The translations under genes were made by a program, and so were the position numbers. 64,000 nucleotides of DNA, from assembly GCA_034401795.1 (NCBI GenBank), contig CM067367.1, positions 49,975,363 to 50,039,362 of the forward strand, given 5' to 3'. Position 1 is the stretch's first letter. Each line of letters begins with the position of its first letter. The notes beneath the pieces were generated by a model that did no database searches, was not told the origin of the DNA, and saw nothing but the letters and a program-made list of their open reading frames with translations. The stretch comes from Chaetoderma sp. LZ-2023a. Its lineage: Eukaryota; Mollusca; Caudofoveata; Chaetodermatida; Chaetodermatidae. This document shows positions 1-64,000 of this stretch, piece by piece.

Positions 1-239
1 ACAGAAATAAATGTATGGAAATCTTGAAAAGCACTTCGCAAACGTGGTCACTAGATCAACTTAGTCAATGAATTACTGGTATAGACAGGAGAGTTCAACT
101 TGTCATATGCTTTTTGGATTTAAAATAAGGCGCTTCATTAAGACATCTGGTCGGAAGATTACTAGCATTAAATAAGGAACATAATTTAGACTCATATTAG
201 TACAAATTCAACGTTATTAAACTAAAGCCAGGACAGGGA

Positions 240-1030
240 TTTTCTATGATTTTCTATGATGATTAGTGAATTGCGAAAGGTAGGTCATACTGACCTACCT
301 TTAGTATGACCTACCTTTGATACATGATGGATCGTTAGCCTACAATGCATACATACACCACATTTGATTAGTGTAAACCAAAACCACTTGAAGTTATAAA
401 ACGGGCAACAATTTTCTATGATGCTCAGTGAACCATGAAAGATAGGTCAGTGACCTACTTCCGATATATAACTAACCTTTAGCCTAAGTTACACATCCAT
501 ATAGCCATAGTTGAACACAATGTCATGTATTTGTGAAAAATTCTTCAGAATATAGTTTGTACAAAAAGTTTGGGACAGACAAACACAATTTTATATGATG
601 TGCAATAAACCATGAAAAGTAGGTCAAGGTGACCTACTTTTCATAGGCTACAGAAACTTAGCCTACAATTCATCCATGAACCAAGTTTGGTTGTAACTAT
701 ATTAAAAAAACTTGAAACTACAGCCCAGACCATAGTAACCTATGGTGTTCAGTGAACTATAAAAAGTAGATCACACTTTTGATGTGTTACACACCTTTCA
801 TGCCTTTAGGCTATGATGCATATCCCTATGCTGACTAAATATGAAAAACTTTTGAAAATATAGTACGACCAAAGAAATCGGGGACAGACGAATACAATTT
901 TTTATGATGCTTACTGAACCACGAAAAGTAGGTCATGGTGATCTACTTTTGACATAGGACAACATTAGGGTACAATGCATTCATATACTAAATTTGGCTA
1001 CTGAAAATACAGTTCAGACAAAAAAAAACC
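240..1030. repeat. Degenerate tandem repeat (about 160 bp, 5 units) with AGGTCA inverted repeats
   Basis: Units share TTTTATGATG, a GTGAACCATGAAA segment, an AGGTCA/TGACCT palindrome, then TTAGCCTACAATGCAT and a GGGACAGAC-like end. Palindromes lie at 282-296 and 621-635 (perfect, 3-bp spacer), 444-456 (1-bp spacer) and 930-944 (one mismatch). Confidence 0.7.
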
Positions 1031-1037
1031 CGGACAG

Positions 1038-2766
1038 ATGATGCATACACAGACAAAACGATTACTATATCCTCCTGAAACGGAGGTGTGCATAAAAGTT
1101 GAAATCTGTCAAGAAGCTAAGGAGGAGATGCATTTTGACAATTTTGACAGCCTATCGGAAAAAATTAGGAATACCTCTAATACAAATATAGAAGATTATC
1201 TGACAGGCAGCTATCAACCCTCAGTTTTTCTAAATCCTACTAACACAGATGAAATCTCAAAAATCTTACTCCAATTCAACCTGAACAAAAGTGCAGGCAT
1301 TGATAATTTTAAATGGAACATTTTTAAAAACTGTCTCTCACAAATATTAATCCCACTGAACCACATTTGTAATCTTTCCTGGTGCAGGGTATATTCCCAT
1401 CTCGACTAAAAGTAGCACGGGTGACACAAATATATAAAGCCAAGGACTCTTCTGACTTCACTAATTACCGGCCCGTCTCAGTACTTCCACTATTTTCTAA
1501 ACTTCTAGAAAGACTGTTCTACAATAGACTGATAAATTTCTTAAATAAATATTCTATTCTCTATAAAGCGCAATATGGTTTTAGACAAAACCACTCCACA
1601 ATGCTGGCTCTGATAGATATGTTGGAAAAAATAACAAATTCTCTAGCAAACAAAGAATTACATATTCTTGGCATATTTCTTGATCTTTCTAAGGCTTTTG
1701 ACACAATTGATCATAAGATTCTAATAAAAAAAACTCTTATTATGGAGTGAGAGGAATTGCCCTAAATTGGATAACAAGTTATTTATCAAACAGAGTACAG
1801 TGCGTACAATACAATGGAGCTTGCTCTAGCAATGAAAATCTAGTCTGTGGTGTCCTGCAAGGATCAATGCTTGGACCTCTCCTGTTTTTAATATATATGA
1901 ATGATTTACCCAATGTTTGTCAGCACCTTTCATTAATACTGTTTGTAGATGACACCAATGCTTTTTGCCACAACAAGAATATAGAAACACTATATAAAAA
2001 TGTAAATGAAGAAATGGAAAAAGGAATAAATTGGTTTAAAGTAAATAAATTATCACTGAATGTCGGGAAAACTAATTACATGCTCTTTACAAAATCTAGA
2101 AAACTAAAGAAAAATGACTTGCCAAAATTGTACGTTGATAATCAGGAAATACAGGAGGCTGAGTTTGCTAATTTCTTAGGTGTCTACCTGGATAAAGATC
2201 TAACCTGGGAGAAACATATAGAGATTGTAACATCTAAAGTGGCAAGAAACATTGGGATCATGCGACGACTTAAATCATACTTACCACCTAACATACTAAA
2301 AACACTATACTGCACGTTAATACGCCCACAAATTACTTATTGCAACACTATTTGGACCAATACATATAAAATCAGACTGGCAAGACTAAAATCACTTCAA
2401 AAGCAAGCTATTAAACTTTTTGCACAAACAGAAGAGGCCCAAAATGTTTACAGGACAGGAAATTTATTAAAACTAGAAGATATTGGTAATCTCCAATTAT
2501 ATACAATAATAAAAGATTTTTTCAAAGGTAATCTATCAAATTCACTGTCTTCTCTCTTTAACCTAAACACTGAAATACACTCATACAACACCAGATCTAG
2601 ACACAACTTTCACACAGAATACAATAGAATGGAAATCTCAAAACAAAAACCATCCTTTCAAGCTACAAAACTCTGGAATAACACAGACACGAACACACGT
2701 ACACGGGTTATTAGCCAAAATTCCTACAAACATATTATTAAACAAATGTTCATTAATAAGTACTAA
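1038..2766 (+). pseudogene. Jockey-like non-LTR retrotransposon reverse transcriptase, 5'-truncated and frameshifted
   Basis: Three frames join at about 1380 and 1745 to give one RT reading. Visible parts are NYRPVSVLPLFSKLLER, AQYGFRQNHST, motif A FLDLSKAFDTIDH, motif B GVLQGSMLGPLLFLIYMNDL, motif C FVDDT (usual form FADDT), and the thumb region NFLGVYLDKDLTWEKHI followed by a C-terminal SYKHIIKQMF. This is typical of jockey-type LINE proteins. The endonuclease domain is missing from the 5' side and the element is dead through two frameshifts. Confidence 0.85.
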
Positions 2767-3492
2767 ATCGAGTAATTGGACCTCACTCATATATTAGTTA
2801 CTGCACCTTGATGCGCCCGGACACCACAGCAATTACCAGCAATTCATCATGAAAAACCACCTGCTAACAATATTGATATTACTGCTCTTGCCTTGCCTCT
2901 ACAATCCGGTTTGACATATCGTCTACATAAAATAAAAGGTACTGCTGAATATTCTGGACCTAGTGGAATTCGTGGGAGAATTTTCTGCATAAGGCAGCAA
3001 TGTCTTCTATTCCAAATGTGTACAGAAGATTACTTACGTTATAACCAAATCAGTTTGTTGCTAGAATCATGTTGGCCATTGTTATCTTTACTGTATCATT
3101 AACCATAATCATATTTAATTTAATTTATTTTATTATATTATATTTTATGTGAATGTCTGGCTCCTGGGTCTTACAGACAACACATCCCAAGGGTCATAGC
3201 TCCTCTTGCTGGGTGTTTTGAAGAGGACTTGACCGGGGGCTGTGAGTGGCTAAGCCACCAACAACTCTCGGTCGGGTGGCTTTTCTGAATATTCAGCGAG
3301 TGTGCAGCTTCTGTGTTAAAATCTGAGTCAAATTGGACCAGCACTCCTCAAGATATACACAGATCCAGAGCTTGATCATATCTAAGAGCTCTAAAAAATC
3401 CAGCCATGACAAACACACTAAGAAATAGACTCGAACACAGATTCACATGGTCACATTTACTCTCTTTCCTCTAGAGAAAGAAGGTGATAGAC

Positions 3493-3574
<82 letters not shown>

Positions 3575-3892
3575 GTAGTAGAAACAGGATGAACTCCAGC
3601 CCCACCACCCCCTTCATCCCCTAGCCCATTCCAATGAGTGAAATATGTTACCCACAGTATGAAAAACAATCAAAAACAAGTGAACCATGTTTGTCAAATG
3701 TCTTGTTTTGGGTTTTTTCTCTTCTTTTTTTATGTCAGATCCTATATCTGTAATTTGTATGTTATTCTATGTCAGGGGTCCACAAGCTAATAGGCACAGC
3801 CTCCAGTGGACTCCCTGTTATCATATTGTAATTTGTACTATTTACCAAGAGAATAAAATAAAATAAAATCAAATCAAATCAAAAACAAGTAT
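2767..3892 (+). mobile_element. Probable 3' UTR and tail of the jockey-like LINE
   Basis: After the RT stop the sequence runs to GGGGTCCACAAGCTAATAG at about 3775, a polyadenylation-like AGAATAAAATAAAATAAAAT and an AAATC-repeat tail ending near 3890. That layout (GGGTCC..AAGC..TAATA, then an A-rich short tandem tail) is common at 3' ends of jockey-type LINEs. An AAT microsatellite and other sequence lie between, so continuity with the RT is an inference. Confidence 0.45.
3493..3574. repeat. (AAT)n microsatellite
   Basis: About 27 AAT units with one AAC interruption. Confidence 0.97.
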
Positions 3893-3899
3893 GTCTCAT

Positions 3900-4907
3900 A
3901 TTCTATGCTAAGCTGTGTGTACAACACGGAGGTACAACACACACTCGCAGGTAGCCCTGTAAAGGAGGCTCCCGCATACGAGATCACTAATTAACTTAAT
4001 ATAAGTTATTATACCACTAGGCTGAAAAGGAAAAGGAAAAGAAACTCCTGACGTGGCGAGAGGCTTTGTGCCTCATGCGGGCATTACTTCTGATGCTGCT
4101 TTTCTGGGTGAGAAGTAGTAGCCTCGCGCGGGCCACCATCACTGGATCCTTGCGAGAGGTAAGTGCCTCGCGCAGGCCTCCGTCACAGGAAAATGATTCC
4201 ACCGCCGAAGTGGAGGGAAAGAGTTGGCCAAAAAGGGCCACTCTTTTATTCAACCAAAAGTGCTGCAAAGAAAAGACCAATCTAGTGAAAATATAATTAA
4301 AGTGTTGCGTGCTGTTTTACGTGAAGACGGGACAAGTGATTCCCGAAGGATTCCCAAGTCGCTGTCTTATGTAGTTCCAAGATACTGAATTAGTAGGTGC
4401 CGCTTTTATGTATGCGGGCCTTCCTCTATGCCTAACCTACCAATTAGTTTTTAAAGACAAGAACTAGTTTAAGCCGCAAGTGGCGTGCATCCTACCTATC
4501 TGTCAGTGAGCGCAGACACACCAAGGCATCAACACTCAAGAACAGTGTGCATACATTTTACTTTGCAAGACATGATGAGCTTGATGAGAATCTGGATTCC
4601 TTGCTTCGTAACCACATAAATCATCACAGGACAATGGCTACCTTTTACATAAGCAGATTTATATAGCTGACCTGTCATTACGGTGGGGATTAGAGAGACG
4701 AATATCCACCGCAAATGTCCTTCCCATAAGGGCGTGGCAGATTCCAACATCTTGCCCAGACATTTTGACAGAGTTCGGCGGAGATGCGCATCTCGTCCGT
4801 CACCAAATTCTATGGTGCTAAGCTATTGACCTGACATTAGGTTTACTTGCAAGTTGCCCAATATGCACTGCGGTGTGGGAGAAATATCCTTAGAGAAATA
4901 TGTAAAA

Positions 4908-4951
<44 letters not shown>

Positions 4952-6090
4952 TTTTCGCAGTGCCGTCTACATTGACAAGGTACTAAGTATCCGGAAATAT
5001 AGGGGGGGTGTATGTGACACATACCTTGCCATCACCGCTCAGAAACCTCCTATAGGTTCCCAGAGTCGGATCAGCCCACGGTGCAGATAGGGACATCCAA
5101 ACAATTAAGAAGCCATAAGACTTAGTGGAACAAGAAGAGTCAATAACTTTATAGATGTGAGGCACTATAGGTAAATTGGCCAGTTTTACACAAACTTGCC
5201 GGGGTGCGGGACCAGATTACCGCAATGACCGGAAAAGAGGCATACACTATATGTCTCCCAACGAAGAAATTTACTCTAATCAAAATAAACCTATCCTATC
5301 GAGCTGAATAGTCAGGTTTAGGCGGTAGCATGCCAGGCTAAACAAAGTTAATAGCACAGACAGCGACCTCAGTGAAAAATTGTCGGTGGCGGGAGAAAGT
5401 GATGCATATATAAATGTTGCTGTATAGTATTTCCTAAATGCACTGCGGTCCTAAGTTTTCTATAAATAAACAAAACATATCAACAGATGGCTACTTGTCA
5501 TATACCTAACCAACCAAGTATAGAACAGTGACAGTATACGATTTGATTAGAACAGTAATAATACAGGTTGATAGACCTAATACGGTGCGGTTAGTAAAAC
5601 ACTTTACAGTAAATAAGGATAGCTATAAACAGTGATAAAGAAATTATAAATAGTGGTCCTAAGACCGGGACGGTACCTATTAGTCATCAGTACTTTTACA
5701 GTAATAAATTAAAATAATTATTGAAGATGTAATTAAAGATATCATGTATAGTTACTTGAATGCCCAGTAGCCATTCTTTTTACGGGCTACTATGTTACTG
5801 AAATTGAGCCGTCACTATACCCGTGACGTGAGTCGACACGTTCTCTGAAAGCTGGATAACTTTCCCAATGTAGATATTCCGCAACAGATGGTTCCCGCAA
5901 TGCTGCTCCAGGATGGAAGCGGTACGAACTCAGGGCAGTGAAACACAGTATAAGAATTGTCTACCGACTAGACAGTAAGTGCGGGGTGCATCAAATAGCG
6001 CTAGTGGCGCATTGGCCAAAGTTCACTTGCTGCGGGCAAAACCTTGAAAGAAACAAACACGACACGCAGTACGGAAGTTGAATGTCCACT
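3900..6090. other. Stretch without recognisable gene
   Basis: Apart from the TAA microsatellite I see no domain-bearing frame. At 4050-4190 there are three imperfect repeats of GCCTCGCGCGGGCC-like sequence. ATGCACTGCGGT recurs at about 4863 and 5437. Confidence 0.5.
4909..4950. repeat. (TAA)n microsatellite
   Basis: About 14 uninterrupted TAA units. Confidence 0.95.
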
Positions 6091-6094
6091 TTTC

Positions 6095-7755
6095 GGCGGG
6101 GCGATGGACGGTCGCCACGACATAAGCTCACTTGGCCTGTCATGCCAGGTGAGCTAAAAACCTGACCAATCTAAATTCTGTATAAAAGTTCAAGTTTACC
6201 CCCTAGGGGCCTCCCGGTCAAAGTAAGTTGAAATACGTCAAGTGGTTAATGGGGAATAGCGTTTTGACAATTTCTAGTAAATTGTTCATGTAATCTAACT
6301 TTCATCAAAAAACGTGACCAATCCAAATGCTGTATACAAGTTCTGAAGCCTAGGCACATAGGGTCCTTCCAGCTAAAGTAAGTTGAAATCCGCCCAGCGG
6401 TTAATAATTAGCATTTTGGCAATTTCCGGTAAATTTGTCATAAAATCTTAGGTTTTCACCAAGACTTGACCAAGCAATATTCTGTATATCAGTTCTGAAA
6501 CCTAGCCCCATATTGTCCTCCAAACCAAAGTAAGATGAAATCCGCCGTCGGTTAATTATGAGTAGTGGTTTGACAATTTCAGGTAGATTTTTCATAAAAT
6601 CTATGATTTTCACCAAAACAGGCCTGTAAAGCTCACCTTTGGCATTTAAACCATTATAATTTAAATAGACATGATGGATGATTTTCTGAAAATCCAAGAT
6701 GGCCACAAAAAATTGACCAATCAAGATTCTCATTTAATATGCTGAAGCCTACCATCATAGGATCATTCTATACAAGTTTTGTTGAAATCGGGCTAGAGAT
6801 TAAAGGAGTTCCGGTTTTAAATGGTTCCGGAAAACTTTCAGAAAATCAGAGATTGCTGCCAAAACATTGACCTATTAAAATTCTGAATAGAGTTTCTAGT
6901 GGCTACGACAATAGGACTCCTCGAGCCAAATTTGGTTGAAAATGCCCAAGCGATTGATGAGGAGCATTTCATACGAATTCCCATTTTTGGAAAATCCAAG
7001 ATGGCCACCATCAAAATCAAGCTGTCAAAATTCTGTATGCAAATTCCGAAGCGTACCGGCCTAGGGTTCTAGCCAAATTTGGTTGAAATCGGCCAAGCGG
7101 TTAATGAGGAGTAGCCTTTTAACAGATTTACCAAAATGTTCAGAAAATCCAAGATGGCCACCAGGAAAATGACCAAGACTGGTTGAAATTGCTCAAGCAG
7201 TTAAAGAGGAGTAGCATTTAAAATGATTTCTCGACATTTTTCAGAAAATTCAAGATGGCTGCTGGAAAAATGAACCAATCGAAATTCTGTATACAAGTTC
7301 CGAAGCATATTCTGCTAGGGCTCTTTCATCCAAGTTTGATTGAAATCAGCCCAGTGTTTATTGAGGAGTAGGCTTTTAAGTGATTTCCAGAAATTGTCAG
7401 AAAATCAAAGATGGTTGCCAGAAAAATTGACCAATCAAAATTCTGTATACCAGTTCTGAAACATAACAGTGTACTCCCAGCTAAGTCTGGTTGAAAATGC
7501 CTAAGCAGTTAATGAGTAGCGCTTTAAACAATTTCACCACATTTTTCCACAGAAAATTCAAGATGGCCACCGAAAAAATTGATCAATCAAATTCTCTATA
7601 GAACTTCTAAAGTCGATGCCCATAGGATCATTCATGCCAAATTAATTTGAAATCTGCCTAGCGGTTAATGTAGAGTAGCGTTTTAAAGTTGAAGGACGGA
7701 CGATCGCCATGGCATAAGCTCACTTGGCCATCATTCTGGCCAGGTGAGCTAAAAA
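6095..7755. repeat. 'X' repeat array, about 165-bp units (about 9)
   Basis: Units carry ATTCTGTATACAAGTTC, AAATTTGGTTGAAATC, GCGGTTAATGAGGAGTAG, TTTTCAGAAAATCCAAG and AAGATGGCCACC. The array is bounded on each side by the X 3' end, ACGGTCGCCACGACATAAG then CACTTGGCC..GCCAGGTGAGCTAAAAA, at about 6103-6160 and 7690-7755. Confidence 0.75.
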
Positions 7756-7879
7756 TTTAAATTCTGTATACAAATTCTGACGCCCCACCACTTCCCCGCC
7801 CCCCTTCCATAGGGTCCTTCAAACTAAATCAGATTGAAATCTGCCAAGCGATTAATGAAGTTTTTAAACAAAAGCTGAC

Positions 7880-8215
7880 GGAGGGGCGACGAACGACAGA
7901 CACAACATCATTGTGTGATTCCATGTCATTATAAGGAGGCATGTCCAAGTTTGAGTCCAGTATGATTAACCAAATATGATATATAATTAGAAAAGTTGAA
8001 GCTAAATGGAAAATGCTAAAGTTGAAAAAAGGGGTTTTACCAAGGTCACAGTGACCGTGACCTTTGGACCTCAACATCACTGTGTGATGCTGTCATTATA
8101 GGAAGCGTGTCCAAATTTGGGTCCAGTATGATTAACCAAACATGACATATAAACAGAAAAGTTGCGCTAAATGCAAATTGGACGCCGCCGCCACAGCTGC
8201 CGGACGACGTGCAGG
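7880..8215. repeat. Half-site satellite, about 170-bp units (2)
   Basis: Contains CAAGGTCACAGTGACCGTGA, then CATCACTGTGTGATGC, GTCCAAGTTTGAGTCCAGTA, TGATTAACCAAA, ATATAAACAGAAAAGTTG. The same unit forms long arrays at 54.8-56.0 and 57.6-59.3 kb. Confidence 0.75.
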
Positions 8216-8680
8216 GTATCGCAATAGCTTGTTTTACTTTACAAAGTCGAGCTAAAAATAGTTGGCTTTAAATTGATATTCTAGGATTATACCTTCCGAA
8301 TAGAAGTTCTGCAGACCACCACGAGAGGATACTTTAAGCAAAATTTTATTAAAATCTGTGAAGCGGTGTAGGAGTATTAAAGGATCGCCAAAGATCCCAG
8401 AGAGGCAACGAAAAAACTTACCTATCAAAATTCTTGTTAGAAGTGTTGAAGCTTAAAATCATAGGATTGTTTCATTGACTAAGGAATATAATTTTAAAGA
8501 ATTTCTGGAAAATCTAAGATGACCGGACTAAAAATTGACCAATCAAGATTCTGAAGACCACCACAATAGGATCCAGCTAAACAAATGTGGTTAAGATCTG
8601 CCAAGCAGTATAGGACGAGATGTCTTAAAGCAAAAGGTGACAGATGATAGATGGGTGGACGACAGTTAACATCTGCATAG

Positions 8681-8975
8681 ATAACACGAACGCATGCAAA
8701 CATTTCCAAATTTTATTTGGCGAAAGACATAAGAATCTGTAGCTGCTCTTATGTATCTAGTTACCTTAGCAACCCGAACTCACTCACTGTCATGATGCTG
8801 GCTGACATTTGAATATTCGTATATCCTGTTGCTTTGCTTGTTTAATGATGATTGCTTGTTTAATGATGAGGATTTACGGTATTGCAGCAGCTCGCCTTAG
8901 TCATGAGTGAATGAGTTCAAGCATAAGAATTTGCATACCAGCAGTTGCAACCATACAATATAATACTGATATTAA
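8681..8975 (+). repeat. Repeat H (inverted partner at 27981-28290)
   Basis: Shares GCATGCAAACATTTCC, GGCGAAAGACATAAGA, CATGATGCTGGCTGACATTT and ATACAATATAATACTGATAT, as reverse complement, with 27981-28290. The X element starts at its end. Confidence 0.8.
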
Positions 8976-9935
8976 CAAGAGGCCCAAGGGGCCTGTATCG
9001 CTCACCTGGACCATAAGCATTTGAACTAGAATGCTCTTTATCAACAAGATGGCCACTGAAGCATTTATCTGACAGTTTCGAAAACTGCAAATTTGAGATC
9101 AGAATACCCAAAACCACATAAAACCAATTTCGGCCTCAAAATCCATCAAATAAAAAAATCAAATATAGACACCAAACATGCTATATTTTGTTTGGCCCAT
9201 GGTGTCCAGGTTTTTTGATGGATCAACCAACTTCCCTTGAACAAACTTCAATGGCCCTTAGTCCCTAATCATATCTGCCAAATTTCGGCCCGATCCCTTC
9301 AGCTACAACTAGGTCAACCAAGATGGCCACCAAACCACTTGACCAATCAAGTTCCCTTGAACAAACTTGGTTCAGCTCTTGCCCTAAATCATATTTCATC
9401 AGGTATGCATCAATCCCATAAGCGGCTTCGGAGATTTTTATGGACGGTTCTAAAAATAGGCCAAAATCCATGATGGCCGCCGGCCCAATTGGCCGATCGG
9501 CTTCGTTTGAACAAACTTGAATCTCGCTTCCAGCCAAATATAATTGAAATCGGCTAGGTAGTTCTCCAGAAGAAAACATTTTAAATTTCCCATTGCTTTA
9601 GTATGGGAGCGTTTGGCGGGAAAATGATCCAAGATGGCCACCAAACCATTCATCTGACAGTTTCAAAAATTTCAAATCTGAGCTCAGAATACCATTTCTA
9701 TTGAAGTAGTAGCATTTTAAATTATTTCCAGCAAATTTTTAGAAAGTGAATGATGGCTGCCAGAAAAATTAACCAATCAAACTTCTGAATAGAAACTTTG
9801 GAGCCTACCACCATAGGATCCTTCTAGACCAATTTGGTTGAAATCGGTCTAAGCATAAATGAGATGCGATTTGACGGATGACAGACAGCCCCCATGGCAC
9901 AGGCTCACTTTGCGAAGGATCAGGTGAGCTAAAAA
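8976..9935 (+). mobile_element. 'X' repeat element, copy 1
   Basis: Begins ACAAGAGGCCCAAGGGGCC, then TGTATCGCTCACCTGG, and ends GGATCAGGTGAGCTAAAAA. Inner parts have CCAAGATGGCC, TTGAACAAACTTGG and AATTGAAATCGGC motifs. The ends contain an inverted pair GCTCACCTGG / CCAGGTGAGC, degraded by one base here. No coding capacity. Confidence 0.75.
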
Positions 9936-10020
9936 TAGTCTTCTATTGGTCTGCAAATGGACACTATCTCAAGACAACTGCAGAAGCCATTTTTGGCTGA
10001 TATGAGTGTTAAAAGGTTAA
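9935..10020. repeat. Half copy of palindromic family C
   Basis: TGGTCTGCAAATGGACA, CAACTGCAGAAGCCATTTTT and GATATGAGTGTTAAAAGGTT match the right arm of the TTAA-type palindromes. Confidence 0.7.
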
Positions 10021-10711
10021 CCCTTTCAAGGATGACTAAGCAAAACTATAAATGTTCTTGATCAATTTTGACAATTAAAAGGTTAAAAACTAACTTTGAC
10101 AACAATGGCAAGAATTCCATGATCAGTCCTTTATTGGTCAAGCCATGGATGGCTTCTGCAGCGGTCTTGAGGATTTAAAACAAGAGTCCCAATGACCTTG
10201 ACTTTCAGATACCTAGCACTTATAACTCTTGGACATACATAACCTGTACTTGATTCCAAAAGTGATTTCAATATATTTGGTCTATTATAAGGTGCACATA
10301 TATCAGGGTTGAGGCCATTGTACTCATGTACTCGAGTACAAAGTTTTAAGTACTCGCATGTACTCAGTACTCGTGCCATTTTATGAGTACATGTACTTTT
10401 ACACAGCCTCAGAACATTTCCAAAATACTCGTACTTGTACTCGAGTACTTACTCTGTACTTGTACTTTTGAGTACTTATGAGTACATGCCAAGAGAATAT
10501 AATTTTCTACATAAAGATTGTATGCATAATTATCGTTTTCATTCAAAATTGCAAGCACTGGTTCTCAGGGAGGTGATATGAAATCTAGTAAATATTTGAC
10601 AACAATTTGCCTAACAATTTTGGAATTAGTTTGCCTGGAAATATCTTTTCAGTCATTTATTTTTTAAAGTTACTTTATAATTGAAATTCTGGATGTTTGC
10701 TTGGAAACTGC

Positions 10712-11114
10712 AATTCACCTTTCCAGAGTACCCACCCATCATATGACGTCATAATGAACTGCGTGGTGTGTACAATGACATCATAATGAATGACGTCATG
10801 AATGACGTCGATAAGTACGTCACGAACGCATATTTGATGACGGTCTATGGGCTGTTGTACAAATTGTTTGCTTTTACTATTTAATAAATATTCTGTTGAA
10901 TATTTTGAAACTAATTTGACTGGGCGCTGTTGCTGCCTATGGCAGCAACAGCACCCAGTCTAATTAGTCACAAAATATTCAACAGCTTCCCTGTATAGTT
11001 TTCAGGAAATTGATAGCTAGGGCATTCGGGGATCGATCAATCCAAACACGGCGAGGTGTGGGTGGAGCTTAGCTAGTGATGGGCGGGGCATAGCTAAAAA
11101 TGGAAAGGTCCATT
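10712..11114 (-). mobile_element. Family-A foldback MITE, copy a
   Basis: Ends AATTCACCTTTCCA and TGGAAAGGTCCATT are inverted. A central palindrome (10892-10984) has arms starting CTGTTGAATATTTTGAAAC and a GGCAGCAACAGC core. CRE octamers TGACGTCA lie at 10744-10751 and 10791-10798. A 'GGGCGGGGCATAGCT' segment is near one end. Confidence 0.88.
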
Positions 11115-11799
11115 GCTGTAGTAGGTATGCTTTTAGGGAATAAAATAACAGGCATTTAACACTTACACTAATGAAACCTTTTTATCTAAATTTCAAGACT
11201 CATACAGGAAACTGATGAATATTTCAAATGTAAATTTAGCTAGGAGCCATTGCTGCATGATCCAGCAACAGCTTCCAGGCAAATTAATTTCAAAATATTT
11301 AAAATCCTAACTGTTAATTTGTTTTGAAATTGACATTCTGGATGTTTGTGTTGAAATGGACAATTGCTGTAGGCAATGCTAATATGGAATAAGATTAAAC
11401 AAGCAAAGCATTTTAACACATGCACTATTTAAACTCTCTATATCTACCTTTCAAAGCAGTCATGCAGGTATACTGTTATATAATTTGAAAATAATGTCTG
11501 CAAACCATAATTGCTGCTTAAAGCAGCAAGACTTTCCCCCCCAAATAATTTTCAAAATGTTCAATAGAATATTTCTTAGCAGCATAAAAATTGTCATTTG
11601 TGGTCATTTATTCATTGAGCGTTGAGAAATGTAGGAGAGAAGATTAGAGCAGTTGTGCAAATGCGCAAGCCTTATGTAAACAAATACCTGACCTGGGCAA
11701 TTATACACACATTGCTAAGATACCATTCATGTATGAATAGTCCTGACAATGAAATTGGACAAAGCCCATTATTTCAAGCTTTATAGACTCTTAACCTTC

Positions 11800-12300
11800 T
11801 TTTATCACTCAATCCGCAGTGAAGAAAAATAATCTCTTGGTCTGCAAATTGACAATTTCTATGAGAAAATTCTCTTGAAATAGTTGAGGGTTAAAGGGTT
11901 AATAAATGTTTATTATATAAACTATTTTAAGAATAAAGTTCAATGTTGAATATTTCGAAATCATTTATCTGAAATAAATTATTTCTAACTTAACTCTCTC
12001 ACTGATAAAGCCTTATATATAATACATTCATAGCAATTATGCCATGAATTATGCAGTCTTTTATGAAGTAAGAAATAGTCTGGTATATATTTTGAAAATA
12101 ATCTGACTGGAAGAAATTGCTGCCTAAGGTAGGAACAACTAGCAATCAAATTATGTTCAAAATATTCACTTGGTTATTATTGTAATGAATTTGTCATTTT
12201 ATCTGTATCATTGAAAGCGTTAGTAAACATTCTGTGAAATGTTTTGACACTAATTTGGCTGTTTTGTAAATAAATAGAGGAAAATACCACTACAGAAGTC
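11800..12300. repeat. Degraded family-C half and foldback-arm fragments
   Basis: CTCTTGGTCTGCAAATTGAC and GTTAAAGGGTTAA (11850-11900), then several ATTTTGAAA..AATTTGACTGG-type arm fragments inside the hAT-like element. Confidence 0.5.
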
Positions 12301-12734
12301 ATATTTTATATTTACATGCATATAAATTTGACAGAATTCACAACAACTCCACCTTAGCAAGCACAGGGGAATATTATAGTTTGGCTGCTCTCCCCCACCC
12401 CATCTATAGCGACCATGGATGACAGTTTCGTACTCAGCCTCAGTACTGTACTGTACTTGACCCCAACTCTGATATATATAACAAATGGTATGTTTCCTTA
12501 TTGGCTCTAATTATAATTATAATACAAGGGTTGTAACTCACAATACCCTGATTATAGCTAGCATGATATTGAGAGTTACCTCCCTTGTGTTATATGTTAT
12601 ATCTTTAATGGAGATAAGTTTGGAGTTTGAGATTGACTCGGCTCTATTTTCAAAAAGCAAATACAGTACAACTAAGAAATAAGTTAGTCTGATTTAAAAT
12701 AAAAAGAAACATGTAAGTTAATAACAAACGTTAT

Positions 12735-13110
12735 GTTGAATATTTTGAACATAATGGACCTTTCCATTTTTCGCTATGCCCCGCCCATCCTGACTAGCAA
12801 TTTCCAGAAAACTATACAGGTAAGCTGTTGAATATTTTGAAAATAATTCGACTGGGTGCTGTCGCCTCCTCAAATTAGTTTCAAAATATTCAACAGGATG
12901 TTTATTAAATAGTAGACATACAATTCTTACAACGTGTCGTACTATTAAGAGTTAGACAGTCAATATAGAATCATTTATGATGTAATGATTATGATGTCAT
13001 CCTACACACCGCTTAGCTGATTATGACATCATATGCCATCATTACTCTGGAAAGGTCCATTGGATTGGAAGCAATGTCTTCCAAATCGAATTATGTTCAA
13101 AATATTCAAC
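12735..13110. mobile_element. Foldback hairpin (21-bp perfect arms) split by a MITE
   Basis: Left arm GTTGAATATTTTGAACATAA(T) at 12735-12755 and right arm ATTATGTTCAAAATATTCAA(C) at 13090-13110 are exact inverted repeats, separated by MITE copy d plus a short loop. Confidence 0.8.
12753..13061 (+). mobile_element. Family-A foldback MITE, copy d
   Basis: AATGGACCTTTCCA start and TGGAAAGGTCCATT end are perfect 14-bp inverted repeats. The inner palindrome GTTGAATATTTTGAAAATAA with its partner is shortened at the loop. Confidence 0.9.
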
Positions 13111-13676
13111 AGTACATTTTATTTTGTTTTGGAAACATTTAAAATTATTCCTGAGCTGTACTGCAGTATATGGAACTATGAGCATATTAACCAGGTTTGA
13201 TGTCAATGTCTCAAGCAAATGTTCAAAAATAGCAAAACATGATATCATTGTTTACTCCACACAAACAGACAGACAGACGGATGGACAGTGGCTGATCGCT
13301 ATAGCTCAGACATGTCAGATGACTGATAAGTTAACGGAGTCGATAATTGAGCCAGTCATTCCAGAGAGAAATTTCTAAAATATTCTCTTGGCAAACAAAT
13401 GGACATTTACAAATATTTGTTTTGACCATAGCTAAGCTCCGCCCACTTTGTGTGCATGTTGGAATTGATTTATATACTTTTAAACCTGAATTACCAGAAT
13501 CCTAATTCCCAGGTAATGGATGAATTCAGTTTTAGCTATGCCCAGTCCATCTCTAGCTAAGCTCCACCCACACTTCTTTGTGATGGGACCGATCGATCCC
13601 TGAACTGCCTGACTATCATGGCAGCAACAGCGCCCAGTTATATTAGTTTCAAAATATTCAACAGAATGGTTATTAA

Positions 13677-13876
13677 CCCTTAGGACCCTGATCACAATAT
13701 TCTATCTTTTACTACATCAATGGCAAACAAACTGGTGTAAATTTCTCAACCATTTTGGTGAACGATCTCGCTGTCGCGACGGCACCATCTTTCACCAAAT
13801 TTGTCGAAATATGAACACCAGTTCATCCTTTAATTTAATTTGAAAATTTACAATTTTGACATCAGAGTGGTAAGAG
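13677..13876. mobile_element. 200-bp TTAA-flanked MITE (piggyBac-like), copy 1
   Basis: Flanked by TTAA at 13673-13676 and 13877-13880. The ends CCCTTAGGACCCTGATC and GATCAGAGTGG-like TAAGAG form imperfect inverted repeats (13 of 19). The host MITE sequence TTATTAAATAGTA is split exactly at its TTAA. Confidence 0.75.
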
Positions 13877-14329
13877 TTAAATAGTAAAGCCATGCAATCC
13901 ATAAAACAATGCTTAGTCCATCATCAATTAAGCATTCTTGATGAACTTATCTACTTCATTCATGACGTAATTGATTTTGACATCATCCTACATGTCACAT
14001 AGTTGGTTATGACGTCATATGATTCCCTGTTTAAGACTATATGCTCGGCCTCAACGTGGCGCAGGGGTGTAACCTACTGGGTGTCAATCCAGACATTTGG
14101 AGGGGATAACCAGAGCATTATGCACAACGCTAATGAAATGACACTTGGAGAACGAATAAACCGAAATGGTACTCGCCCTGTGAGGATCTGCCAGGAAGGT
14201 GCAGCGCCGGGCTCCACGCCTCGAAGGAGCCCACCCTCAGCTACTGGAGGTCCCATCAACTCGTCTTGTGGAGCCAGGGACGAGGATGGAGAGCTACTGG
14301 CCTACCGAAAGAGAAGACCAAACCCAAAG

Positions 14330-14960
14330 AGAACCCCAGTATCAACATCATGCACTGGAACGCAGAAGGGGTTACCAACAAGAAATCAGAGCTCGAACAG
14401 TTCCTGTACGAAAACAACATTGATATCTGCTGCATCCAAGAGACACACCTGCAAGAAGGAAAACAATTTAAGATCAGAGGTTACCAGATTTTCCGGTGTG
14501 ATCGAAGAGAAAGAAAGAAAGGCGGGGTGATCACCTTGGTCCGAAACAGCATGAACGCCAGCCAGATCAAAACCTTTATGGAAGAGGCAGAATATATCAA
14601 GATCAAGGTAACAACCAGCAACTCTGTGATTGACATTGTCAATTATTACTGCCCTAATGACAAGTCTCTCACTTGACACAATCCAGGTCCCGGACTGCCA
14701 CTCCTCATTGTGAGACTTTAATAGCCAGTCCCAGAGCTGGGGATACAGAACACTTGATAAACGAGAAGACATTGAAGCATGGCAAGATGAAAAGCACCTT
14801 TTACTTGTCAACGATCCCACAGATCAGCCTACCTTTTACTCGTGCCAATGGCACTCGACAACAACGCCGGACTTGGCATTTAAGACATTCACAGAAACCT
14901 CAGTAGAGTGGTCGGATCGCAGTTAGGAGGAAGCAATCACCGCCCAGTCCTCCTCTCTCT
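14330..14960 (+). pseudogene. LINE APE-type endonuclease domain, frameshifted
   Basis: Frame at 14266-14676 reads NIMHWNAEGVTNKKSELEQF, then IDICCIQETHL and a GGVITLVRN segment, the N-terminal motifs of APE endonucleases. After a frameshift near 14670 come SWGYRTLDKRGEDIEAW, TPDLAFKTF and LGGSNHRPVLL. In the family the last motif is SDH; here Asp is Asn, which should remove a catalytic residue. Confidence 0.85.
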
Positions 14961-16820
14961 TTCTGGAAGTATTTCGACAAGTTCACCTCAACATCCAAGG
15001 TGGAACTACAAAAAGGCAAATTGGAGTCTGTTCAGCATTCGTTCCAATGAGCTTACCCAAAATATAGCAGTAGAAGGGAGAAACATCAACAATGTGGTCA
15101 AGGAATTTAATTCAAGTATCCTCAATGCCAACGAAGCGATTCCTCGAGGGTTCAGGAAAAACTACCGCCCCTACTGGACAACAGAATTGCAAGCAGCACA
15201 TGATAAACTAGACAAGGCCAGAGAAGATGCAGAGGGTAATCCCTGTCATGAAAACCACTTCACGCTACAACAAACTAAAGCCAGGTATCTAAAGACCAAG
15301 CTGGAGGCCAAAAGAAGAAGCTGGAGGGAAAAGACGGCAGGGTTTAATTTAGAGAGAGACACCACAAAGCAATGGAGACTGACTAAAGCACTGAATGATG
15401 AGGGTGTCGGGGGAGAAAAGATTACTCTTGAAGACGATGGACAAACACTGAGAGGAAAGATGGCTGCAGACGCCTTTGTGAAGGCATATGCAAAAGAAAG
15501 CAACATTTCTATACCACGAATGCGTCAAAAAGAGGTTAGAAAAGAGCAAAAGGAAAGAACAGACACCAACACTCACGATGCAATGAAAGCTGACATTAGT
15601 TTAGCAGAACTGAAGAAGGCTATCCGCCAATCGAAGAAGAAGAAATCTCCCGGGCCAGATGGCATTACGAATGAAATGATCCAACACCTTGGTAATGCAT
15701 CTCTTCGCAAGTTGCTAGACATCTTTAATCTCAGTTGGACCAATGGAGAGGTTCCTCAGTGCTGGAAGGAAGCCAGAATGACTCCTATTCTGAAAAAGGG
15801 AAGAACAAGAAAGAAAGTGCTGAGCTACCGTCCTATCAGTCTTACAAACTGCATATGCAAGACCATGGAGCGCATCATCAACCAGCGGTTGCAGTGGTAC
15901 CTGGAGTCGGAGAACATTATTGTTTCAGAGCAGGCAGGCTTCAGAACATACAGGAGCACAGAAGATCAAACAACACATCTTGCACAGGTTATAGAGGACA
16001 CTTTTCAAGCCAAGAAGGTGATGCTAGCTGCCTTTATCGATCTGCAGAAGGCATTTGACAAGGTGTGGTAGGATGGTCTCCTCGAGAAGCTCCGGCGCCC
16101 ATAAATCGGGGGAAACATGTTCCGCTGGACCAAGTCATACCTACACAATCGCAGAGCTAGGGTGCTAGTGGATGGACAATCTGGACAGAATGTATTGCTG
16201 AGACAAGGGGTGCCACAAGGCGGAGTATTATCACCAACTCTTCATTAATGACATTGTAGCAGAGCAGCCCAATGGGATCCAAGCAGCCCTCTGTGCAGAT
16301 GACCTCGTACTCTGGTGCACCGAGGAGTACACAACGACTGCCCCGTACAGAATGCAGCTCGCCTTGGACAGACAGAATTATAGCTTGGGCCAATCGCTGG
16401 TGTATTATCATCAACAAAGAAAAATCATCAGCCATGCTATTCTCACTGTCCACCAAAACCAAGGTTGGCAATTTGACACTGGGCGGTACGCCACTCGAGT
16501 ACGAGGACCAGCAGACATACCTGGGAGTCACATATGACAGAAGATTAACATGGAAGGAGCACATCTAGAACACAGAGGCAAAGGCCAGAAGAAAGCTAAA
16601 CATCATGAGTAAGCTGGCAGGAACAAAGTGGGGTGCCAATGAAAGGATCCTCAAGACCATCTACCTAGGTGCCGTACGACCACACCTTGAGTATGAATCC
16701 AGTTCATGGATGACAGCATCTAAATCTCATCAACAGAACCTCGACAGAGTACAAAACCAGGCACTGCGCATCATCACTGGTGGAATGAGATCAACACCAA
16801 TAGAAAAAATGTAGCAGACA
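14908..16820 (+). pseudogene. LINE reverse transcriptase, with stops and frameshifts
   Basis: An open part to 16071 includes KSPGPDGITNEMIQHL, YRPISLTN, EQAGFRTYRST and motif A FIDLQKAFDKVW followed by a stop. Further frames give RQGVPQGGVLSPTL (motif B), CADDLVLW (motif C), YLGVTYDRRLTWKEHI and a thumb/linker segment GAVRPHLEYESSSW to ALRIITGGMRSTP. At least two stops and one frameshift break it. The RT order and spacing are those of I/Ingi-type LINEs. Confidence 0.88.
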
Positions 16821-17129
16821 GCAGGCATCCCCCCACTTAGCAAAGGAAGGGAATGCAAAGCACTGATCCAAGCTGCAAAGTTCAAATCGTTCAACAACCA
16901 CCCGATGAAGATCAGGCAAGCACAGCTGTCATCAGGAAGACTTAAAAGATCAAGTTTTGTGAAAGAGATAAAAACACTTCAAAGGAAACACCAAGAAATG
17001 TTGCCAGCATAAATAGAAGACCCAAACCACACCCTTGATCCTCCACCCTGGGAAAACAAACTAGAGAGCATAGCTATTCGCACACAGTGATGTGAGCAAG
17101 AAGGCCCTGACCCTAGTCATGCTGGAAGA

Positions 17130-17230
17130 AATGTACCCTAAGGAGACATGGATAAGGATCTACACAGATGGATCAGCCAAAGATGCAATTAGGAGCGGAG
17201 GTGCCGGACTGCACATACAGTATCCAAACA
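17130..17230 (+). pseudogene. LINE RNase H domain fragment
   Basis: Translates as WIRIYTDGSAKDAIRSGGAG followed by LHIQYPNRQHES. The YTDGSA..GGAG pattern is the first strand pair of RNase H, as found in I-clade LINEs. The rest of the domain is deleted before the tail. Confidence 0.7.
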
Positions 17231-17625
17231 GACAACATGAGTCTTCTTGAAAAGCTGTATGGGCCTGTGGAAGAACTGCAGAAAACCACAGATTTCATCT
17301 TGAGAACGGCTCTCCAAGTGTGATACCAGCGATCGAAAAGAAGAAGAAGAACGTCATATGATTAATGGATAAACTAGAAAGGTCCCTTGACAGAGGTATA
17401 ATACATCATTAACGACTGTGACATTGGCCTAAATCTGACATATTTGATTATGGCACCATATACTTGAGTACCACATTAGATACTTCCATTGGAAGACTGA
17501 CGAAGAATGACTTTTATTCAGTTCAGAAAACAGCATACATGTAACAGAATGTGCGTTGTCGCTGATTGGACAAATATGTCTTGGGCACTATTTCAAAGGT
17601 TGCAATTTATGCCATCTGAGATTCT

Positions 17626-17895
17626 CACAGAGGAGGCGGTAGCTCAGGCAGTAACGAGCAGAGCTGTGAAACCGGCGACCCCGGGATCGCGTCTCCGTTC
17701 GGCCAACTGACAATCGCTGGAAACATAGGCAATCTCTTTCACTCCTTGTCGCCTCTCTCCACCCAGGAGTATAAATGGGTACCAGTGTAAAGCTGGGGAA
17801 GTTACCAATAATAGACTGAAATAAAACCAGCCTAGAATGGCATGAATGGTACATGGAATCAGGGGCTCGATAGATGCCAATCAAACAAATAACTT
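17626..17895 (+). mobile_element. tRNA-derived SINE with 13-bp target-site duplication
   Basis: CATCTGAGATTCT is repeated at 17613-17625 and 17896-17908. The head has an A-box-like TAGCTCAGGCAG (17640-17651) and a weak B-box-like GGGATCGCGTCTCC (about 17684). The body has CTCTCCACCCAGGAGTATAA then ATGGGTACC, a central segment I associate with bivalve SINEs of the RUDI/BivaMD kind (from memory, not searched). Confidence 0.8.
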
Positions 17896-18163
17896 CATCT
17901 GAGATTCTGGGATGTATATATACAAACCACCTATCATCTTATGGTTGTAGTTGTGGGATTGTTGAGTGACCATTAATTTTGAGGACAAAGACAAGTTTGT
18001 CGTCTCGATGCTCCATTAGCAGTTCAGATCTAGATTTCTTTGAGCTAGTCCATTGCATGATTTTTATGCAAAGAACAAAATCTTCAATTTAATCCGTTTG
18101 GTGATTGTTAGCCAGTGCAATGACCTAAAACCATTTACCCCTTGAGGCTCCAATGGCTTAAAC

Positions 18164-18396
18164 CTTTAACCCTTAAATTTGTTCAAGCACATTTAAATTT
18201 TCTCAAAGATGTCGATTTGCAGACCAAGAGCGGATTGTTTTTGAAAATTTACCACTGGAATGACTGGCTCGGGTATTGAGTCAGTCATTCCAGTGGCAAA
18301 TTTTCAAATGCAGGCTTCTCTTGGTCTGCAAATAGACCTTTTCCAGGACCACCACAGAAGCCATTTTTGGCCGATGCAAGTGTTAAAGGGTTAATT
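18164..18396. mobile_element. Family-C TTAA-type palindromic element
   Basis: Runs TTAACCCTTAAATTTG to GTTAAAGGGTTAA. The centre has CCACTGGAATGACTGGCTCG and its inverse, flanked by inverted GCAGACCAAGAG / CTCTTGGTCTGC. Confidence 0.8.
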
Positions 18397-18441
18397 TTCA
18401 AGGGAACTATACTGGAAAGCTATTTTGAAAATAAATTTTAT

Positions 18442-18471
18442 GGGGGGGGGGGAGGGGGCAGGGAGGGGGGG
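18442..18471 (+). repeat. G-rich tract
   Basis: G runs of 11, 5, 3 and 7 separated by A, CA and A; potential G-quadruplex. Confidence 0.9.
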
Positions 18472-18639
18472 CTGTTGCTGGCATAGGCCAGAATATGTCA
18501 CTCACAAGCTGGAGCAGACAAGCCAGCGTGATGCTGCCAATATGCTGTGGTCTGTGGCACACAGAAATTCTAAGACAGCAGCAGCTTGCATGACGCTTTG
18601 AAGAAAAGTAATTTCAGAACCTGGCCAGAGGCAGCAACA

Positions 18640-18790
18640 GGCCCAAGTAAAAATAGTTTCAAAATATTCAAAAGCTTACATGCATAGTTACCTTGTAATT
18701 GGGTTTCTGGTATTTCAGGGTTCAAAATATATATATCAATCCCAGCACATGTACAAAGTGGGTGGGGCTTAGCTAGAAATGAATCCCCTT
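18640..18790 (-). mobile_element. Family-A MITE fragment in the gene's 3' flank
   Basis: AGTTTCAAAATATTCAAAAG, then GTGGGTGGGGCTTAGCTAGA, ending about 20 bp after the stop codon of the RING exon. Confidence 0.6.
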
Positions 18791-18809
18791 ATTGATTGAC
18801 ATATGGATA

Positions 18810-19048
18810 TTAGAGGCTCGGATAAAGATGGATCTTTTTCTTAATCGGCTTTCTGCACATATGACAGATTGTTAAGTTCTTGCCACAAGGCTGGCAAACA
18901 GTGTGACCGCACAGAAATGCAGTGTCCCATTTTCGTTCCAAACAAATTGAACATAGTTGATCATCCGGTATGTCTGCAGGATTCTCTACCTCGCATTGTC
19001 TGCCTAATGACACTGACCGTATCAGCTTTACAGCTTGCTCTTTTTTAT
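18810..19048 (-). CDS. Coding exon 10: C-terminal C3HC4 RING finger and stop
   Basis: The final coding exon follows an ACTTTGCAG acceptor, enters in phase 1 and ends with TAA. It encodes [20 protein letters not shown], then a RING: C707-x2-C710-x10-C721-x-H723-x2-C726-x2-C729-x6-C736-x2-C739. After it comes a short basic tail ending IHLYPSL. Such C-terminal RINGs generally recruit E2 enzymes. The 3' UTR runs at once into MITE-derived sequence, and no canonical AATAAA is obvious nearby. Confidence 0.88.
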
Positions 19049-22000
19049 CTGCAAAGTTGAAAAAACCATGATTTTAACCATTTGACTCCTGCTAATGAGC
19101 CACAATTATGGCCCTTATTTCAAGTGATGAGTTCATCATATTGATAGGACAAATAGATATTACTAAAGCAACATATCGGCTAAATTTTGTTTTAATCCAT
19201 CAACAATTGATGAAATAAATGTACTTTAACCATAGGGTTTGAATAGTTTACGTCTTAATGAACAAGAGTTATGGCCCTTGTTTAAAGTTGCAGGCTATGT
19301 TCATAGTTTTCATAGGGATCAAAGCCATAAAAATAACTTAATGAACAACGGTTATGGCCCTTGTTTAAGGGCGCGGCCACTTCAATATTCATAGCTTGAA
19401 TAAATGTAGCATAAAGGAACATGTCTGCCAAATTTAGTTTTAATCCATTGATAAATCACGAAAAGTGCCACAAATGTATTTTCCCCAACGGCTTCAATAA
19501 TTTGAAAATATAGCAAGGGCCATAACTCTGCTATTTGTGGGCATAGCCACTATCTTCATAGCTCAAATAGATATTACGTAAAGGAACATAGCTGCCAAAT
19601 TTAGTTTTAACCCATCAATAAATGGCGTAACATGCTACAAATGTATCTTCCCCATAGGCCTCCATACTTTGAAAACATACCAAGAACCATAACATTGCTA
19701 TTTGTAGGTGTGGCCACTTCATATTTATAAAAGAACATGTGTGCCAAATTTGTCTTTAATCCGGCAACAAATAACGAAGTGTGCCACAGTTGTTGACAGA
19801 TGACAGGCAGACAAATCACGACTGTAATTCACCTAGGTGATATAAAAACCATGAAAATAGTACAAATCTGTGAAAGAATTTAGACTAGTATTGAATCGAA
19901 TAGCATCCCTGCATGCATAGAACATACCTGTAATGATTCATTGAAATCGTGTGAACAATTTCTGTATAATAAGAAAAATTATAAACCTTACCGTAAAGAC
20001 ACATGAAAAACCGTGACAAAAATAAGGAGTTCCCAAAATTCAAACTAGTGATGACGCAGTTTGCATCCCTGTGTGAAATACACCACATCTGTAACGCTCC
20101 ATTGAGATCCGATGGGCTATTGTTGTGAAATACGGATTTAAAACCTTAACCAACACCAATGGAAATAGTGATCCCTATGTCTCGCTTTCTGCGATGCAGG
20201 CAAGACTAAAACATTCTTATCTTTTTCTACATCCCGGAGCGGTAACTAATATTTCTTTATCATTCTTATCTTGTTCTCCAAATGGACAATGACTGAGCAC
20301 GAATTCAGATGTTCTTGACTATTAACCATGGTATCCCTTTAATGGTCAAGCCGGCCAAAAATGGTGTCTGTAGAGGTCACAATAAATATCCATTTGCAGG
20401 ACAACAGAAAGGTATTTTTGTAAAAGAACTTCCACTGAAGAAAAATTTCAATTACATGTATTAGCAAGTATAGAAGCATTAGTAACACCGAGTTCTTTTA
20501 ACCATTTCACCGATAAATCCCGGAAAAGGTATATTCTTTATGATATAAAATTTATTCTGTTGAGTATTTTGACATTAATTTGACTGGAAGTCAAATTAAT
20601 TTCAAAATAATCCAGATTTTTTGTCCGGAAAATAATTTTGGATGAGCACGCGGTTTGTCCTTTTCAGACATATGGCGCAAGCACATGATTTGTCTCTTCC
20701 AGTGTTTGGGAATGTGAGTATGCAGAATGCATACAAATGATATTTTAGTCTGCAGATTTACCACAAGAATTCCGCGGAATTAAATCTCACCTGTCGTGTT
20801 TGTCAGTGGCATTGACCTTTGACATTGTGACATCCTTGTTATCATGCTGCTTCCTAACATTATAGGTAACCATGTATTCAATTTTAGTTCCAATAGGATT
20901 AACCAACCCTGAAATATAAATGATGGAAAGACTTAAGGTTGAAAATGCAGAAGTTAAATAGCAATATTAGAATGGCCTTGACGTGGTGACCTCTATGTCA
21001 CCATCCTGTATCCTCTTGGCATAAGCAACTATGTACCCAAGTTGTGTTCCATTATGGTTAAGCAATCCTGAAATATAACATGATATGATTTGCTAAGCCT
21101 AAAAACCTAACATTGAAAAACAAGTTTAGTTCCAATAGGATTAACCAATCCTGAAAGATAAGCCAAGATAGTTTGCTATCCATAAAAACTTAACATTGAA
21201 AAAACAGGTTTGTATCAAGGTCACAGTGACCTTGACCTTTGACCTTGTGAAATCAGTATCATCATGCTGCTTTCTAACAGTATATGCAACAACATAGCCA
21301 AGCTTAGTCGCAATAGGATTAATTGATCCTGAAATATAAGCTGATAAGTTTTGCTAAACGCAAAAACTTTACATTGCTGACGCCGTCGGAACAGTGACAC
21401 AGATGTCTCGCTTTCTGCTTCGCAGGTGGGACAAAAATGATTTGAAAGGTTTTCCTTTTTCAACAGGCTGCAGATAACTACTAGATTAACCGTGTTTACT
21501 CAAAATTTTGTTGATGTCCAGAAATCTGTAGGCTTGTTAAAGAACCAAAATTTATCGGATAAATCCAGAGAGATGGTCACTGAATTGTATGCAGACGAGC
21601 ATCTAGCAGAAAGAAACAGTACTATATACCGGTATACATGTTAGCAAATGAAACAATACTAACCTGTCTTTGATGGTACCGACTCTACTCGAGGTGAAGT
21701 ACAGGCATCACACTGAGCAGAGCTAGGGGTGTTGATTAACGTACACCTTATACATGTCCACTGCTCACTCTCCAGCATGTCAGACTGAGATGCTGAAACA
21801 GATGGCTCTGCTGGCTGAAGCCTGATGCAGTATTCACACTTATACTCACTGGGTAAATCCAGGAAAGTGCATGCTGCACACTGTACCGAGCTAGATTTAT
21901 CTCTATCATAACCAGATGGATTAGCTGTATGAGAACGTGATAGACTGCTTCCATGACTGACTGATGGATCAACTCCATAATTAAATGATAACACAGCTCC

Positions 22001-24058
22001 AGGAGTAACTGACAAAGTGGGTGTTGGATCAACTGTCGAACTGTTTCCAGGTTCGACTGTGGAGCTGGTTCTAGGATAAACTGAGGAACTGGTTCTCGGA
22101 TCCACTGAGGAACTGGTTCCCAGATCCACTGAGGAACTGGTTCCCGGATCAACTGATGAACTGGGTCCAGTAGCAACTGAAAAATAGACATTGACTACAG
22201 GTATGGAGGGATCTATCAAAAGCATGACGTCATTTTCAGTTACATCATTAGTTAGCTAACATAACAATTCACCTTTCCAGAGTACTCACCCATCATATGA
22301 CGTCATAATGAACTGCGCGATGTGTACAATGACATCATAATGAATGATGTCATGAATGATGTCGATAAGTACGTCACGAACGCATATTTGAAGACGGTCT
22401 ATGCGTTGTTGTACAAATTGTTTGCTTTTACTATTTAATAAATATTCTGTTGACTATTTTGAAACTAATTTGACTGGGCATTTGGGGATCGATCAATCCC
22501 AACACGGTGAGGTGTCGGTGGAGCTTAGCTAGTGAGGTGCGGGGCATAGCTAAAAATGGAGATCCATTAAAATGATGTCTAGCACGGTCATGAAAATCAA
22601 AGCCCAACACCAGTGTATGAATGGACCTTTCCACATTTAGCTATGCCCCACCCATCTCAATCTAAGCTCCACCCAAACCATGTCCGTGTTGGGATGGATC
22701 GATCGATCGATCGATCGATCGATCTCTGAACTCCCTGACTATCAATTTCCAGAAAACTATACATGTAAACTGTTGAATATTTTGACGCTAATTTGACTGG
22801 GTGTTGTTACTGCCTATGGCAGCAACAGCGCCCAGTTAAATTAGTTTCAAAATATTCAAAACATTCGACAGCATGTTTATTAAATAGTAAAGATATACAA
22901 TTTGTACGACATGTCAGACTATTAACAGTTAAATATGGGACAAATAGAATCATCTATGACGTAATGATTTTGACATCAGCATACACATCACTTAGTTGAT
23001 TATGACATCATATATTGATGGATAAACTTGGAAAGGTCCATTGCATGTCGTTGATGAATTTACAATGTAATAATCAATGTTCAGTTGAATATTTTGAAAC
23101 TAAGTTGACCGGGAGCTGTGGCTGCCATAGGCATTAAAGCAGTTTCAAAATATTTAATAGGGTACCTGTATCCTAATCAAACTCGTTCTACTGGTGGGCC
23201 TTGGTGGTCTGACAAATGATGGTTTTAGACCTAATTTCTCTCGAGCTCTACACAAAATGGAGGATGGCTTGACTTAGTGATCCGAGTGGCTTCCTTTCAG
23301 GCCAGGTGACGCAAAAGTTGACGCCAAACAGATGGATGATGAACAGACGCAATGGCATACACTCACTTGGTCATTCTGGCCAGGTGACATAAAAATTTAC
23401 GCCAAACAGACGTATGATGGACAGACGCAATGGGATACGCTCACTTGGTCATTCTGGCCAGGTGACGTAAAAGTTGACACCAAACAGACGGATGATGGAT
23501 GGACGCAATGCATATGCCCACTTGGTCATTCTGGCTAGGTGAGCTAAAAACACTATAGGCAAGGGTAATTTCTCGAGGATTGCTAATGGAAGAATCCAGT
23601 TTGAGCTATGCCCCGCCTATTTCTAGCTAAGCTCCACCCAGGCCTTGCCAGTGTTGGGATTAATCGATCACTGCACACTCTGAATAAACTGCACAGTCAG
23701 ATAAGATGTTGAATATTTTGAAACTAATTAGACTGGGTTCTGTTGCTGCTATATGTGACTATGTTGACTATGATGTCATATGATTGATCGATAAACTGGA
23801 GTCCTCAATTTTATGGGTTCCTTCAATTGGCAAACAAGAACTGGTCGTTAACCATTTAGTCTTAAAATTTGCTCCTTTTGCAGTAAAATAGAAGACTATT
23901 TTTGACAATTTAATGCTGCTACAATGACTGGTTCAGTTAGCAAGGCAATCATTAAAGCGGTAAATTTTCAGAAATAGTCTTCTCTTGTTCTGCCAATGGA
24001 CATTTCTCAAGACCACTGCAGAAGCCATTTTGGGCTGCTTGAACGCTAAAGAATGGTG

Positions 24059-24105
<47 letters not shown>

Positions 24106-25953
24106 ATGCATGCGGGCGTGCGTGCATGTCTGTGTGCATGTGTGTGTGTGCAACGTAATCTGTTTAGAGAACTTTCTTCTAAGTAGGCCATAGCATTTAT
24201 CAAAATGGAATTGTAGAAATAGATATGTGTACAAGAAACTGTATTAACCTGTTTTTGATGGTGCTGACTTTAGTTGACGTGCTCGAGGTGCAGTACAGGC
24301 ATCACACTGAGCAGAGGTAGCGGTGTTGATTAAGGTACACCTTGTACATGTCCACTGCTCACTCTCCAGCGTGTCACAGTGAGATGCCGAGACAGATGGC
24401 TCTGCTGCCTGAAGCCTGATACAGTTCTCACACTTATACGAGCTGGGTATATCCAGGAAAGTGCATGTTGCGCACCGTAAGGAGCTAGATTTATTACTGC
24501 TATGGTCAATGATGATAGATGATGCTTTTGAAGGTATATTTAGCGGTGTCCAGGAATGAATGCTGGGATCAGTTTTTTCCAGCTCCCTGTGTAACTGATC
24601 TATTGTGTACAGGACAGATGATAGAGTGGTTCCAACCGGAACAGGTGGACTGCCATCATGACAAGCTGATGGACCAGGTCCCTGAGTGACTGACAGACCC
24701 GCTCCATAATAAATTGATGGAACAGCACCATGATGAACTGAGGAAGCGACTCCATGGTGATCTGATCGATCAGCACTATGACAAACTGATAGACGGTCTC
24801 CTTGACCGACCGATGGACCAGCTCCATGATGAACTGCTAGATCAACTTCATTACTCACTGAGGGGCCAGCGCTGTTAAGAGCTGCTGGATCATTTCCACA
24901 ATTCATTGATGAAGCGGTCACAGGAGGAAATGACAGGGTGGCTCTTGGATTGGATGGACAACCATCTCTAGGATTGATTGAATAACTGGTTCCAGGTTCA
25001 ACTGAAAAGAAGACATTTAACTTTTATAAAGGGTTGCTAGTTTGAGAATGGTATGAAAATATTTACTAGCTTGTCACTACAAAGAATGCTATTAAATTGA
25101 ATGTCATATGACAAGCTAACAAATAGTACAATGAATGGCCTTGAGACAATATGTTTCTCTGTGTTTAACCCTTTAACACTCATATTAGCCAAAACCGGCT
25201 TCTGCAGTAGCCTTGAGAAATGTCCAATTGCAGACCAAGAGAACATTTTTTTTAATTTACCACTGGAATGACCGGCTCAATAACCTAGCCAGTCAGTCCA
25301 GTAATAAATTTTCAAAAATAGTCTTCTCTTGGTCTGCAAATGGAGGACATTTTCTAAGAGAAATTTGAAGGTTTCTGGACAAAAATTCAAGTGTAAAGGG
25401 TTACAAAAAATTGAATAAATTTGAGGGTTAAAGGGTTAACCCACAAGTTGTATACATAGCTCTGTTCACATTTATGCACATTTGAATCAATTTGAAAATT
25501 TGAATCCTAAATTCCCAGAATATAAATTTCAAGATACCTATACAGGTCATGATTTTTATGAAATCAATCAACTTCACTCGGATCGCTTCAACCGCTCCGG
25601 GGGTAATTTTTTAATCAATTCAGTGATATAAAAATATATGTAGAGCAGGGCTCCCGAAATGGCCATATTTTCCAGACGTGTCTGGGAAACATTCTCAATG
25701 TCCGGTAGTGTATAAGATCAGCCAGACATCTTGACAGGTTTTTGCGATTGCGCAGAGCAAAAAATCAATATTTAGTCGGAAATATTATTGATGTTTCCTT
25801 TTATAAACTGACTCCTATCAACAAAAATTGTTTATCAAACGGGTAACCATTAAGCGGATCGGATAGAATGCTAATACTCGATCACCATCACGTTATGATC
25901 ATATATAGAGTAATTTCTGAGTTCCCGAGTCCAGTATATTAGATCCGTAAATC

Positions 25954-25984
<31 letters not shown>

Positions 25985-28900
25985 GCGGCCCAATGGGCCT
26001 GTATCGCTCACCTGGAACATTGGCATATCAAACTAATCTTACTTAAGTTTTACATCTATTGGTGTCACTTCCAATGACTTTCAGTCAAATGATTTAGTTT
26101 TCGAGATATTGACAACAATCTCTGGACTGGTTTTTTTTGCATTAGTGATTTTGAACAATGTTTAAGTGAAAATAGATGATATCAGTGCTAACAACAGCTG
26201 GTTTCTTAACTGTCTCACTGCTGCAAGCCAGTGCAGCCAATAATTTCAATTTTCAAAAGCTCTTGACTTGTTGAATATTTTGAAAACAATTGGACTGAAA
26301 GTTGTTGGTGGCTTAGCCACCAACAACTTTCAGTCCAATTGTTTTCAAAATATTTATCACGTTCAGAGATATAACCTTTGGAATATGTCATCTGCAAAAA
26401 CTCAGTCAGACGCTTACTAGAGGTTTAAATACAATTTGAAGAAAATGGTCTCTAAAGGCAGGTAGGTGGTCTTTATAGCAGGTTATTCCCCACCACCACA
26501 CAATCCATTTAACACATGCACATCTGGCTGAATCACCAAGTTAGCAGCAGGGGTAGGGTGAGCTGGAGTTGATTTAGAAAATAATTTGACTGAAAGTCAT
26601 TGCTGCCTTAGGCAGCAACAACTTTCATTGCTGCCAAAGGCAGAAACAAATTTCAATCAAATACATTTCAAATATTTTTAAGAGCATAGATGTCAGAGCA
26701 CATAATACATATCTTAAATCTTTCTGCAGTATTGGAACGGTTAATCTGTTAATTGGAATTTAATATCTAGTTTGGCAATAAAATCTGACATGGTGATAAG
26801 ATGGTGGGAACAAACTATTTGCCCTATGAAAGTGAGACTGCAAATATTTAAGGAGTGATAACGCTGGCATTTGACGTCCTATCAGTTTCATTTTCACAAC
26901 ACAGATATTAGATGCCGTCATTAACATTGTGACCAAGTTTGGTGTCAATCCGTCAAGAAATAACAAAATGAGCTGTCATTGTTGGTGATGGACAAACAGA
27001 TGGATGGACGGACATACAGAAGACGGATAGGGTTATCGCTATACGATAGCTGACTGACAAGTAAGCGGAGTTAAGAAAACCAATTTCGGCTTCACAATCC
27101 ATGAAATAAAAAAATTGAATATGGCAGCCAAACACGCTAAAATTTGATTGGTCCACGGCGGCTATGTTTTTTACCTATCAACTTGCCATGAACAAACTTT
27201 AATGGCCCTTAGTCCATAATCATATCCCCCGATCCATTCAGCGGGTCTGCAGAATGTCGTTTTTACGAAAACTAAGTCATCCAAGATGGCCGCCGAACCA
27301 TTTGGCCAATCAAGTTCCTTCGAACAAACTTGGTTCAGCTCTTGCCCTATATGATATTTCGTGAGTTTTGAATCAATCCACCAAGCGGTTTCGGAGAAGA
27401 TTTTTAAAGCCATTTCCTAAAATCGGCCAAAATCCAAGATGGCCACCGGCCAAATCGGCTGATCGGCTTTGTTTGAACAAACTTGGATCCCTATGCCCTA
27501 AGGATACTTCCTGCCAAATATAAATGAAATCGGCCAAGTGGTTAGTAAGAAGAAGTCGTTTAAAGGAAAAAGTTGACGGACGGACGGACAGACGGACAGA
27601 CGGACGGACGGATGGACGCCGGACGGTCGCCATGGCATAAGCTCACTTGGCCATTCTGGCCAGGTGAGCTAATAATAATTACATTTATATAGCGCAAAAC
27701 TCGATGCAATAGCATGCTCTAAGTGCTTTATAGGCGACTCTACCGAGTACTCATTCTATACTCTACTAGCTACTCGAGTATGTACTCGAGGCTACCGCTC
27801 TTGTAAATTATAACTTGTATAAATTTTCACCCCCTATATTTTGGGGACTCTTGTCTTTATAACTAACTCAATGAATAGGCACACGTCAGCCAGGACATTG
27901 GAGATGGTATCTGTGGCTTAATTACAAGTTATTAAAGCCAATCGCTTTGGGCCGTGTACCACAAAAAGTGTCACTCATTAAACATTCTTATTAATATCAG
28001 TATTATATTGTATGGTTGCAACTGCTGGTATGCAAATTCTTATGCTCGGACATGTCAGACTCATTCGCTGTCATGACTAAGGCGAGCTGCTACAATAACG
28101 TAACTCCTCATCATTAAACAAGCAAGGCAACAGGATTTACGAATATTCAAATGTCAGCCAGCATCATGACAGTGAGTGAGTTTGGGTTGCTAAGGTAACC
28201 AGAGACATAAGAGCAGCTACAGATTCTAATGTCTTTCGCCAAATAAAATTTGGAAATGTTTGCATGCGTTCGTGTTATCTGTACATACATTAATATAGAA
28301 TAACCGTGAAACGTGTGATAAATGTCTTTAACTTACGTATCCTATCATTGTCAGCACCAAAGCACTTATGTATGAGGTCTTTTTATTCATATAAGTACAA
28401 ACATAAGAACCCAACCATATCATATCAATATGAGTTTTGGCGCTACTCGAGTTATGACCTAAACTCGTCGCTAGCTGATTATATTTTCAGGACGCCATTT
28501 TATGTCAACTTATGGATTGAATTTGATGTAATAAATGCCATTTATTAAAGCGTAGGCAATATTTAGGTGGACCTTTCCACTTTATCCATCCATTATATGA
28601 TGTGATAATTAACTACGTGACATGTAAAATGACATCATAATCATTACACCATGAATGACTCGATTTAGTCCATCAGGTTGTATAAATCGCATATCTTTAC
28701 TATTTAATAAAGATGTTGTTGAATATTTTGAAACTACATGTAATTTGATTGGGTGCTGTTGCTGCCTGTGGCGGCAACAGGATACAGTCAAATTACTTTC
28801 AAAATATTCAACAGCTTACCTGACTGTATAGTTTTCTGGAAATTTATAGTCATGGCATCCGGAGATTGATAGAACACAACATGAGTGAGGTGTGACTGGA

Positions 28901-31900
28901 GCTTAGCTAGAGATGGGCAGGGCATGGCTAAAACTGGAAAGATTAATTCACTTGGCTACTCCCTATAACTTCCATTCCAATTATGTTCAAAATATTCAAC
29001 CACAGATTTCTTACATCGTGTTCAAAATTGTTTTGTTTTGGAAACATGTTAACCTATTTCTGAGCTGTACATTACAGTGTTTGCTGTATGGAAGGTTCTA
29101 TTTTTCAAGAGCAATAACTCCGAAATTATTGATGGAAACTAACTTACTAACAAAACAGGAACTTGACCTCGATCTTAATACTATTAATCTAAATTCAGAA
29201 TTTGGTTCAAATCCCTTTAGTCTAGCATGAGCTATTGTCCAGAAACTGCCAAATTAAAGCGATGCTAATCTCATCTCAAATGTTATACTGCACCGATAGT
29301 GTATGGTTTATAGATTCCAGATCATTCATATCCTGTCACATTCCCGTTTCTGTATCACAATTATTTGCTTTGTAATATCGCCCAAATGTTGAACAGTGAC
29401 TGCCACCATTTTGTCTCCACAAGCGATAGTGTGTGATGTCATGTAAGTGCCAATGCATTACATTCTTTATTATGTAATATTCATCTCGTTGAATATTTTG
29501 AAACTAATTTGACTGGAAATTGTTGCTGCCCATGGCAACAACAACTTCCAGTCAAATTAATTTCAAAATATTCAACCGCTTACCTGTATGATTGCCTTTA
29601 TACCACACTGCCAAACTATAGCTGGCGCCTCTATGACTGAGCTATATCACGAAGTAGGCACGCTATAATTTTTCTGATTGGTTGAAAAGTAAATCATGAC
29701 AGCCATCAGACTGTAGAAATGTAGCAACATTTAGCTACTAAAGCCTGAATATCTCTCTTTAGCGGCATGATAAAAAGCTTAACATTACCTACATAGTTTA
29801 TGACTGGCATATTAGATCACCTGAATAGCTATCAAGAGTTCAAATTAGTTATCCTTTAACTAAGTTTGTATTTTCAAGGGTGTTAACCCTGGCAAATATT
29901 GACAGAGAATAATGAAACATGAACTTCACCTCCATCTTAATACCATTCATCTAAATTCCAAATTTGGTTCAAATCCATTTGGTTTAGATGAGTTACATGT
30001 ATTGCCCTGAAACCGTCAAATTAACGAAGCTTGTATTTTTCAAGGGTGATAACTCTGGCAAAGATTTACGGAAACTAACGAAACAAGAACTTGACCTCCA
30101 TCTTAATACTCTTATTCGAAATTCAGAATTTGGTTCAAATCCGTTTAGTCTAGCATACATTACTGGCAAGAAATGGCTACGTTAAGAAACTTTGCATAAC
30201 AGAAAGCGAGACATATGTAATTGTGTATCACTTTTCCAATGGCAATGATGACGGCGTTAACAATGTTGATGTTTTGTGCTTAGCAAAACTTCCCCGTTTA
30301 TTTTTTCAGGATTGGTTAATCCTATGGACTTTTCCAGTTTTAGCTATGCCCCACCCATCTCTAGCTGAGCTCCACCCACACCTCGCTCGTGTTGGGATCG
30401 ATCGATCTCTGAACTCCCTGACTATCAATTTCCAGAAAAATATACAGGTAATTTGTTGAATATTTTAAACTAAGTTGTCTGGGTGCTGTTGCAGCAACAG
30501 CGCACCGAAAAATTAGTTTCAATATATTCAACAGCATGTTTATTAAATAGTAGAGACATACAATTAGTACACCGTGTCAGACTATTAAGAGTTAAAGAGG
30601 GGCCACATACACTGATTAGTAAACGGTCAAGGTCACTGTGAGCTCTACTAAACAGTTATATTTTAACGTTAAGTTTTTGTGTTTAGACAACCTTATCAGC
30701 TTATTTTTTGGAATTGCTTTAGTCTAATGGAACACAACTCAGGTGTTACTTATACCAATACCACAGGGGTGCAGGGTGAGGTGCAGGGAGGTCACCATGT
30801 CAAAGGTCATGTTGATCTCGACAAAACTTGGTTATTTTTCAATGTAAAGTTATTGCATTTAGCAAATCTTATGAGGTGATATTTCGGAATTGTTTAATCT
30901 TAATGGAACACAACTTGTGTGCATGGTTGCTTATACCAAGCGGACGCAGGATAGTGACACGGAGGTCACCAGGCCAACGGTCATTCTGAGCTTGCTACCT
31001 TTCTATTTGACCTCTGCTTTTTCAACTAAAAGTTTTTCCGTTTAGCAAATCATTTACAGTTATATTTCAGAATTACTTAATACTGCCAAAACTAATCTTA
31101 AACACATGGTTCCATACACTATAAGGATGCCACGCGCTGATAGTGACATCCCTAGGTCAAAGCTCACGGTTTTCATATATAACTTGACATCCGTCTTACT
31201 AGTATTAAGTTATATTCCGAAGTTATTGCACGGAAACCAATTAGTCACATATTATTATCCCGTCAAAAATGAAGATCAAGAGGATATAGGAATATTCCCG
31301 TACGTAGTACAAACATATGCATGTAGATATGTATGTGGAAACAGGACCATTCCTATATCCTCTCGATCTTCGTCTTCGATAGGATAATAATATAATACTT
31401 GATCACAGACATATGATCAAACTGTGCATGGAGTTTCACTATCATCTCCCTAAATTACTACAGCAAAATGATGGATAAATGGATATAGACACGCTGACTC
31501 AAAGGACAAGAAACTTCTTCTTAGACCCAAAATCAACATACCAGCAGAAACTTCACTTGGGATAGTGATAATTTGTGAATGAAGGCAATCGCTTTTCTGC
31601 CCTTGTGGAGGCAGAACTGTAACAAAGCTTCGTGGTGTTCTTGGCTTATGAGGCAAGTGTGATGCACGAGGCTGGATAAAAGATGAACAAAATAGTATAC
31701 ACACAATTATTTTCAACTTGTTACCATATGAAGAAATGTGATTGCCATGCTAAATAACCAGGAGCAACGAGAGATTGCAGACACCCACCCTCCTGTTCTG
31801 GTCACATTAAAAATATGAAGTCTTTTACAGATTTTATCAAAACGTTCATAACACAGTGTACGGTCACAAGCTTTGTTGAGAGATAAATTTAAACAAAATC

Positions 31901-34900
31901 ATTCCAGCAGTTTCCAAGATATCAGTACATTGTAGATCCAGAATTTGATCCGATGTTGGTTTTTAAATGTGGACGTGAAATCATCTTTGATGGTAACAGT
32001 CTTTGTAGTGATACATTTTGAATCATATCAGATCAAGTAGATTTTTATTTACAAGTTGCGAGTAAGTAGTCGGTCTGTCTATCTGTTTGACGGTCCGCCC
32101 CATTTTTGACATTTCTGGCAAAGCGACTTAAATCGCAAATATAACTTGTCACACTTGTTAGATACGGTTTCATACATACACGCATACACATGTATGCATG
32201 CATGAACACATTCCCATGTAAACGCACCGGCGATTGCCCTCACACACGCATGCACACACACACGCACACGTGAACGCAATACCCTCTTTTACTGGAGGGA
32301 CAAGGAATTAACCGTTACCACACTGAGGTCAATATTCTCTCTTCTTTTACTGCATCAATAGTAAAGAAACTGGTATAGGACAGCAACATCTTCCCACAAG
32401 TTTGTTGAAAAATGGACATTAGTTCATCTTCTAATTTAATTAGAAAATGTACAATTTGGTTACCAGAGTGGCAAGAGTTAATAGCATTTATGCAAGTCTT
32501 CATTGTGCAACATATATACCATAAGGATCTGTTTCACTTATTTCTACCATTCACCATGCATGTAAGATTACTAACCGGCGTGCAGGAAAGGGTCTCTTCT
32601 TTAAAAAAAAAGGGTCTTTCTGCCGGTAAGCGAGCGTAGAGCTTCTCAAATCTTTCCTGAAATTTAGAATAAGATTTTCACTCTATAAAATACATGTACA
32701 GTACAGCTCATAAATAAATTAACATGATTGGTCACGCAAATAAAGAATTTAGCTCAGTGAAAGTCTATTTGCAGGCCAAGAGAATGCTATGTTTGACAAC
32801 TTACAACTGGAATGGCTGGTTCGGTTATAATTAGTAACTATATGATATACATCACTTGACCACCCCTCAAACGGCAGCCATTCACAAAACCCTATTTGCC
32901 ACAGACAAATAGACAAACATATAAACAGATAGCTGGTGAAGTTATTAAGCGAAAACTTAGTGCACTGACATTTTTGAAAATTTGTAAGTAGGTCAAGGGA
33001 GATAACGACGGTGAGTCTAGACGCATTTGGCTGATACATAATCTCCTTCCCACCCACCCCACCCCCACCACCCACCCACCCCAAAACACACGGAAAAAAA
33101 TAGCGATTTTCTACGATGTAATTTTAAAAAATGGTGAAAAAATTGAGCAGACTAAGATTTTAAAACTCATCATTCAGCAGTAAAAGAATACAGTTATAAT
33201 CCATACGCCCATATATCCACTGTGTTTTCTCTTGATCGCTTCACGTGTGTGTTCACTAAGTACTAATCAAAACACAAAACTCTATGGTAAACCAGCTAAC
33301 AATAGCGAGGTAACACCTTTGTCATTGACAAAACCAGCTAGTTACTGTCGAATCGCCATATAATTTTCTTTCTTCCACTGCAGACTCCAAGTCTGTTGTG
33401 AAATACCAAGTATATACTTAGTTGCATAGTGTTAGGCAATAATCACTGACCATAATTCTTTTTAATTCTTTTAGCAATTTCAGGTTGTGTACTAATTTTT
33501 CCTTTTTGATTCGGTTATCATGCCTAATTAAAGAAAATAACACAACAGCATTCCAGATTGTTGTATTTTGAACTGTGCGCTCTGTTGATTACTCTTAAAT
33601 GTAAATCGTACATTCTGAAAGCAACTATAAACTGCAATATAGGACGAGTTTACGCCGTTACTATCGTAGCTACTCAAAGCTACCGTCCTATGTATATGGA
33701 TTGCGCAGTATTTCCACCGGTACTAATATTAGCGTCTTCGCGCTACTCGGGTAATGACCTAACCTCATCATACAAAGGGAGGCTATAAGTGGAAGCGGGA
33801 TTTATATTTTTACTCGACGACATTTTATGTCAAATTTTTATGAAATAAACGATGTTTATGAAACTATACGCATAATTTAGGCGGTCCCAATTAATAATTT
33901 TATTCCCGCGATTATGGATATAAGGTATACATTAAGCATAGACGTAGGATGGTAAGAATTTGTCGCATGAAAATGTGTTCTAATTGCTGTAATGCTGTAA
34001 CAATGTGTCTCGTTGTCATTCATAACGAATTGATGACGTGATTTATTTTAACCAGTGTCTGAGCGACTCACGATGAACAATGATGGAACGCAAAATGCAC
34101 ATGTATTCGCGGTGCCGCTTTTAAAAGCAATAAAGCAATATCTTAACGCCCACTTTGACTTTTAAATTAATAAAACAAACAATGTCTGGTTCATGAAATA
34201 CAGTGAAATTATCTCCCTGACTATTATAATGTTAACTTTCATGGGTTTATTAAGGCACTATTTATCATCTAGCTATGTTATTGCTACGTAGAGGGGGGTG
34301 CGGCGATTGCTCATTTCCTCGGCCTGGTTCCCGAGTGAGGCAACAACAATTTGTTATACTCGGCTACATTACATTGCAATATAGTGAATCCGAAAGCTAC
34401 CGAATGTCACAAAAAGAAAATCATTAAATCACTACGGGCGTTTTATTTCCGCGAAAAGCCAATGAGATACCAGTACATGTTACAGCTCTTTCATAACTAG
34501 CCCTGAACTAGTCTTTTTTCGTGTAGAGCACCGATGGGGATATTGCGGTAGAGGACACGAATCTGCTAATTTCTGCGTTATATTATCAATAAAAACCACA
34601 CCATCTGCATTAGTCGAGCATTGGTACACATAAGCTATATTTTGACATCTTTAATCCATAATTTTGCGTTTATTCGGTCTGTTCATCGCGAACACAGGTG
34701 ATGCGTAGAAGTGATAATGAAGTTGATTACGGACAATTTTCACTATGCTTAACCTATGTCAAATCTCGCCAGTCGGCATGTTTCGCTGCGCTGGATGTTT
34801 ATAAAAGTTAAATGCAAAATGAACCAATGCTTACGATTCTTGCACTAGATGCAAAATTTTCAGGGGGCGCATCGTTACATTAATTCTCAACCGGGAATCA

Positions 34901-37900
34901 TGATTTTGTGTTTCGTAATATTTATAATTTTGATTTTTAATATTATGTCCCACTGTCTTTTTTAGATGCATTGTGAATGTATTGTGTTTTTAAAACCGAT
35001 GCGTTGGAAACGGGCCTTCAACGCATCATGCACGCATTTTAGACCCGTTCGTATGCTAAGTTAACTCTGAGCTGTACTGTACATGTAGTATTCCAAGATA
35101 TTCTAGGATAGTGATTCGCCTGCCATCTACGTATAGACCCGCTATATTGTAGGAGTTCCTCTGCAGTCCAGGAATGCAACTTTAGGCACTTAAGATGCTC
35201 TTTGCAATTAATTTTAATGGTTGCCTACTTATTATGTACAATAATATGATTTTAATCATGAGCCAAATATTTAGCAAACCCTGCTTTCTATTAGCCAGAT
35301 CGCAACGATTGATCGATCTGTTAAATATTTTGAAACTAATTTGTCTGGGTGGGGCGCCGTTGCTGCCTATGGCTGCAACAGGCAGCAACAGCACCTAGTC
35401 AAGTTAGTTTCAAAATATTCAACAGCTTACTTAGATAGTTTTCTGGAAATTGATAGTCAATGAGTTAAAGCCTCGATCGATCCCAACACGGGCAAATGTG
35501 GGTGGACCTTAGCTGCAGATGAGCGGAGCATAGCTAAAACTGGATTCCTCTTTTGGTGAATGGCTAACTCGGTCCCTGCTACTCACATTACAAAACCATA
35601 GGGAGTTCCCTTTCGTTTCAATAGAGTGATCCATTTCTTGCTATGTCTCGCCCATTTCTAGCTATGTCCTGTCCATTTCTAGCTATGCCATGCCCATTTC
35701 TAACTATGCCGTGCCCATTTCCAACTATGCCGTGCCTATTTCTAACTATGCTCTGCCTATTTCTAACTATGCTCTGCCTATTTCTAACTAACCGTTGCCT
35801 ATTTCTAACTATGCTCTGCCTATTTCTAACTATGCTCTGCCTATTTCTAACTAACCGTTGCCTATTTCTAACTATGCTCTGCCTATTTCTAACTATGCTC
35901 TGCCTATTTCTAACTATGCTCCGCCTATTTCTAACTATGCTCCGCCTATTTCTAACTATGCTCTGCCTATTTCTAACTATGCTCTGCCTATTTCTAACTA
36001 TGCTCTGCCTATTTCTAGCTAACCACTTCCCACTATGTATGTATGCTGGAATCGATTCATACACTTTGAACTCTGAATTCACAGAATCGCAATTTAAAGG
36101 TAATTATACAGGAAAGCTGTTGAATATTTATAAACTAATTTGACTGGAAGCTGTTTCTGCAGAATGTTGTTAAATTGCAAATTTAAGACATATTATTCAT
36201 ACTGTTTTGTTAGACTTTTCGACTTTCGTGACAGAAATTCGTCACATTGATTGTGATGTCAGATAACGATTAACATATTTGATAATCACATCAGATACTT
36301 GACTGTCAGATCGGATTCCTCCATTATATAAGTGAGAATTTCAAAGGCCTCTAACTGGTATACCTAATGTGAGGGATGGCAAGCAGCTCTCAGCTCAAGT
36401 CCCTTTGCATGCCTCCTCGGCATATACCTTTTATTCTATCCATCAGCTGGAGACTTTTACAAGCCCCATCAACAGCATGCATTAGGACAATTTGCAAAAG
36501 AATACAAACCTCTAATTTCTTGGCCCGGCCAACAACCTTGCTATCTGGTGGATTGTACAAGTAGCAGTTTGAGAAGATTAATCGCATATCTGTAGCAAAC
36601 TCTGCTCCCGACATGTATTCACAATTCTTCAGTTTTGCCTGTAACAAAGAGAATCTTATTGCAATTGTATAGTGTAGACTGTTATTGCTGATGGGCCTAT
36701 CCACCGCCGCTGCCACCACCACACCCCACAAAAAACACATCGTTAGAGCTATTAAAACTTGATGGACTGTGTCCCACATATTGAGCCCTTTAGTTTTTAT
36801 GCATATCACACATTAGGTGTGGCAGTGTCACAAAATACGGATTTCTTAAAATAGTATACCCATTGATGTATCAAATGTCTACTGAAAAACTAACATTCTT
36901 CTAATTCTTGAAAAGGTGACAAATCACACACAAATGAGGTCTAAACCATGTAAAAGTATGAAAAACCCCATTAAAATTGTTTAAATTGTGCTGCAGTGAT
37001 GATATAAACCAAATCTGTAAAGTCTCGTTTGGATCAGATAAGCTGTTGATAAATTAAGATCATTGAAAAATTTATATTCTTCTAATTCTTGGTCCACAAT
37101 AAAGTCGACACCGGGTAAAAATATGGAAACAATTTGACAACCATTTGCATTATGATGGTGTCTAGACACAATATGAATAAATCTCTTTACTTTTATTCAC
37201 ATTGAATTTAAGCACTTGATGAGGTAATTGTTCATTGAAAAACTTTAACATTATTCTAACAACAGGAGAAAAATTAACTAACCTCGTAAAAATATGTACC
37301 GGTAAGCAATTTAAAAATCATTTTCATTATGATGGCGACTGGATGTAATGATGGCATAGAACAAGTCTGTAAAGTTTAATTGACATCGGATCAGCACTTG
37401 ATGAAGTAAATGTCCATTGGAAAACTAACATTTACCTAATTCTTGGTGCAATATAAGCCAAGTTCAAACCTCATAAAAATATGGAAAAATTTTGAAAATC
37501 ATTTAAATTATGATGGAGATTGCAATGATGGTATAGATCAAATCTGTGAAGTCCTATTAAGATCTGATAAGTCCTTGGTGAATTAGTTATCTATTGAAAA
37601 ACTTTAACATATACCTAATTCTTATCACGCCGGACGTCATTCGGATTGCTATGTCGAAATTAGAGCTGGGCGGTATTGCCATTGGGATGACGATAACGGT
37701 ATCTGTGAAAAATACCGCGATAACTACTAATATCGCGGTATTTGGAATAATTTTGGATATGATAGGGTTAATATGGCCAATCTATGAATAGGCATCCTTT
37801 TTAGATGTATAAACAAAGCCTAAACTTTGTATTACATTTGTGTTTCAGCACCAAATAAAATATTTTTTCTTCTCACCTTTTTGCGTTTTACTTTGTCATT

Positions 37901-40900
37901 GTGAAGAGGAAGATATGCATAAGTGTCCTTAACTCCTTTAAATTATATTTCCATAAAGCCTCTGCATTCATCTTGAAAGTGGTTAAATCATAGCCCTATA
38001 GATCGATGGCGCAATAGTCCCCTGAGTCAATGACCCCCAACACGTGAAATTAGTGAATAAAACACATTTCACCGTATAAGATCTGCTGTATTCTAGAAAA
38101 GATGATCTAAGAGGTTATTAGTTATTAATAACTTGTCCGATTTTAGCTGACTATTTTGGAGATAATTTGATTGGAAATTATTGTCATGGCGCAATATGTT
38201 TTAATCAAATCATTTTCAATATAATCAACCGGGCTTGTTTCATTCATATTTTGGCTGCCTTTAGTGCATTCAGCATACCAATGCTATTACTGGTATAGAC
38301 TGATCAATACTCACCCAAGCATACATTTATACACATGTGTGGGGTGAATTATTCTTGAACAAGCGAAGAATAGAGGGATTACAGTTATGGCTTCACCGGT
38401 TTAGTTAGATCGCTTGAATTTATCGTCATAGTTAGCGAGGAATTTATCCCGCTAGGGTATTTGGATGGTCATTGTCTTATTTATTGCCATGTAATGACGT
38501 CAATCGCGTCATCAGCTATGGAAAGCGAAGGTGGTATTCCAATAATATAATCAAAACGAGGCTGAGTTGAGTTGAGTTGAGTTGAGTTTATTTTTGTTTT
38601 ACAAATGGCTGCTATTTTGCGTATTCGACATTGTCAGCAACTACGATTTTCGGATTTAACTTGTCTTCATTGGAACAGACTCGTCAAATTCGCATGAAAT
38701 GCTTTATTATCAAATTATTACAATATATAAATTGTCAATACCATCACTGACGGTATTTGACGATATTGGCAGTTTTTAGAAATGAGACAATAACAATAAC
38801 AATAATATCGCGATTTTCCCGGTTTTATCGGGAAACCGCCCAGCTCTAGTCAAAATCCTCCACTTTGCTATAGGCTCACCAACGATAGCCTTGTTATGGC
38901 CTTGCAAATGCAAGACCTTTGCAAACATGGAATTATTATAGCAATAGACCAGCTATGACCCTCTCAAAAGCAGAATTTCAGAGTTCAGTATGTTATCATA
39001 TTCTATGAAATAGTGTGTTTTTGTTATTAATTCTATTATGCAGTCGAATAAAGCGTCAGATTAATACAGCCAGATAATACAATTTTATTTCAGATAAAAA
39101 TATATAAATTTGCGTCTATTCAACTTCTCTTCCAATTACCTAAACAGAATTTAGTCCTATTTAGGAGGGCTATATATTGCTGCTGATTGTCTGAGTCAGC
39201 CAGTCAGTGATACACATCGTCGGCAGTCTGGACAACTGGTACCATAGTGAAGGTATGCAGATGCCCCCCTCTATGCTATAACATGTCTAGGATTGTAACA
39301 TCAAATGAAAGTAGTGATGCAACACCCGCAGTCAGTGACCGCACATAGAAAATGATGGGCCTCTCCAGTTTTAGATATGATCCACCAATCCCTATCTAAC
39401 CTCCACCCACACCTCGTCTGCATTGGGATCGCTATTAATTTCCAGAAAAGTATACAGGTGGCAGTAACCGCGTCCAGTCAAATTAGTTTCAAAATATTAA
39501 ACAGAATGTTCATCAGACTATTAAGCGTTAAAGAAAGACTATATCGAGTCATTCATGACTTCATGATTATGACATCATCCTACACATCACTTGGTTGATT
39601 ATTACGTCATATGATAGATGGATAAACTTGGAAAGATCTATTGTGGGTATGACTAACCTTGACTGTGCTGAGATCCATTGGTTTCTTGATGATGTCATAG
39701 TAATTTGTCAGACCATATGCTACAACATCAACAGGCTTGTAGAATGGCCATGCATAGGCCTGCAAATGAAGGATACATGTATTTAACAACATTGATAACA
39801 CCAGGAACAAGGGCCTTTCTCACTCATATGTAACAGCAATAATAAGAAAAAGGAAAATTAGTTTGAACAAATGAAAATTTTGCCATGAACTACAGATTTA
39901 ATTCATTATTTGAGATTAAAACTGAGAGATTTACAACAGAAATGTGTGGGGGTTTTGCGGGATTTGCAAATGTTTTAGCAGGAGAAATGAGAATTGATGA
40001 TCACAATGTGAAATTTTGATCAGAAAGGCAGCCTTACACGTGCTCCTATTTTTAATATATTTCTTAAGAAATGTCCATTTTCAGACCAAGAGAAGACTAT
40101 TTTTGAAATTTTACCACTGGCATGACTGGCTCGATAACCGAACCAGTCATTCTAGTGGTAAATTTTCAAAAAGTCTTCTCTTAGTCTGCAAATGGACATA
40201 TTTTGAGGGCTAAATGTCCTGTCTGTCATCCTCACTGCCAATAAGCTTCCAATCTCAGTGAACATGACCTTTGGTCTTGTGACCTCAAATGTCATCACTC
40301 TGATTCTTAACAGCAAAGCCAACCATATATCCAAGTTCAGTTTCCAATAGGGTCGACCAATCTAGAAATATAAGTTTTGCTATTTAATACAAAAGCTTAA
40401 CATTGACAAAACAGTTTCGTGTCACCAGTGACTTTGACCATATGACCTTAATCATCTGTCAGTGTCATCAGGTGGATTCTTAACAGCAAAGTCAACCATG
40501 TATCCAAGTTTAGTTCTAACAAGACCCACCAATCTAGAAATATAAGCCGAGACGGTTTTGCTAACTGCAAAAGCTTAATGTTGAAAAGTTTTGTACTAGT
40601 GACCTTGACTAATGACCTTGCGACCTCACTATCATCATGTACATTCCTAACAGCAATTAGGCAACATGTATGTAAGTTAGTTCAGATAGGCATTTAATTC
40701 TTTACTGGTCACACCGGCCAAAAACACCCGCTGAACTGGTCTTGTGGAATGGATATTTTCAGGGCAAGAGAAAAATATTTTTGAAGATTTACCACTTGAA
40801 TAAAGTCATTCCAGTGGTAAATTTTTTTTAAATAGTATTTTCTTGCACTGCAAATGGACATTCAGAGAAATATTTCAATTTTCTGGACTGAATTTGAGGA

Positions 40901-42137
40901 TTAAAGGATTAAACAAGCCAGAAATATACGCCAACATGATTTGTTAAACGTAACACTTCACGTTGACGACGCCGCCGTCGTCGTAGTTATCTGAAATCTT
41001 ATCTCCAATGTCTGACTTCTGCTTTGCATGTCTGACAAAACTAGTCTTGAAAAAAATATTTCAAGTTTCTTGACAAATCTTGATCATTAAAGGGATAATG
41101 GTCGAGCTGGCCATGACTTCTTCACTGGTCACTGGTCACTGGACATGTACAGTTACAGTCCACAAGAATCAAGTATTTTTAACTACCGTGTTTCATCTAT
41201 TAATGGCCCATGCTTTACTAGAAGCCCACCCCTAATGTTGACACATGAGCTTCAATGATTTCTTAACAGTTTCAAAATGATAAAACTCTGTATTAGAATC
41301 ACATCGCCTAACACAGCAGTTTGTCGGCATAAAAAATATGTTAAGAACAAATTTGACCAATTTTGTAAGAATAGCATGTGCATGTAGCAGGATAATAATA
41401 GCAATCATGTCATGACCGCTAGGATTTACACAGATCTCCACCCTGATAATGTAATTCCCATCCCCATACATGTAGAAATCAATGTCGGCCTCAGATTTGT
41501 AAATCACAGCTCCATATTAGTTTGTACTACTAATAGTAGCAGGGCACGTATGCTCACGGTATAATGTTTATTGCTTTTTGTGGTGAAAATACATGTAAAA
41601 CAGTCTTGGCATGATTATAAAGACCTTCCTTATAATTCCATCTCATCAACAACGAGAAAATTTATAAACCTGGTGATGCAATCAATCTCACTTTACATAG
41701 AAGAGAATTCTGCGATATAGTCTGATTATCCAATAAAATGACTGGTATGACACTGACTATTCACAGGAGAGTTTGCTTGAAGGCACATATTCGTGTTCTC
41801 ACGAGATCTCAAACACTAACAGGAGTGTTTAGATTGCATCGATCCTAACCATTCCCTGTGTGAAATGACTCCCATCAATGCACAAGTTATCAAACGAGTG
41901 GGTACCTATTATTCGGATAAGATCCAAAGTACATTACAGCATCACCATCATACATTGATAATATAGGAGAATTTTATAGATCCGAGTCCATTATATTTAT
42001 ATCTGCCGAGTATCTCTCCAAATATTGTTGAAACTTCTTAATTTAATTTAATCTTAGTGGATTTCTAAAATCATGTGATTTATAGGAAGATCAGTTTTTA
42101 TTGATGATGTAACCTCATTAAATAAAGATTATTATTT

Positions 42138-42168
<31 letters not shown>

Positions 42169-45100
42169 AATATATTTTTGCAACAACCTTAAAAGACATG
42201 AGTGGGGGAGGACTTAGGGGGTGGGAGGAGGGTATCTTATCCAATATGGTTGATGCCAAGGTGGTCCATGGTATGGATCTGATGAATCCAATATGGCTCT
42301 TTAGTTCGTCTAATGGGTGTATTAGTATCAGTCGGGGTCGCCTCTCAAAACCTGTATGACTCTGAAAGAGACATCTGTCTTTGCGTGATTTGCAAGGTTA
42401 AAGTGTTTGGCCACTGGTGTGTCCTTTTTGTGCCTGATGTCTCTGAAGTGTTCTTGTATTCAGATTTTGAATTCTCTTTTTGGTCTCCCCTACATATTGT
42501 TTATGACAGAGGGTGCACGTGAGGGGATAGATCCTTGTTCTACAGTTTCTAATGATTGTGGCGGAGAATATTTCTCCTGTGTGTGTACTGCGGAATCTCC
42601 TAGATTTGTCCATTTTGCGGCAAATCCCGCAATTGCGGGTGGGGCATGGGATTAACAGGTTTGTGTGTGTGTGCGAGGGGGGGATGAGGTGGGAGGAAGG
42701 CTCTGACGGCCTGATCCTTAATGGTGGGATTTCTTCTGTACCCAAAGAGGGGTGGGTTAGAAAGTTTGCTTGCAGGCCACATTGCACCATTTTTTGCATA
42801 GTGGCACCAGTGTGGGGTTGATGTCTGGGGCCCTTCTTATAGGAAGGGATTCCTGTATAGGGTTCTCTGTGGTGCGCTTCCTCTTCCTCTGTGGTTCGAT
42901 ACCCCATGTTATAGTTGTGTTGGTCGCGACTGTAGGGGTTGTGGAGGTTGTGGTTGTTTGAGCCAAGTTGCTTCCATGTATTCTTCTTCTCCCTCCTTTC
43001 ACCCTTCTGTTAGAAGGGTAAGAGTTGAAATAGAAAGCAATATGGTCTCTGATTGGGAGGTAGAGCTGGCTTGTGCCATTTTTTGCTTTTTGTATATAAT
43101 ACTTTTAAAAACGTAAAAAAACACACGCATTAGTTTGATACCTGACGCTTGTTCTCGTGTTTGAGAGCAGAGTCGGATGTCCGACACTGGTTGAGCGCCC
43201 GCTATTTATAGGCCTCGGGGGACGGCGGGGTCCCGTGGCTGTGCATGCGCATGCGTACTCTCCCTGGGAGGGGTCCCTGTGCGGGATCCCAGTCTTGCGC
43301 ATGCGTATGTGCATGCATTTCCATTTCTGGAGGGATACCCCGGTGGGGTATGCCCTGGTGAGCAGTTGGGTGCGCATGCATGGGGGCTGGTGGGGTCCCA
43401 ATGGCGGGATCCCGTTGCCGCACATGCGCATTCACTGCTGAACAGGGGGATCCCGCGGGAGGACTCCCTCAGTGAGCATGGGTTCTGATTGATATGGTCC
43501 CGGTCTGGGGCCGTAGAATGGTGACAATTGTAATCTAGCTTCATGTAATGGGTGCTAGTGCTCATGGAAAGTGATTAATACGGGAACAGTGGCGGGCGGG
43601 GATGGTGGGCTTAGTATAAATAGGATGGACATGGGATTGGTCGATTTCCAATCCCTTTCCGAGATCCGGCTAATGGCGTTTCACTCCTGTAGGGAAGCTC
43701 ATCAGAGGGGGGGGGGGGGGGGGGGGGTTTTGGGGGGGGGATAGTGGCAAATTTTGTGGTTAAATGGGTACAAAAGTCGGGAAGGTTTGTTTACCTTTCT
43801 AAGGGAGGGTAAGTGATGGCAAAGAGTTTTGTTTATTTTTTAGAGATGACTTTCAAAACTGGGTGAGTTTTGCATTCTTTGAATAGTTGGGAGTACAAAA
43901 AGTAAAAAGATGAAAAAATTGAAAAAAAGGACATCCTTTTGTTTAAGGTTATTTGTTTTTAATTTTGTTTGTTCAATTTGTATGAAAATATATGATATAG
44001 TTTGTTCATATATCTCGTATAAATGGGTTATATATACATGAAATGAAATAAAGTTTGAAGATTTTGTTGTCTCTTCTGTTTCTTTTTTCAATTAAAATAT
44101 GTTTATTTTTTTAAAAAGCTAAAAAAGTAGAGGAACGAGTAAGGATTCCGAGCATAGTGTAGTCACTGGAGTCTGAGTTTAGGAAGAAAAATTGAGTTTT
44201 TGTTTCCTCAAGATTTCGTCTATGATTTGACTAAATGATGTTTAACCACTTTGTTTTCTTATTTTAAAAACGTACAATACTTCCAAGCAAAAGAGTTTTG
44301 TCACGTGAAATACAGCAGAACAGAATTTAATTTAATTTATTTGAACAGAATTGTTTTTCTGTAATATTTTGCACATTCTCCTTCTGGCTTCAGTTATTCT
44401 GAATGATAGCGCTGCTAGCTCCTGTTTGTCTTATTCGTTCAGACTGCTTGTCTGTCCTGTACGTGTCTCGAAATTTGTGTGTTACCAGTTTGATAGCTGT
44501 GACACATTGGGCCGATATGGGTTGACTGTCCGTGAAAGATAGAACTGGCATGTCCATGAGGGCCTGTGCGTGTGGCCCCATCACCCTGGGTTGTGGTTCC
44601 CTAGCCTGTGCCTGTGCCTGGGTGGCACTTACCTCAGGTGTTTTTAGAGGGCTGAGAGCGTCCTGGGAGATAGAAAGTTCTCTCAGTGTGGAGATCAGCG
44701 CCTGATCGCTTGAACTCAGAGTTATGTCCCTCAGCCAGGATAGACTATCCAAGGATTCTGATCTTGCTGCTGGCGCTGTTTCCGGTGTTTGTTTCTGGTA
44801 GTAAACTTAGGGCGCCGTTAATTAGAGAATCCATCATTTGACTGGCTAGCACACTTAATATATCCTCATGGTTTGTGGTGGCGTTGGTTGAAATGTTACC
44901 GTTTTTGTTTAGGTTATTTGCACAGAATTTAGGTTTTTTTCGAATGACTTGTGCTGGCTAATTGATATGCCTTTCGCTTGTTACGTACTGCCGGGAGATC
45001 TTTTTTTAAAAGTAATTCTTTTTGTATGTATTCTGCGGGCTTTCGGTTATAAGCATCCACCAGTAGCGTTTTTGTTTTTAGTGATTTTGTTGGTTGCTGT

Positions 45101-45541
45101 GGAGCTGGTGCTAGGGAGACTCGTCCTGAAGCTGTATAGGTTATCAATTAGTTTTGTCTCACCTAGCATCGTTTTAGCATCTTCAGCAGTTTGTGCATGT
45201 TGTGTTTGTAAGTAGTTTTGGTGCCCTGGTGGTCCTGGCTTTCATTTATGTGTCTAGTGTATTGTTTTAGACTTGTGAAACCCTTTCTATGCAGGGTGCA
45301 ATAGAAGGGTACTGTTTTGTACATTATAACGTCTTGATCACAGAGATGTCTCCACAGATTTGAGATAAAATTGTCACTAAGGCCAAGGCCGTAACTTGGT
45401 CTGACGTCATAGTGGGCTGCCGTCATTACTTTATGTGTGGATGCCAATGATGCATGTTTTGTTGTAGCAGGATAAGAACCCTCTAAGAAAACCTTGAAAG
45501 ACTAGAGAGGGGCGAGGACTTAGGGAGGGGGGGGGGTATTA

Positions 45542-45581
<40 letters not shown>

Positions 45582-45884
45582 AATATATTTTTGCAACAAC
45601 CTTAAAAGACATGAGTGGGGGAGGACTTAGGGGGTGGGAGGAGGGTATCTTATCCAATATGGTTGATGCCAAGGTGGTCCATGGTATGGATCTGATGAAT
45701 CCAATATGGCTCTTTAGTTCGTCTAATGGGTGTATTAGTATCAGTCGGGGTCGCCTCTCAAAACCTGTATGACTCTGAAAGAGGCATCTGTCCTTTTCTA
45801 ATATAAGCCCACCCCTTTTTCATAGATGCTGGCTTTGAAATTGAACACCTCTTGATCTTAATAGAAGCCTAGGCTACTAATAGG

Positions 45885-45952
<68 letters not shown>

Positions 45953-48900
45953 GTTGAAGTTTCTTGCGTTTCACTTCAATCGACCAAGTGAGATATTTAA
46001 CCCCTCTTGTGTCAACTTAACCATTTATGGCTTTTAATGGTCAAGCTGACCAAAACACAACTTTGCAGTGGTCTTCAGACATGGCAATTTGAAATGCCTA
46101 AAAAAGAGTATTTTTTAATATTTACCACTAGAATGACTGGCTCAGTAACCGTGCCAGTCATTCTAGTGGTAAACTTTCAAAAATACTCTTCTCTCGGCCT
46201 GAAGATAGACACTAGCTAAGTAAAAACTTTAATTTTCTTTACCATTACCCCTCTTATGGTGAAGGCGCCGAAAAAAAATTTCAGTGGTAAATTTACAAAA
46301 ATAGTCTTTTAAAACTAAAATATCTTGAAAAATATTGACCACCAAAATGTTTAATTGATATATCAAGTAGTATTTTGGAGTGCTTTGAGGCACTGTTGAC
46401 AGAAGAGGGGCCAAAATGTTAAAAGTACAAAATCTAAGATGGCCACAATTTGTTTGAAATCAGCCAATTGGTTCTTGAGAAGTCATTTAAATAAAAAGTT
46501 GATGGATGGAAAATGGATGGATTGTCACTATGGCGTAAGGCCAATCTTATTTAAATGAAATGATTAACCACTATATATACATGTAATATAGAGTAATTAA
46601 CCATCACCCTGCTGGGTTTCTGCAAACTACATTTTCCATGGGGTTTGATGCTGAATATGCTGAATATTTTGAAAGCAATTTGACTGAAAGCTGTTGGTGG
46701 CATAGCCACCAACAACTTTCAGTCAAATTGTTTTCAAAATATTCAACAGGTCCAGAGTTATTGCCCATTGGAATTATTCTCTGGTGACCTCCAGCAGACA
46801 GTTAATCTATGACTTCATAAATCATTCATAACCAACACATGTGCAGTCATAGATGTACTTACAATAAAGATTGACCTCAACAACTTAAACTAGCGATAAG
46901 CCGCCTTAATGTATTTCAGCCTTTAACAAACCCCAAACACAACAAATTCTTTATGATGTAGCGAACATGTAGCTGAAAATTTGAAAACTAATTTGACTGA
47001 GAAATTTCCAGTTAAATTAGTTTCAAAATACCATTCTTAGATAACTGTTTTGAAATTGAGATACTGGGATATTAATGGTCAACTGGTAGATAACATACCT
47101 CATGCTTTTTGCTGCACAATTCATTCCAAATCACAAATGCATAGACTAGCTCCTTATTGAGTGCGTTTCGTCTATTTTCTGGAGCATTCGGAGGCTGAAA
47201 TTGAGATATTAGGCAGCATTTAAGGTCATTACTAGATGGACTGCATCCCATGTGTCGAGCCCTTTAGATTTTCCGCATACCACTCATCAAGTGTGACAGT
47301 GTCACGAAATAAGGATTTCTTAAAATAGTATAACCCTGTGATGAATCATATATCTATCGAAAAACTCTTCTAATTCTTGAAAAGAAGACAAATCACACAC
47401 AAATAAACGTAAGTCCAAATTACATAAAAATATGTATTCTAAACAATTTGAAAATCATTTTAATTATGATGGCGACTGGATGTAATGATGACATTAAAAC
47501 AAATCTGTAAAGTTTTATTGATATCGGATAATCACTTGAAAAGCGTTGGAAAATTTATATATTATAAATATTTACCCAATTCTTGATGCAAAATAAGCTA
47601 AGTCCAAACCCAATAGAAAGATGACATAAATGTACATTGAAAAACATGGTACACAGTCATGAGTGGGACACCATTTGGATCACTACATCGAGCCATCTAA
47701 TGCTTCGCACAGGGCTCAACAAAAAACTGTATCAAAACTAGTCGGACTTCCGTACATTCAAGGACCACAATTAGTAAGTCCCACAGATAAACTGACCACA
47801 GATGAATGCTCTGGAGTCATCTACAAGATCGAATGTGACCAATGTGAGGGGACATATATAGGTGAAACCAAAAGGCCTCTCAGCACCAGAGTCAAAGAGC
47901 ATCTCAAAATCAATTCCAACTCAGCTGTGGCAGAACACACAATCCACTGGCCACGTCATCCCCGCCAGCAGTGCCTCGGTCATCAACATCGAGACCAACT
48001 TAATTAAACGTAAATTTAAAGAGGCCATAGAAATCTACAAGCATCAACCAACCATGAACCGAGACGAGGGCTACCGTATACCAACAGTCTATCAGTCCAT
48101 GCTGTCACGTGACCCCACAAGAACTGACCAGTGACGTTCCCAGCAACCGTCAGTTAGTGCTGAAGAAGTGACTGAGATGGTCACGAAACCTACACTCAAA
48201 CAATTTCTACATCCCAGAGAGGTAACTAATTTTTCCTCATTATGAATCATCCTGGGATCAGGACCAACTTTTTCGGAGATGTATCAAAATTCTTTTTGCA
48301 AAGGATATTTAAGAGAGGGATCCATTTCTAGGTATGCTCGTCAATTTCTCCGTAACCCTTTAACCTTCGAATTTGTTCAAGAAAATTATGATTTTATCAA
48401 TAGAAAATGTCCATTTGAAGACCAAGAAGACTATTTTTGAAAATTTACCATTGGAATGACTGGCTCGGTTATCGAGCCAGTCATTCCAATGGTAAATTTT
48501 TTTTAAATAGTCTTCTGGTCTGCAAATGAACATTTCTCAAGACCACTGCAGAAGCCGTTTTTGGCTGATATGAGTGTTAAAGGGTTAAGCTCCTCCGACA
48601 TGTACCTCATGTTAGAATCGATTTTAGACTTTGAAACCTGAATCCAAACATCAAGGTAACTATGAAGATAGTGTTGTACATCTAGAACTGATTTGTCCAT
48701 TACTGCCATAGCCAGCAACAGGCCCCCGCTTAAATTAGTTTCAAAATATTCCACAGAGTGTGTATTAAATTGTAACTTCATCAGACATATGTTTGATTTT
48801 CTTGATGGAACGGTCATTTTGATTGTGACACCATCTACATATAAATGATATAACATGTGACTAATTTGATTATGACATCAGATTGCGAGGTGATGTTTAC

Positions 48901-51900
48901 ATTCGGCTCAGTGGGAGGGGGGAGGCAGAACATGTTGACAGAATATAACCAATATACTTTATGATTTAGGATAGCGAGACGACGTTGCGACTAGACGCTG
49001 TCCTCTCCCTCCGGGGTAGTAAGGGGTGCAGAATATCAAAGTTGTGACACGTCATTTACTGCACATTCTAGTTGAATACTGACTTTATTTCATTCTAAGT
49101 ATATACACAATTGATATTGTTATGGTTGTTTTTTAATCCACATTTTTAAAGAAAAGTGGGGATTATGTCAGTCTGTCTATCTGTGCCGAATTAATTGTAA
49201 TGCAAACTTTTCGAAAGTATTGGATGGAATTCAATCAAATTTGTCATGTGAGTTACCCATATGATTGCGGAGTGCAAGAGGACATTTAAATTTGGCTCTG
49301 CACTACTACACAGCATAAACCTGATTTGAGACAAATTGGAAAACAATGTCCAATGCTATTGAATTTTGTAAAACATTCTCTTTATATATCGAAACGACCG
49401 ATTGGAACCAGCAATGATGCATATCACAAGATGTACCATTTTCTAGATGTCAATTTGAAACAAACATGATATTTTCCGTATAAGCAGAACGTAATTACGC
49501 AACACACGCCTTGAAAATTTAGCAAATTTGCGTAATCTAAAAATTTGTTAGGTGTATTGTTTCTGCGTAACCGATTGTTCAGTTATGAATCAGTAATTTG
49601 CAAAACCTATTAGTTACATGTACACAGATTGCTTATGCAGTTTTCCATAATATAATTTCATGCTATAACCTTTGGAATTAACACTTTAACCCTCATATCA
49701 GCCAAAAACATCTTCTGTGGTGGTCTTGAGAAATGTCCATTTGGAGATCAAGAGTAACCCTTTAACCCTCATATAAGCCAAAAATGGCTTATATGTTATA
49801 CATTATATATAATGTTCCTTACTATAATGCAAAGTTTAACAGAATAGAATTAGTTCACTTAAGTGTCGTTGAAATCGGGCCATTTTATACTGAAGTAGCA
49901 TTTTAAATCATTTTCGGAACGGATTTTAATCAAGATGGCCACTAGAAAAATTTACAAATCAAAATTCTCATTAGAAGTTCTGGAGCCAACCACCATCGGA
50001 TCCTTCCACCCAAATTTGGTTGAAGTCAGCCCATGCATAAATGAGGCGACTGACGGACAGACAGCCAATATGGCATAATCTCATTTGGACCAAAAAGCTA
50101 ACAAGGGGCATGTGTCGCTCACATGGAGCATTAAGCATTTTTGTCACACTTGTTAGTGGGTGGTTTTGCAAGTCCAATCTGGCCGCCAAACACACCACAT
50201 TTTGATTGGTCCACTTCTGCCATGTTTCTGACGTAGCGCCTTTCCTTTAAAAAACTTGAATGTCACTCAGTGCCTAATCATATCTCTCAAATTTCGGCCC
50301 AAAATTAGGTTATCCAAGATGGCCCCCAAACCATTTGGCCAATCAAGTTCCCCTAGCCCTAGATGATATGTCATGCATTTTTAATTGATCCCCCAAGCGG
50401 TTTTGGAGAAGATTTTTAAAGACATTTTAAAGCGGCCAGTTTTTTTTATGGATCAACTTCTCTTGAACAACCTTTAATGGCCCTTAGTCCTTAATCATAT
50501 ATCACAAATTTTCGGCTTGATCGCTTCAGCGGTTCTGGGGAAGGAGCCGTTTTTGCGAAAACAATGTCATCCAAGATGGCCGCTGAACCATTTAGTCAAT
50601 CAAGTTCCCATATTTCATGAGGTCTGAATTGATCCCTCTAACCGTTTGAGATTTTTAGACATTTCTAAAAATCAGCTGAAATCCAAGATGGCCACCGGCC
50701 AAATTGCCCGATCGGCTTCGTTTGAACAAAATGGAATCCCTATGCTCTAAGGATGCTTCCTGCCAAATATAATTGAAATCAGCCCAGTAGTTCATCCGAG
50801 TTTCAAAAATTGCAAATTTGCGATCAGACTACCCAAAAACCTATATAAAACCAATTTCGGCCTCAAAATCCATCAAATAAAAAAATTCCAATATGGCCCC
50901 CCAAACACGCTATATTTTGATTGGCCCACCACAGCCATGTTTTTTGACAGATTAACTTCTCCTGAATAAACATTAATGGTCCTTATTCCCTAATCAAATT
51001 TTGGCCTGTTCGCTTCAGTGGTTCTGGGGCGTAATTTTTTGCGAAAACTAGGTCATCCAAGATGGCCACTGAACCATTTGGTCAATCAAGTTCCCTTGAA
51101 CAAACTTGGTTCAGCTCTTACTCTAGATCATATATCGTGAGTTCTGAATCGGTCCCTCAAGTGGTTTTGGAGATTTTTCAAGACATTTCTAAAAATCGGT
51201 AGAAATCCAAGATGGCCGTAGAGCAAATTGGCCGATTGGGTTCGTATGAGCAAACTTGAATCTCTATGCCTTAAGGATGCTTCCTGCCAAATATATTTGA
51301 AATCGGCCGAGTAGTTCTCGAAAAGAAGACATTTAAAATTTCACATTGCTTTAGCCCTAGATGGCCCTTAAAATTCCAGTAAATGGGAGCTTTTGGCGGG
51401 GAAATGATCCAAGATGACCGCCAAACCATTTATCCAACAGTTTTGAAAATTGCAAATTTCAAATCAGAATACCCAAAAAACTATATAAAAACAATTTCAG
51501 CCTCAAAGTCCATCAAATAAAAAAATCCAATATGGCCGCCAAACATGCTATATTTTGATTGGCCCACGGTGGCCATATTTTTGGACGGATCAACTTCTCT
51601 TGAACAAACTTGTCTGGCCCTTAGTCCCTAATCATATCTGCCAAATTTCGGCCTGATTCCTTCTGCAGTTCATTTTCGCTAAAACTAGGTCAACCAAGAT
51701 GGCCGCCGAACCATTTGACCAATCAAGTTCCCCTGAACAAATTTGATTGAGCTTATGCCCTGGATCATATTTCATGAGGTTTCCTTCAATCCCTCAAGGG
51801 GTTTTGGGGAAGATTTTTAGACATTTCTAAAAATCGGCCAAAATCCAAGATGGTCGCCGGCCAAATTTGTCGATCTGCTTCGTTTGAACAAACTTGGATC

Positions 51901-54900
51901 CCTATGCCCTAAAGATGCTTCCTGCCAAACATAATGGAAATCGTCCCAGCGGTTCATGAGAACTCGGTTTGAAGGAAAAGTTGACGGCCGGACGGATGGA
52001 CGACGGACACACGACGGATGGTCACCACGCCATAAGCTCACTTGGCCTTTCAGGCCAGGTGAGCTAAAAATGTTAATGTTGAAAAAACCAAGGTTTTTAT
52101 CAAGGTGACTTTTGACCTTTTGACACACCATAGGATCCTTCCATATAAATTTGGTTGAAATCAATCAAAGCATAAAAAAGGAGATGAGATTTGATGGATG
52201 GATGGATGATGGATGGATGGACAGACAGCCACCATGGCATACGTTCACTTGGCCCTTCAGGCCAGGTGAGCTAAAAACGGCCATCCATCTGAATTTACTT
52301 CACTGAGTAGTCATCCAATTCTCATGTCAAGTCGCATCAAACTAACTCATAAATCACTCAATGCACCAAAATCTCCCAGGTACTTTTTTAAATTAAAGAG
52401 GCACCATAACCTGTGACACTCAGCTGGACTGGGCCATTGTCATTAAGGAGTAGGGTTTTTAAATAAAAAAAGATTAGAGGCGGTACCTTTTGTAGACTAA
52501 CTTTATTTAGTTTGACAAGGTCACCTGATGAAGCGCATTTATGTGTGAAAACATGTCAAAATCAATATGTTCAATCTACAAACGGTACCACCTCTAATCT
52601 TTTTTTATCTTATCAAGACTAACATGGCTCCTTTCCCGGGGTTTTTAAATGATTCCAGAAAAAAAAATCAACCAATCAAAATTCTGAATAAAAGATCTAG
52701 AGCCATCCAATGTGGGGTCATTCCAGTCAAGTTTACTTAAAATCCACCAAGCGGTTAGTTAAGATGCGTTTTAACAATTTCCAGTAAATTTTTCATAAAA
52801 TCTGTTTTTCACACAAAAAATTGACAAAGCAAAATTTTGAATAGGAGTTAGAGACTCCCACCATAGAATTGTTCTATACAAATTTGATTGAAATATGTCA
52901 AGAACCTAATGAGAAGCATTTTGACAATTTCTGGCACATTTTTCATAAAATCTAAGTTTTTCACCCAAAAAATTGACAAAGCAAATTTTCTGAATATGAG
53001 ATCTGGAGCTTACCAGCATAGGATCCTTCCACCCAAATTTGTTTGAAATCGGTCAAACCTTTAATAAGCGATTTGACGGACGGATGGACGGCCGACAGAT
53101 GACTGGCATGACATAAGCTTACTCGGCCCTTCAGGCCAGGTGAGCTAATAATGTTGAATGCATTTCCAATTCACCTTTCCAGTGTTCATCCATCATCTGA
53201 CGTCATATGACATCATAATAAGCTCAGTGTGTGTATGATGACATCACAATCATTACATCACAAAGGGTTCCATATAGACCGTCATCAAATCTCAAATGGT
53301 CTGACACGTTGTATGAGTTGTATTTAATAAACATGCTTTTTTAGGCAGCAACAACACCCAGTCAAATTAGTTTCAAAATATTCAACAGCTTACCTGTGCG
53401 GTTTTATGGAAATTGATAGTTAGGGTGTTCAGAGATCGCGGGATCCCAAAACGAGCGAGGTGTGAGTGGAGCTTAGTTAGGAATGGGCGGGCATAGTTAA
53501 AACCGGAAAGGTTCATTAGGATATAGTGAAATTATTTCTCAAACTATTTTAAAACATTATCTTCTGTACATAATATCATATTCATTTAAAATATTCAAGT
53601 TCTGCATATTTTCAATTTGCGCAACCGACACATGGACGATTGGTTTGTAGCATGGTGAAATTTTGAAGCCTGCAACATTGAACAGACCCAGTGCCATAAT
53701 CAACGGAAATTTCCCAAAATTTCAGGGTACTCAGGTATATTATAAATGACATTCTTTCATCCTATGAAAATATTTGATGAGACATGGGTATCTGTTTGTC
53801 TTAAATTTAATATCAATTTAATTAAATTCACATGTATCAAAGACATGTATAAATTCCTAAAATGTTTCTCGAACTTTGCGAGACACATTAACCCAGTAAA
53901 TAAATGATATTCCTACAAGTTTTAAATGAATTAATCAGAACTGTGTTGCCAATTCTATTGATATATTATGTTATATAAGAGCTTAGCAGGATGTACTGGC
54001 TTGTAGGATGAGTGCAAACATAGTACATACCACCAGTATTTCCCCGAGTGAAGTGGGGGAACTTCGCAAAACACTTGTAGAACGAATTCATTACTTATCA
54101 GACCGACAATTTAATTCACCTTTCCAAAGTATTTATCCTATCATCTGACATCATACGACATCATAATCAGCTTATCGGTGTGTAGGATGATGTCATAATC
54201 ATTACACGTCACAAATGATTTTATTTGGCCCATCTTTAACGCTGAATAGGCTGACACGTACGAAGTGTATGTCTCTACTATTTAATATTTAATAAACATG
54301 CCGTTGAATATTTTGGAACTAATTTGACTGGACGATGTTGCTGCCCGGTCAAATTAGTTCCAAAATATTCAATAGCTTATCTGATGGTAAAGTTTTCTCG
54401 AAATTGATAGTCAGGGAGTTCAGAGATCGATTGATCCCAACACGAGCGAGGTGTGGGTGGACCTTAGCTAGTGATGGGCGGGGCATAGCTAAAAATGGAA
54501 ATGTCCATTAGCCATAAAAGCACTGTATATTTCATTGCAACATATTGCCAAAATAGGATTATAATTACCTCAAGGATTCTTGCTGTGCTTTCCGAAGTGA
54601 CTACAGAAATGGCACTACTCCTCTTTACATTCATCGAGAGATCGATCGCTGTACACGTAGGCAAAAACACATGATCAAGTAGGACATGTAGAGTGCATTG
54701 TTACTGGTACATTGGAAATTTTAACCAGAAATCTGGTTGCAATGCAACCATGAAGATCGACTTTACAATAAACTATGAAGCTTGAGCTCAAACATAAAAC
54801 AAATATAGACGGCTTATCAATACACTTATCGCTGACCAATGAAATTTGACCTTTTGACCCCAAAGTAATTGTCTCATGTCTTCTCAGCAAGTGTCCAAGT

Positions 54901-57900
54901 TTTGGTGCAGTATTATTAATACAACATGAGATATGAACTGCTAAGTTGAGGTAAAAGCAAGGTATTACTGTTGAGGATACCCTAAGTTTTGTTATTATCA
55001 CACTGACCTTGACCTTTTGATGCCAAGGTGATTGTGTCATGCCATCTCATTATAACGAAAGATGTGACTTGTATGCTTAACCAAACATGAAATATAAACT
55101 GTTAAGTTGAGGGAAACACGAAATATTAGTTTTGATAACAAGAATTCTGTGAAATTAAATGTCTTGCCTGTCTCCTGTTTGTCACAGTGTCCTTGACCTG
55201 TGACCTTGTGATCTCAATGTTATGGCGCTACTTCCTAACATTACAGGTAACCATGTATGTAAGCTTAGTTCCAGCAGGCTTAACGAACAGTGATCAAATA
55301 GCAATGCCAGAATGACCTTGAACTTTGGCCTAGTGAACTCACTATCAGCAAACATCTTTCTTATGGTACAGGCAACAATGTGTCTAAGTTTAGTTCTCGC
55401 AGTATGAAGCAATTCTGAAATATAAATGCAAATGATTTGCTAAACGCAACAGCTTAACATTGAAAAAGCAGAGGTTGTTTGAATAGCAATGTCAGAATGA
55501 CCTTGAACTTTGACTTGTTGACAATACTATCGGCACACATCTTCCTTATTGTATAGAGAAGCATGTGTCCAAGTCTAGTTCTGGTAGTCTGAAGCAATTC
55601 TGAAATATGAATGTAAATGATATGGTAAACGCAGACTTTAAAACGTTGAAAAAAACAGAGGTCAAATGGCAATGTAAGAATGACATAGACCTTTGACCTA
55701 GTGACCTCACTATCAGCACACATCTTCTTTATGGAATAGGGAAGCATGTGTCCAAGCTGAGTTAAGGTAGTATGAAGTAATTCTTAAATATCAATGTAAA
55801 TGATTTGCTAAATGCAAAAACTTAACATCGACGCTGCTGCCATAGTCGAGCAAAACACAAAACGTTACTGCTGAAAAGGTTTTTCCCAAGACCACAATGA
55901 CCTTTGACCATTTGACCCTGAAGAACATTGTGTCATGCTCTCTCATTATAAGGAGGCGTGTGTTTAGCTTTGGGTTCAGTTTGACTAACCAAACATGAGA
56001 TATAAATTACTAAGTTGATCTAAATGCAAAATGTTATATTTAAAAACAAGCGGCCCAATGGGCCTGTATCGCTCACCTGGAACATTGGCATTTCAACTAA
56101 TCTTACTTAAGTTTTACATCCATCGGTGTGCGAAAATAGATGATATCAGTGCTAACAACAGCTGGTTTCTTAACTGTCTCACTGCTGCAAGCCAGTGCAG
56201 CCAATAAATTCAATTTTCAAAAGCTCTTGACTTGTTGAATATTTTGAAAACAATTCGACTGAAAGTTGTTGGCGGCTAAGCCGGCAACAACTTTCAGTAC
56301 AATTGTTTTCAAAATATTTATCAGGTTGAGATATAATCTTTGAAATATGTCATCTGCAAAACCTCAGCGGTCAGATGGTTACTAGCGGTTTAAATACAAT
56401 TGAAGAAAATGGTCTCTAAAGGCAGGTAGGTGGTCTTTATAGCAGGTTATTCCCCACCACCACACAATCCATTTAACAAATGCACATCTGGAGAATCACC
56501 AAGTTAGCAGCAGGGGTAGGGTGAGCTGGAGTTGATTTAGAAAATAATTTGACTGAGTCATTGCTGCCTTAGGCAGCAACAACTGTCATTGCTGCCTAAG
56601 GCAGCAACAACTTTCAATCAAATACATTTCAAAATATTTTTAAGAGCATAGATGTCAGAGCACATAATACATATCTTAAATATCTAGGCAGTGATGGAAA
56701 GGTTAATCTGTTAATTGGAGTTTAATCTACTTTGGCAATAAAATCTGACACAGTGATAAATCAGTGGATGGTGGGAACAAACCTGTATTTCCCCTATGAA
56801 AGTGAGTGCAAATATTTAAGGGGTGATAACTCTGGCATTTGACATCCTATCAGTTTCGTTTTCACAACACAGATATTAGATGCCGACATTAACATTCTGA
56901 CCAAATTTGGTGTCAATCCGTCACGAAATAACAAAATGAGCCGCCATTGTTGGTGACGGATAGACAGATGGATGGACGGACATACAGAAGACAAACGGGG
57001 TCATCGCTATACAACAGCTGACTGACAAGTAAGCTGAATTAAGAAAACCAATTTCGGTTTCAAAATCCATTAAATAAAAAAATTGAATATGGCAGCCAAG
57101 CACGCTAAAATTTGATTGGTCCACGGCAGCCATGTTTTTTACCTATCAACTTTCCATGAACAAACTTTAATGGCCCTTAGTCCATAATCATATCCCCAAA
57201 ATGTCAGCCCGATCCATTCAGCAGTTCTGAAGTTTTCACAAAAACTAGGTCATCCAAGATGGCCACCGAGCCATTTGGCCAATCAAGTTCCTTCGAACAA
57301 ACTTGGTTCAGCTCTTACCCTATATGATATTTCGTGAGTTTTGAATCGCTCCACCAAGAGGTTTCGGAGATTTTTAGAGGTTTCCAAAAATTGGCCAAAT
57401 CCAAGATGGCCACTGGCAAAATTGGCCGATCGACTTCCTTTGAACAACCTTATATCTGTATGCCCTAAGGATGCTTCCTGACAAATATGATTGAAATCGG
57501 CTGAGCAGTTCTTGAGAAGTCGTTTAAAGAAAAAGTTGGACGGATGGACGGATGGACAGATGGACACCAGACAGTCACCACGGCATAAGCTGGCCAGGTG
57601 AGATAAAAACCTGTGATTTACCAATATTACATTAACAGAAATCTTTTATTTTTCAGCCCCAAGGTCAATGTGTTGTGCCCTCTTCTTATAAGGAAGTATG
57701 TGTACAAGTTTGTCCCAGAACATTAAGAAAACATGAGGTATGAACTGTTAAGTTGAGCGAAACACAAAATGTTAATGTTGGAAAAAACCAAAGTTTTTAC
57801 CAATGTCACAATAACCCTGACCGTTACCTGTTTGACCCCAACATCATTGTATGATGCGCTCTAATTATAAGGAAGTATCTGTCTATGGTTGGCTCCAGTA

Positions 57901-60900
57901 TATTTAAGCAAAGATGAAAGATGAACTGATAAGTAGAGCTAAATGCACAATTTTAACATCTAAAAAGCAGTTTTTACCAAAGGCACAGTGACCCTGACCA
58001 TTTAACCCCAACATCATTATGTGATGCCCTCTCATTGTACAGAAGAATGTACCTAAGTTTAGGTCCAGTATTATTAACCAGAGTTGAGATCTGAACTGCT
58101 ATGTTGAGCAAAACAGAAAATGTTAACTAATGTTGAAAAAAGATTTTACCAAGATTACAGCGACCTTGCCCTTTGAGCTTTTTCCCCTATGTCATTCTGT
58201 GCTGCGGTGTCATTACAAAGAAGCATGTGTCCAAGTTTGGGTCCCATATGATTAACCAAAGACGAGATATAAACTACTAAGTTGAGCTTAACGGAAAATG
58301 TTAATGTTGAAAAAAACCAAGGTTTTTACCAAGGTTAGTGACCTTGATCATTGACACCAAGGTCATTGTGTGATGCTGTGTCAGCATTAGGAAGTGTGTC
58401 CAGTTTGGGTCCACTATGATTAACCAAACATGAGATATAAACAGAAATGTTGAGCTAAACGGAAAATGTACGGCTAAAAGTTTTTACCAAGGTGACCTTT
58501 GACCTTTTGACCATAACGTCATTGTGTGATTGCCGTGCCATTATCAGGAAGTATGTGTCCAAGTTTGGGTTCAGTATGCGTAACCAAACATGAGATATAA
58601 ACAGAAAAGTTCAGCTAAACACAAGTTGAACACCGGCACCGCCGCCGCCACCACCACCGGACTCCTTGTACCAGGTACAGTTGAGATAACAAAAACGTAA
58701 CATTGGAAATACAGACCATACAGAGGTCAAATATGAGGGCTACGATGAACTTGTCCTAGTGATGTCACTATCAGCAGGCAGCTTCCTTATGATAAAGGGA
58801 ACCGTGTGTCCAAGTTTAGTTCTGGTAGTATTAAGCAATCTGAATTATAAATGTAAATGATTTGCTGAATGGAAAAATTAATGTTGAAAAAGCAAAGTTC
58901 AAATAGCAAGATCAGAATGACATTGACCTTTAACCTAGTGACCTCAATATCATTATGCTACCTGGCAAACACGTGTCAAAGTTTGGTTCCCGTAGGCTTA
59001 AAGCAATCCTAAAATATAGGCAAATATGCTAAATTTTGTCTTAATATTGGAAATACACACATGAAAGATGTAAAATATCAAGGCTATGATGACCTTGACC
59101 TTTAACCTAATGACCTCAATATCATCATACTTCCTCATTATGGTATAGGCAACAATGTGTCCAAGTTTGGTTCCAGCAGGAATAAGCAATTCTAAAATAT
59201 AGGCAACAGTGATTTACTAAAAACAAAAACTTAATGTTGACACCGTCGCCGGAAAAGTGATACCTATGTCTCATTTTTTATTCATAGGCGAGACAAAAAC
59301 TGGTCCTGACCTACTCTCTAGGTTTTATTCTGATGATTAGCCATTGTGTTAATCAAAATCAGAACTCGGATTTCGATCCACACTATGCATCAGTGTCAGA
59401 ACCAAACCTAGAGAGATGGCAAGGACAAGTTTTTATGACATTCTCATAAATAGTTTTCTCTCGTTCTGGAAATGGACAGTTCTCAAAATCACAGCAGAAG
59501 CTATTTTTGGATGGTTTGAGTCTTAATCCTTTAACACTCATATCAGCCAAAAATGGCTCCTGCAGTGGTCTTCAGAAATGTCCACTTGCAGACCAAAAGA
59601 AGACTTTTTTTTTTAATTTACCACTGGAATAACTGGCTCGATAACCGAGCCAGTCATTCCAGTGGTAAATTTTAAAAAATAGTCTTCTCTTGGTCTGCAA
59701 GTGGAAATTTTTTCCAGGACAAAATTGAAGTTTTCTTGAAAAAATTCAAGTGTTAAAGGGTTAAAAGGCTAAGGCCCTTACAATGTGCAAGTTCCCAAGA
59801 GGACTTCAATCATGGTGTGGCAAAGAAAAACAAGAAACAATTCTAGCCCTAATATTCAATACAACTATGCTAATATACCGGTAGCCAAACAGCTGACCAT
59901 TTTGAAATTGGATTAAATGGGACATGTCATTGTGTGTCGCCAATATTTTGCCAATGTCCCCACATTTTGGATGACATGCAGCGTTTGTCTCCACATAATT
60001 TCCCTGGAATGCGCACTGCTGTAATAAACAAAAAATTCCAACATTGTCGCCATAGTGCTGAATTCTGACTGCTTGCTGACAGCCATGTTTTTCAACACAC
60101 CAACTTCCCTTGCACAAACTTGAATGACTCTCAGTCCCTAGATTCATTTTACCAAATTGCGACTTGATCACTTAAGCAATTGTTGTTTTTGTGAAAAATA
60201 AGTCATCCCAGATGTGATCCGATTTGGCTCAAATTTTAACACAACGAAGGAACCTGCCACGTAAGAGAAAATCCAGACTTTGGCTGTGATCCGGATAAAA
60301 GAACCTGGATCAAGATTAGATTAAATTCTGGATCTGTAGATATCACGGAAACTGCTGGCCCTTTTGGCTAAAATTTTAACACAGGAAATGGTCTGACCAT
60401 TCACGACCACTAAGATTCCACAACTTTTCGCGTGATCCAAAAATGCTGGAAAATCAAAAAAAATTTGGAAGACATTAAAAAAATCCGGAACCCGCAGCCT
60501 CAGAGATTCTATCGATCTTACTATATCCAGTTTAACTGTAAATGTATTTATTAACGTTGTTGACATTATATACTGTCAAACAGCTCACAATGTCCAGATC
60601 TGCTTCTTGATCCACAATATAGTGCTTTGTTAAAATGGGTGGTTCTTTAAGATTTGTGGTTCTTTAAGATGTGCACTTCTTTAATATGGGTGGCTCGATA
60701 AGACTGGTGTTTCTTTAAGACTGATGGTTCTTAAGATGAGTGCTTCTTTAAGATTGGTTGTTATTTAAAAGTGGTAGTTCTTAGTGGTTGTTTAAGGCTG
60801 GTGGTTCAATAAAATGAGTGGTCCTTTAAAATGAGTGGTTGTTTAAGGTGGGTGGCTCATTGAGATGGGTGCTGATTTAAGATTGGTTGTTCTTTAAGAC

Positions 60901-61666
60901 TGGTGGTACCTTCAGATGGGTGGGTCATTGTGATAAGTGGTTCTTAAGGATGGGTGGTTCATTAAGATAGGACAGGTGGTTTTTTACGATGGGTGGATCT
61001 TTGACTGATTCTTAAGGAGGGTGGTTCTTTAAGACAGGTTGTTCTTTGTGATGTATGAATATTACGATATTTGGGTCTTTAAGATGGGTGGTTCTTTAAG
61101 ATGGTGGTTATTTAAGATGAGGGAATCTTGAGGTGGTGGTTCTTTAAGATGGGTGGTCATTTGTGTTGCGAGGTTCTTGAGGATGGGTGGTTCGCTAAGA
61201 TTGGCAGTTCTTTAAGATGGATGGTTCTTTAAGATGAGTGCTTCTTTAAGATGAGTGCTTATTTAAGATGGGTGCTCTTTAACACAGGTGGCTCATTAAG
61301 GTAGGTGCTTCTTTAAGGTGTGTGGTTCTACCACACATCTTAATCAAATGACATCTTGTGGATGCAAGAGCCATTTACTATGTTAGATAAATGGGTTGCA
61401 CACCTCAGGGACCACGGGTCTTTGGTAAGCACTCATTGGTGGCCCATACAGTGTCTGTTATTAGTCTGAACACTGAGGGACACACCTTGTAGTTATCAAA
61501 GCTGAACACTGAAGTAGAAAAACTAACCCGTTTCTCCTGCTACTTCTGTTTCTGGAGTAATTGTAGCATTAGGGCTTGTTGCGGCTGGAGGGGAACTGCA
61601 CTCAGGAACCCTTACTGCCTGATCTGGTAATGTTTCTGTTGTCAAACTATAGCCTGATGCGTTCAT
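18810..61666 (-). CDS. Split gene: bromodomain, RanBP2/NZF zinc fingers and RING (10 coding exons, 753 aa)
   Basis: Coding exons in transcript order are 61666-61528, 54648-54569, 47194-47099, 39759-39658, 36638-36510, 32656-32576, 31671-31542, 25001-24249, 22176-21664 and 19048-18810. Each internal boundary has an AG acceptor and a GT donor. Phases run 0-1, 1-0, 0-0, 0-0, 0-0, 0-0, 0-1, 1-1, 1-1, 1-stop, and the sum is 2262 nt, exactly 754 codons. Domains are a bromodomain (residues about 82-195; WPF at 109-111, anchoring Asn at 168), an NZF pair (429-488), a second NZF pair (603-662) and a RING (707-739). The bromodomain resembles the second bromodomain of BET proteins, but no second bromodomain or ET domain was found. 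From the families I infer a nuclear E3 ubiquitin ligase that reads acetyl-lysine and binds ubiquitin. Joining of the exons is inferred from phase and order; no transcript was available. The Met at the first base of the first coding exon is the likely start, with a non-coding exon upstream. Confidence 0.8.
19075..19850. repeat. Diverged tandem repeat with GGCCATAACTCTG motif
   Basis: About five units of roughly 150 bp. They share CAAGGGCCATAACTCTG (or its reverse complement), GGAACATAGCTGCCAAATTT and AGTTTTAATCCATCAATAAA. In intron 9. Confidence 0.65.
19855..20165. repeat. Repeat F, two diverged units
   Basis: AAATCTGTGAAAGAAT, CATCCCTGCATGC / CATCCCTGTGTGA and GATTCATTGAAATCGTGTGA / CTCCATTGAGATCCGATGGG recur about 170 bp apart. 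Resembles the units near 36.9-37.6 and 47.3-47.6 kb. Confidence 0.45.
20221..20262 (+). mobile_element. Possible remnant of a Penelope-like 3' end
   Basis: TTTCTACATCCCGGAGCGGT then AACTAAT matches the end of the Penelope fragment at 48208-48240 (TTTCTACATCCCAGAGAGGT, AACTAAT). Confidence 0.35.
20560..20612. repeat. Short foldback hairpin
   Basis: TTGACATTAATTTGACTGGA pairs with the following TCAAATTAATTTCAAAAT; a minimal copy of the GTTGAATATTTTGAAA hairpin. Confidence 0.75.
20790..21460. repeat. Half-site satellite array in intron 9
   Basis: About four units with TGACCTTTGAC, CATCATGCTGCTTCCTAAC, CCAAGTTTAGTTCCAATAGG, ATTAACCAATCCTGAAATAT and AACATTGAAAAA. One unit holds four perfect half sites (21218-21245). 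Confidence 0.75.
21218..21245 (+). promoter_or_regulatory. Cluster of four perfect nuclear-receptor half sites within a repeat
   Basis: AGGTCA (21218), then TGACCT at 21227, 21233 and 21240, giving an inverted repeat with a 3-bp spacer, a DR0 and a DR1. Shown only by sequence; binding is not implied. Confidence 0.5.
21664..22176 (-). CDS. Coding exon 9: SSSVDP repeats plus second NZF/RanBP2 zinc-finger pair
   Basis: A 513-nt phase 1-1 exon (CTATTTTTCAG acceptor, GTTAGT donor). It starts with about six repeats of T-SSSVDPG-type units, then a Ser-rich linker, then two C-x2-C-x10-C-x2-C fingers (Cys 603/606/617/620 and 645/648/659/662) with the intervening EPSVSAS and LESEQWTC segments also seen in exon 8. 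It ends PSKT in phase 1, exactly as exon 8 does. It is a tandem exon duplicate. Confidence 0.87.
22266..22568 (-). mobile_element. Family-A MITE, copy b (hairpin half deleted)
   Basis: Nearly the same as copy a from AATTCACCTTTCCA through AATTTGACTGGGC. It then jumps straight to ATTTGGGGATCGATCAATCC, losing the right hairpin arm. The right TIR is shortened to TGGAGATCCATT. Confidence 0.88.
22620..23042 (+). mobile_element. Family-A MITE, copy c (full length)
   Basis: A 423-bp element with perfect 14-bp ends AATGGACCTTTCCA / TGGAAAGGTCCATT, a GATC microsatellite (about 22694-22723), a central palindrome (about 22770-22855) and ATGACGTAATGATT near the right end. Best full-length reference for the family here. 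Confidence 0.92.
23090..23165. repeat. Foldback hairpin fragment
   Basis: GTTGAATATTTTGAAACTAA..GTTGACCGGGAGCTGT followed by CAGTTTCAAAATATTTAA. Confidence 0.6.
23303..23550 (+). repeat. Tandem array of the X 3' terminus (78-bp unit, about 3 copies)
   Basis: The unit ACTTGGTCATTCTGGCCAGG, TGAC, then GCCAAACAGACGGATGATGG recurs at 78, 78 and 77 bp. Because 78 is divisible by 3 it makes a spurious 68-aa frame. Confidence 0.9.
23590..23806 (+). mobile_element. Family-A MITE, copy f (internally deleted)
   Basis: AATCCAGTTTGAGCTATGCC at the left, TTGAATATTTTGAAACTAAT centre, then TATGATGTCATATGATTGAT and AAACTGGAGTCC at the right. Confidence 0.75.
23848..24055. mobile_element. Family-C palindromic element (diverged)
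   Basis: TTAACCATTTAGTCTT start, ACAATGACTGGTTCAGTTAG centre, TCTTCTCTTGTTCTG and ACCACTGCAGAAGCCATTTT right arm. Confidence 0.65.
24056..24151. repeat. (GTGC)n/(GT)n microsatellite
   Basis: About 15 GTGC units followed by GCAT-variant and GT units, 100 bp downstream of the exon 8 donor. Confidence 0.95.
24249..25001 (-). CDS. Coding exon 8: long linker plus first NZF/RanBP2 zinc-finger pair
   Basis: A 753-nt phase 1-1 exon (TTCTTTTCAG acceptor, GTTAAT donor). The first two thirds is a degenerate repeat with GPSV, HHGA and SVHHG-like units. The end carries two C-x2-C-x10-C-x2-C fingers (Cys 429/432/443/446 and 471/474/485/488). The second has the canonical RanBP2 spacing W-x-C-x2-C-x3-N-x6-C-x2-C. 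The first lacks the Trp and has Asp for Asn, but keeps a Thr-Phe dipeptide after its second Cys, as in ubiquitin-binding NZF fingers. The exon closely resembles exon 9. Confidence 0.85.
25163..25440. mobile_element. Family-C TTAA-type palindromic element
   Basis: TTAACCCTTTAACACTCATA at the start, GAATGACCGGCTCAATAACC centre, TCTTCTCTTGGTCTGCAAAT right arm and GGTTAAAGGGTTAACC end. Confidence 0.8.
25795..25960. repeat. Repeat G (second copy at 41865-42010)
   Basis: Shared order: ACTCCTATCAA, TTATCAAACGGGTA, ATTAAGCGGATCGGAT, ATCACCATCA and GAGTCCAGTATATTAGAT versus the matching segments at 41865-42010. Confidence 0.55.
25955..25982. repeat. (TAA)n microsatellite
   Basis: About nine TAA units directly before the X element. 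Confidence 0.9.
25981..27670 (+). mobile_element. 'X' element, copy 2 (large, with two hairpins)
   Basis: Starts ACAAGCGGCCCAATGGGCC, TGTATCGCTCACCTGG and ends GGCCATTCTGGCCAGGTGAG, CTAATAATAA. It carries hairpins at 26274-26353 and about 26576-26680, then the CAAGATGGCC-rich part and a GGACGGACGG-rich stretch. A close relative is at 56045-57608. Confidence 0.85.
26274..26353. repeat. 80-nt near-perfect hairpin
   Basis: Arms of about 39 bp, starting AATATTTTGAAAACAATTGG and containing ACTGAAAGTTGTTGGTGGCT, with a two-base loop; essentially no mismatches. Confidence 0.93.
27671..27740 (+). repeat. Short AATAATTACATTTATATAGCG repeat
   Basis: AATTACATTTATATAGCGC followed by GCTCTAAGTGCTTTATA, a motif pair seen in many marine invertebrate repeats. 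Only a fragment. Confidence 0.4.
27981..28290 (-). repeat. Repeat H, inverted copy
   Basis: Reverse complement of 8681-8975: AATATCAGTATTATATTGTA, AAATGTCAGCCAGCATCATG and GGAAATGTTTGCATGC. Confidence 0.8.
28567..28948 (-). mobile_element. Family-A MITE, copy g
   Basis: GTGGACCTTTCCA left end, central palindrome (28719-28812, GGCGGCAACAGG core) and GGCTAAAACTGGAAAGATTA right end. Confidence 0.82.
29090..30190 (+). repeat. Diverged tandem repeat, about 155-bp unit, split by other sequence
   Basis: Units at 29090-29280, 29870-30010 and 30030-30190 share TTTTCAAGGGTGATAACTC, ACTTGACCTCCATCTTAATA and ATTCAGAATTTGGTTCAAAT. Confidence 0.7.
29488..29576. repeat. Foldback hairpin, stand-alone
   Basis: GTTGAATATTTTGAAACTAA to its inverse TTAATTTCAAAATATTCAAC with a TGCTGCCCATGGCAACA core; no family-A ends around it. 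Confidence 0.88.
30322..30604 (+). mobile_element. Family-A MITE, copy h (right-truncated)
   Basis: ATGGACTTTTCCAGTTTTAG start, GGGATCGATCGATCTCTGAA, reduced hairpin, then ACCGTGTCAGACTATTAAGA, after which half-site repeats begin. Confidence 0.75.
30605..31240 (-). repeat. Half-site satellite array, reverse orientation
   Basis: Three to four units of about 150 bp with AAGGTCACTGTGAGC, GGTCACCATGTCAAAGGTCA, AATGTAAAGTTATTGCATTT and TTTAATCTTAATGGAACACA. Confidence 0.65.
31249..31393. repeat. Foldback of about 145 bp
   Basis: ATATTATTATCC..GAAGATCAAGAGGATATAGG pairs with CCTATATCCTCTCGATCTTC..GGATAATAATAT; arms about 45 nt, loop about 55 nt. Confidence 0.85.
31542..31671 (-). CDS. Coding exon 7: linker
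   Basis: A 130-nt exon (TTTATCCAG acceptor, GTATGT donor), phase 0 to 1, encoding [19 protein letters not shown] and continuing to [12 protein letters not shown]. It is basic and Pro-rich with no recognisable fold. It shifts the frame from the phase-0 bromodomain exons to the phase-1 zinc-finger exons, which supports it independently. Confidence 0.65.
32312..32477. mobile_element. 166-bp TTAA-flanked MITE, copy 2
   Basis: TTAA at 32308-32311 and 32478-32481. The ends CCGTTACCACACTGAGGTC and CCAGAGTGGCAAGAG are imperfect inverted repeats. The inside matches copy 1 at 13677 (TTTTACTGCATCAATAGTAA, CATTAGTTCATCTTCTAATT). Confidence 0.72.
32576..32656 (-). CDS. Coding exon 6: bromodomain helix C end
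   Basis: An 81-nt phase 0-0 exon (AAATTTCAG acceptor, GTTAGT donor) encoding [15 protein letters not shown], then [12 protein letters not shown]. The first part aligns with the DVFEMRFAKMPDEP terminal helix of BET bromodomains, which completes the fold begun in exons 3-5. It lies inside a short open frame that is otherwise intronic. Confidence 0.8.
32750..32835. repeat. Family-C half copy
   Basis: TTTGCAGGCCAAGAGAATGC and ACAACTGGAATGGCTGGTTC. Confidence 0.5.
33100..35180. other. Stretch (intron 5) without recognisable feature
   Basis: Between coding exons 5 and 6. I found no domain, hairpin or tandem array. Around 33735-33890 there is weak similarity to 28440-28570 (CGCTACTCGAGTTATGACCT, CATTTTATGTCAA). 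Confidence 0.5.
35311..35556 (-). mobile_element. Family-A MITE, copy i (partial)
   Basis: GTTAAATATTTTGAAACTAA palindrome, TTAGTTTCAAAATATTCAAC, ATCGATCCCAACACGGG and GCGGAGCATAGCTAAAACTG. Confidence 0.8.
35631..36022 (+). repeat. 21-bp minisatellite, about 18 copies
   Basis: Unit TTTCTAACTATGCTCTGCCT+A with variants TGTCC, CGTGCC, CCGTTG and CTCCG. It resembles the CCATTTCTAGCTATGCCCCG segment of family-A elements, so probably arose from one. Being a multiple of 3 it makes long spurious frames on both strands. Confidence 0.95.
36025..36165 (+). mobile_element. Family-A-related fragment
   Basis: CTAACCACTTCCCACTATGT, TGGAATCGATTCATACACTT, GCTGTTGAATATTTATAAAC and TTTGACTGGAAGCTGTT. Confidence 0.55.
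36510..36638 (-). CDS. Coding exon 5: bromodomain helices A-B and anchoring Asn
   Basis: A 129-nt phase 0-0 exon (TTACAG acceptor, GTTTGT donor) encoding 43 residues, [14 protein letters not shown] to GRAKKLE. It contains [16 protein letters not shown], the helix B/BC-loop signature with the acetyl-lysine-anchoring Asn (residue 168). The residue after NPPD is Ser, where human BRD4 BD2 has His and BD1 has Asp. Confidence 0.92.
36830..37655 (-). repeat. Repeat F, about 180-bp tandem units in intron 4
   Basis: About four to five units with AATTCTTGAAAAGGTGACAA, AAAATATGGAAA, TTATGATGG, ATCTGTAAAGT and GATAAGC..TGATGAA motifs. Related to 47270-47640. Confidence 0.65.
37661..38848. mobile_element. 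Non-autonomous hAT-like element with 8-bp target duplication
   Basis: Terminal inverted repeats TAGAGCTGGGCGGT / ACCGCCCAGCTCTA (14 of 14). Flanking octamers GTCGAAAT and GTCAAAAT (7 of 8). Inside are further inverted ATCGCGGTATT-type motifs and a GAGTT microsatellite; no transposase frame. Confidence 0.85.
38563..38589. repeat. (GAGTT)n microsatellite
   Basis: Five GAGTT units inside the hAT-like element. Confidence 0.9.
39356..39642 (+). mobile_element. Family-A MITE, copy j, next to exon 4
   Basis: GGCCTCTCCAGTTTTAGATA left end, reduced hairpin, ATTACGTCATATGATAGATG and AAACTTGGAAAGATCTATT right end, about 15 bp from the exon 4 splice donor. Confidence 0.8.
39658..39759 (-). CDS. Coding exon 4: bromodomain WPF shelf and ZA loop
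   Basis: A 102-nt phase 0-0 exon (TTTGCAG acceptor, GTTAGT donor) encoding 34 residues. They include [11 protein letters not shown], then [18 protein letters not shown]. This is the WPF shelf (residues 109-111), the ZA loop and the YDIIK-PMD-T signature of BET bromodomains, closest to the second one. A family-A MITE ends about 15 bp beyond the donor. Confidence 0.92.
40045..40220. mobile_element. Family-C palindromic element
   Basis: CAGACCAAGAGAAGACTATT, CATGACTGGCTCGATAACCG, AACCAGTCATTCTAGTGG, TCTTAGTCTGCAAATGGACA. Confidence 0.75.
40230..41045. repeat. Half-site satellite units around a family-C element
   Basis: TGACCTTTGGTCTTGTGACC, GACCTTGCGACCTCACTATC, CCAAGTTTAGTTCTAACAAG and similar; interrupted by a family-C palindrome at 40690-40915. 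Confidence 0.65.
41150..42125. other. Intronic stretch with little structure
   Basis: Holds repeat G (41865-42010) and otherwise nothing I can assign. Confidence 0.45.
42130..42379 (-). repeat. Direct repeat (pseudo-LTR), 3' copy
   Basis: Nearly base-for-base match to 45537-45792; visible differences are (TTA)n length and one G/A near the end. Confidence 0.9.
42398..42907 (-). pseudogene. GIY-YIG endonuclease-like domain of a Penelope-like element
   Basis: The open frame has [28 protein letters not shown], then [20 protein letters not shown]. The pattern IY-x10-QYVGET followed by a basic residue is the GIY-YIG core as found at the C terminus of Penelope-like proteins, with the Cys-rich stretch before it. 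The downstream part of the nuclease domain runs into the direct repeat and has lost its usual ending. Confidence 0.65.
43190..43600. other. GC-rich GCATGCGCATGCG segment
   Basis: Repeated GCGCATGCG and GGGATCCCG-like palindromic words, far more GC-rich than the surroundings. All six frames are partly open only because of composition. Confidence 0.5.
43709..43740 (+). repeat. Poly-G tract
   Basis: Nineteen G, TTTT, nine G. Confidence 0.97.
44390..45447 (-). pseudogene. Unassigned retroelement frames inside the direct-repeat element
   Basis: Three frames (45447-45163, 45147-44929, 44752-44390). The first has [20 protein letters not shown] then HINESQDH, which looks like a degenerate C2H2 finger. 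The second has [20 protein letters not shown]. The third is Gln/Ala-rich. I do not recognise the protein; position suggests an N-terminal part of the element's ORF. Confidence 0.4.
45537..45792 (-). repeat. Direct repeat (pseudo-LTR), 5' copy
   Basis: Second copy. Just before it (45477-45536) is a related partial unit, AACCTTGAAAGACTAGAG then GGCGAGGACTTAGGG, suggesting an internal tandem duplication. Confidence 0.9.
45887..45949. repeat. (AT)n microsatellite
   Basis: About 31 AT units. Confidence 0.98.
46008..46310. mobile_element. Family-C palindromic element
   Basis: TTAACCATTTATGGC start, CCACTAGAATGACTGGCTCA, GTGCCAGTCATTCTAGTGG, ACTCTTCTCTCGGCCTG; an extra arm fragment follows. Confidence 0.7.
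46660..46748. repeat. Foldback hairpin, stand-alone
   Basis: TGAATATTTTGAAAGCAATT, TGACTGAAAGCTGTTGGTGG and an inverse with almost no mismatches; no family-A ends. Confidence 0.9.
46978..47032. repeat. Short foldback next to exon 3
   Basis: GAAAACTAATTTGACTGA and CAGTTAAATTAGTTTCAAAA, about 70 bp from the exon 3 donor. Confidence 0.65.
47099..47194 (-). CDS. Coding exon 3: bromodomain helix Z
   Basis: A 96-nt phase 0-0 exon (TTTCAG acceptor, GTATGT donor) with 32 codons, [18 protein letters not shown] through ELCSKKHE. The LNKEL..AF...NELCSKKHE segment matches the first helix of a BET second bromodomain, where SKKH directly precedes the AYAWPF shelf. That shelf opens the next exon. Confidence 0.85.
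47205..47640 (-). repeat. Repeat F-related segment upstream of exon 3
   Basis: Matches the intron just upstream of exon 5 (36660-37100): GATGGACTG, TCGAGCCCTTTAG, AAGGATTTCTTAAAATAGTA, TCTTCTAATTCTTGAAAAG and GACAAATCACACACAAAT. Confidence 0.7.
47650..48240 (+). pseudogene. Penelope-like element 3' fragment with GIY-YIG domain
   Basis: Two frames (47663-48007 and 47862-48134) join near 47950. They give [29 protein letters not shown], then [40 protein letters not shown], and the tail [20 protein letters not shown]-x9-TYIGET with the following Arg is the GIY-YIG core; the KEAI..I....PTMNRDEGY ending is typical of Penelope proteins. 5'-truncated and frameshifted. Confidence 0.85.
48355..48590. 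mobile_element. Family-C TTAA-type palindromic element
   Basis: GTAACCCTTTAACCTTCG start, ATTGGAATGACTGGCTCGGT, inverse GAGCCAGTCATTCCAAT, GATATGAGTGTTAAAGGGTT end. Confidence 0.8.
48600..48900 (+). mobile_element. Family-A MITE remnant
   Basis: TTAAGCTCCTCCGACATGTA, TAGCCAGCAACAGGCCCCC, TTAGTTTCAAAATATTCCAC, ATTATGACATCAGATTGCG. Confidence 0.5.
48905..49670. other. Intronic stretch, nothing recognised
   Basis: Only generic AT-rich sequence; no domain, hairpin or tandem order seen. Confidence 0.45.
50100..52070 (+). mobile_element. 'X' element, copy 3, internal ~640-bp unit repeated three times
   Basis: Starts ACAAGGGGCATGTGTCGCTC, ACATGG and ends CACTTGGCCTTTCAGGCCAG, GTGAGCTAAAAA. Inside, AAAACCAATTTCGGCCTCAA, AATATGGCCGCC, CAAGATGGCCGCC, TTGAACAAACTTG and ATGCTTCCTGCCAAATATA recur at roughly 640-bp steps (about 50150, 50830, 51470). 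Confidence 0.8.
52085..53149 (+). repeat. X-type 165-bp units and 3' ends
   Basis: Two further X termini (GGCCAGGTGAGCTAAAAAC to 52277; GGCCAGGTGAGCTAATAAT to 53149) with ATTTGGTTGAAATC and TTTTCATAAAATCT units between. A small element is inserted at 52465. Confidence 0.7.
52465..52638. mobile_element. 174-bp insertion with inverted repeats and 12-bp target duplication
   Basis: GGGTTTTTAAAT occurs at 52453-52464 and 52639-52650, and the flanks join to a normal X unit. Inside, AGATTAGAGGCGGTACC..TTGTAGA is inverted at TCTACAA..GGTACCACCTCTAATCT (23 of 25). Class unknown. Confidence 0.75.
53169..53517 (-). mobile_element. Family-A MITE, copy k
   Basis: AATTCACCTTTCCAGTGTTC start, CTGACGTCATATGACATCAT, hairpin partly deleted, AAACCGGAAAGGTTCATT end. 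Confidence 0.82.
54113..54509 (-). mobile_element. Family-A MITE, copy l, next to exon 2
   Basis: AATTCACCTTTCCA start, compact palindrome 54304-54371 (TTGAATATTTTGGAACTAAT and inverse), GGGCGGGGCATAGCTAAAAA and TGGAAATGTCCATT end; 60 bp from exon 2. Confidence 0.85.
54569..54648 (-). CDS. Coding exon 2
   Basis: An 80-nt exon between acceptor GTGTACAG and donor GTAATT, entering in phase 1 and leaving in phase 0. It encodes [14 protein letters not shown] followed by a Ser/Thr-rich stretch ending ARILE. It has no domain. Support is the splice sites plus the fact that it is the phase 1-to-0 adapter needed between exon 1 and the bromodomain exons. A family-A MITE ends about 60 bp from its donor. 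Confidence 0.6.
54815..56040. repeat. Half-site satellite array
   Basis: About eight units: TGACCTTTGACCTAGTGACC, ATGTGTCCAAGTTTAGTTCT, AATTCTGAAATATAAATG, GATTTGCTAAACGCAA, AACATTGAAAAAGCAGAGGT. The next X copy is inserted at its end and similar units resume at 57.6 kb. Confidence 0.78.
56045..57608 (+). mobile_element. 'X' element, copy 4 (close relative of copy 2)
   Basis: Same order as copy 2: ACAAGCGGCCCAATGGGCC, TGGTTTCTTAACTGTCTCAC, hairpin (about 56236-56316), GCAGGTAGGTGGTCTTTATA, second hairpin region (about 56533-56640), CAAGATGGCCAC part, end GGCCAGGTGAGATAAAAA. About 130 bp shorter. Confidence 0.87.
57640..59305. repeat. Half-site satellite array, about 170-bp units
   Basis: About ten units. 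The GAAAAAACCAAGGTTTTTACC-like join recurs at about 57777, 57962, 58134, 58309 and 58472. Shared words are TGACCTTTTGACC, CATTGTGTGATGC, GTGTCCAAGTTTGGGTCCA, GATTAACCAAACATGAGATA. Confidence 0.8.
59523..59765. mobile_element. Family-C TTAA-type palindromic element
   Basis: TTAATCCTTTAACACTCATA start and GTGTTAAAGGGTTAA end. Centre ACTGGCTCGATAACCGAGCC is a clean palindrome with CCACTGGAAT / ATTCCAGTGG around it. Confidence 0.85.
60634..61333 (+). repeat. 18-bp minisatellite, about 38 copies
   Basis: Unit TTCTTTAAGATGGGTGGT with many point changes and length variants (TTTAAGACTGGTGG, TCATTAAGATAGG), in intron 1, about 200 bp from exon 1. Confidence 0.95.
61528..61666 (-). CDS. Coding exon 1 (probable initiator exon)
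   Basis: The exon follows a TTTTCAG acceptor and ends at G|GTTAGT. It encodes 46 residues beginning [11 protein letters not shown], rich in Ser, Thr, Pro and Glu, with no recognisable domain. It starts exactly with ATG after the acceptor, so it is probably the first coding exon spliced to a 5' non-coding exon. If ATG is not the start, an upstream phase-0 coding exon would be needed and I saw none. It ends in phase 1, matching the next exon. Confidence 0.65.
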
Positions 61667-61889
61667 CTGAAAACCACAAACACGAAAAATATAGCAATTT
61701 AAGGAAAATACAAATATTCTGAATGAAACATAGAAATCTCTACATTCCAAGCATGAAGACTTTGAGAGGAGACCTCTACACTTAGAGCGATTCTAACAGA
61801 AGCCAGATTTCCGTATTGAAGTAACAATGTGACATGCCCATGTGATATAACTGACTTCCAGACACATTCATTTATTGACAACCCTTCAG

Positions 61890-61970
61890 TTACCCTTTGA
61901 ACATAGCATTATTTTGTCATTGAGAGCGCGGCCATCTTGTCTCCTAATGCAGTGGTATCTGACGTCATTC
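61890..61970 (-). promoter_or_regulatory. Candidate promoter and 5' non-coding exon of the bromodomain-RING gene
   Basis: On the minus strand a perfect CRE octamer TGACGTCA (61960-61967) is followed by ACAAGATGGCCGCG (61927-61940), a YY1-like or TISU-like initiator. A possible donor AAAGG|GTAACT follows at 61894. The ATG in this motif opens only an eight-codon frame, so the exon would be non-coding and would splice to the ATG-starting exon at 61666. This is inferred from motifs and position only; the same AAGATGG motif also occurs in repeats here. Confidence 0.35.
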
Positions 61971-62113
61971 ATCTCAAATGAGCTGAATTTAGTAGCGACT
62001 GCGGCTCTTTGGTGACAACCTGTTAAGTTCACTCACGCCGTCCGTTATAGACTGGTTTGACTACAGTTCATAGCCAATTCTTAACCCATATTTGCTGCGA
62101 TATAAAAACTAAT

Positions 62114-62206
62114 CTGTTAAATATTTTGAAATTAAATGTACAAAATGTTGTTGCTGCTCAGGACAGCAACACTTTTCATCAAGCTTAGTCTCAAAATATT
62201 CAACAA
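62114..62206. repeat. Foldback hairpin, stand-alone
   Basis: CTGTTAAATATTTTGAAATT with inverse AGTCTCAAAATATTCAACAA and a GCTGCTCAGGACAGCAAC core. Confidence 0.75.
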
Positions 62207-62544
62207 TTTTCTTATTGGGATTTCAATGTAGGGCATAAGTGAAATTGATATGCAATCATATTACAGCCGTAAAGCATATTGGCCTAGATGGCATTAGAGC
62301 TACGACGCGAATATAATTGACTAATCTGCGTTTACATCTTAGCCAGAATGGCATCTCGGAAACTGGGTGAAATGCCATGCAATGGTGTTTCTTGTATACT
62401 TGGGGAATACATCGAAATTTCACATTCAACACCAAATATTCTTTTTGGATGACTAAGTATAGATATGAAAATTGCATCTCTTGCTTACATACGTCACATT
62501 CTATTATTTTAATATACGAAATTCTTGCTCCATTTAGAATTGCT

Positions 62545-62679
62545 TTAACAGCTTAACTGTATAGGTTTCAGGAAATTAATAGTCAGAGTATTCTGGCATC
62601 GATCAACCCCAACACGGCGAACTGTTGGTGGAGCTTAGCTAGTGATGGTCGGGTATAGCTAAGACTGGAAAGGTCCATT
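62545..62679 (-). mobile_element. Family-A MITE right-half fragment
   Basis: CAGCTTAACTGTATAGGTTT, ATCGATCAACCCCAACACGG, GTGGAGCTTAGCTAGTGATG and a perfect TGGAAAGGTCCATT end. Confidence 0.8.
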
Positions 62680-63103
62680 GAATCATCATACTACACGTAC
62701 GAGATAGTCAGAAAACAGGATGCAAAAGACTAGTGAGTTTCCAACCCCTTCCACACATATTCCTTCCTATAATTATGTTAATTTGTATAATAAATTTTAG
62801 ATGACATTTGAAATTAGGGAATTCACTAGATTTAAATAGAGGGAACATGAAATTCTTGATAAAGGAATTTGCGAAGATAGTTTCCCTGCAGAAAAGTCAA
62901 GTAAAGCATGTAACATAGCATGTCACCAGACTTGACGATAAACATACGTGGGAAAGCAGATTATTAAAAATGTTTCAACATTGAATTGAAATATTTTCAG
63001 GGTTCATATTTCCTGTCAAGAGAAATGAAAATTCAAGCAATTTTAACCCTCTGAACTCTGAATTCCCAGAAACGTAATTTTAAAACAAGCATACTCAGGT
63101 AAG

Positions 63104-63196
63104 CTGTTGAGTATTTTGAAACTAATTTAACAGGAACCTGTTGCTCCCATAGGCAGCAACAGCTTCCAGTCAAATTAGTTTCAAAATACTCAACAG
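63104..63196. repeat. Foldback hairpin, stand-alone
   Basis: CTGTTGAGTATTTTGAAACT and inverse AGTTTCAAAATACTCAACAG; the GAG/CTC variant is compensated on both arms. Confidence 0.88.
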
Positions 63197-63554
63197 AATA
63201 ATTATAAAATTGTTATGGGCTCTGGTGTTTTGACCTTTCGGGTTCAAAGGGTTACGGTATTTCTTAAATTATTTTCACGTACAGTACAGCTCAGAAATAA
63301 CCTTAAATGTTTCTAAAACAAAATGAAACATACTGTTGAATATTTGGAACATAATTGAACTGGAAAACATTGCTGCCTAAAAATTCATTCATGATGATGT
63401 TATTTAATATGATTGTATGAAAAATAAAAATTTTGCAAAAATAGATAGGATTTCAGCCTTCTTTTTATTACATTTATCATTTTAAGCACTTTGAAATCAA
63501 TCTGTTAAAACCAAAAACTTTTAAATGCCTTTAGAAACAAATTCTGAATTCAAA

Positions 63555-63790
63555 TACTTTAACCCTTGAATTCCTTAACAAAATTTTTAATTTTCTCATA
63601 GAAAATGTTTTCGCAGACCAAGAACACTATTTTTGAAAATTTACCAGTGGAATGACTGGCTCAGTTATCGTGCCAGTCATTCCACTTGTAAATTTTCAAA
63701 AAATGGCTTCTCTTTGTCAGCAAATGGACATTTCTTAAGACCACTGCAGAAGCCGTTTTTGGCTGACTTTAGTGTTACAGGGTTCAAGGA
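63555..63790. mobile_element. Family-C palindromic element
   Basis: TTTAACCCTTGAATTCC start, GTGGAATGACTGGCTCAGTT, inverse GTGCCAGTCATTCCAC, ACCACTGCAGAAGCCGTTTT and GTGTTACAGGGTTC end. Confidence 0.78.
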
Positions 63791-64000
63791 GAACACAAAC
63801 AGAACAGGGTCAAAGCATGCTAAATGATGCTTTTGCATAACTTAGATAAAATAAAAGATAGCATTGGGATATTTTTGAATTCCTAAATAGTAAATAACTA
63901 GACTAAGTATATAATCATATTTCTCTTGCATCTCATGCAATATGATGAGCTGCTATCAGCTATCAAAGCTCAACGACAAAATATTATTCACATAATTGAA

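Follow-up and report, generated by a model that had tools for sequence, protein, structure and literature searches.

The window analysed here, a stretch of 64,000 nt from contig CM067367.1 of Chaetoderma sp. LZ-2023a (assembly GCA_034401795.1), holds on its minus strand, between positions 18810 and 61666, ten exons which when spliced would give 2262 nt and a product of 753 aa, with one terminal stop and no internal stop. GT-AG boundaries were found at all nine introns, and AG/GT borders with compatible phases at all ten exons, as judged from the sequence only. The model was rebuilt from a preliminary description of the same DNA, which gave two ranges (47.2–31.5 and 25.0–18.8 kb) and the total of 2262 nt without an exon list. 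Two bromodomain exons (39.7 and 36.5 kb) were located using a BRD4 query, and stretches within the described ranges were read to obtain exons 3 (47.2 kb), 7 (31.6 kb) and 1 (61.6 kb) and the exons for the NZF-type zinc fingers and the RING. These first eight exons amounted to 2101 nt, 161 below 2262. A phase-matched exon scan then supplied 80 nt at 54.6 kb and 81 nt at 32.6 kb, by which the ten exons, the frame and the length of the product were rebuilt exactly.

Exon 1 (61528..61666, 139 nt) has an acceptor AG directly before its ATG, and the 40 codons upstream contain no in-frame stop; the N-terminus of the model is therefore uncertain, and further exons, coding or belonging to the 5' UTR, may precede exon 1. 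Exon 2 (54569..54648, 80 nt, phase 1 to 0) was the sole candidate of the phase-matched scan between 61.5 and 47.2 kb at the thresholds used. The segment at 32.6 kb that provides exon 6 (32576..32656, 81 nt) has two possible donors, the better of which gives 81 nt, while the second would give 32555. A motif search for exon 6 gave nothing, and since the exon was recovered by the phase scan and not by motif, its homology to the second bromodomain (BD2) of BRD4 counts as further support.

Splice sites were scored with weights set to approximate metazoan frequencies, not trained on the Chaetoderma genome. Described earlier as good, the sites kept their AG/GT borders and phases everywhere, but the donors of exon 5 (at 36510, score 0.66) and exon 8 (at 24249, score 0.21) and the acceptors of exon 3 (1.6) and exon 6 (1.9) were weak. 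Apart from the gap between exons 7 and 8, introns measured 0.9–7.4 kb. A Pfam search of the 753-aa product at E <= 0.01 returned Bromodomain (1.3e-19), Zn_ribbon_RanBP (7.6e-9, two stretches) and zf-C3HC4_3 (2.8e-7), and no further domain at that cut-off; the order bromodomain, zinc fingers, RING is the one described previously, with the RING as the last domain of the product.

Bromodomain exons and the BET gene of the same genome

The bromodomain is spread over exons 3 to 6. It starts in exon 3 (47099..47194, 96 nt), continues through exon 4 (39658..39759, 102 nt), which carries the WPF motif and the ZA loop, and exon 5 (36510..36638, 129 nt), which carries the conserved Asn in NCYLYNPPD, and closes in exon 6 with the end of helix C. 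The domain retains the WPF shelf, the ZA-loop Tyr and the acetyl-lysine Asn. Against the bromodomains of BRD4 (6dne), the spliced piece scored 129.4 bits with the second (BD2) and 77.5 bits with the first (BD1); exon 4 was 76% identical to BRD4 BD2 over 34 aa, and an 11-residue peptide of exon 6 aligned with the end of helix C of BRD4 BD2. No hit to the bromodomain was returned by NCBIfam. These matches identify the domain as a second bromodomain (BD2) of the BET type, present in full, in agreement with the BET-type assignment made previously.

A canonical BET gene with matches to BD1, BD2 and ET was found on contig C4 of the same genome. Its BD2 exons measure 96, 102 and 129 nt, as do exons 3, 4 and 5 of the window, and phases and borders are identical; the encoded proteins align without gaps and are identical at 67 of 109 positions. 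In the final 97 residues, the window copy has 65 matches to the C4 BD2 and 56 to BRD4 BD2, and the C4 BD2 has 63 to BRD4 BD2. The C4 exon that follows the three BD2 exons was not found by simple pattern, and the comparison of exon structure therefore stops at exon 5. In the genome search with the bromodomain piece, 23 candidates gave 13 match rows, of which three fell at this locus and the next two on C4. Best matches, used here in place of a tree, suggest that the bromodomain was copied from the lineage's own BET gene with its introns retained.

The model differs from the BET proteins (BRD2/3/4 and BRDT) in having one bromodomain and not the animal tandem pair, in the zinc fingers and RING that follow, and in the lack of a detectable BD1 or ET domain. 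Queried with BD1, the window yielded only its BD2-type exons, and the flanks (60 kb upstream, 30 kb downstream) had no match at E <= 0.5. The best E for an ET query was 1.0 in the window, with nothing at E <= 0.5 in the same flanks, whereas the same query gave 3.6e-27 on the C4 region. A nearby BD1 or ET domain was thus rejected for the window and these flanks.

Zinc-finger and RING exons

Exon 8 (24249..25001, 753 nt) and exon 9 (21664..22176, 513 nt), both of phase 1-1, each encode a low-complexity linker followed by a pair of zinc fingers. The two exons are tandem relatives whose finger pairs are 78% identical over an 80-aa unit. The linkers are serine-rich, and the second consists of short degenerate repeats, for example SSSVDPGT. 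The second finger of each pair has the spacing W-x-C-x2-C-x10-C-x2-C; in the first, the C4 spacing is kept and the Trp is absent. Two NZF pairs had been described at this position, and four C4-spaced fingers in two pairs are indeed present, but Pfam scores only two of the four, namely the second in either pair, where the Trp is present.

In NZFs that bind ubiquitin, the first two cysteines are usually followed by Thr-Phe, and RanBP2-type fingers are able to bind other partners. Thr-Phe is present in both divergent first fingers of the model, while the Pfam-scored second fingers read Thr-Leu. PDB matches of the unit include TAB2, NPL4, HOIP and RanBP2, and the second fingers share the C4 spacing of these proteins and of calpain-15-like ones; the first fingers differ from them in the missing Trp. 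The genome search with the NZF unit (5 match rows of 16 candidates) gave strong matches to exons 8 and 9 only, together with three weak hits elsewhere (E 0.004–0.008, 30–41% identity). One of the weak hits lies in a long open frame (L019, 385-2334, minus strand) that encodes several RanBP2-type fingers and resembles calpain-15/SOLH. An overall dN/dS of 0.83 was obtained between exons 8 and 9; the finger block alone gave 0.51 and the linkers 1.06, which may be taken as modest support for function. The single-sequence AlphaFold models of the finger pair (mean pLDDT 51.6) and of the RING (mean pLDDT 44.2) were too poor to use, and scans of IMG/VR with the RING and the NZF patterns gave 4 and 23 pattern stretches, respectively, with none confirmed.

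Exon 10 (18810..19048, 239 nt including the stop) encodes a C3HC4 RING with a short C-terminal tail ending in YPSL. The best PDB match of the RING was RING3 of MIB1 (6.9e-11), and an NCBIfam search with it returned one hit, far below the cut-off. In the genome, the RING search (8 match rows of 19 candidates) found this locus and then a locus on contig C1 with 63% identity over 51 aa. The C1 relative is the terminal exon of a Mind-bomb (MIB)-like gene, which we guess to be MIB2; its acceptor, AG|AT at phase 1, is the same as in exon 10, and 34 residues separate the acceptor from the first RING Cys there, against 32 in exon 10. Almost no alignment was obtained between the two exons outside the RING. 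A further RING-like motif (L044) lies about 2 kb upstream of the C1 RING, as expected in a MIB gene. By best match, which here stands in for a tree, the RING is of MIB type. Mind bomb proteins carry MIB/HERC2, ZZ and ankyrin domains upstream of the RING, and none of these was found in the model by Pfam.

An MDM2-type RING was considered as nearest relative and rejected, as MIB1 and IAP RINGs rank first and MDM2 is absent from the best 60 of 63 PDB matches; MDM4 and MDM2 match the zinc finger only (E 0.23 and 0.32). MDM2 has a RanBP2-type finger and a C-terminal RING, as the model does, but its RING is of the C2H2C4 and not the C3HC4 form, and neither a SWIB nor a BIR domain was found in the model by Pfam, in which it differs from MDM2/MDM4 and cIAP. 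The RING has eight zinc ligands, a hydrophobic residue within its first pair of cysteines and, after the last Cys, an Arg at the linchpin position. A Tyr stands ten residues past this Arg, at the position of Phe616 in cIAP1. In PMC6349121, roles are described for the linchpin and tail of RINGs, and cIAP1 Phe616 is reported to act in trans on E2-bound ubiquitin.

Predicted continuity between the bromodomain and zinc-finger exons

Since exon 6 closes at phase 0 and each of exons 8, 9 and 10 begins at phase 1, a 0-to-1 exon is required between exons 6 and 8. This bridge is provided by exon 7 (31542..31671, 130 nt, phase 0 to 1), which had the top combined splice score of nine 0-to-1 candidates listed between 32.57 and 25.0 kb (six of the nine being versions of exon 7). 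As background we used 300 kb of strand from 15 loci. This background contained 604 open segments resembling exons, counted over all phases, and may include real exons. In these 300 kb no 0-to-1 segment had both splice sites as strong as those of exon 7; by summed splice score three equalled it, giving an expectation of about 0.075 per 7.5 kb. Going by these counts, exon 7 is unlikely to be a chance segment. The corresponding chance expectations in their own intervals were 0.14 for exon 2 and 0.32 for exon 6, and exon 6 therefore rests on homology. Exons 7 and 2 had one genome match each in a search that skips very common words, by which rarity is not proven. For exon 7, Pfam gave no recognised domain and no relative was found in the genome.

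The simplest reading of these data is that the bromodomain, NZF and RING exons form a single gene, which we regard as likely on the predicted splicing. It is unlikely, by comparison, that two genes lie next to each other on the same strand, namely a truncated BET BD2 gene comprising exons 1–7 and a terminal part not seen here, followed by an independent NZF-NZF-RING gene of exons 8–10 that has a non-coding first exon of its own. The 6.5 kb between exons 7 and 8 could contain a gene boundary, and translation could begin at the ATG inside exon 8 (SMNCGND) if a non-coding exon preceded it; this gap nevertheless falls inside the 0.9–7.4 kb spanned by the other introns, and exon 7 closes with a good donor at the phase that exon 8 requires. 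A separate NZF-RING gene with a coding first exon was also considered. Screening of 25–36 kb (donor score >= 2, 30–400 nt) left 28820-28925, with two ATGs, as the sole coding candidate, and it was rejected as an interspersed repeat after at least 47 match rows were obtained from the 40 of 3281 candidates that were scored. The surrounding positions 28780-28960 are occupied by a highly repeated interspersed element (3281 first-look genome candidates), whose open frame mimics an exon.

Proposed origin and role, and repeats in the window

No description of the order bromodomain, NZF, RING was found among the papers listed from a largely open-access literature, and an annotated entry may exist; within this scope, the result agrees with the preliminary description, which knew of no characterised family with the reverse order. 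The nearest arrangement is that of the TIF1 proteins, or TRIM class VI (TRIM24, TRIM28 and TRIM33), from which the pairing of a RING and a bromodomain in one chromatin protein is already known. As set out in PMC8303718, the RING of these proteins is N-terminal and the PHD-bromodomain C-terminal, as the preliminary description had held in contrasting the two, and recognition of acetylated histones activates the ligase of TRIM33. The model reverses this order, has no B-box, coiled-coil or PHD hit in Pfam (E <= 0.01), and carries a BET-type and not a TIF1-type bromodomain with a RING of MIB type. On these comparisons the predicted gene is placed outside the BET, TIF1 and MIB families, with one part in common with BET and with MIB and the general idea in common with TIF1.

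We consider it somewhat more probable than the reverse that the locus is one exon-shuffled gene whose product would be a chromatin-directed RING ubiquitin ligase, where the splicing, the direction of shuffling and the biochemistry are all inferred. Exon shuffling would have brought the BD2 exons of a BET gene together with a zinc-finger exon and with the terminal, RING-encoding exon of a Mind-bomb-like gene, and the zinc-finger exon would have been duplicated in tandem afterwards. In the protein, the bromodomain would dock on acetyl-lysine of histones or transcription factors, and the RING, a predicted dimer with its aromatic tail residue placed in trans on E2~ubiquitin, would pass ubiquitin on to this docked partner or to its neighbours. 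Ubiquitin or the ubiquitinated products might be held by the zinc fingers; this step is the weakest of the mechanism, as Thr-Phe occurs only in the divergent fingers. More tentatively, a dimeric MIB-type RING ligase guided by a BET BD2 could share docking sites with the BET protein of the cell and be able to antagonise or clear it, as a natural counterpart of synthetic BET degraders.

That the locus is a non-functional or decaying chimera, in which a duplicated BET fragment and shuffled exons are transcribed little or not at all, seems improbable. The absence of ET and BD1 from the window and the flanks searched, the several weak splice sites and the modest purifying selection between the NZF exons (0.83 overall) would fit such decay, but 2262 nt have stayed open with GT-AG at nine of nine introns, the zinc ligands of the RING and the bromodomain Asn are intact, and 67 of 109 residues match the C4 BET BD2 exons. 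That the fused protein competes with BET without ligation, its bromodomain occupying acetyl-lysine sites without an ET (none was found in the window or flanks) and its fingers, Thr-Leu where scored by Pfam, binding RNA or protein as RanBP2-type fingers may, is very doubtful, as a RING that is complete, linchpin Arg and aromatic tail residue included, would be hard to explain without ligase activity.

If the reading as a chromatin-directed ligase is true, independent invention of the reverse order with a BET-type reader would suggest more than one origin for ubiquitin ligases directed by acetyl-lysine, and the protein would be a natural example of the reader-plus-ligase logic of BET-degrading drugs. 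The gene would also be a readable record of exon shuffling, its bromodomain exons keeping BET lengths and its RING exon a MIB-like phase.

Mobile elements and repeats were also noted in the window. Broken reverse-transcriptase-like frames at 1005-2766 and about 14003-16568 (both plus strand) were identified by eye as LINE-type elements. Frames with a GIY-YIG-like motif, YIGETKR and YVGETKK, lie inside introns of the gene at 47663-48007 (plus strand) and 42398-43009 (minus strand), and we take them to resemble Penelope-like elements. A tandem array at 35618-36143, in the intron after exon 5, reads as repeated RNRQSIV in one direction and as LTMLCLF on the opposite strand.
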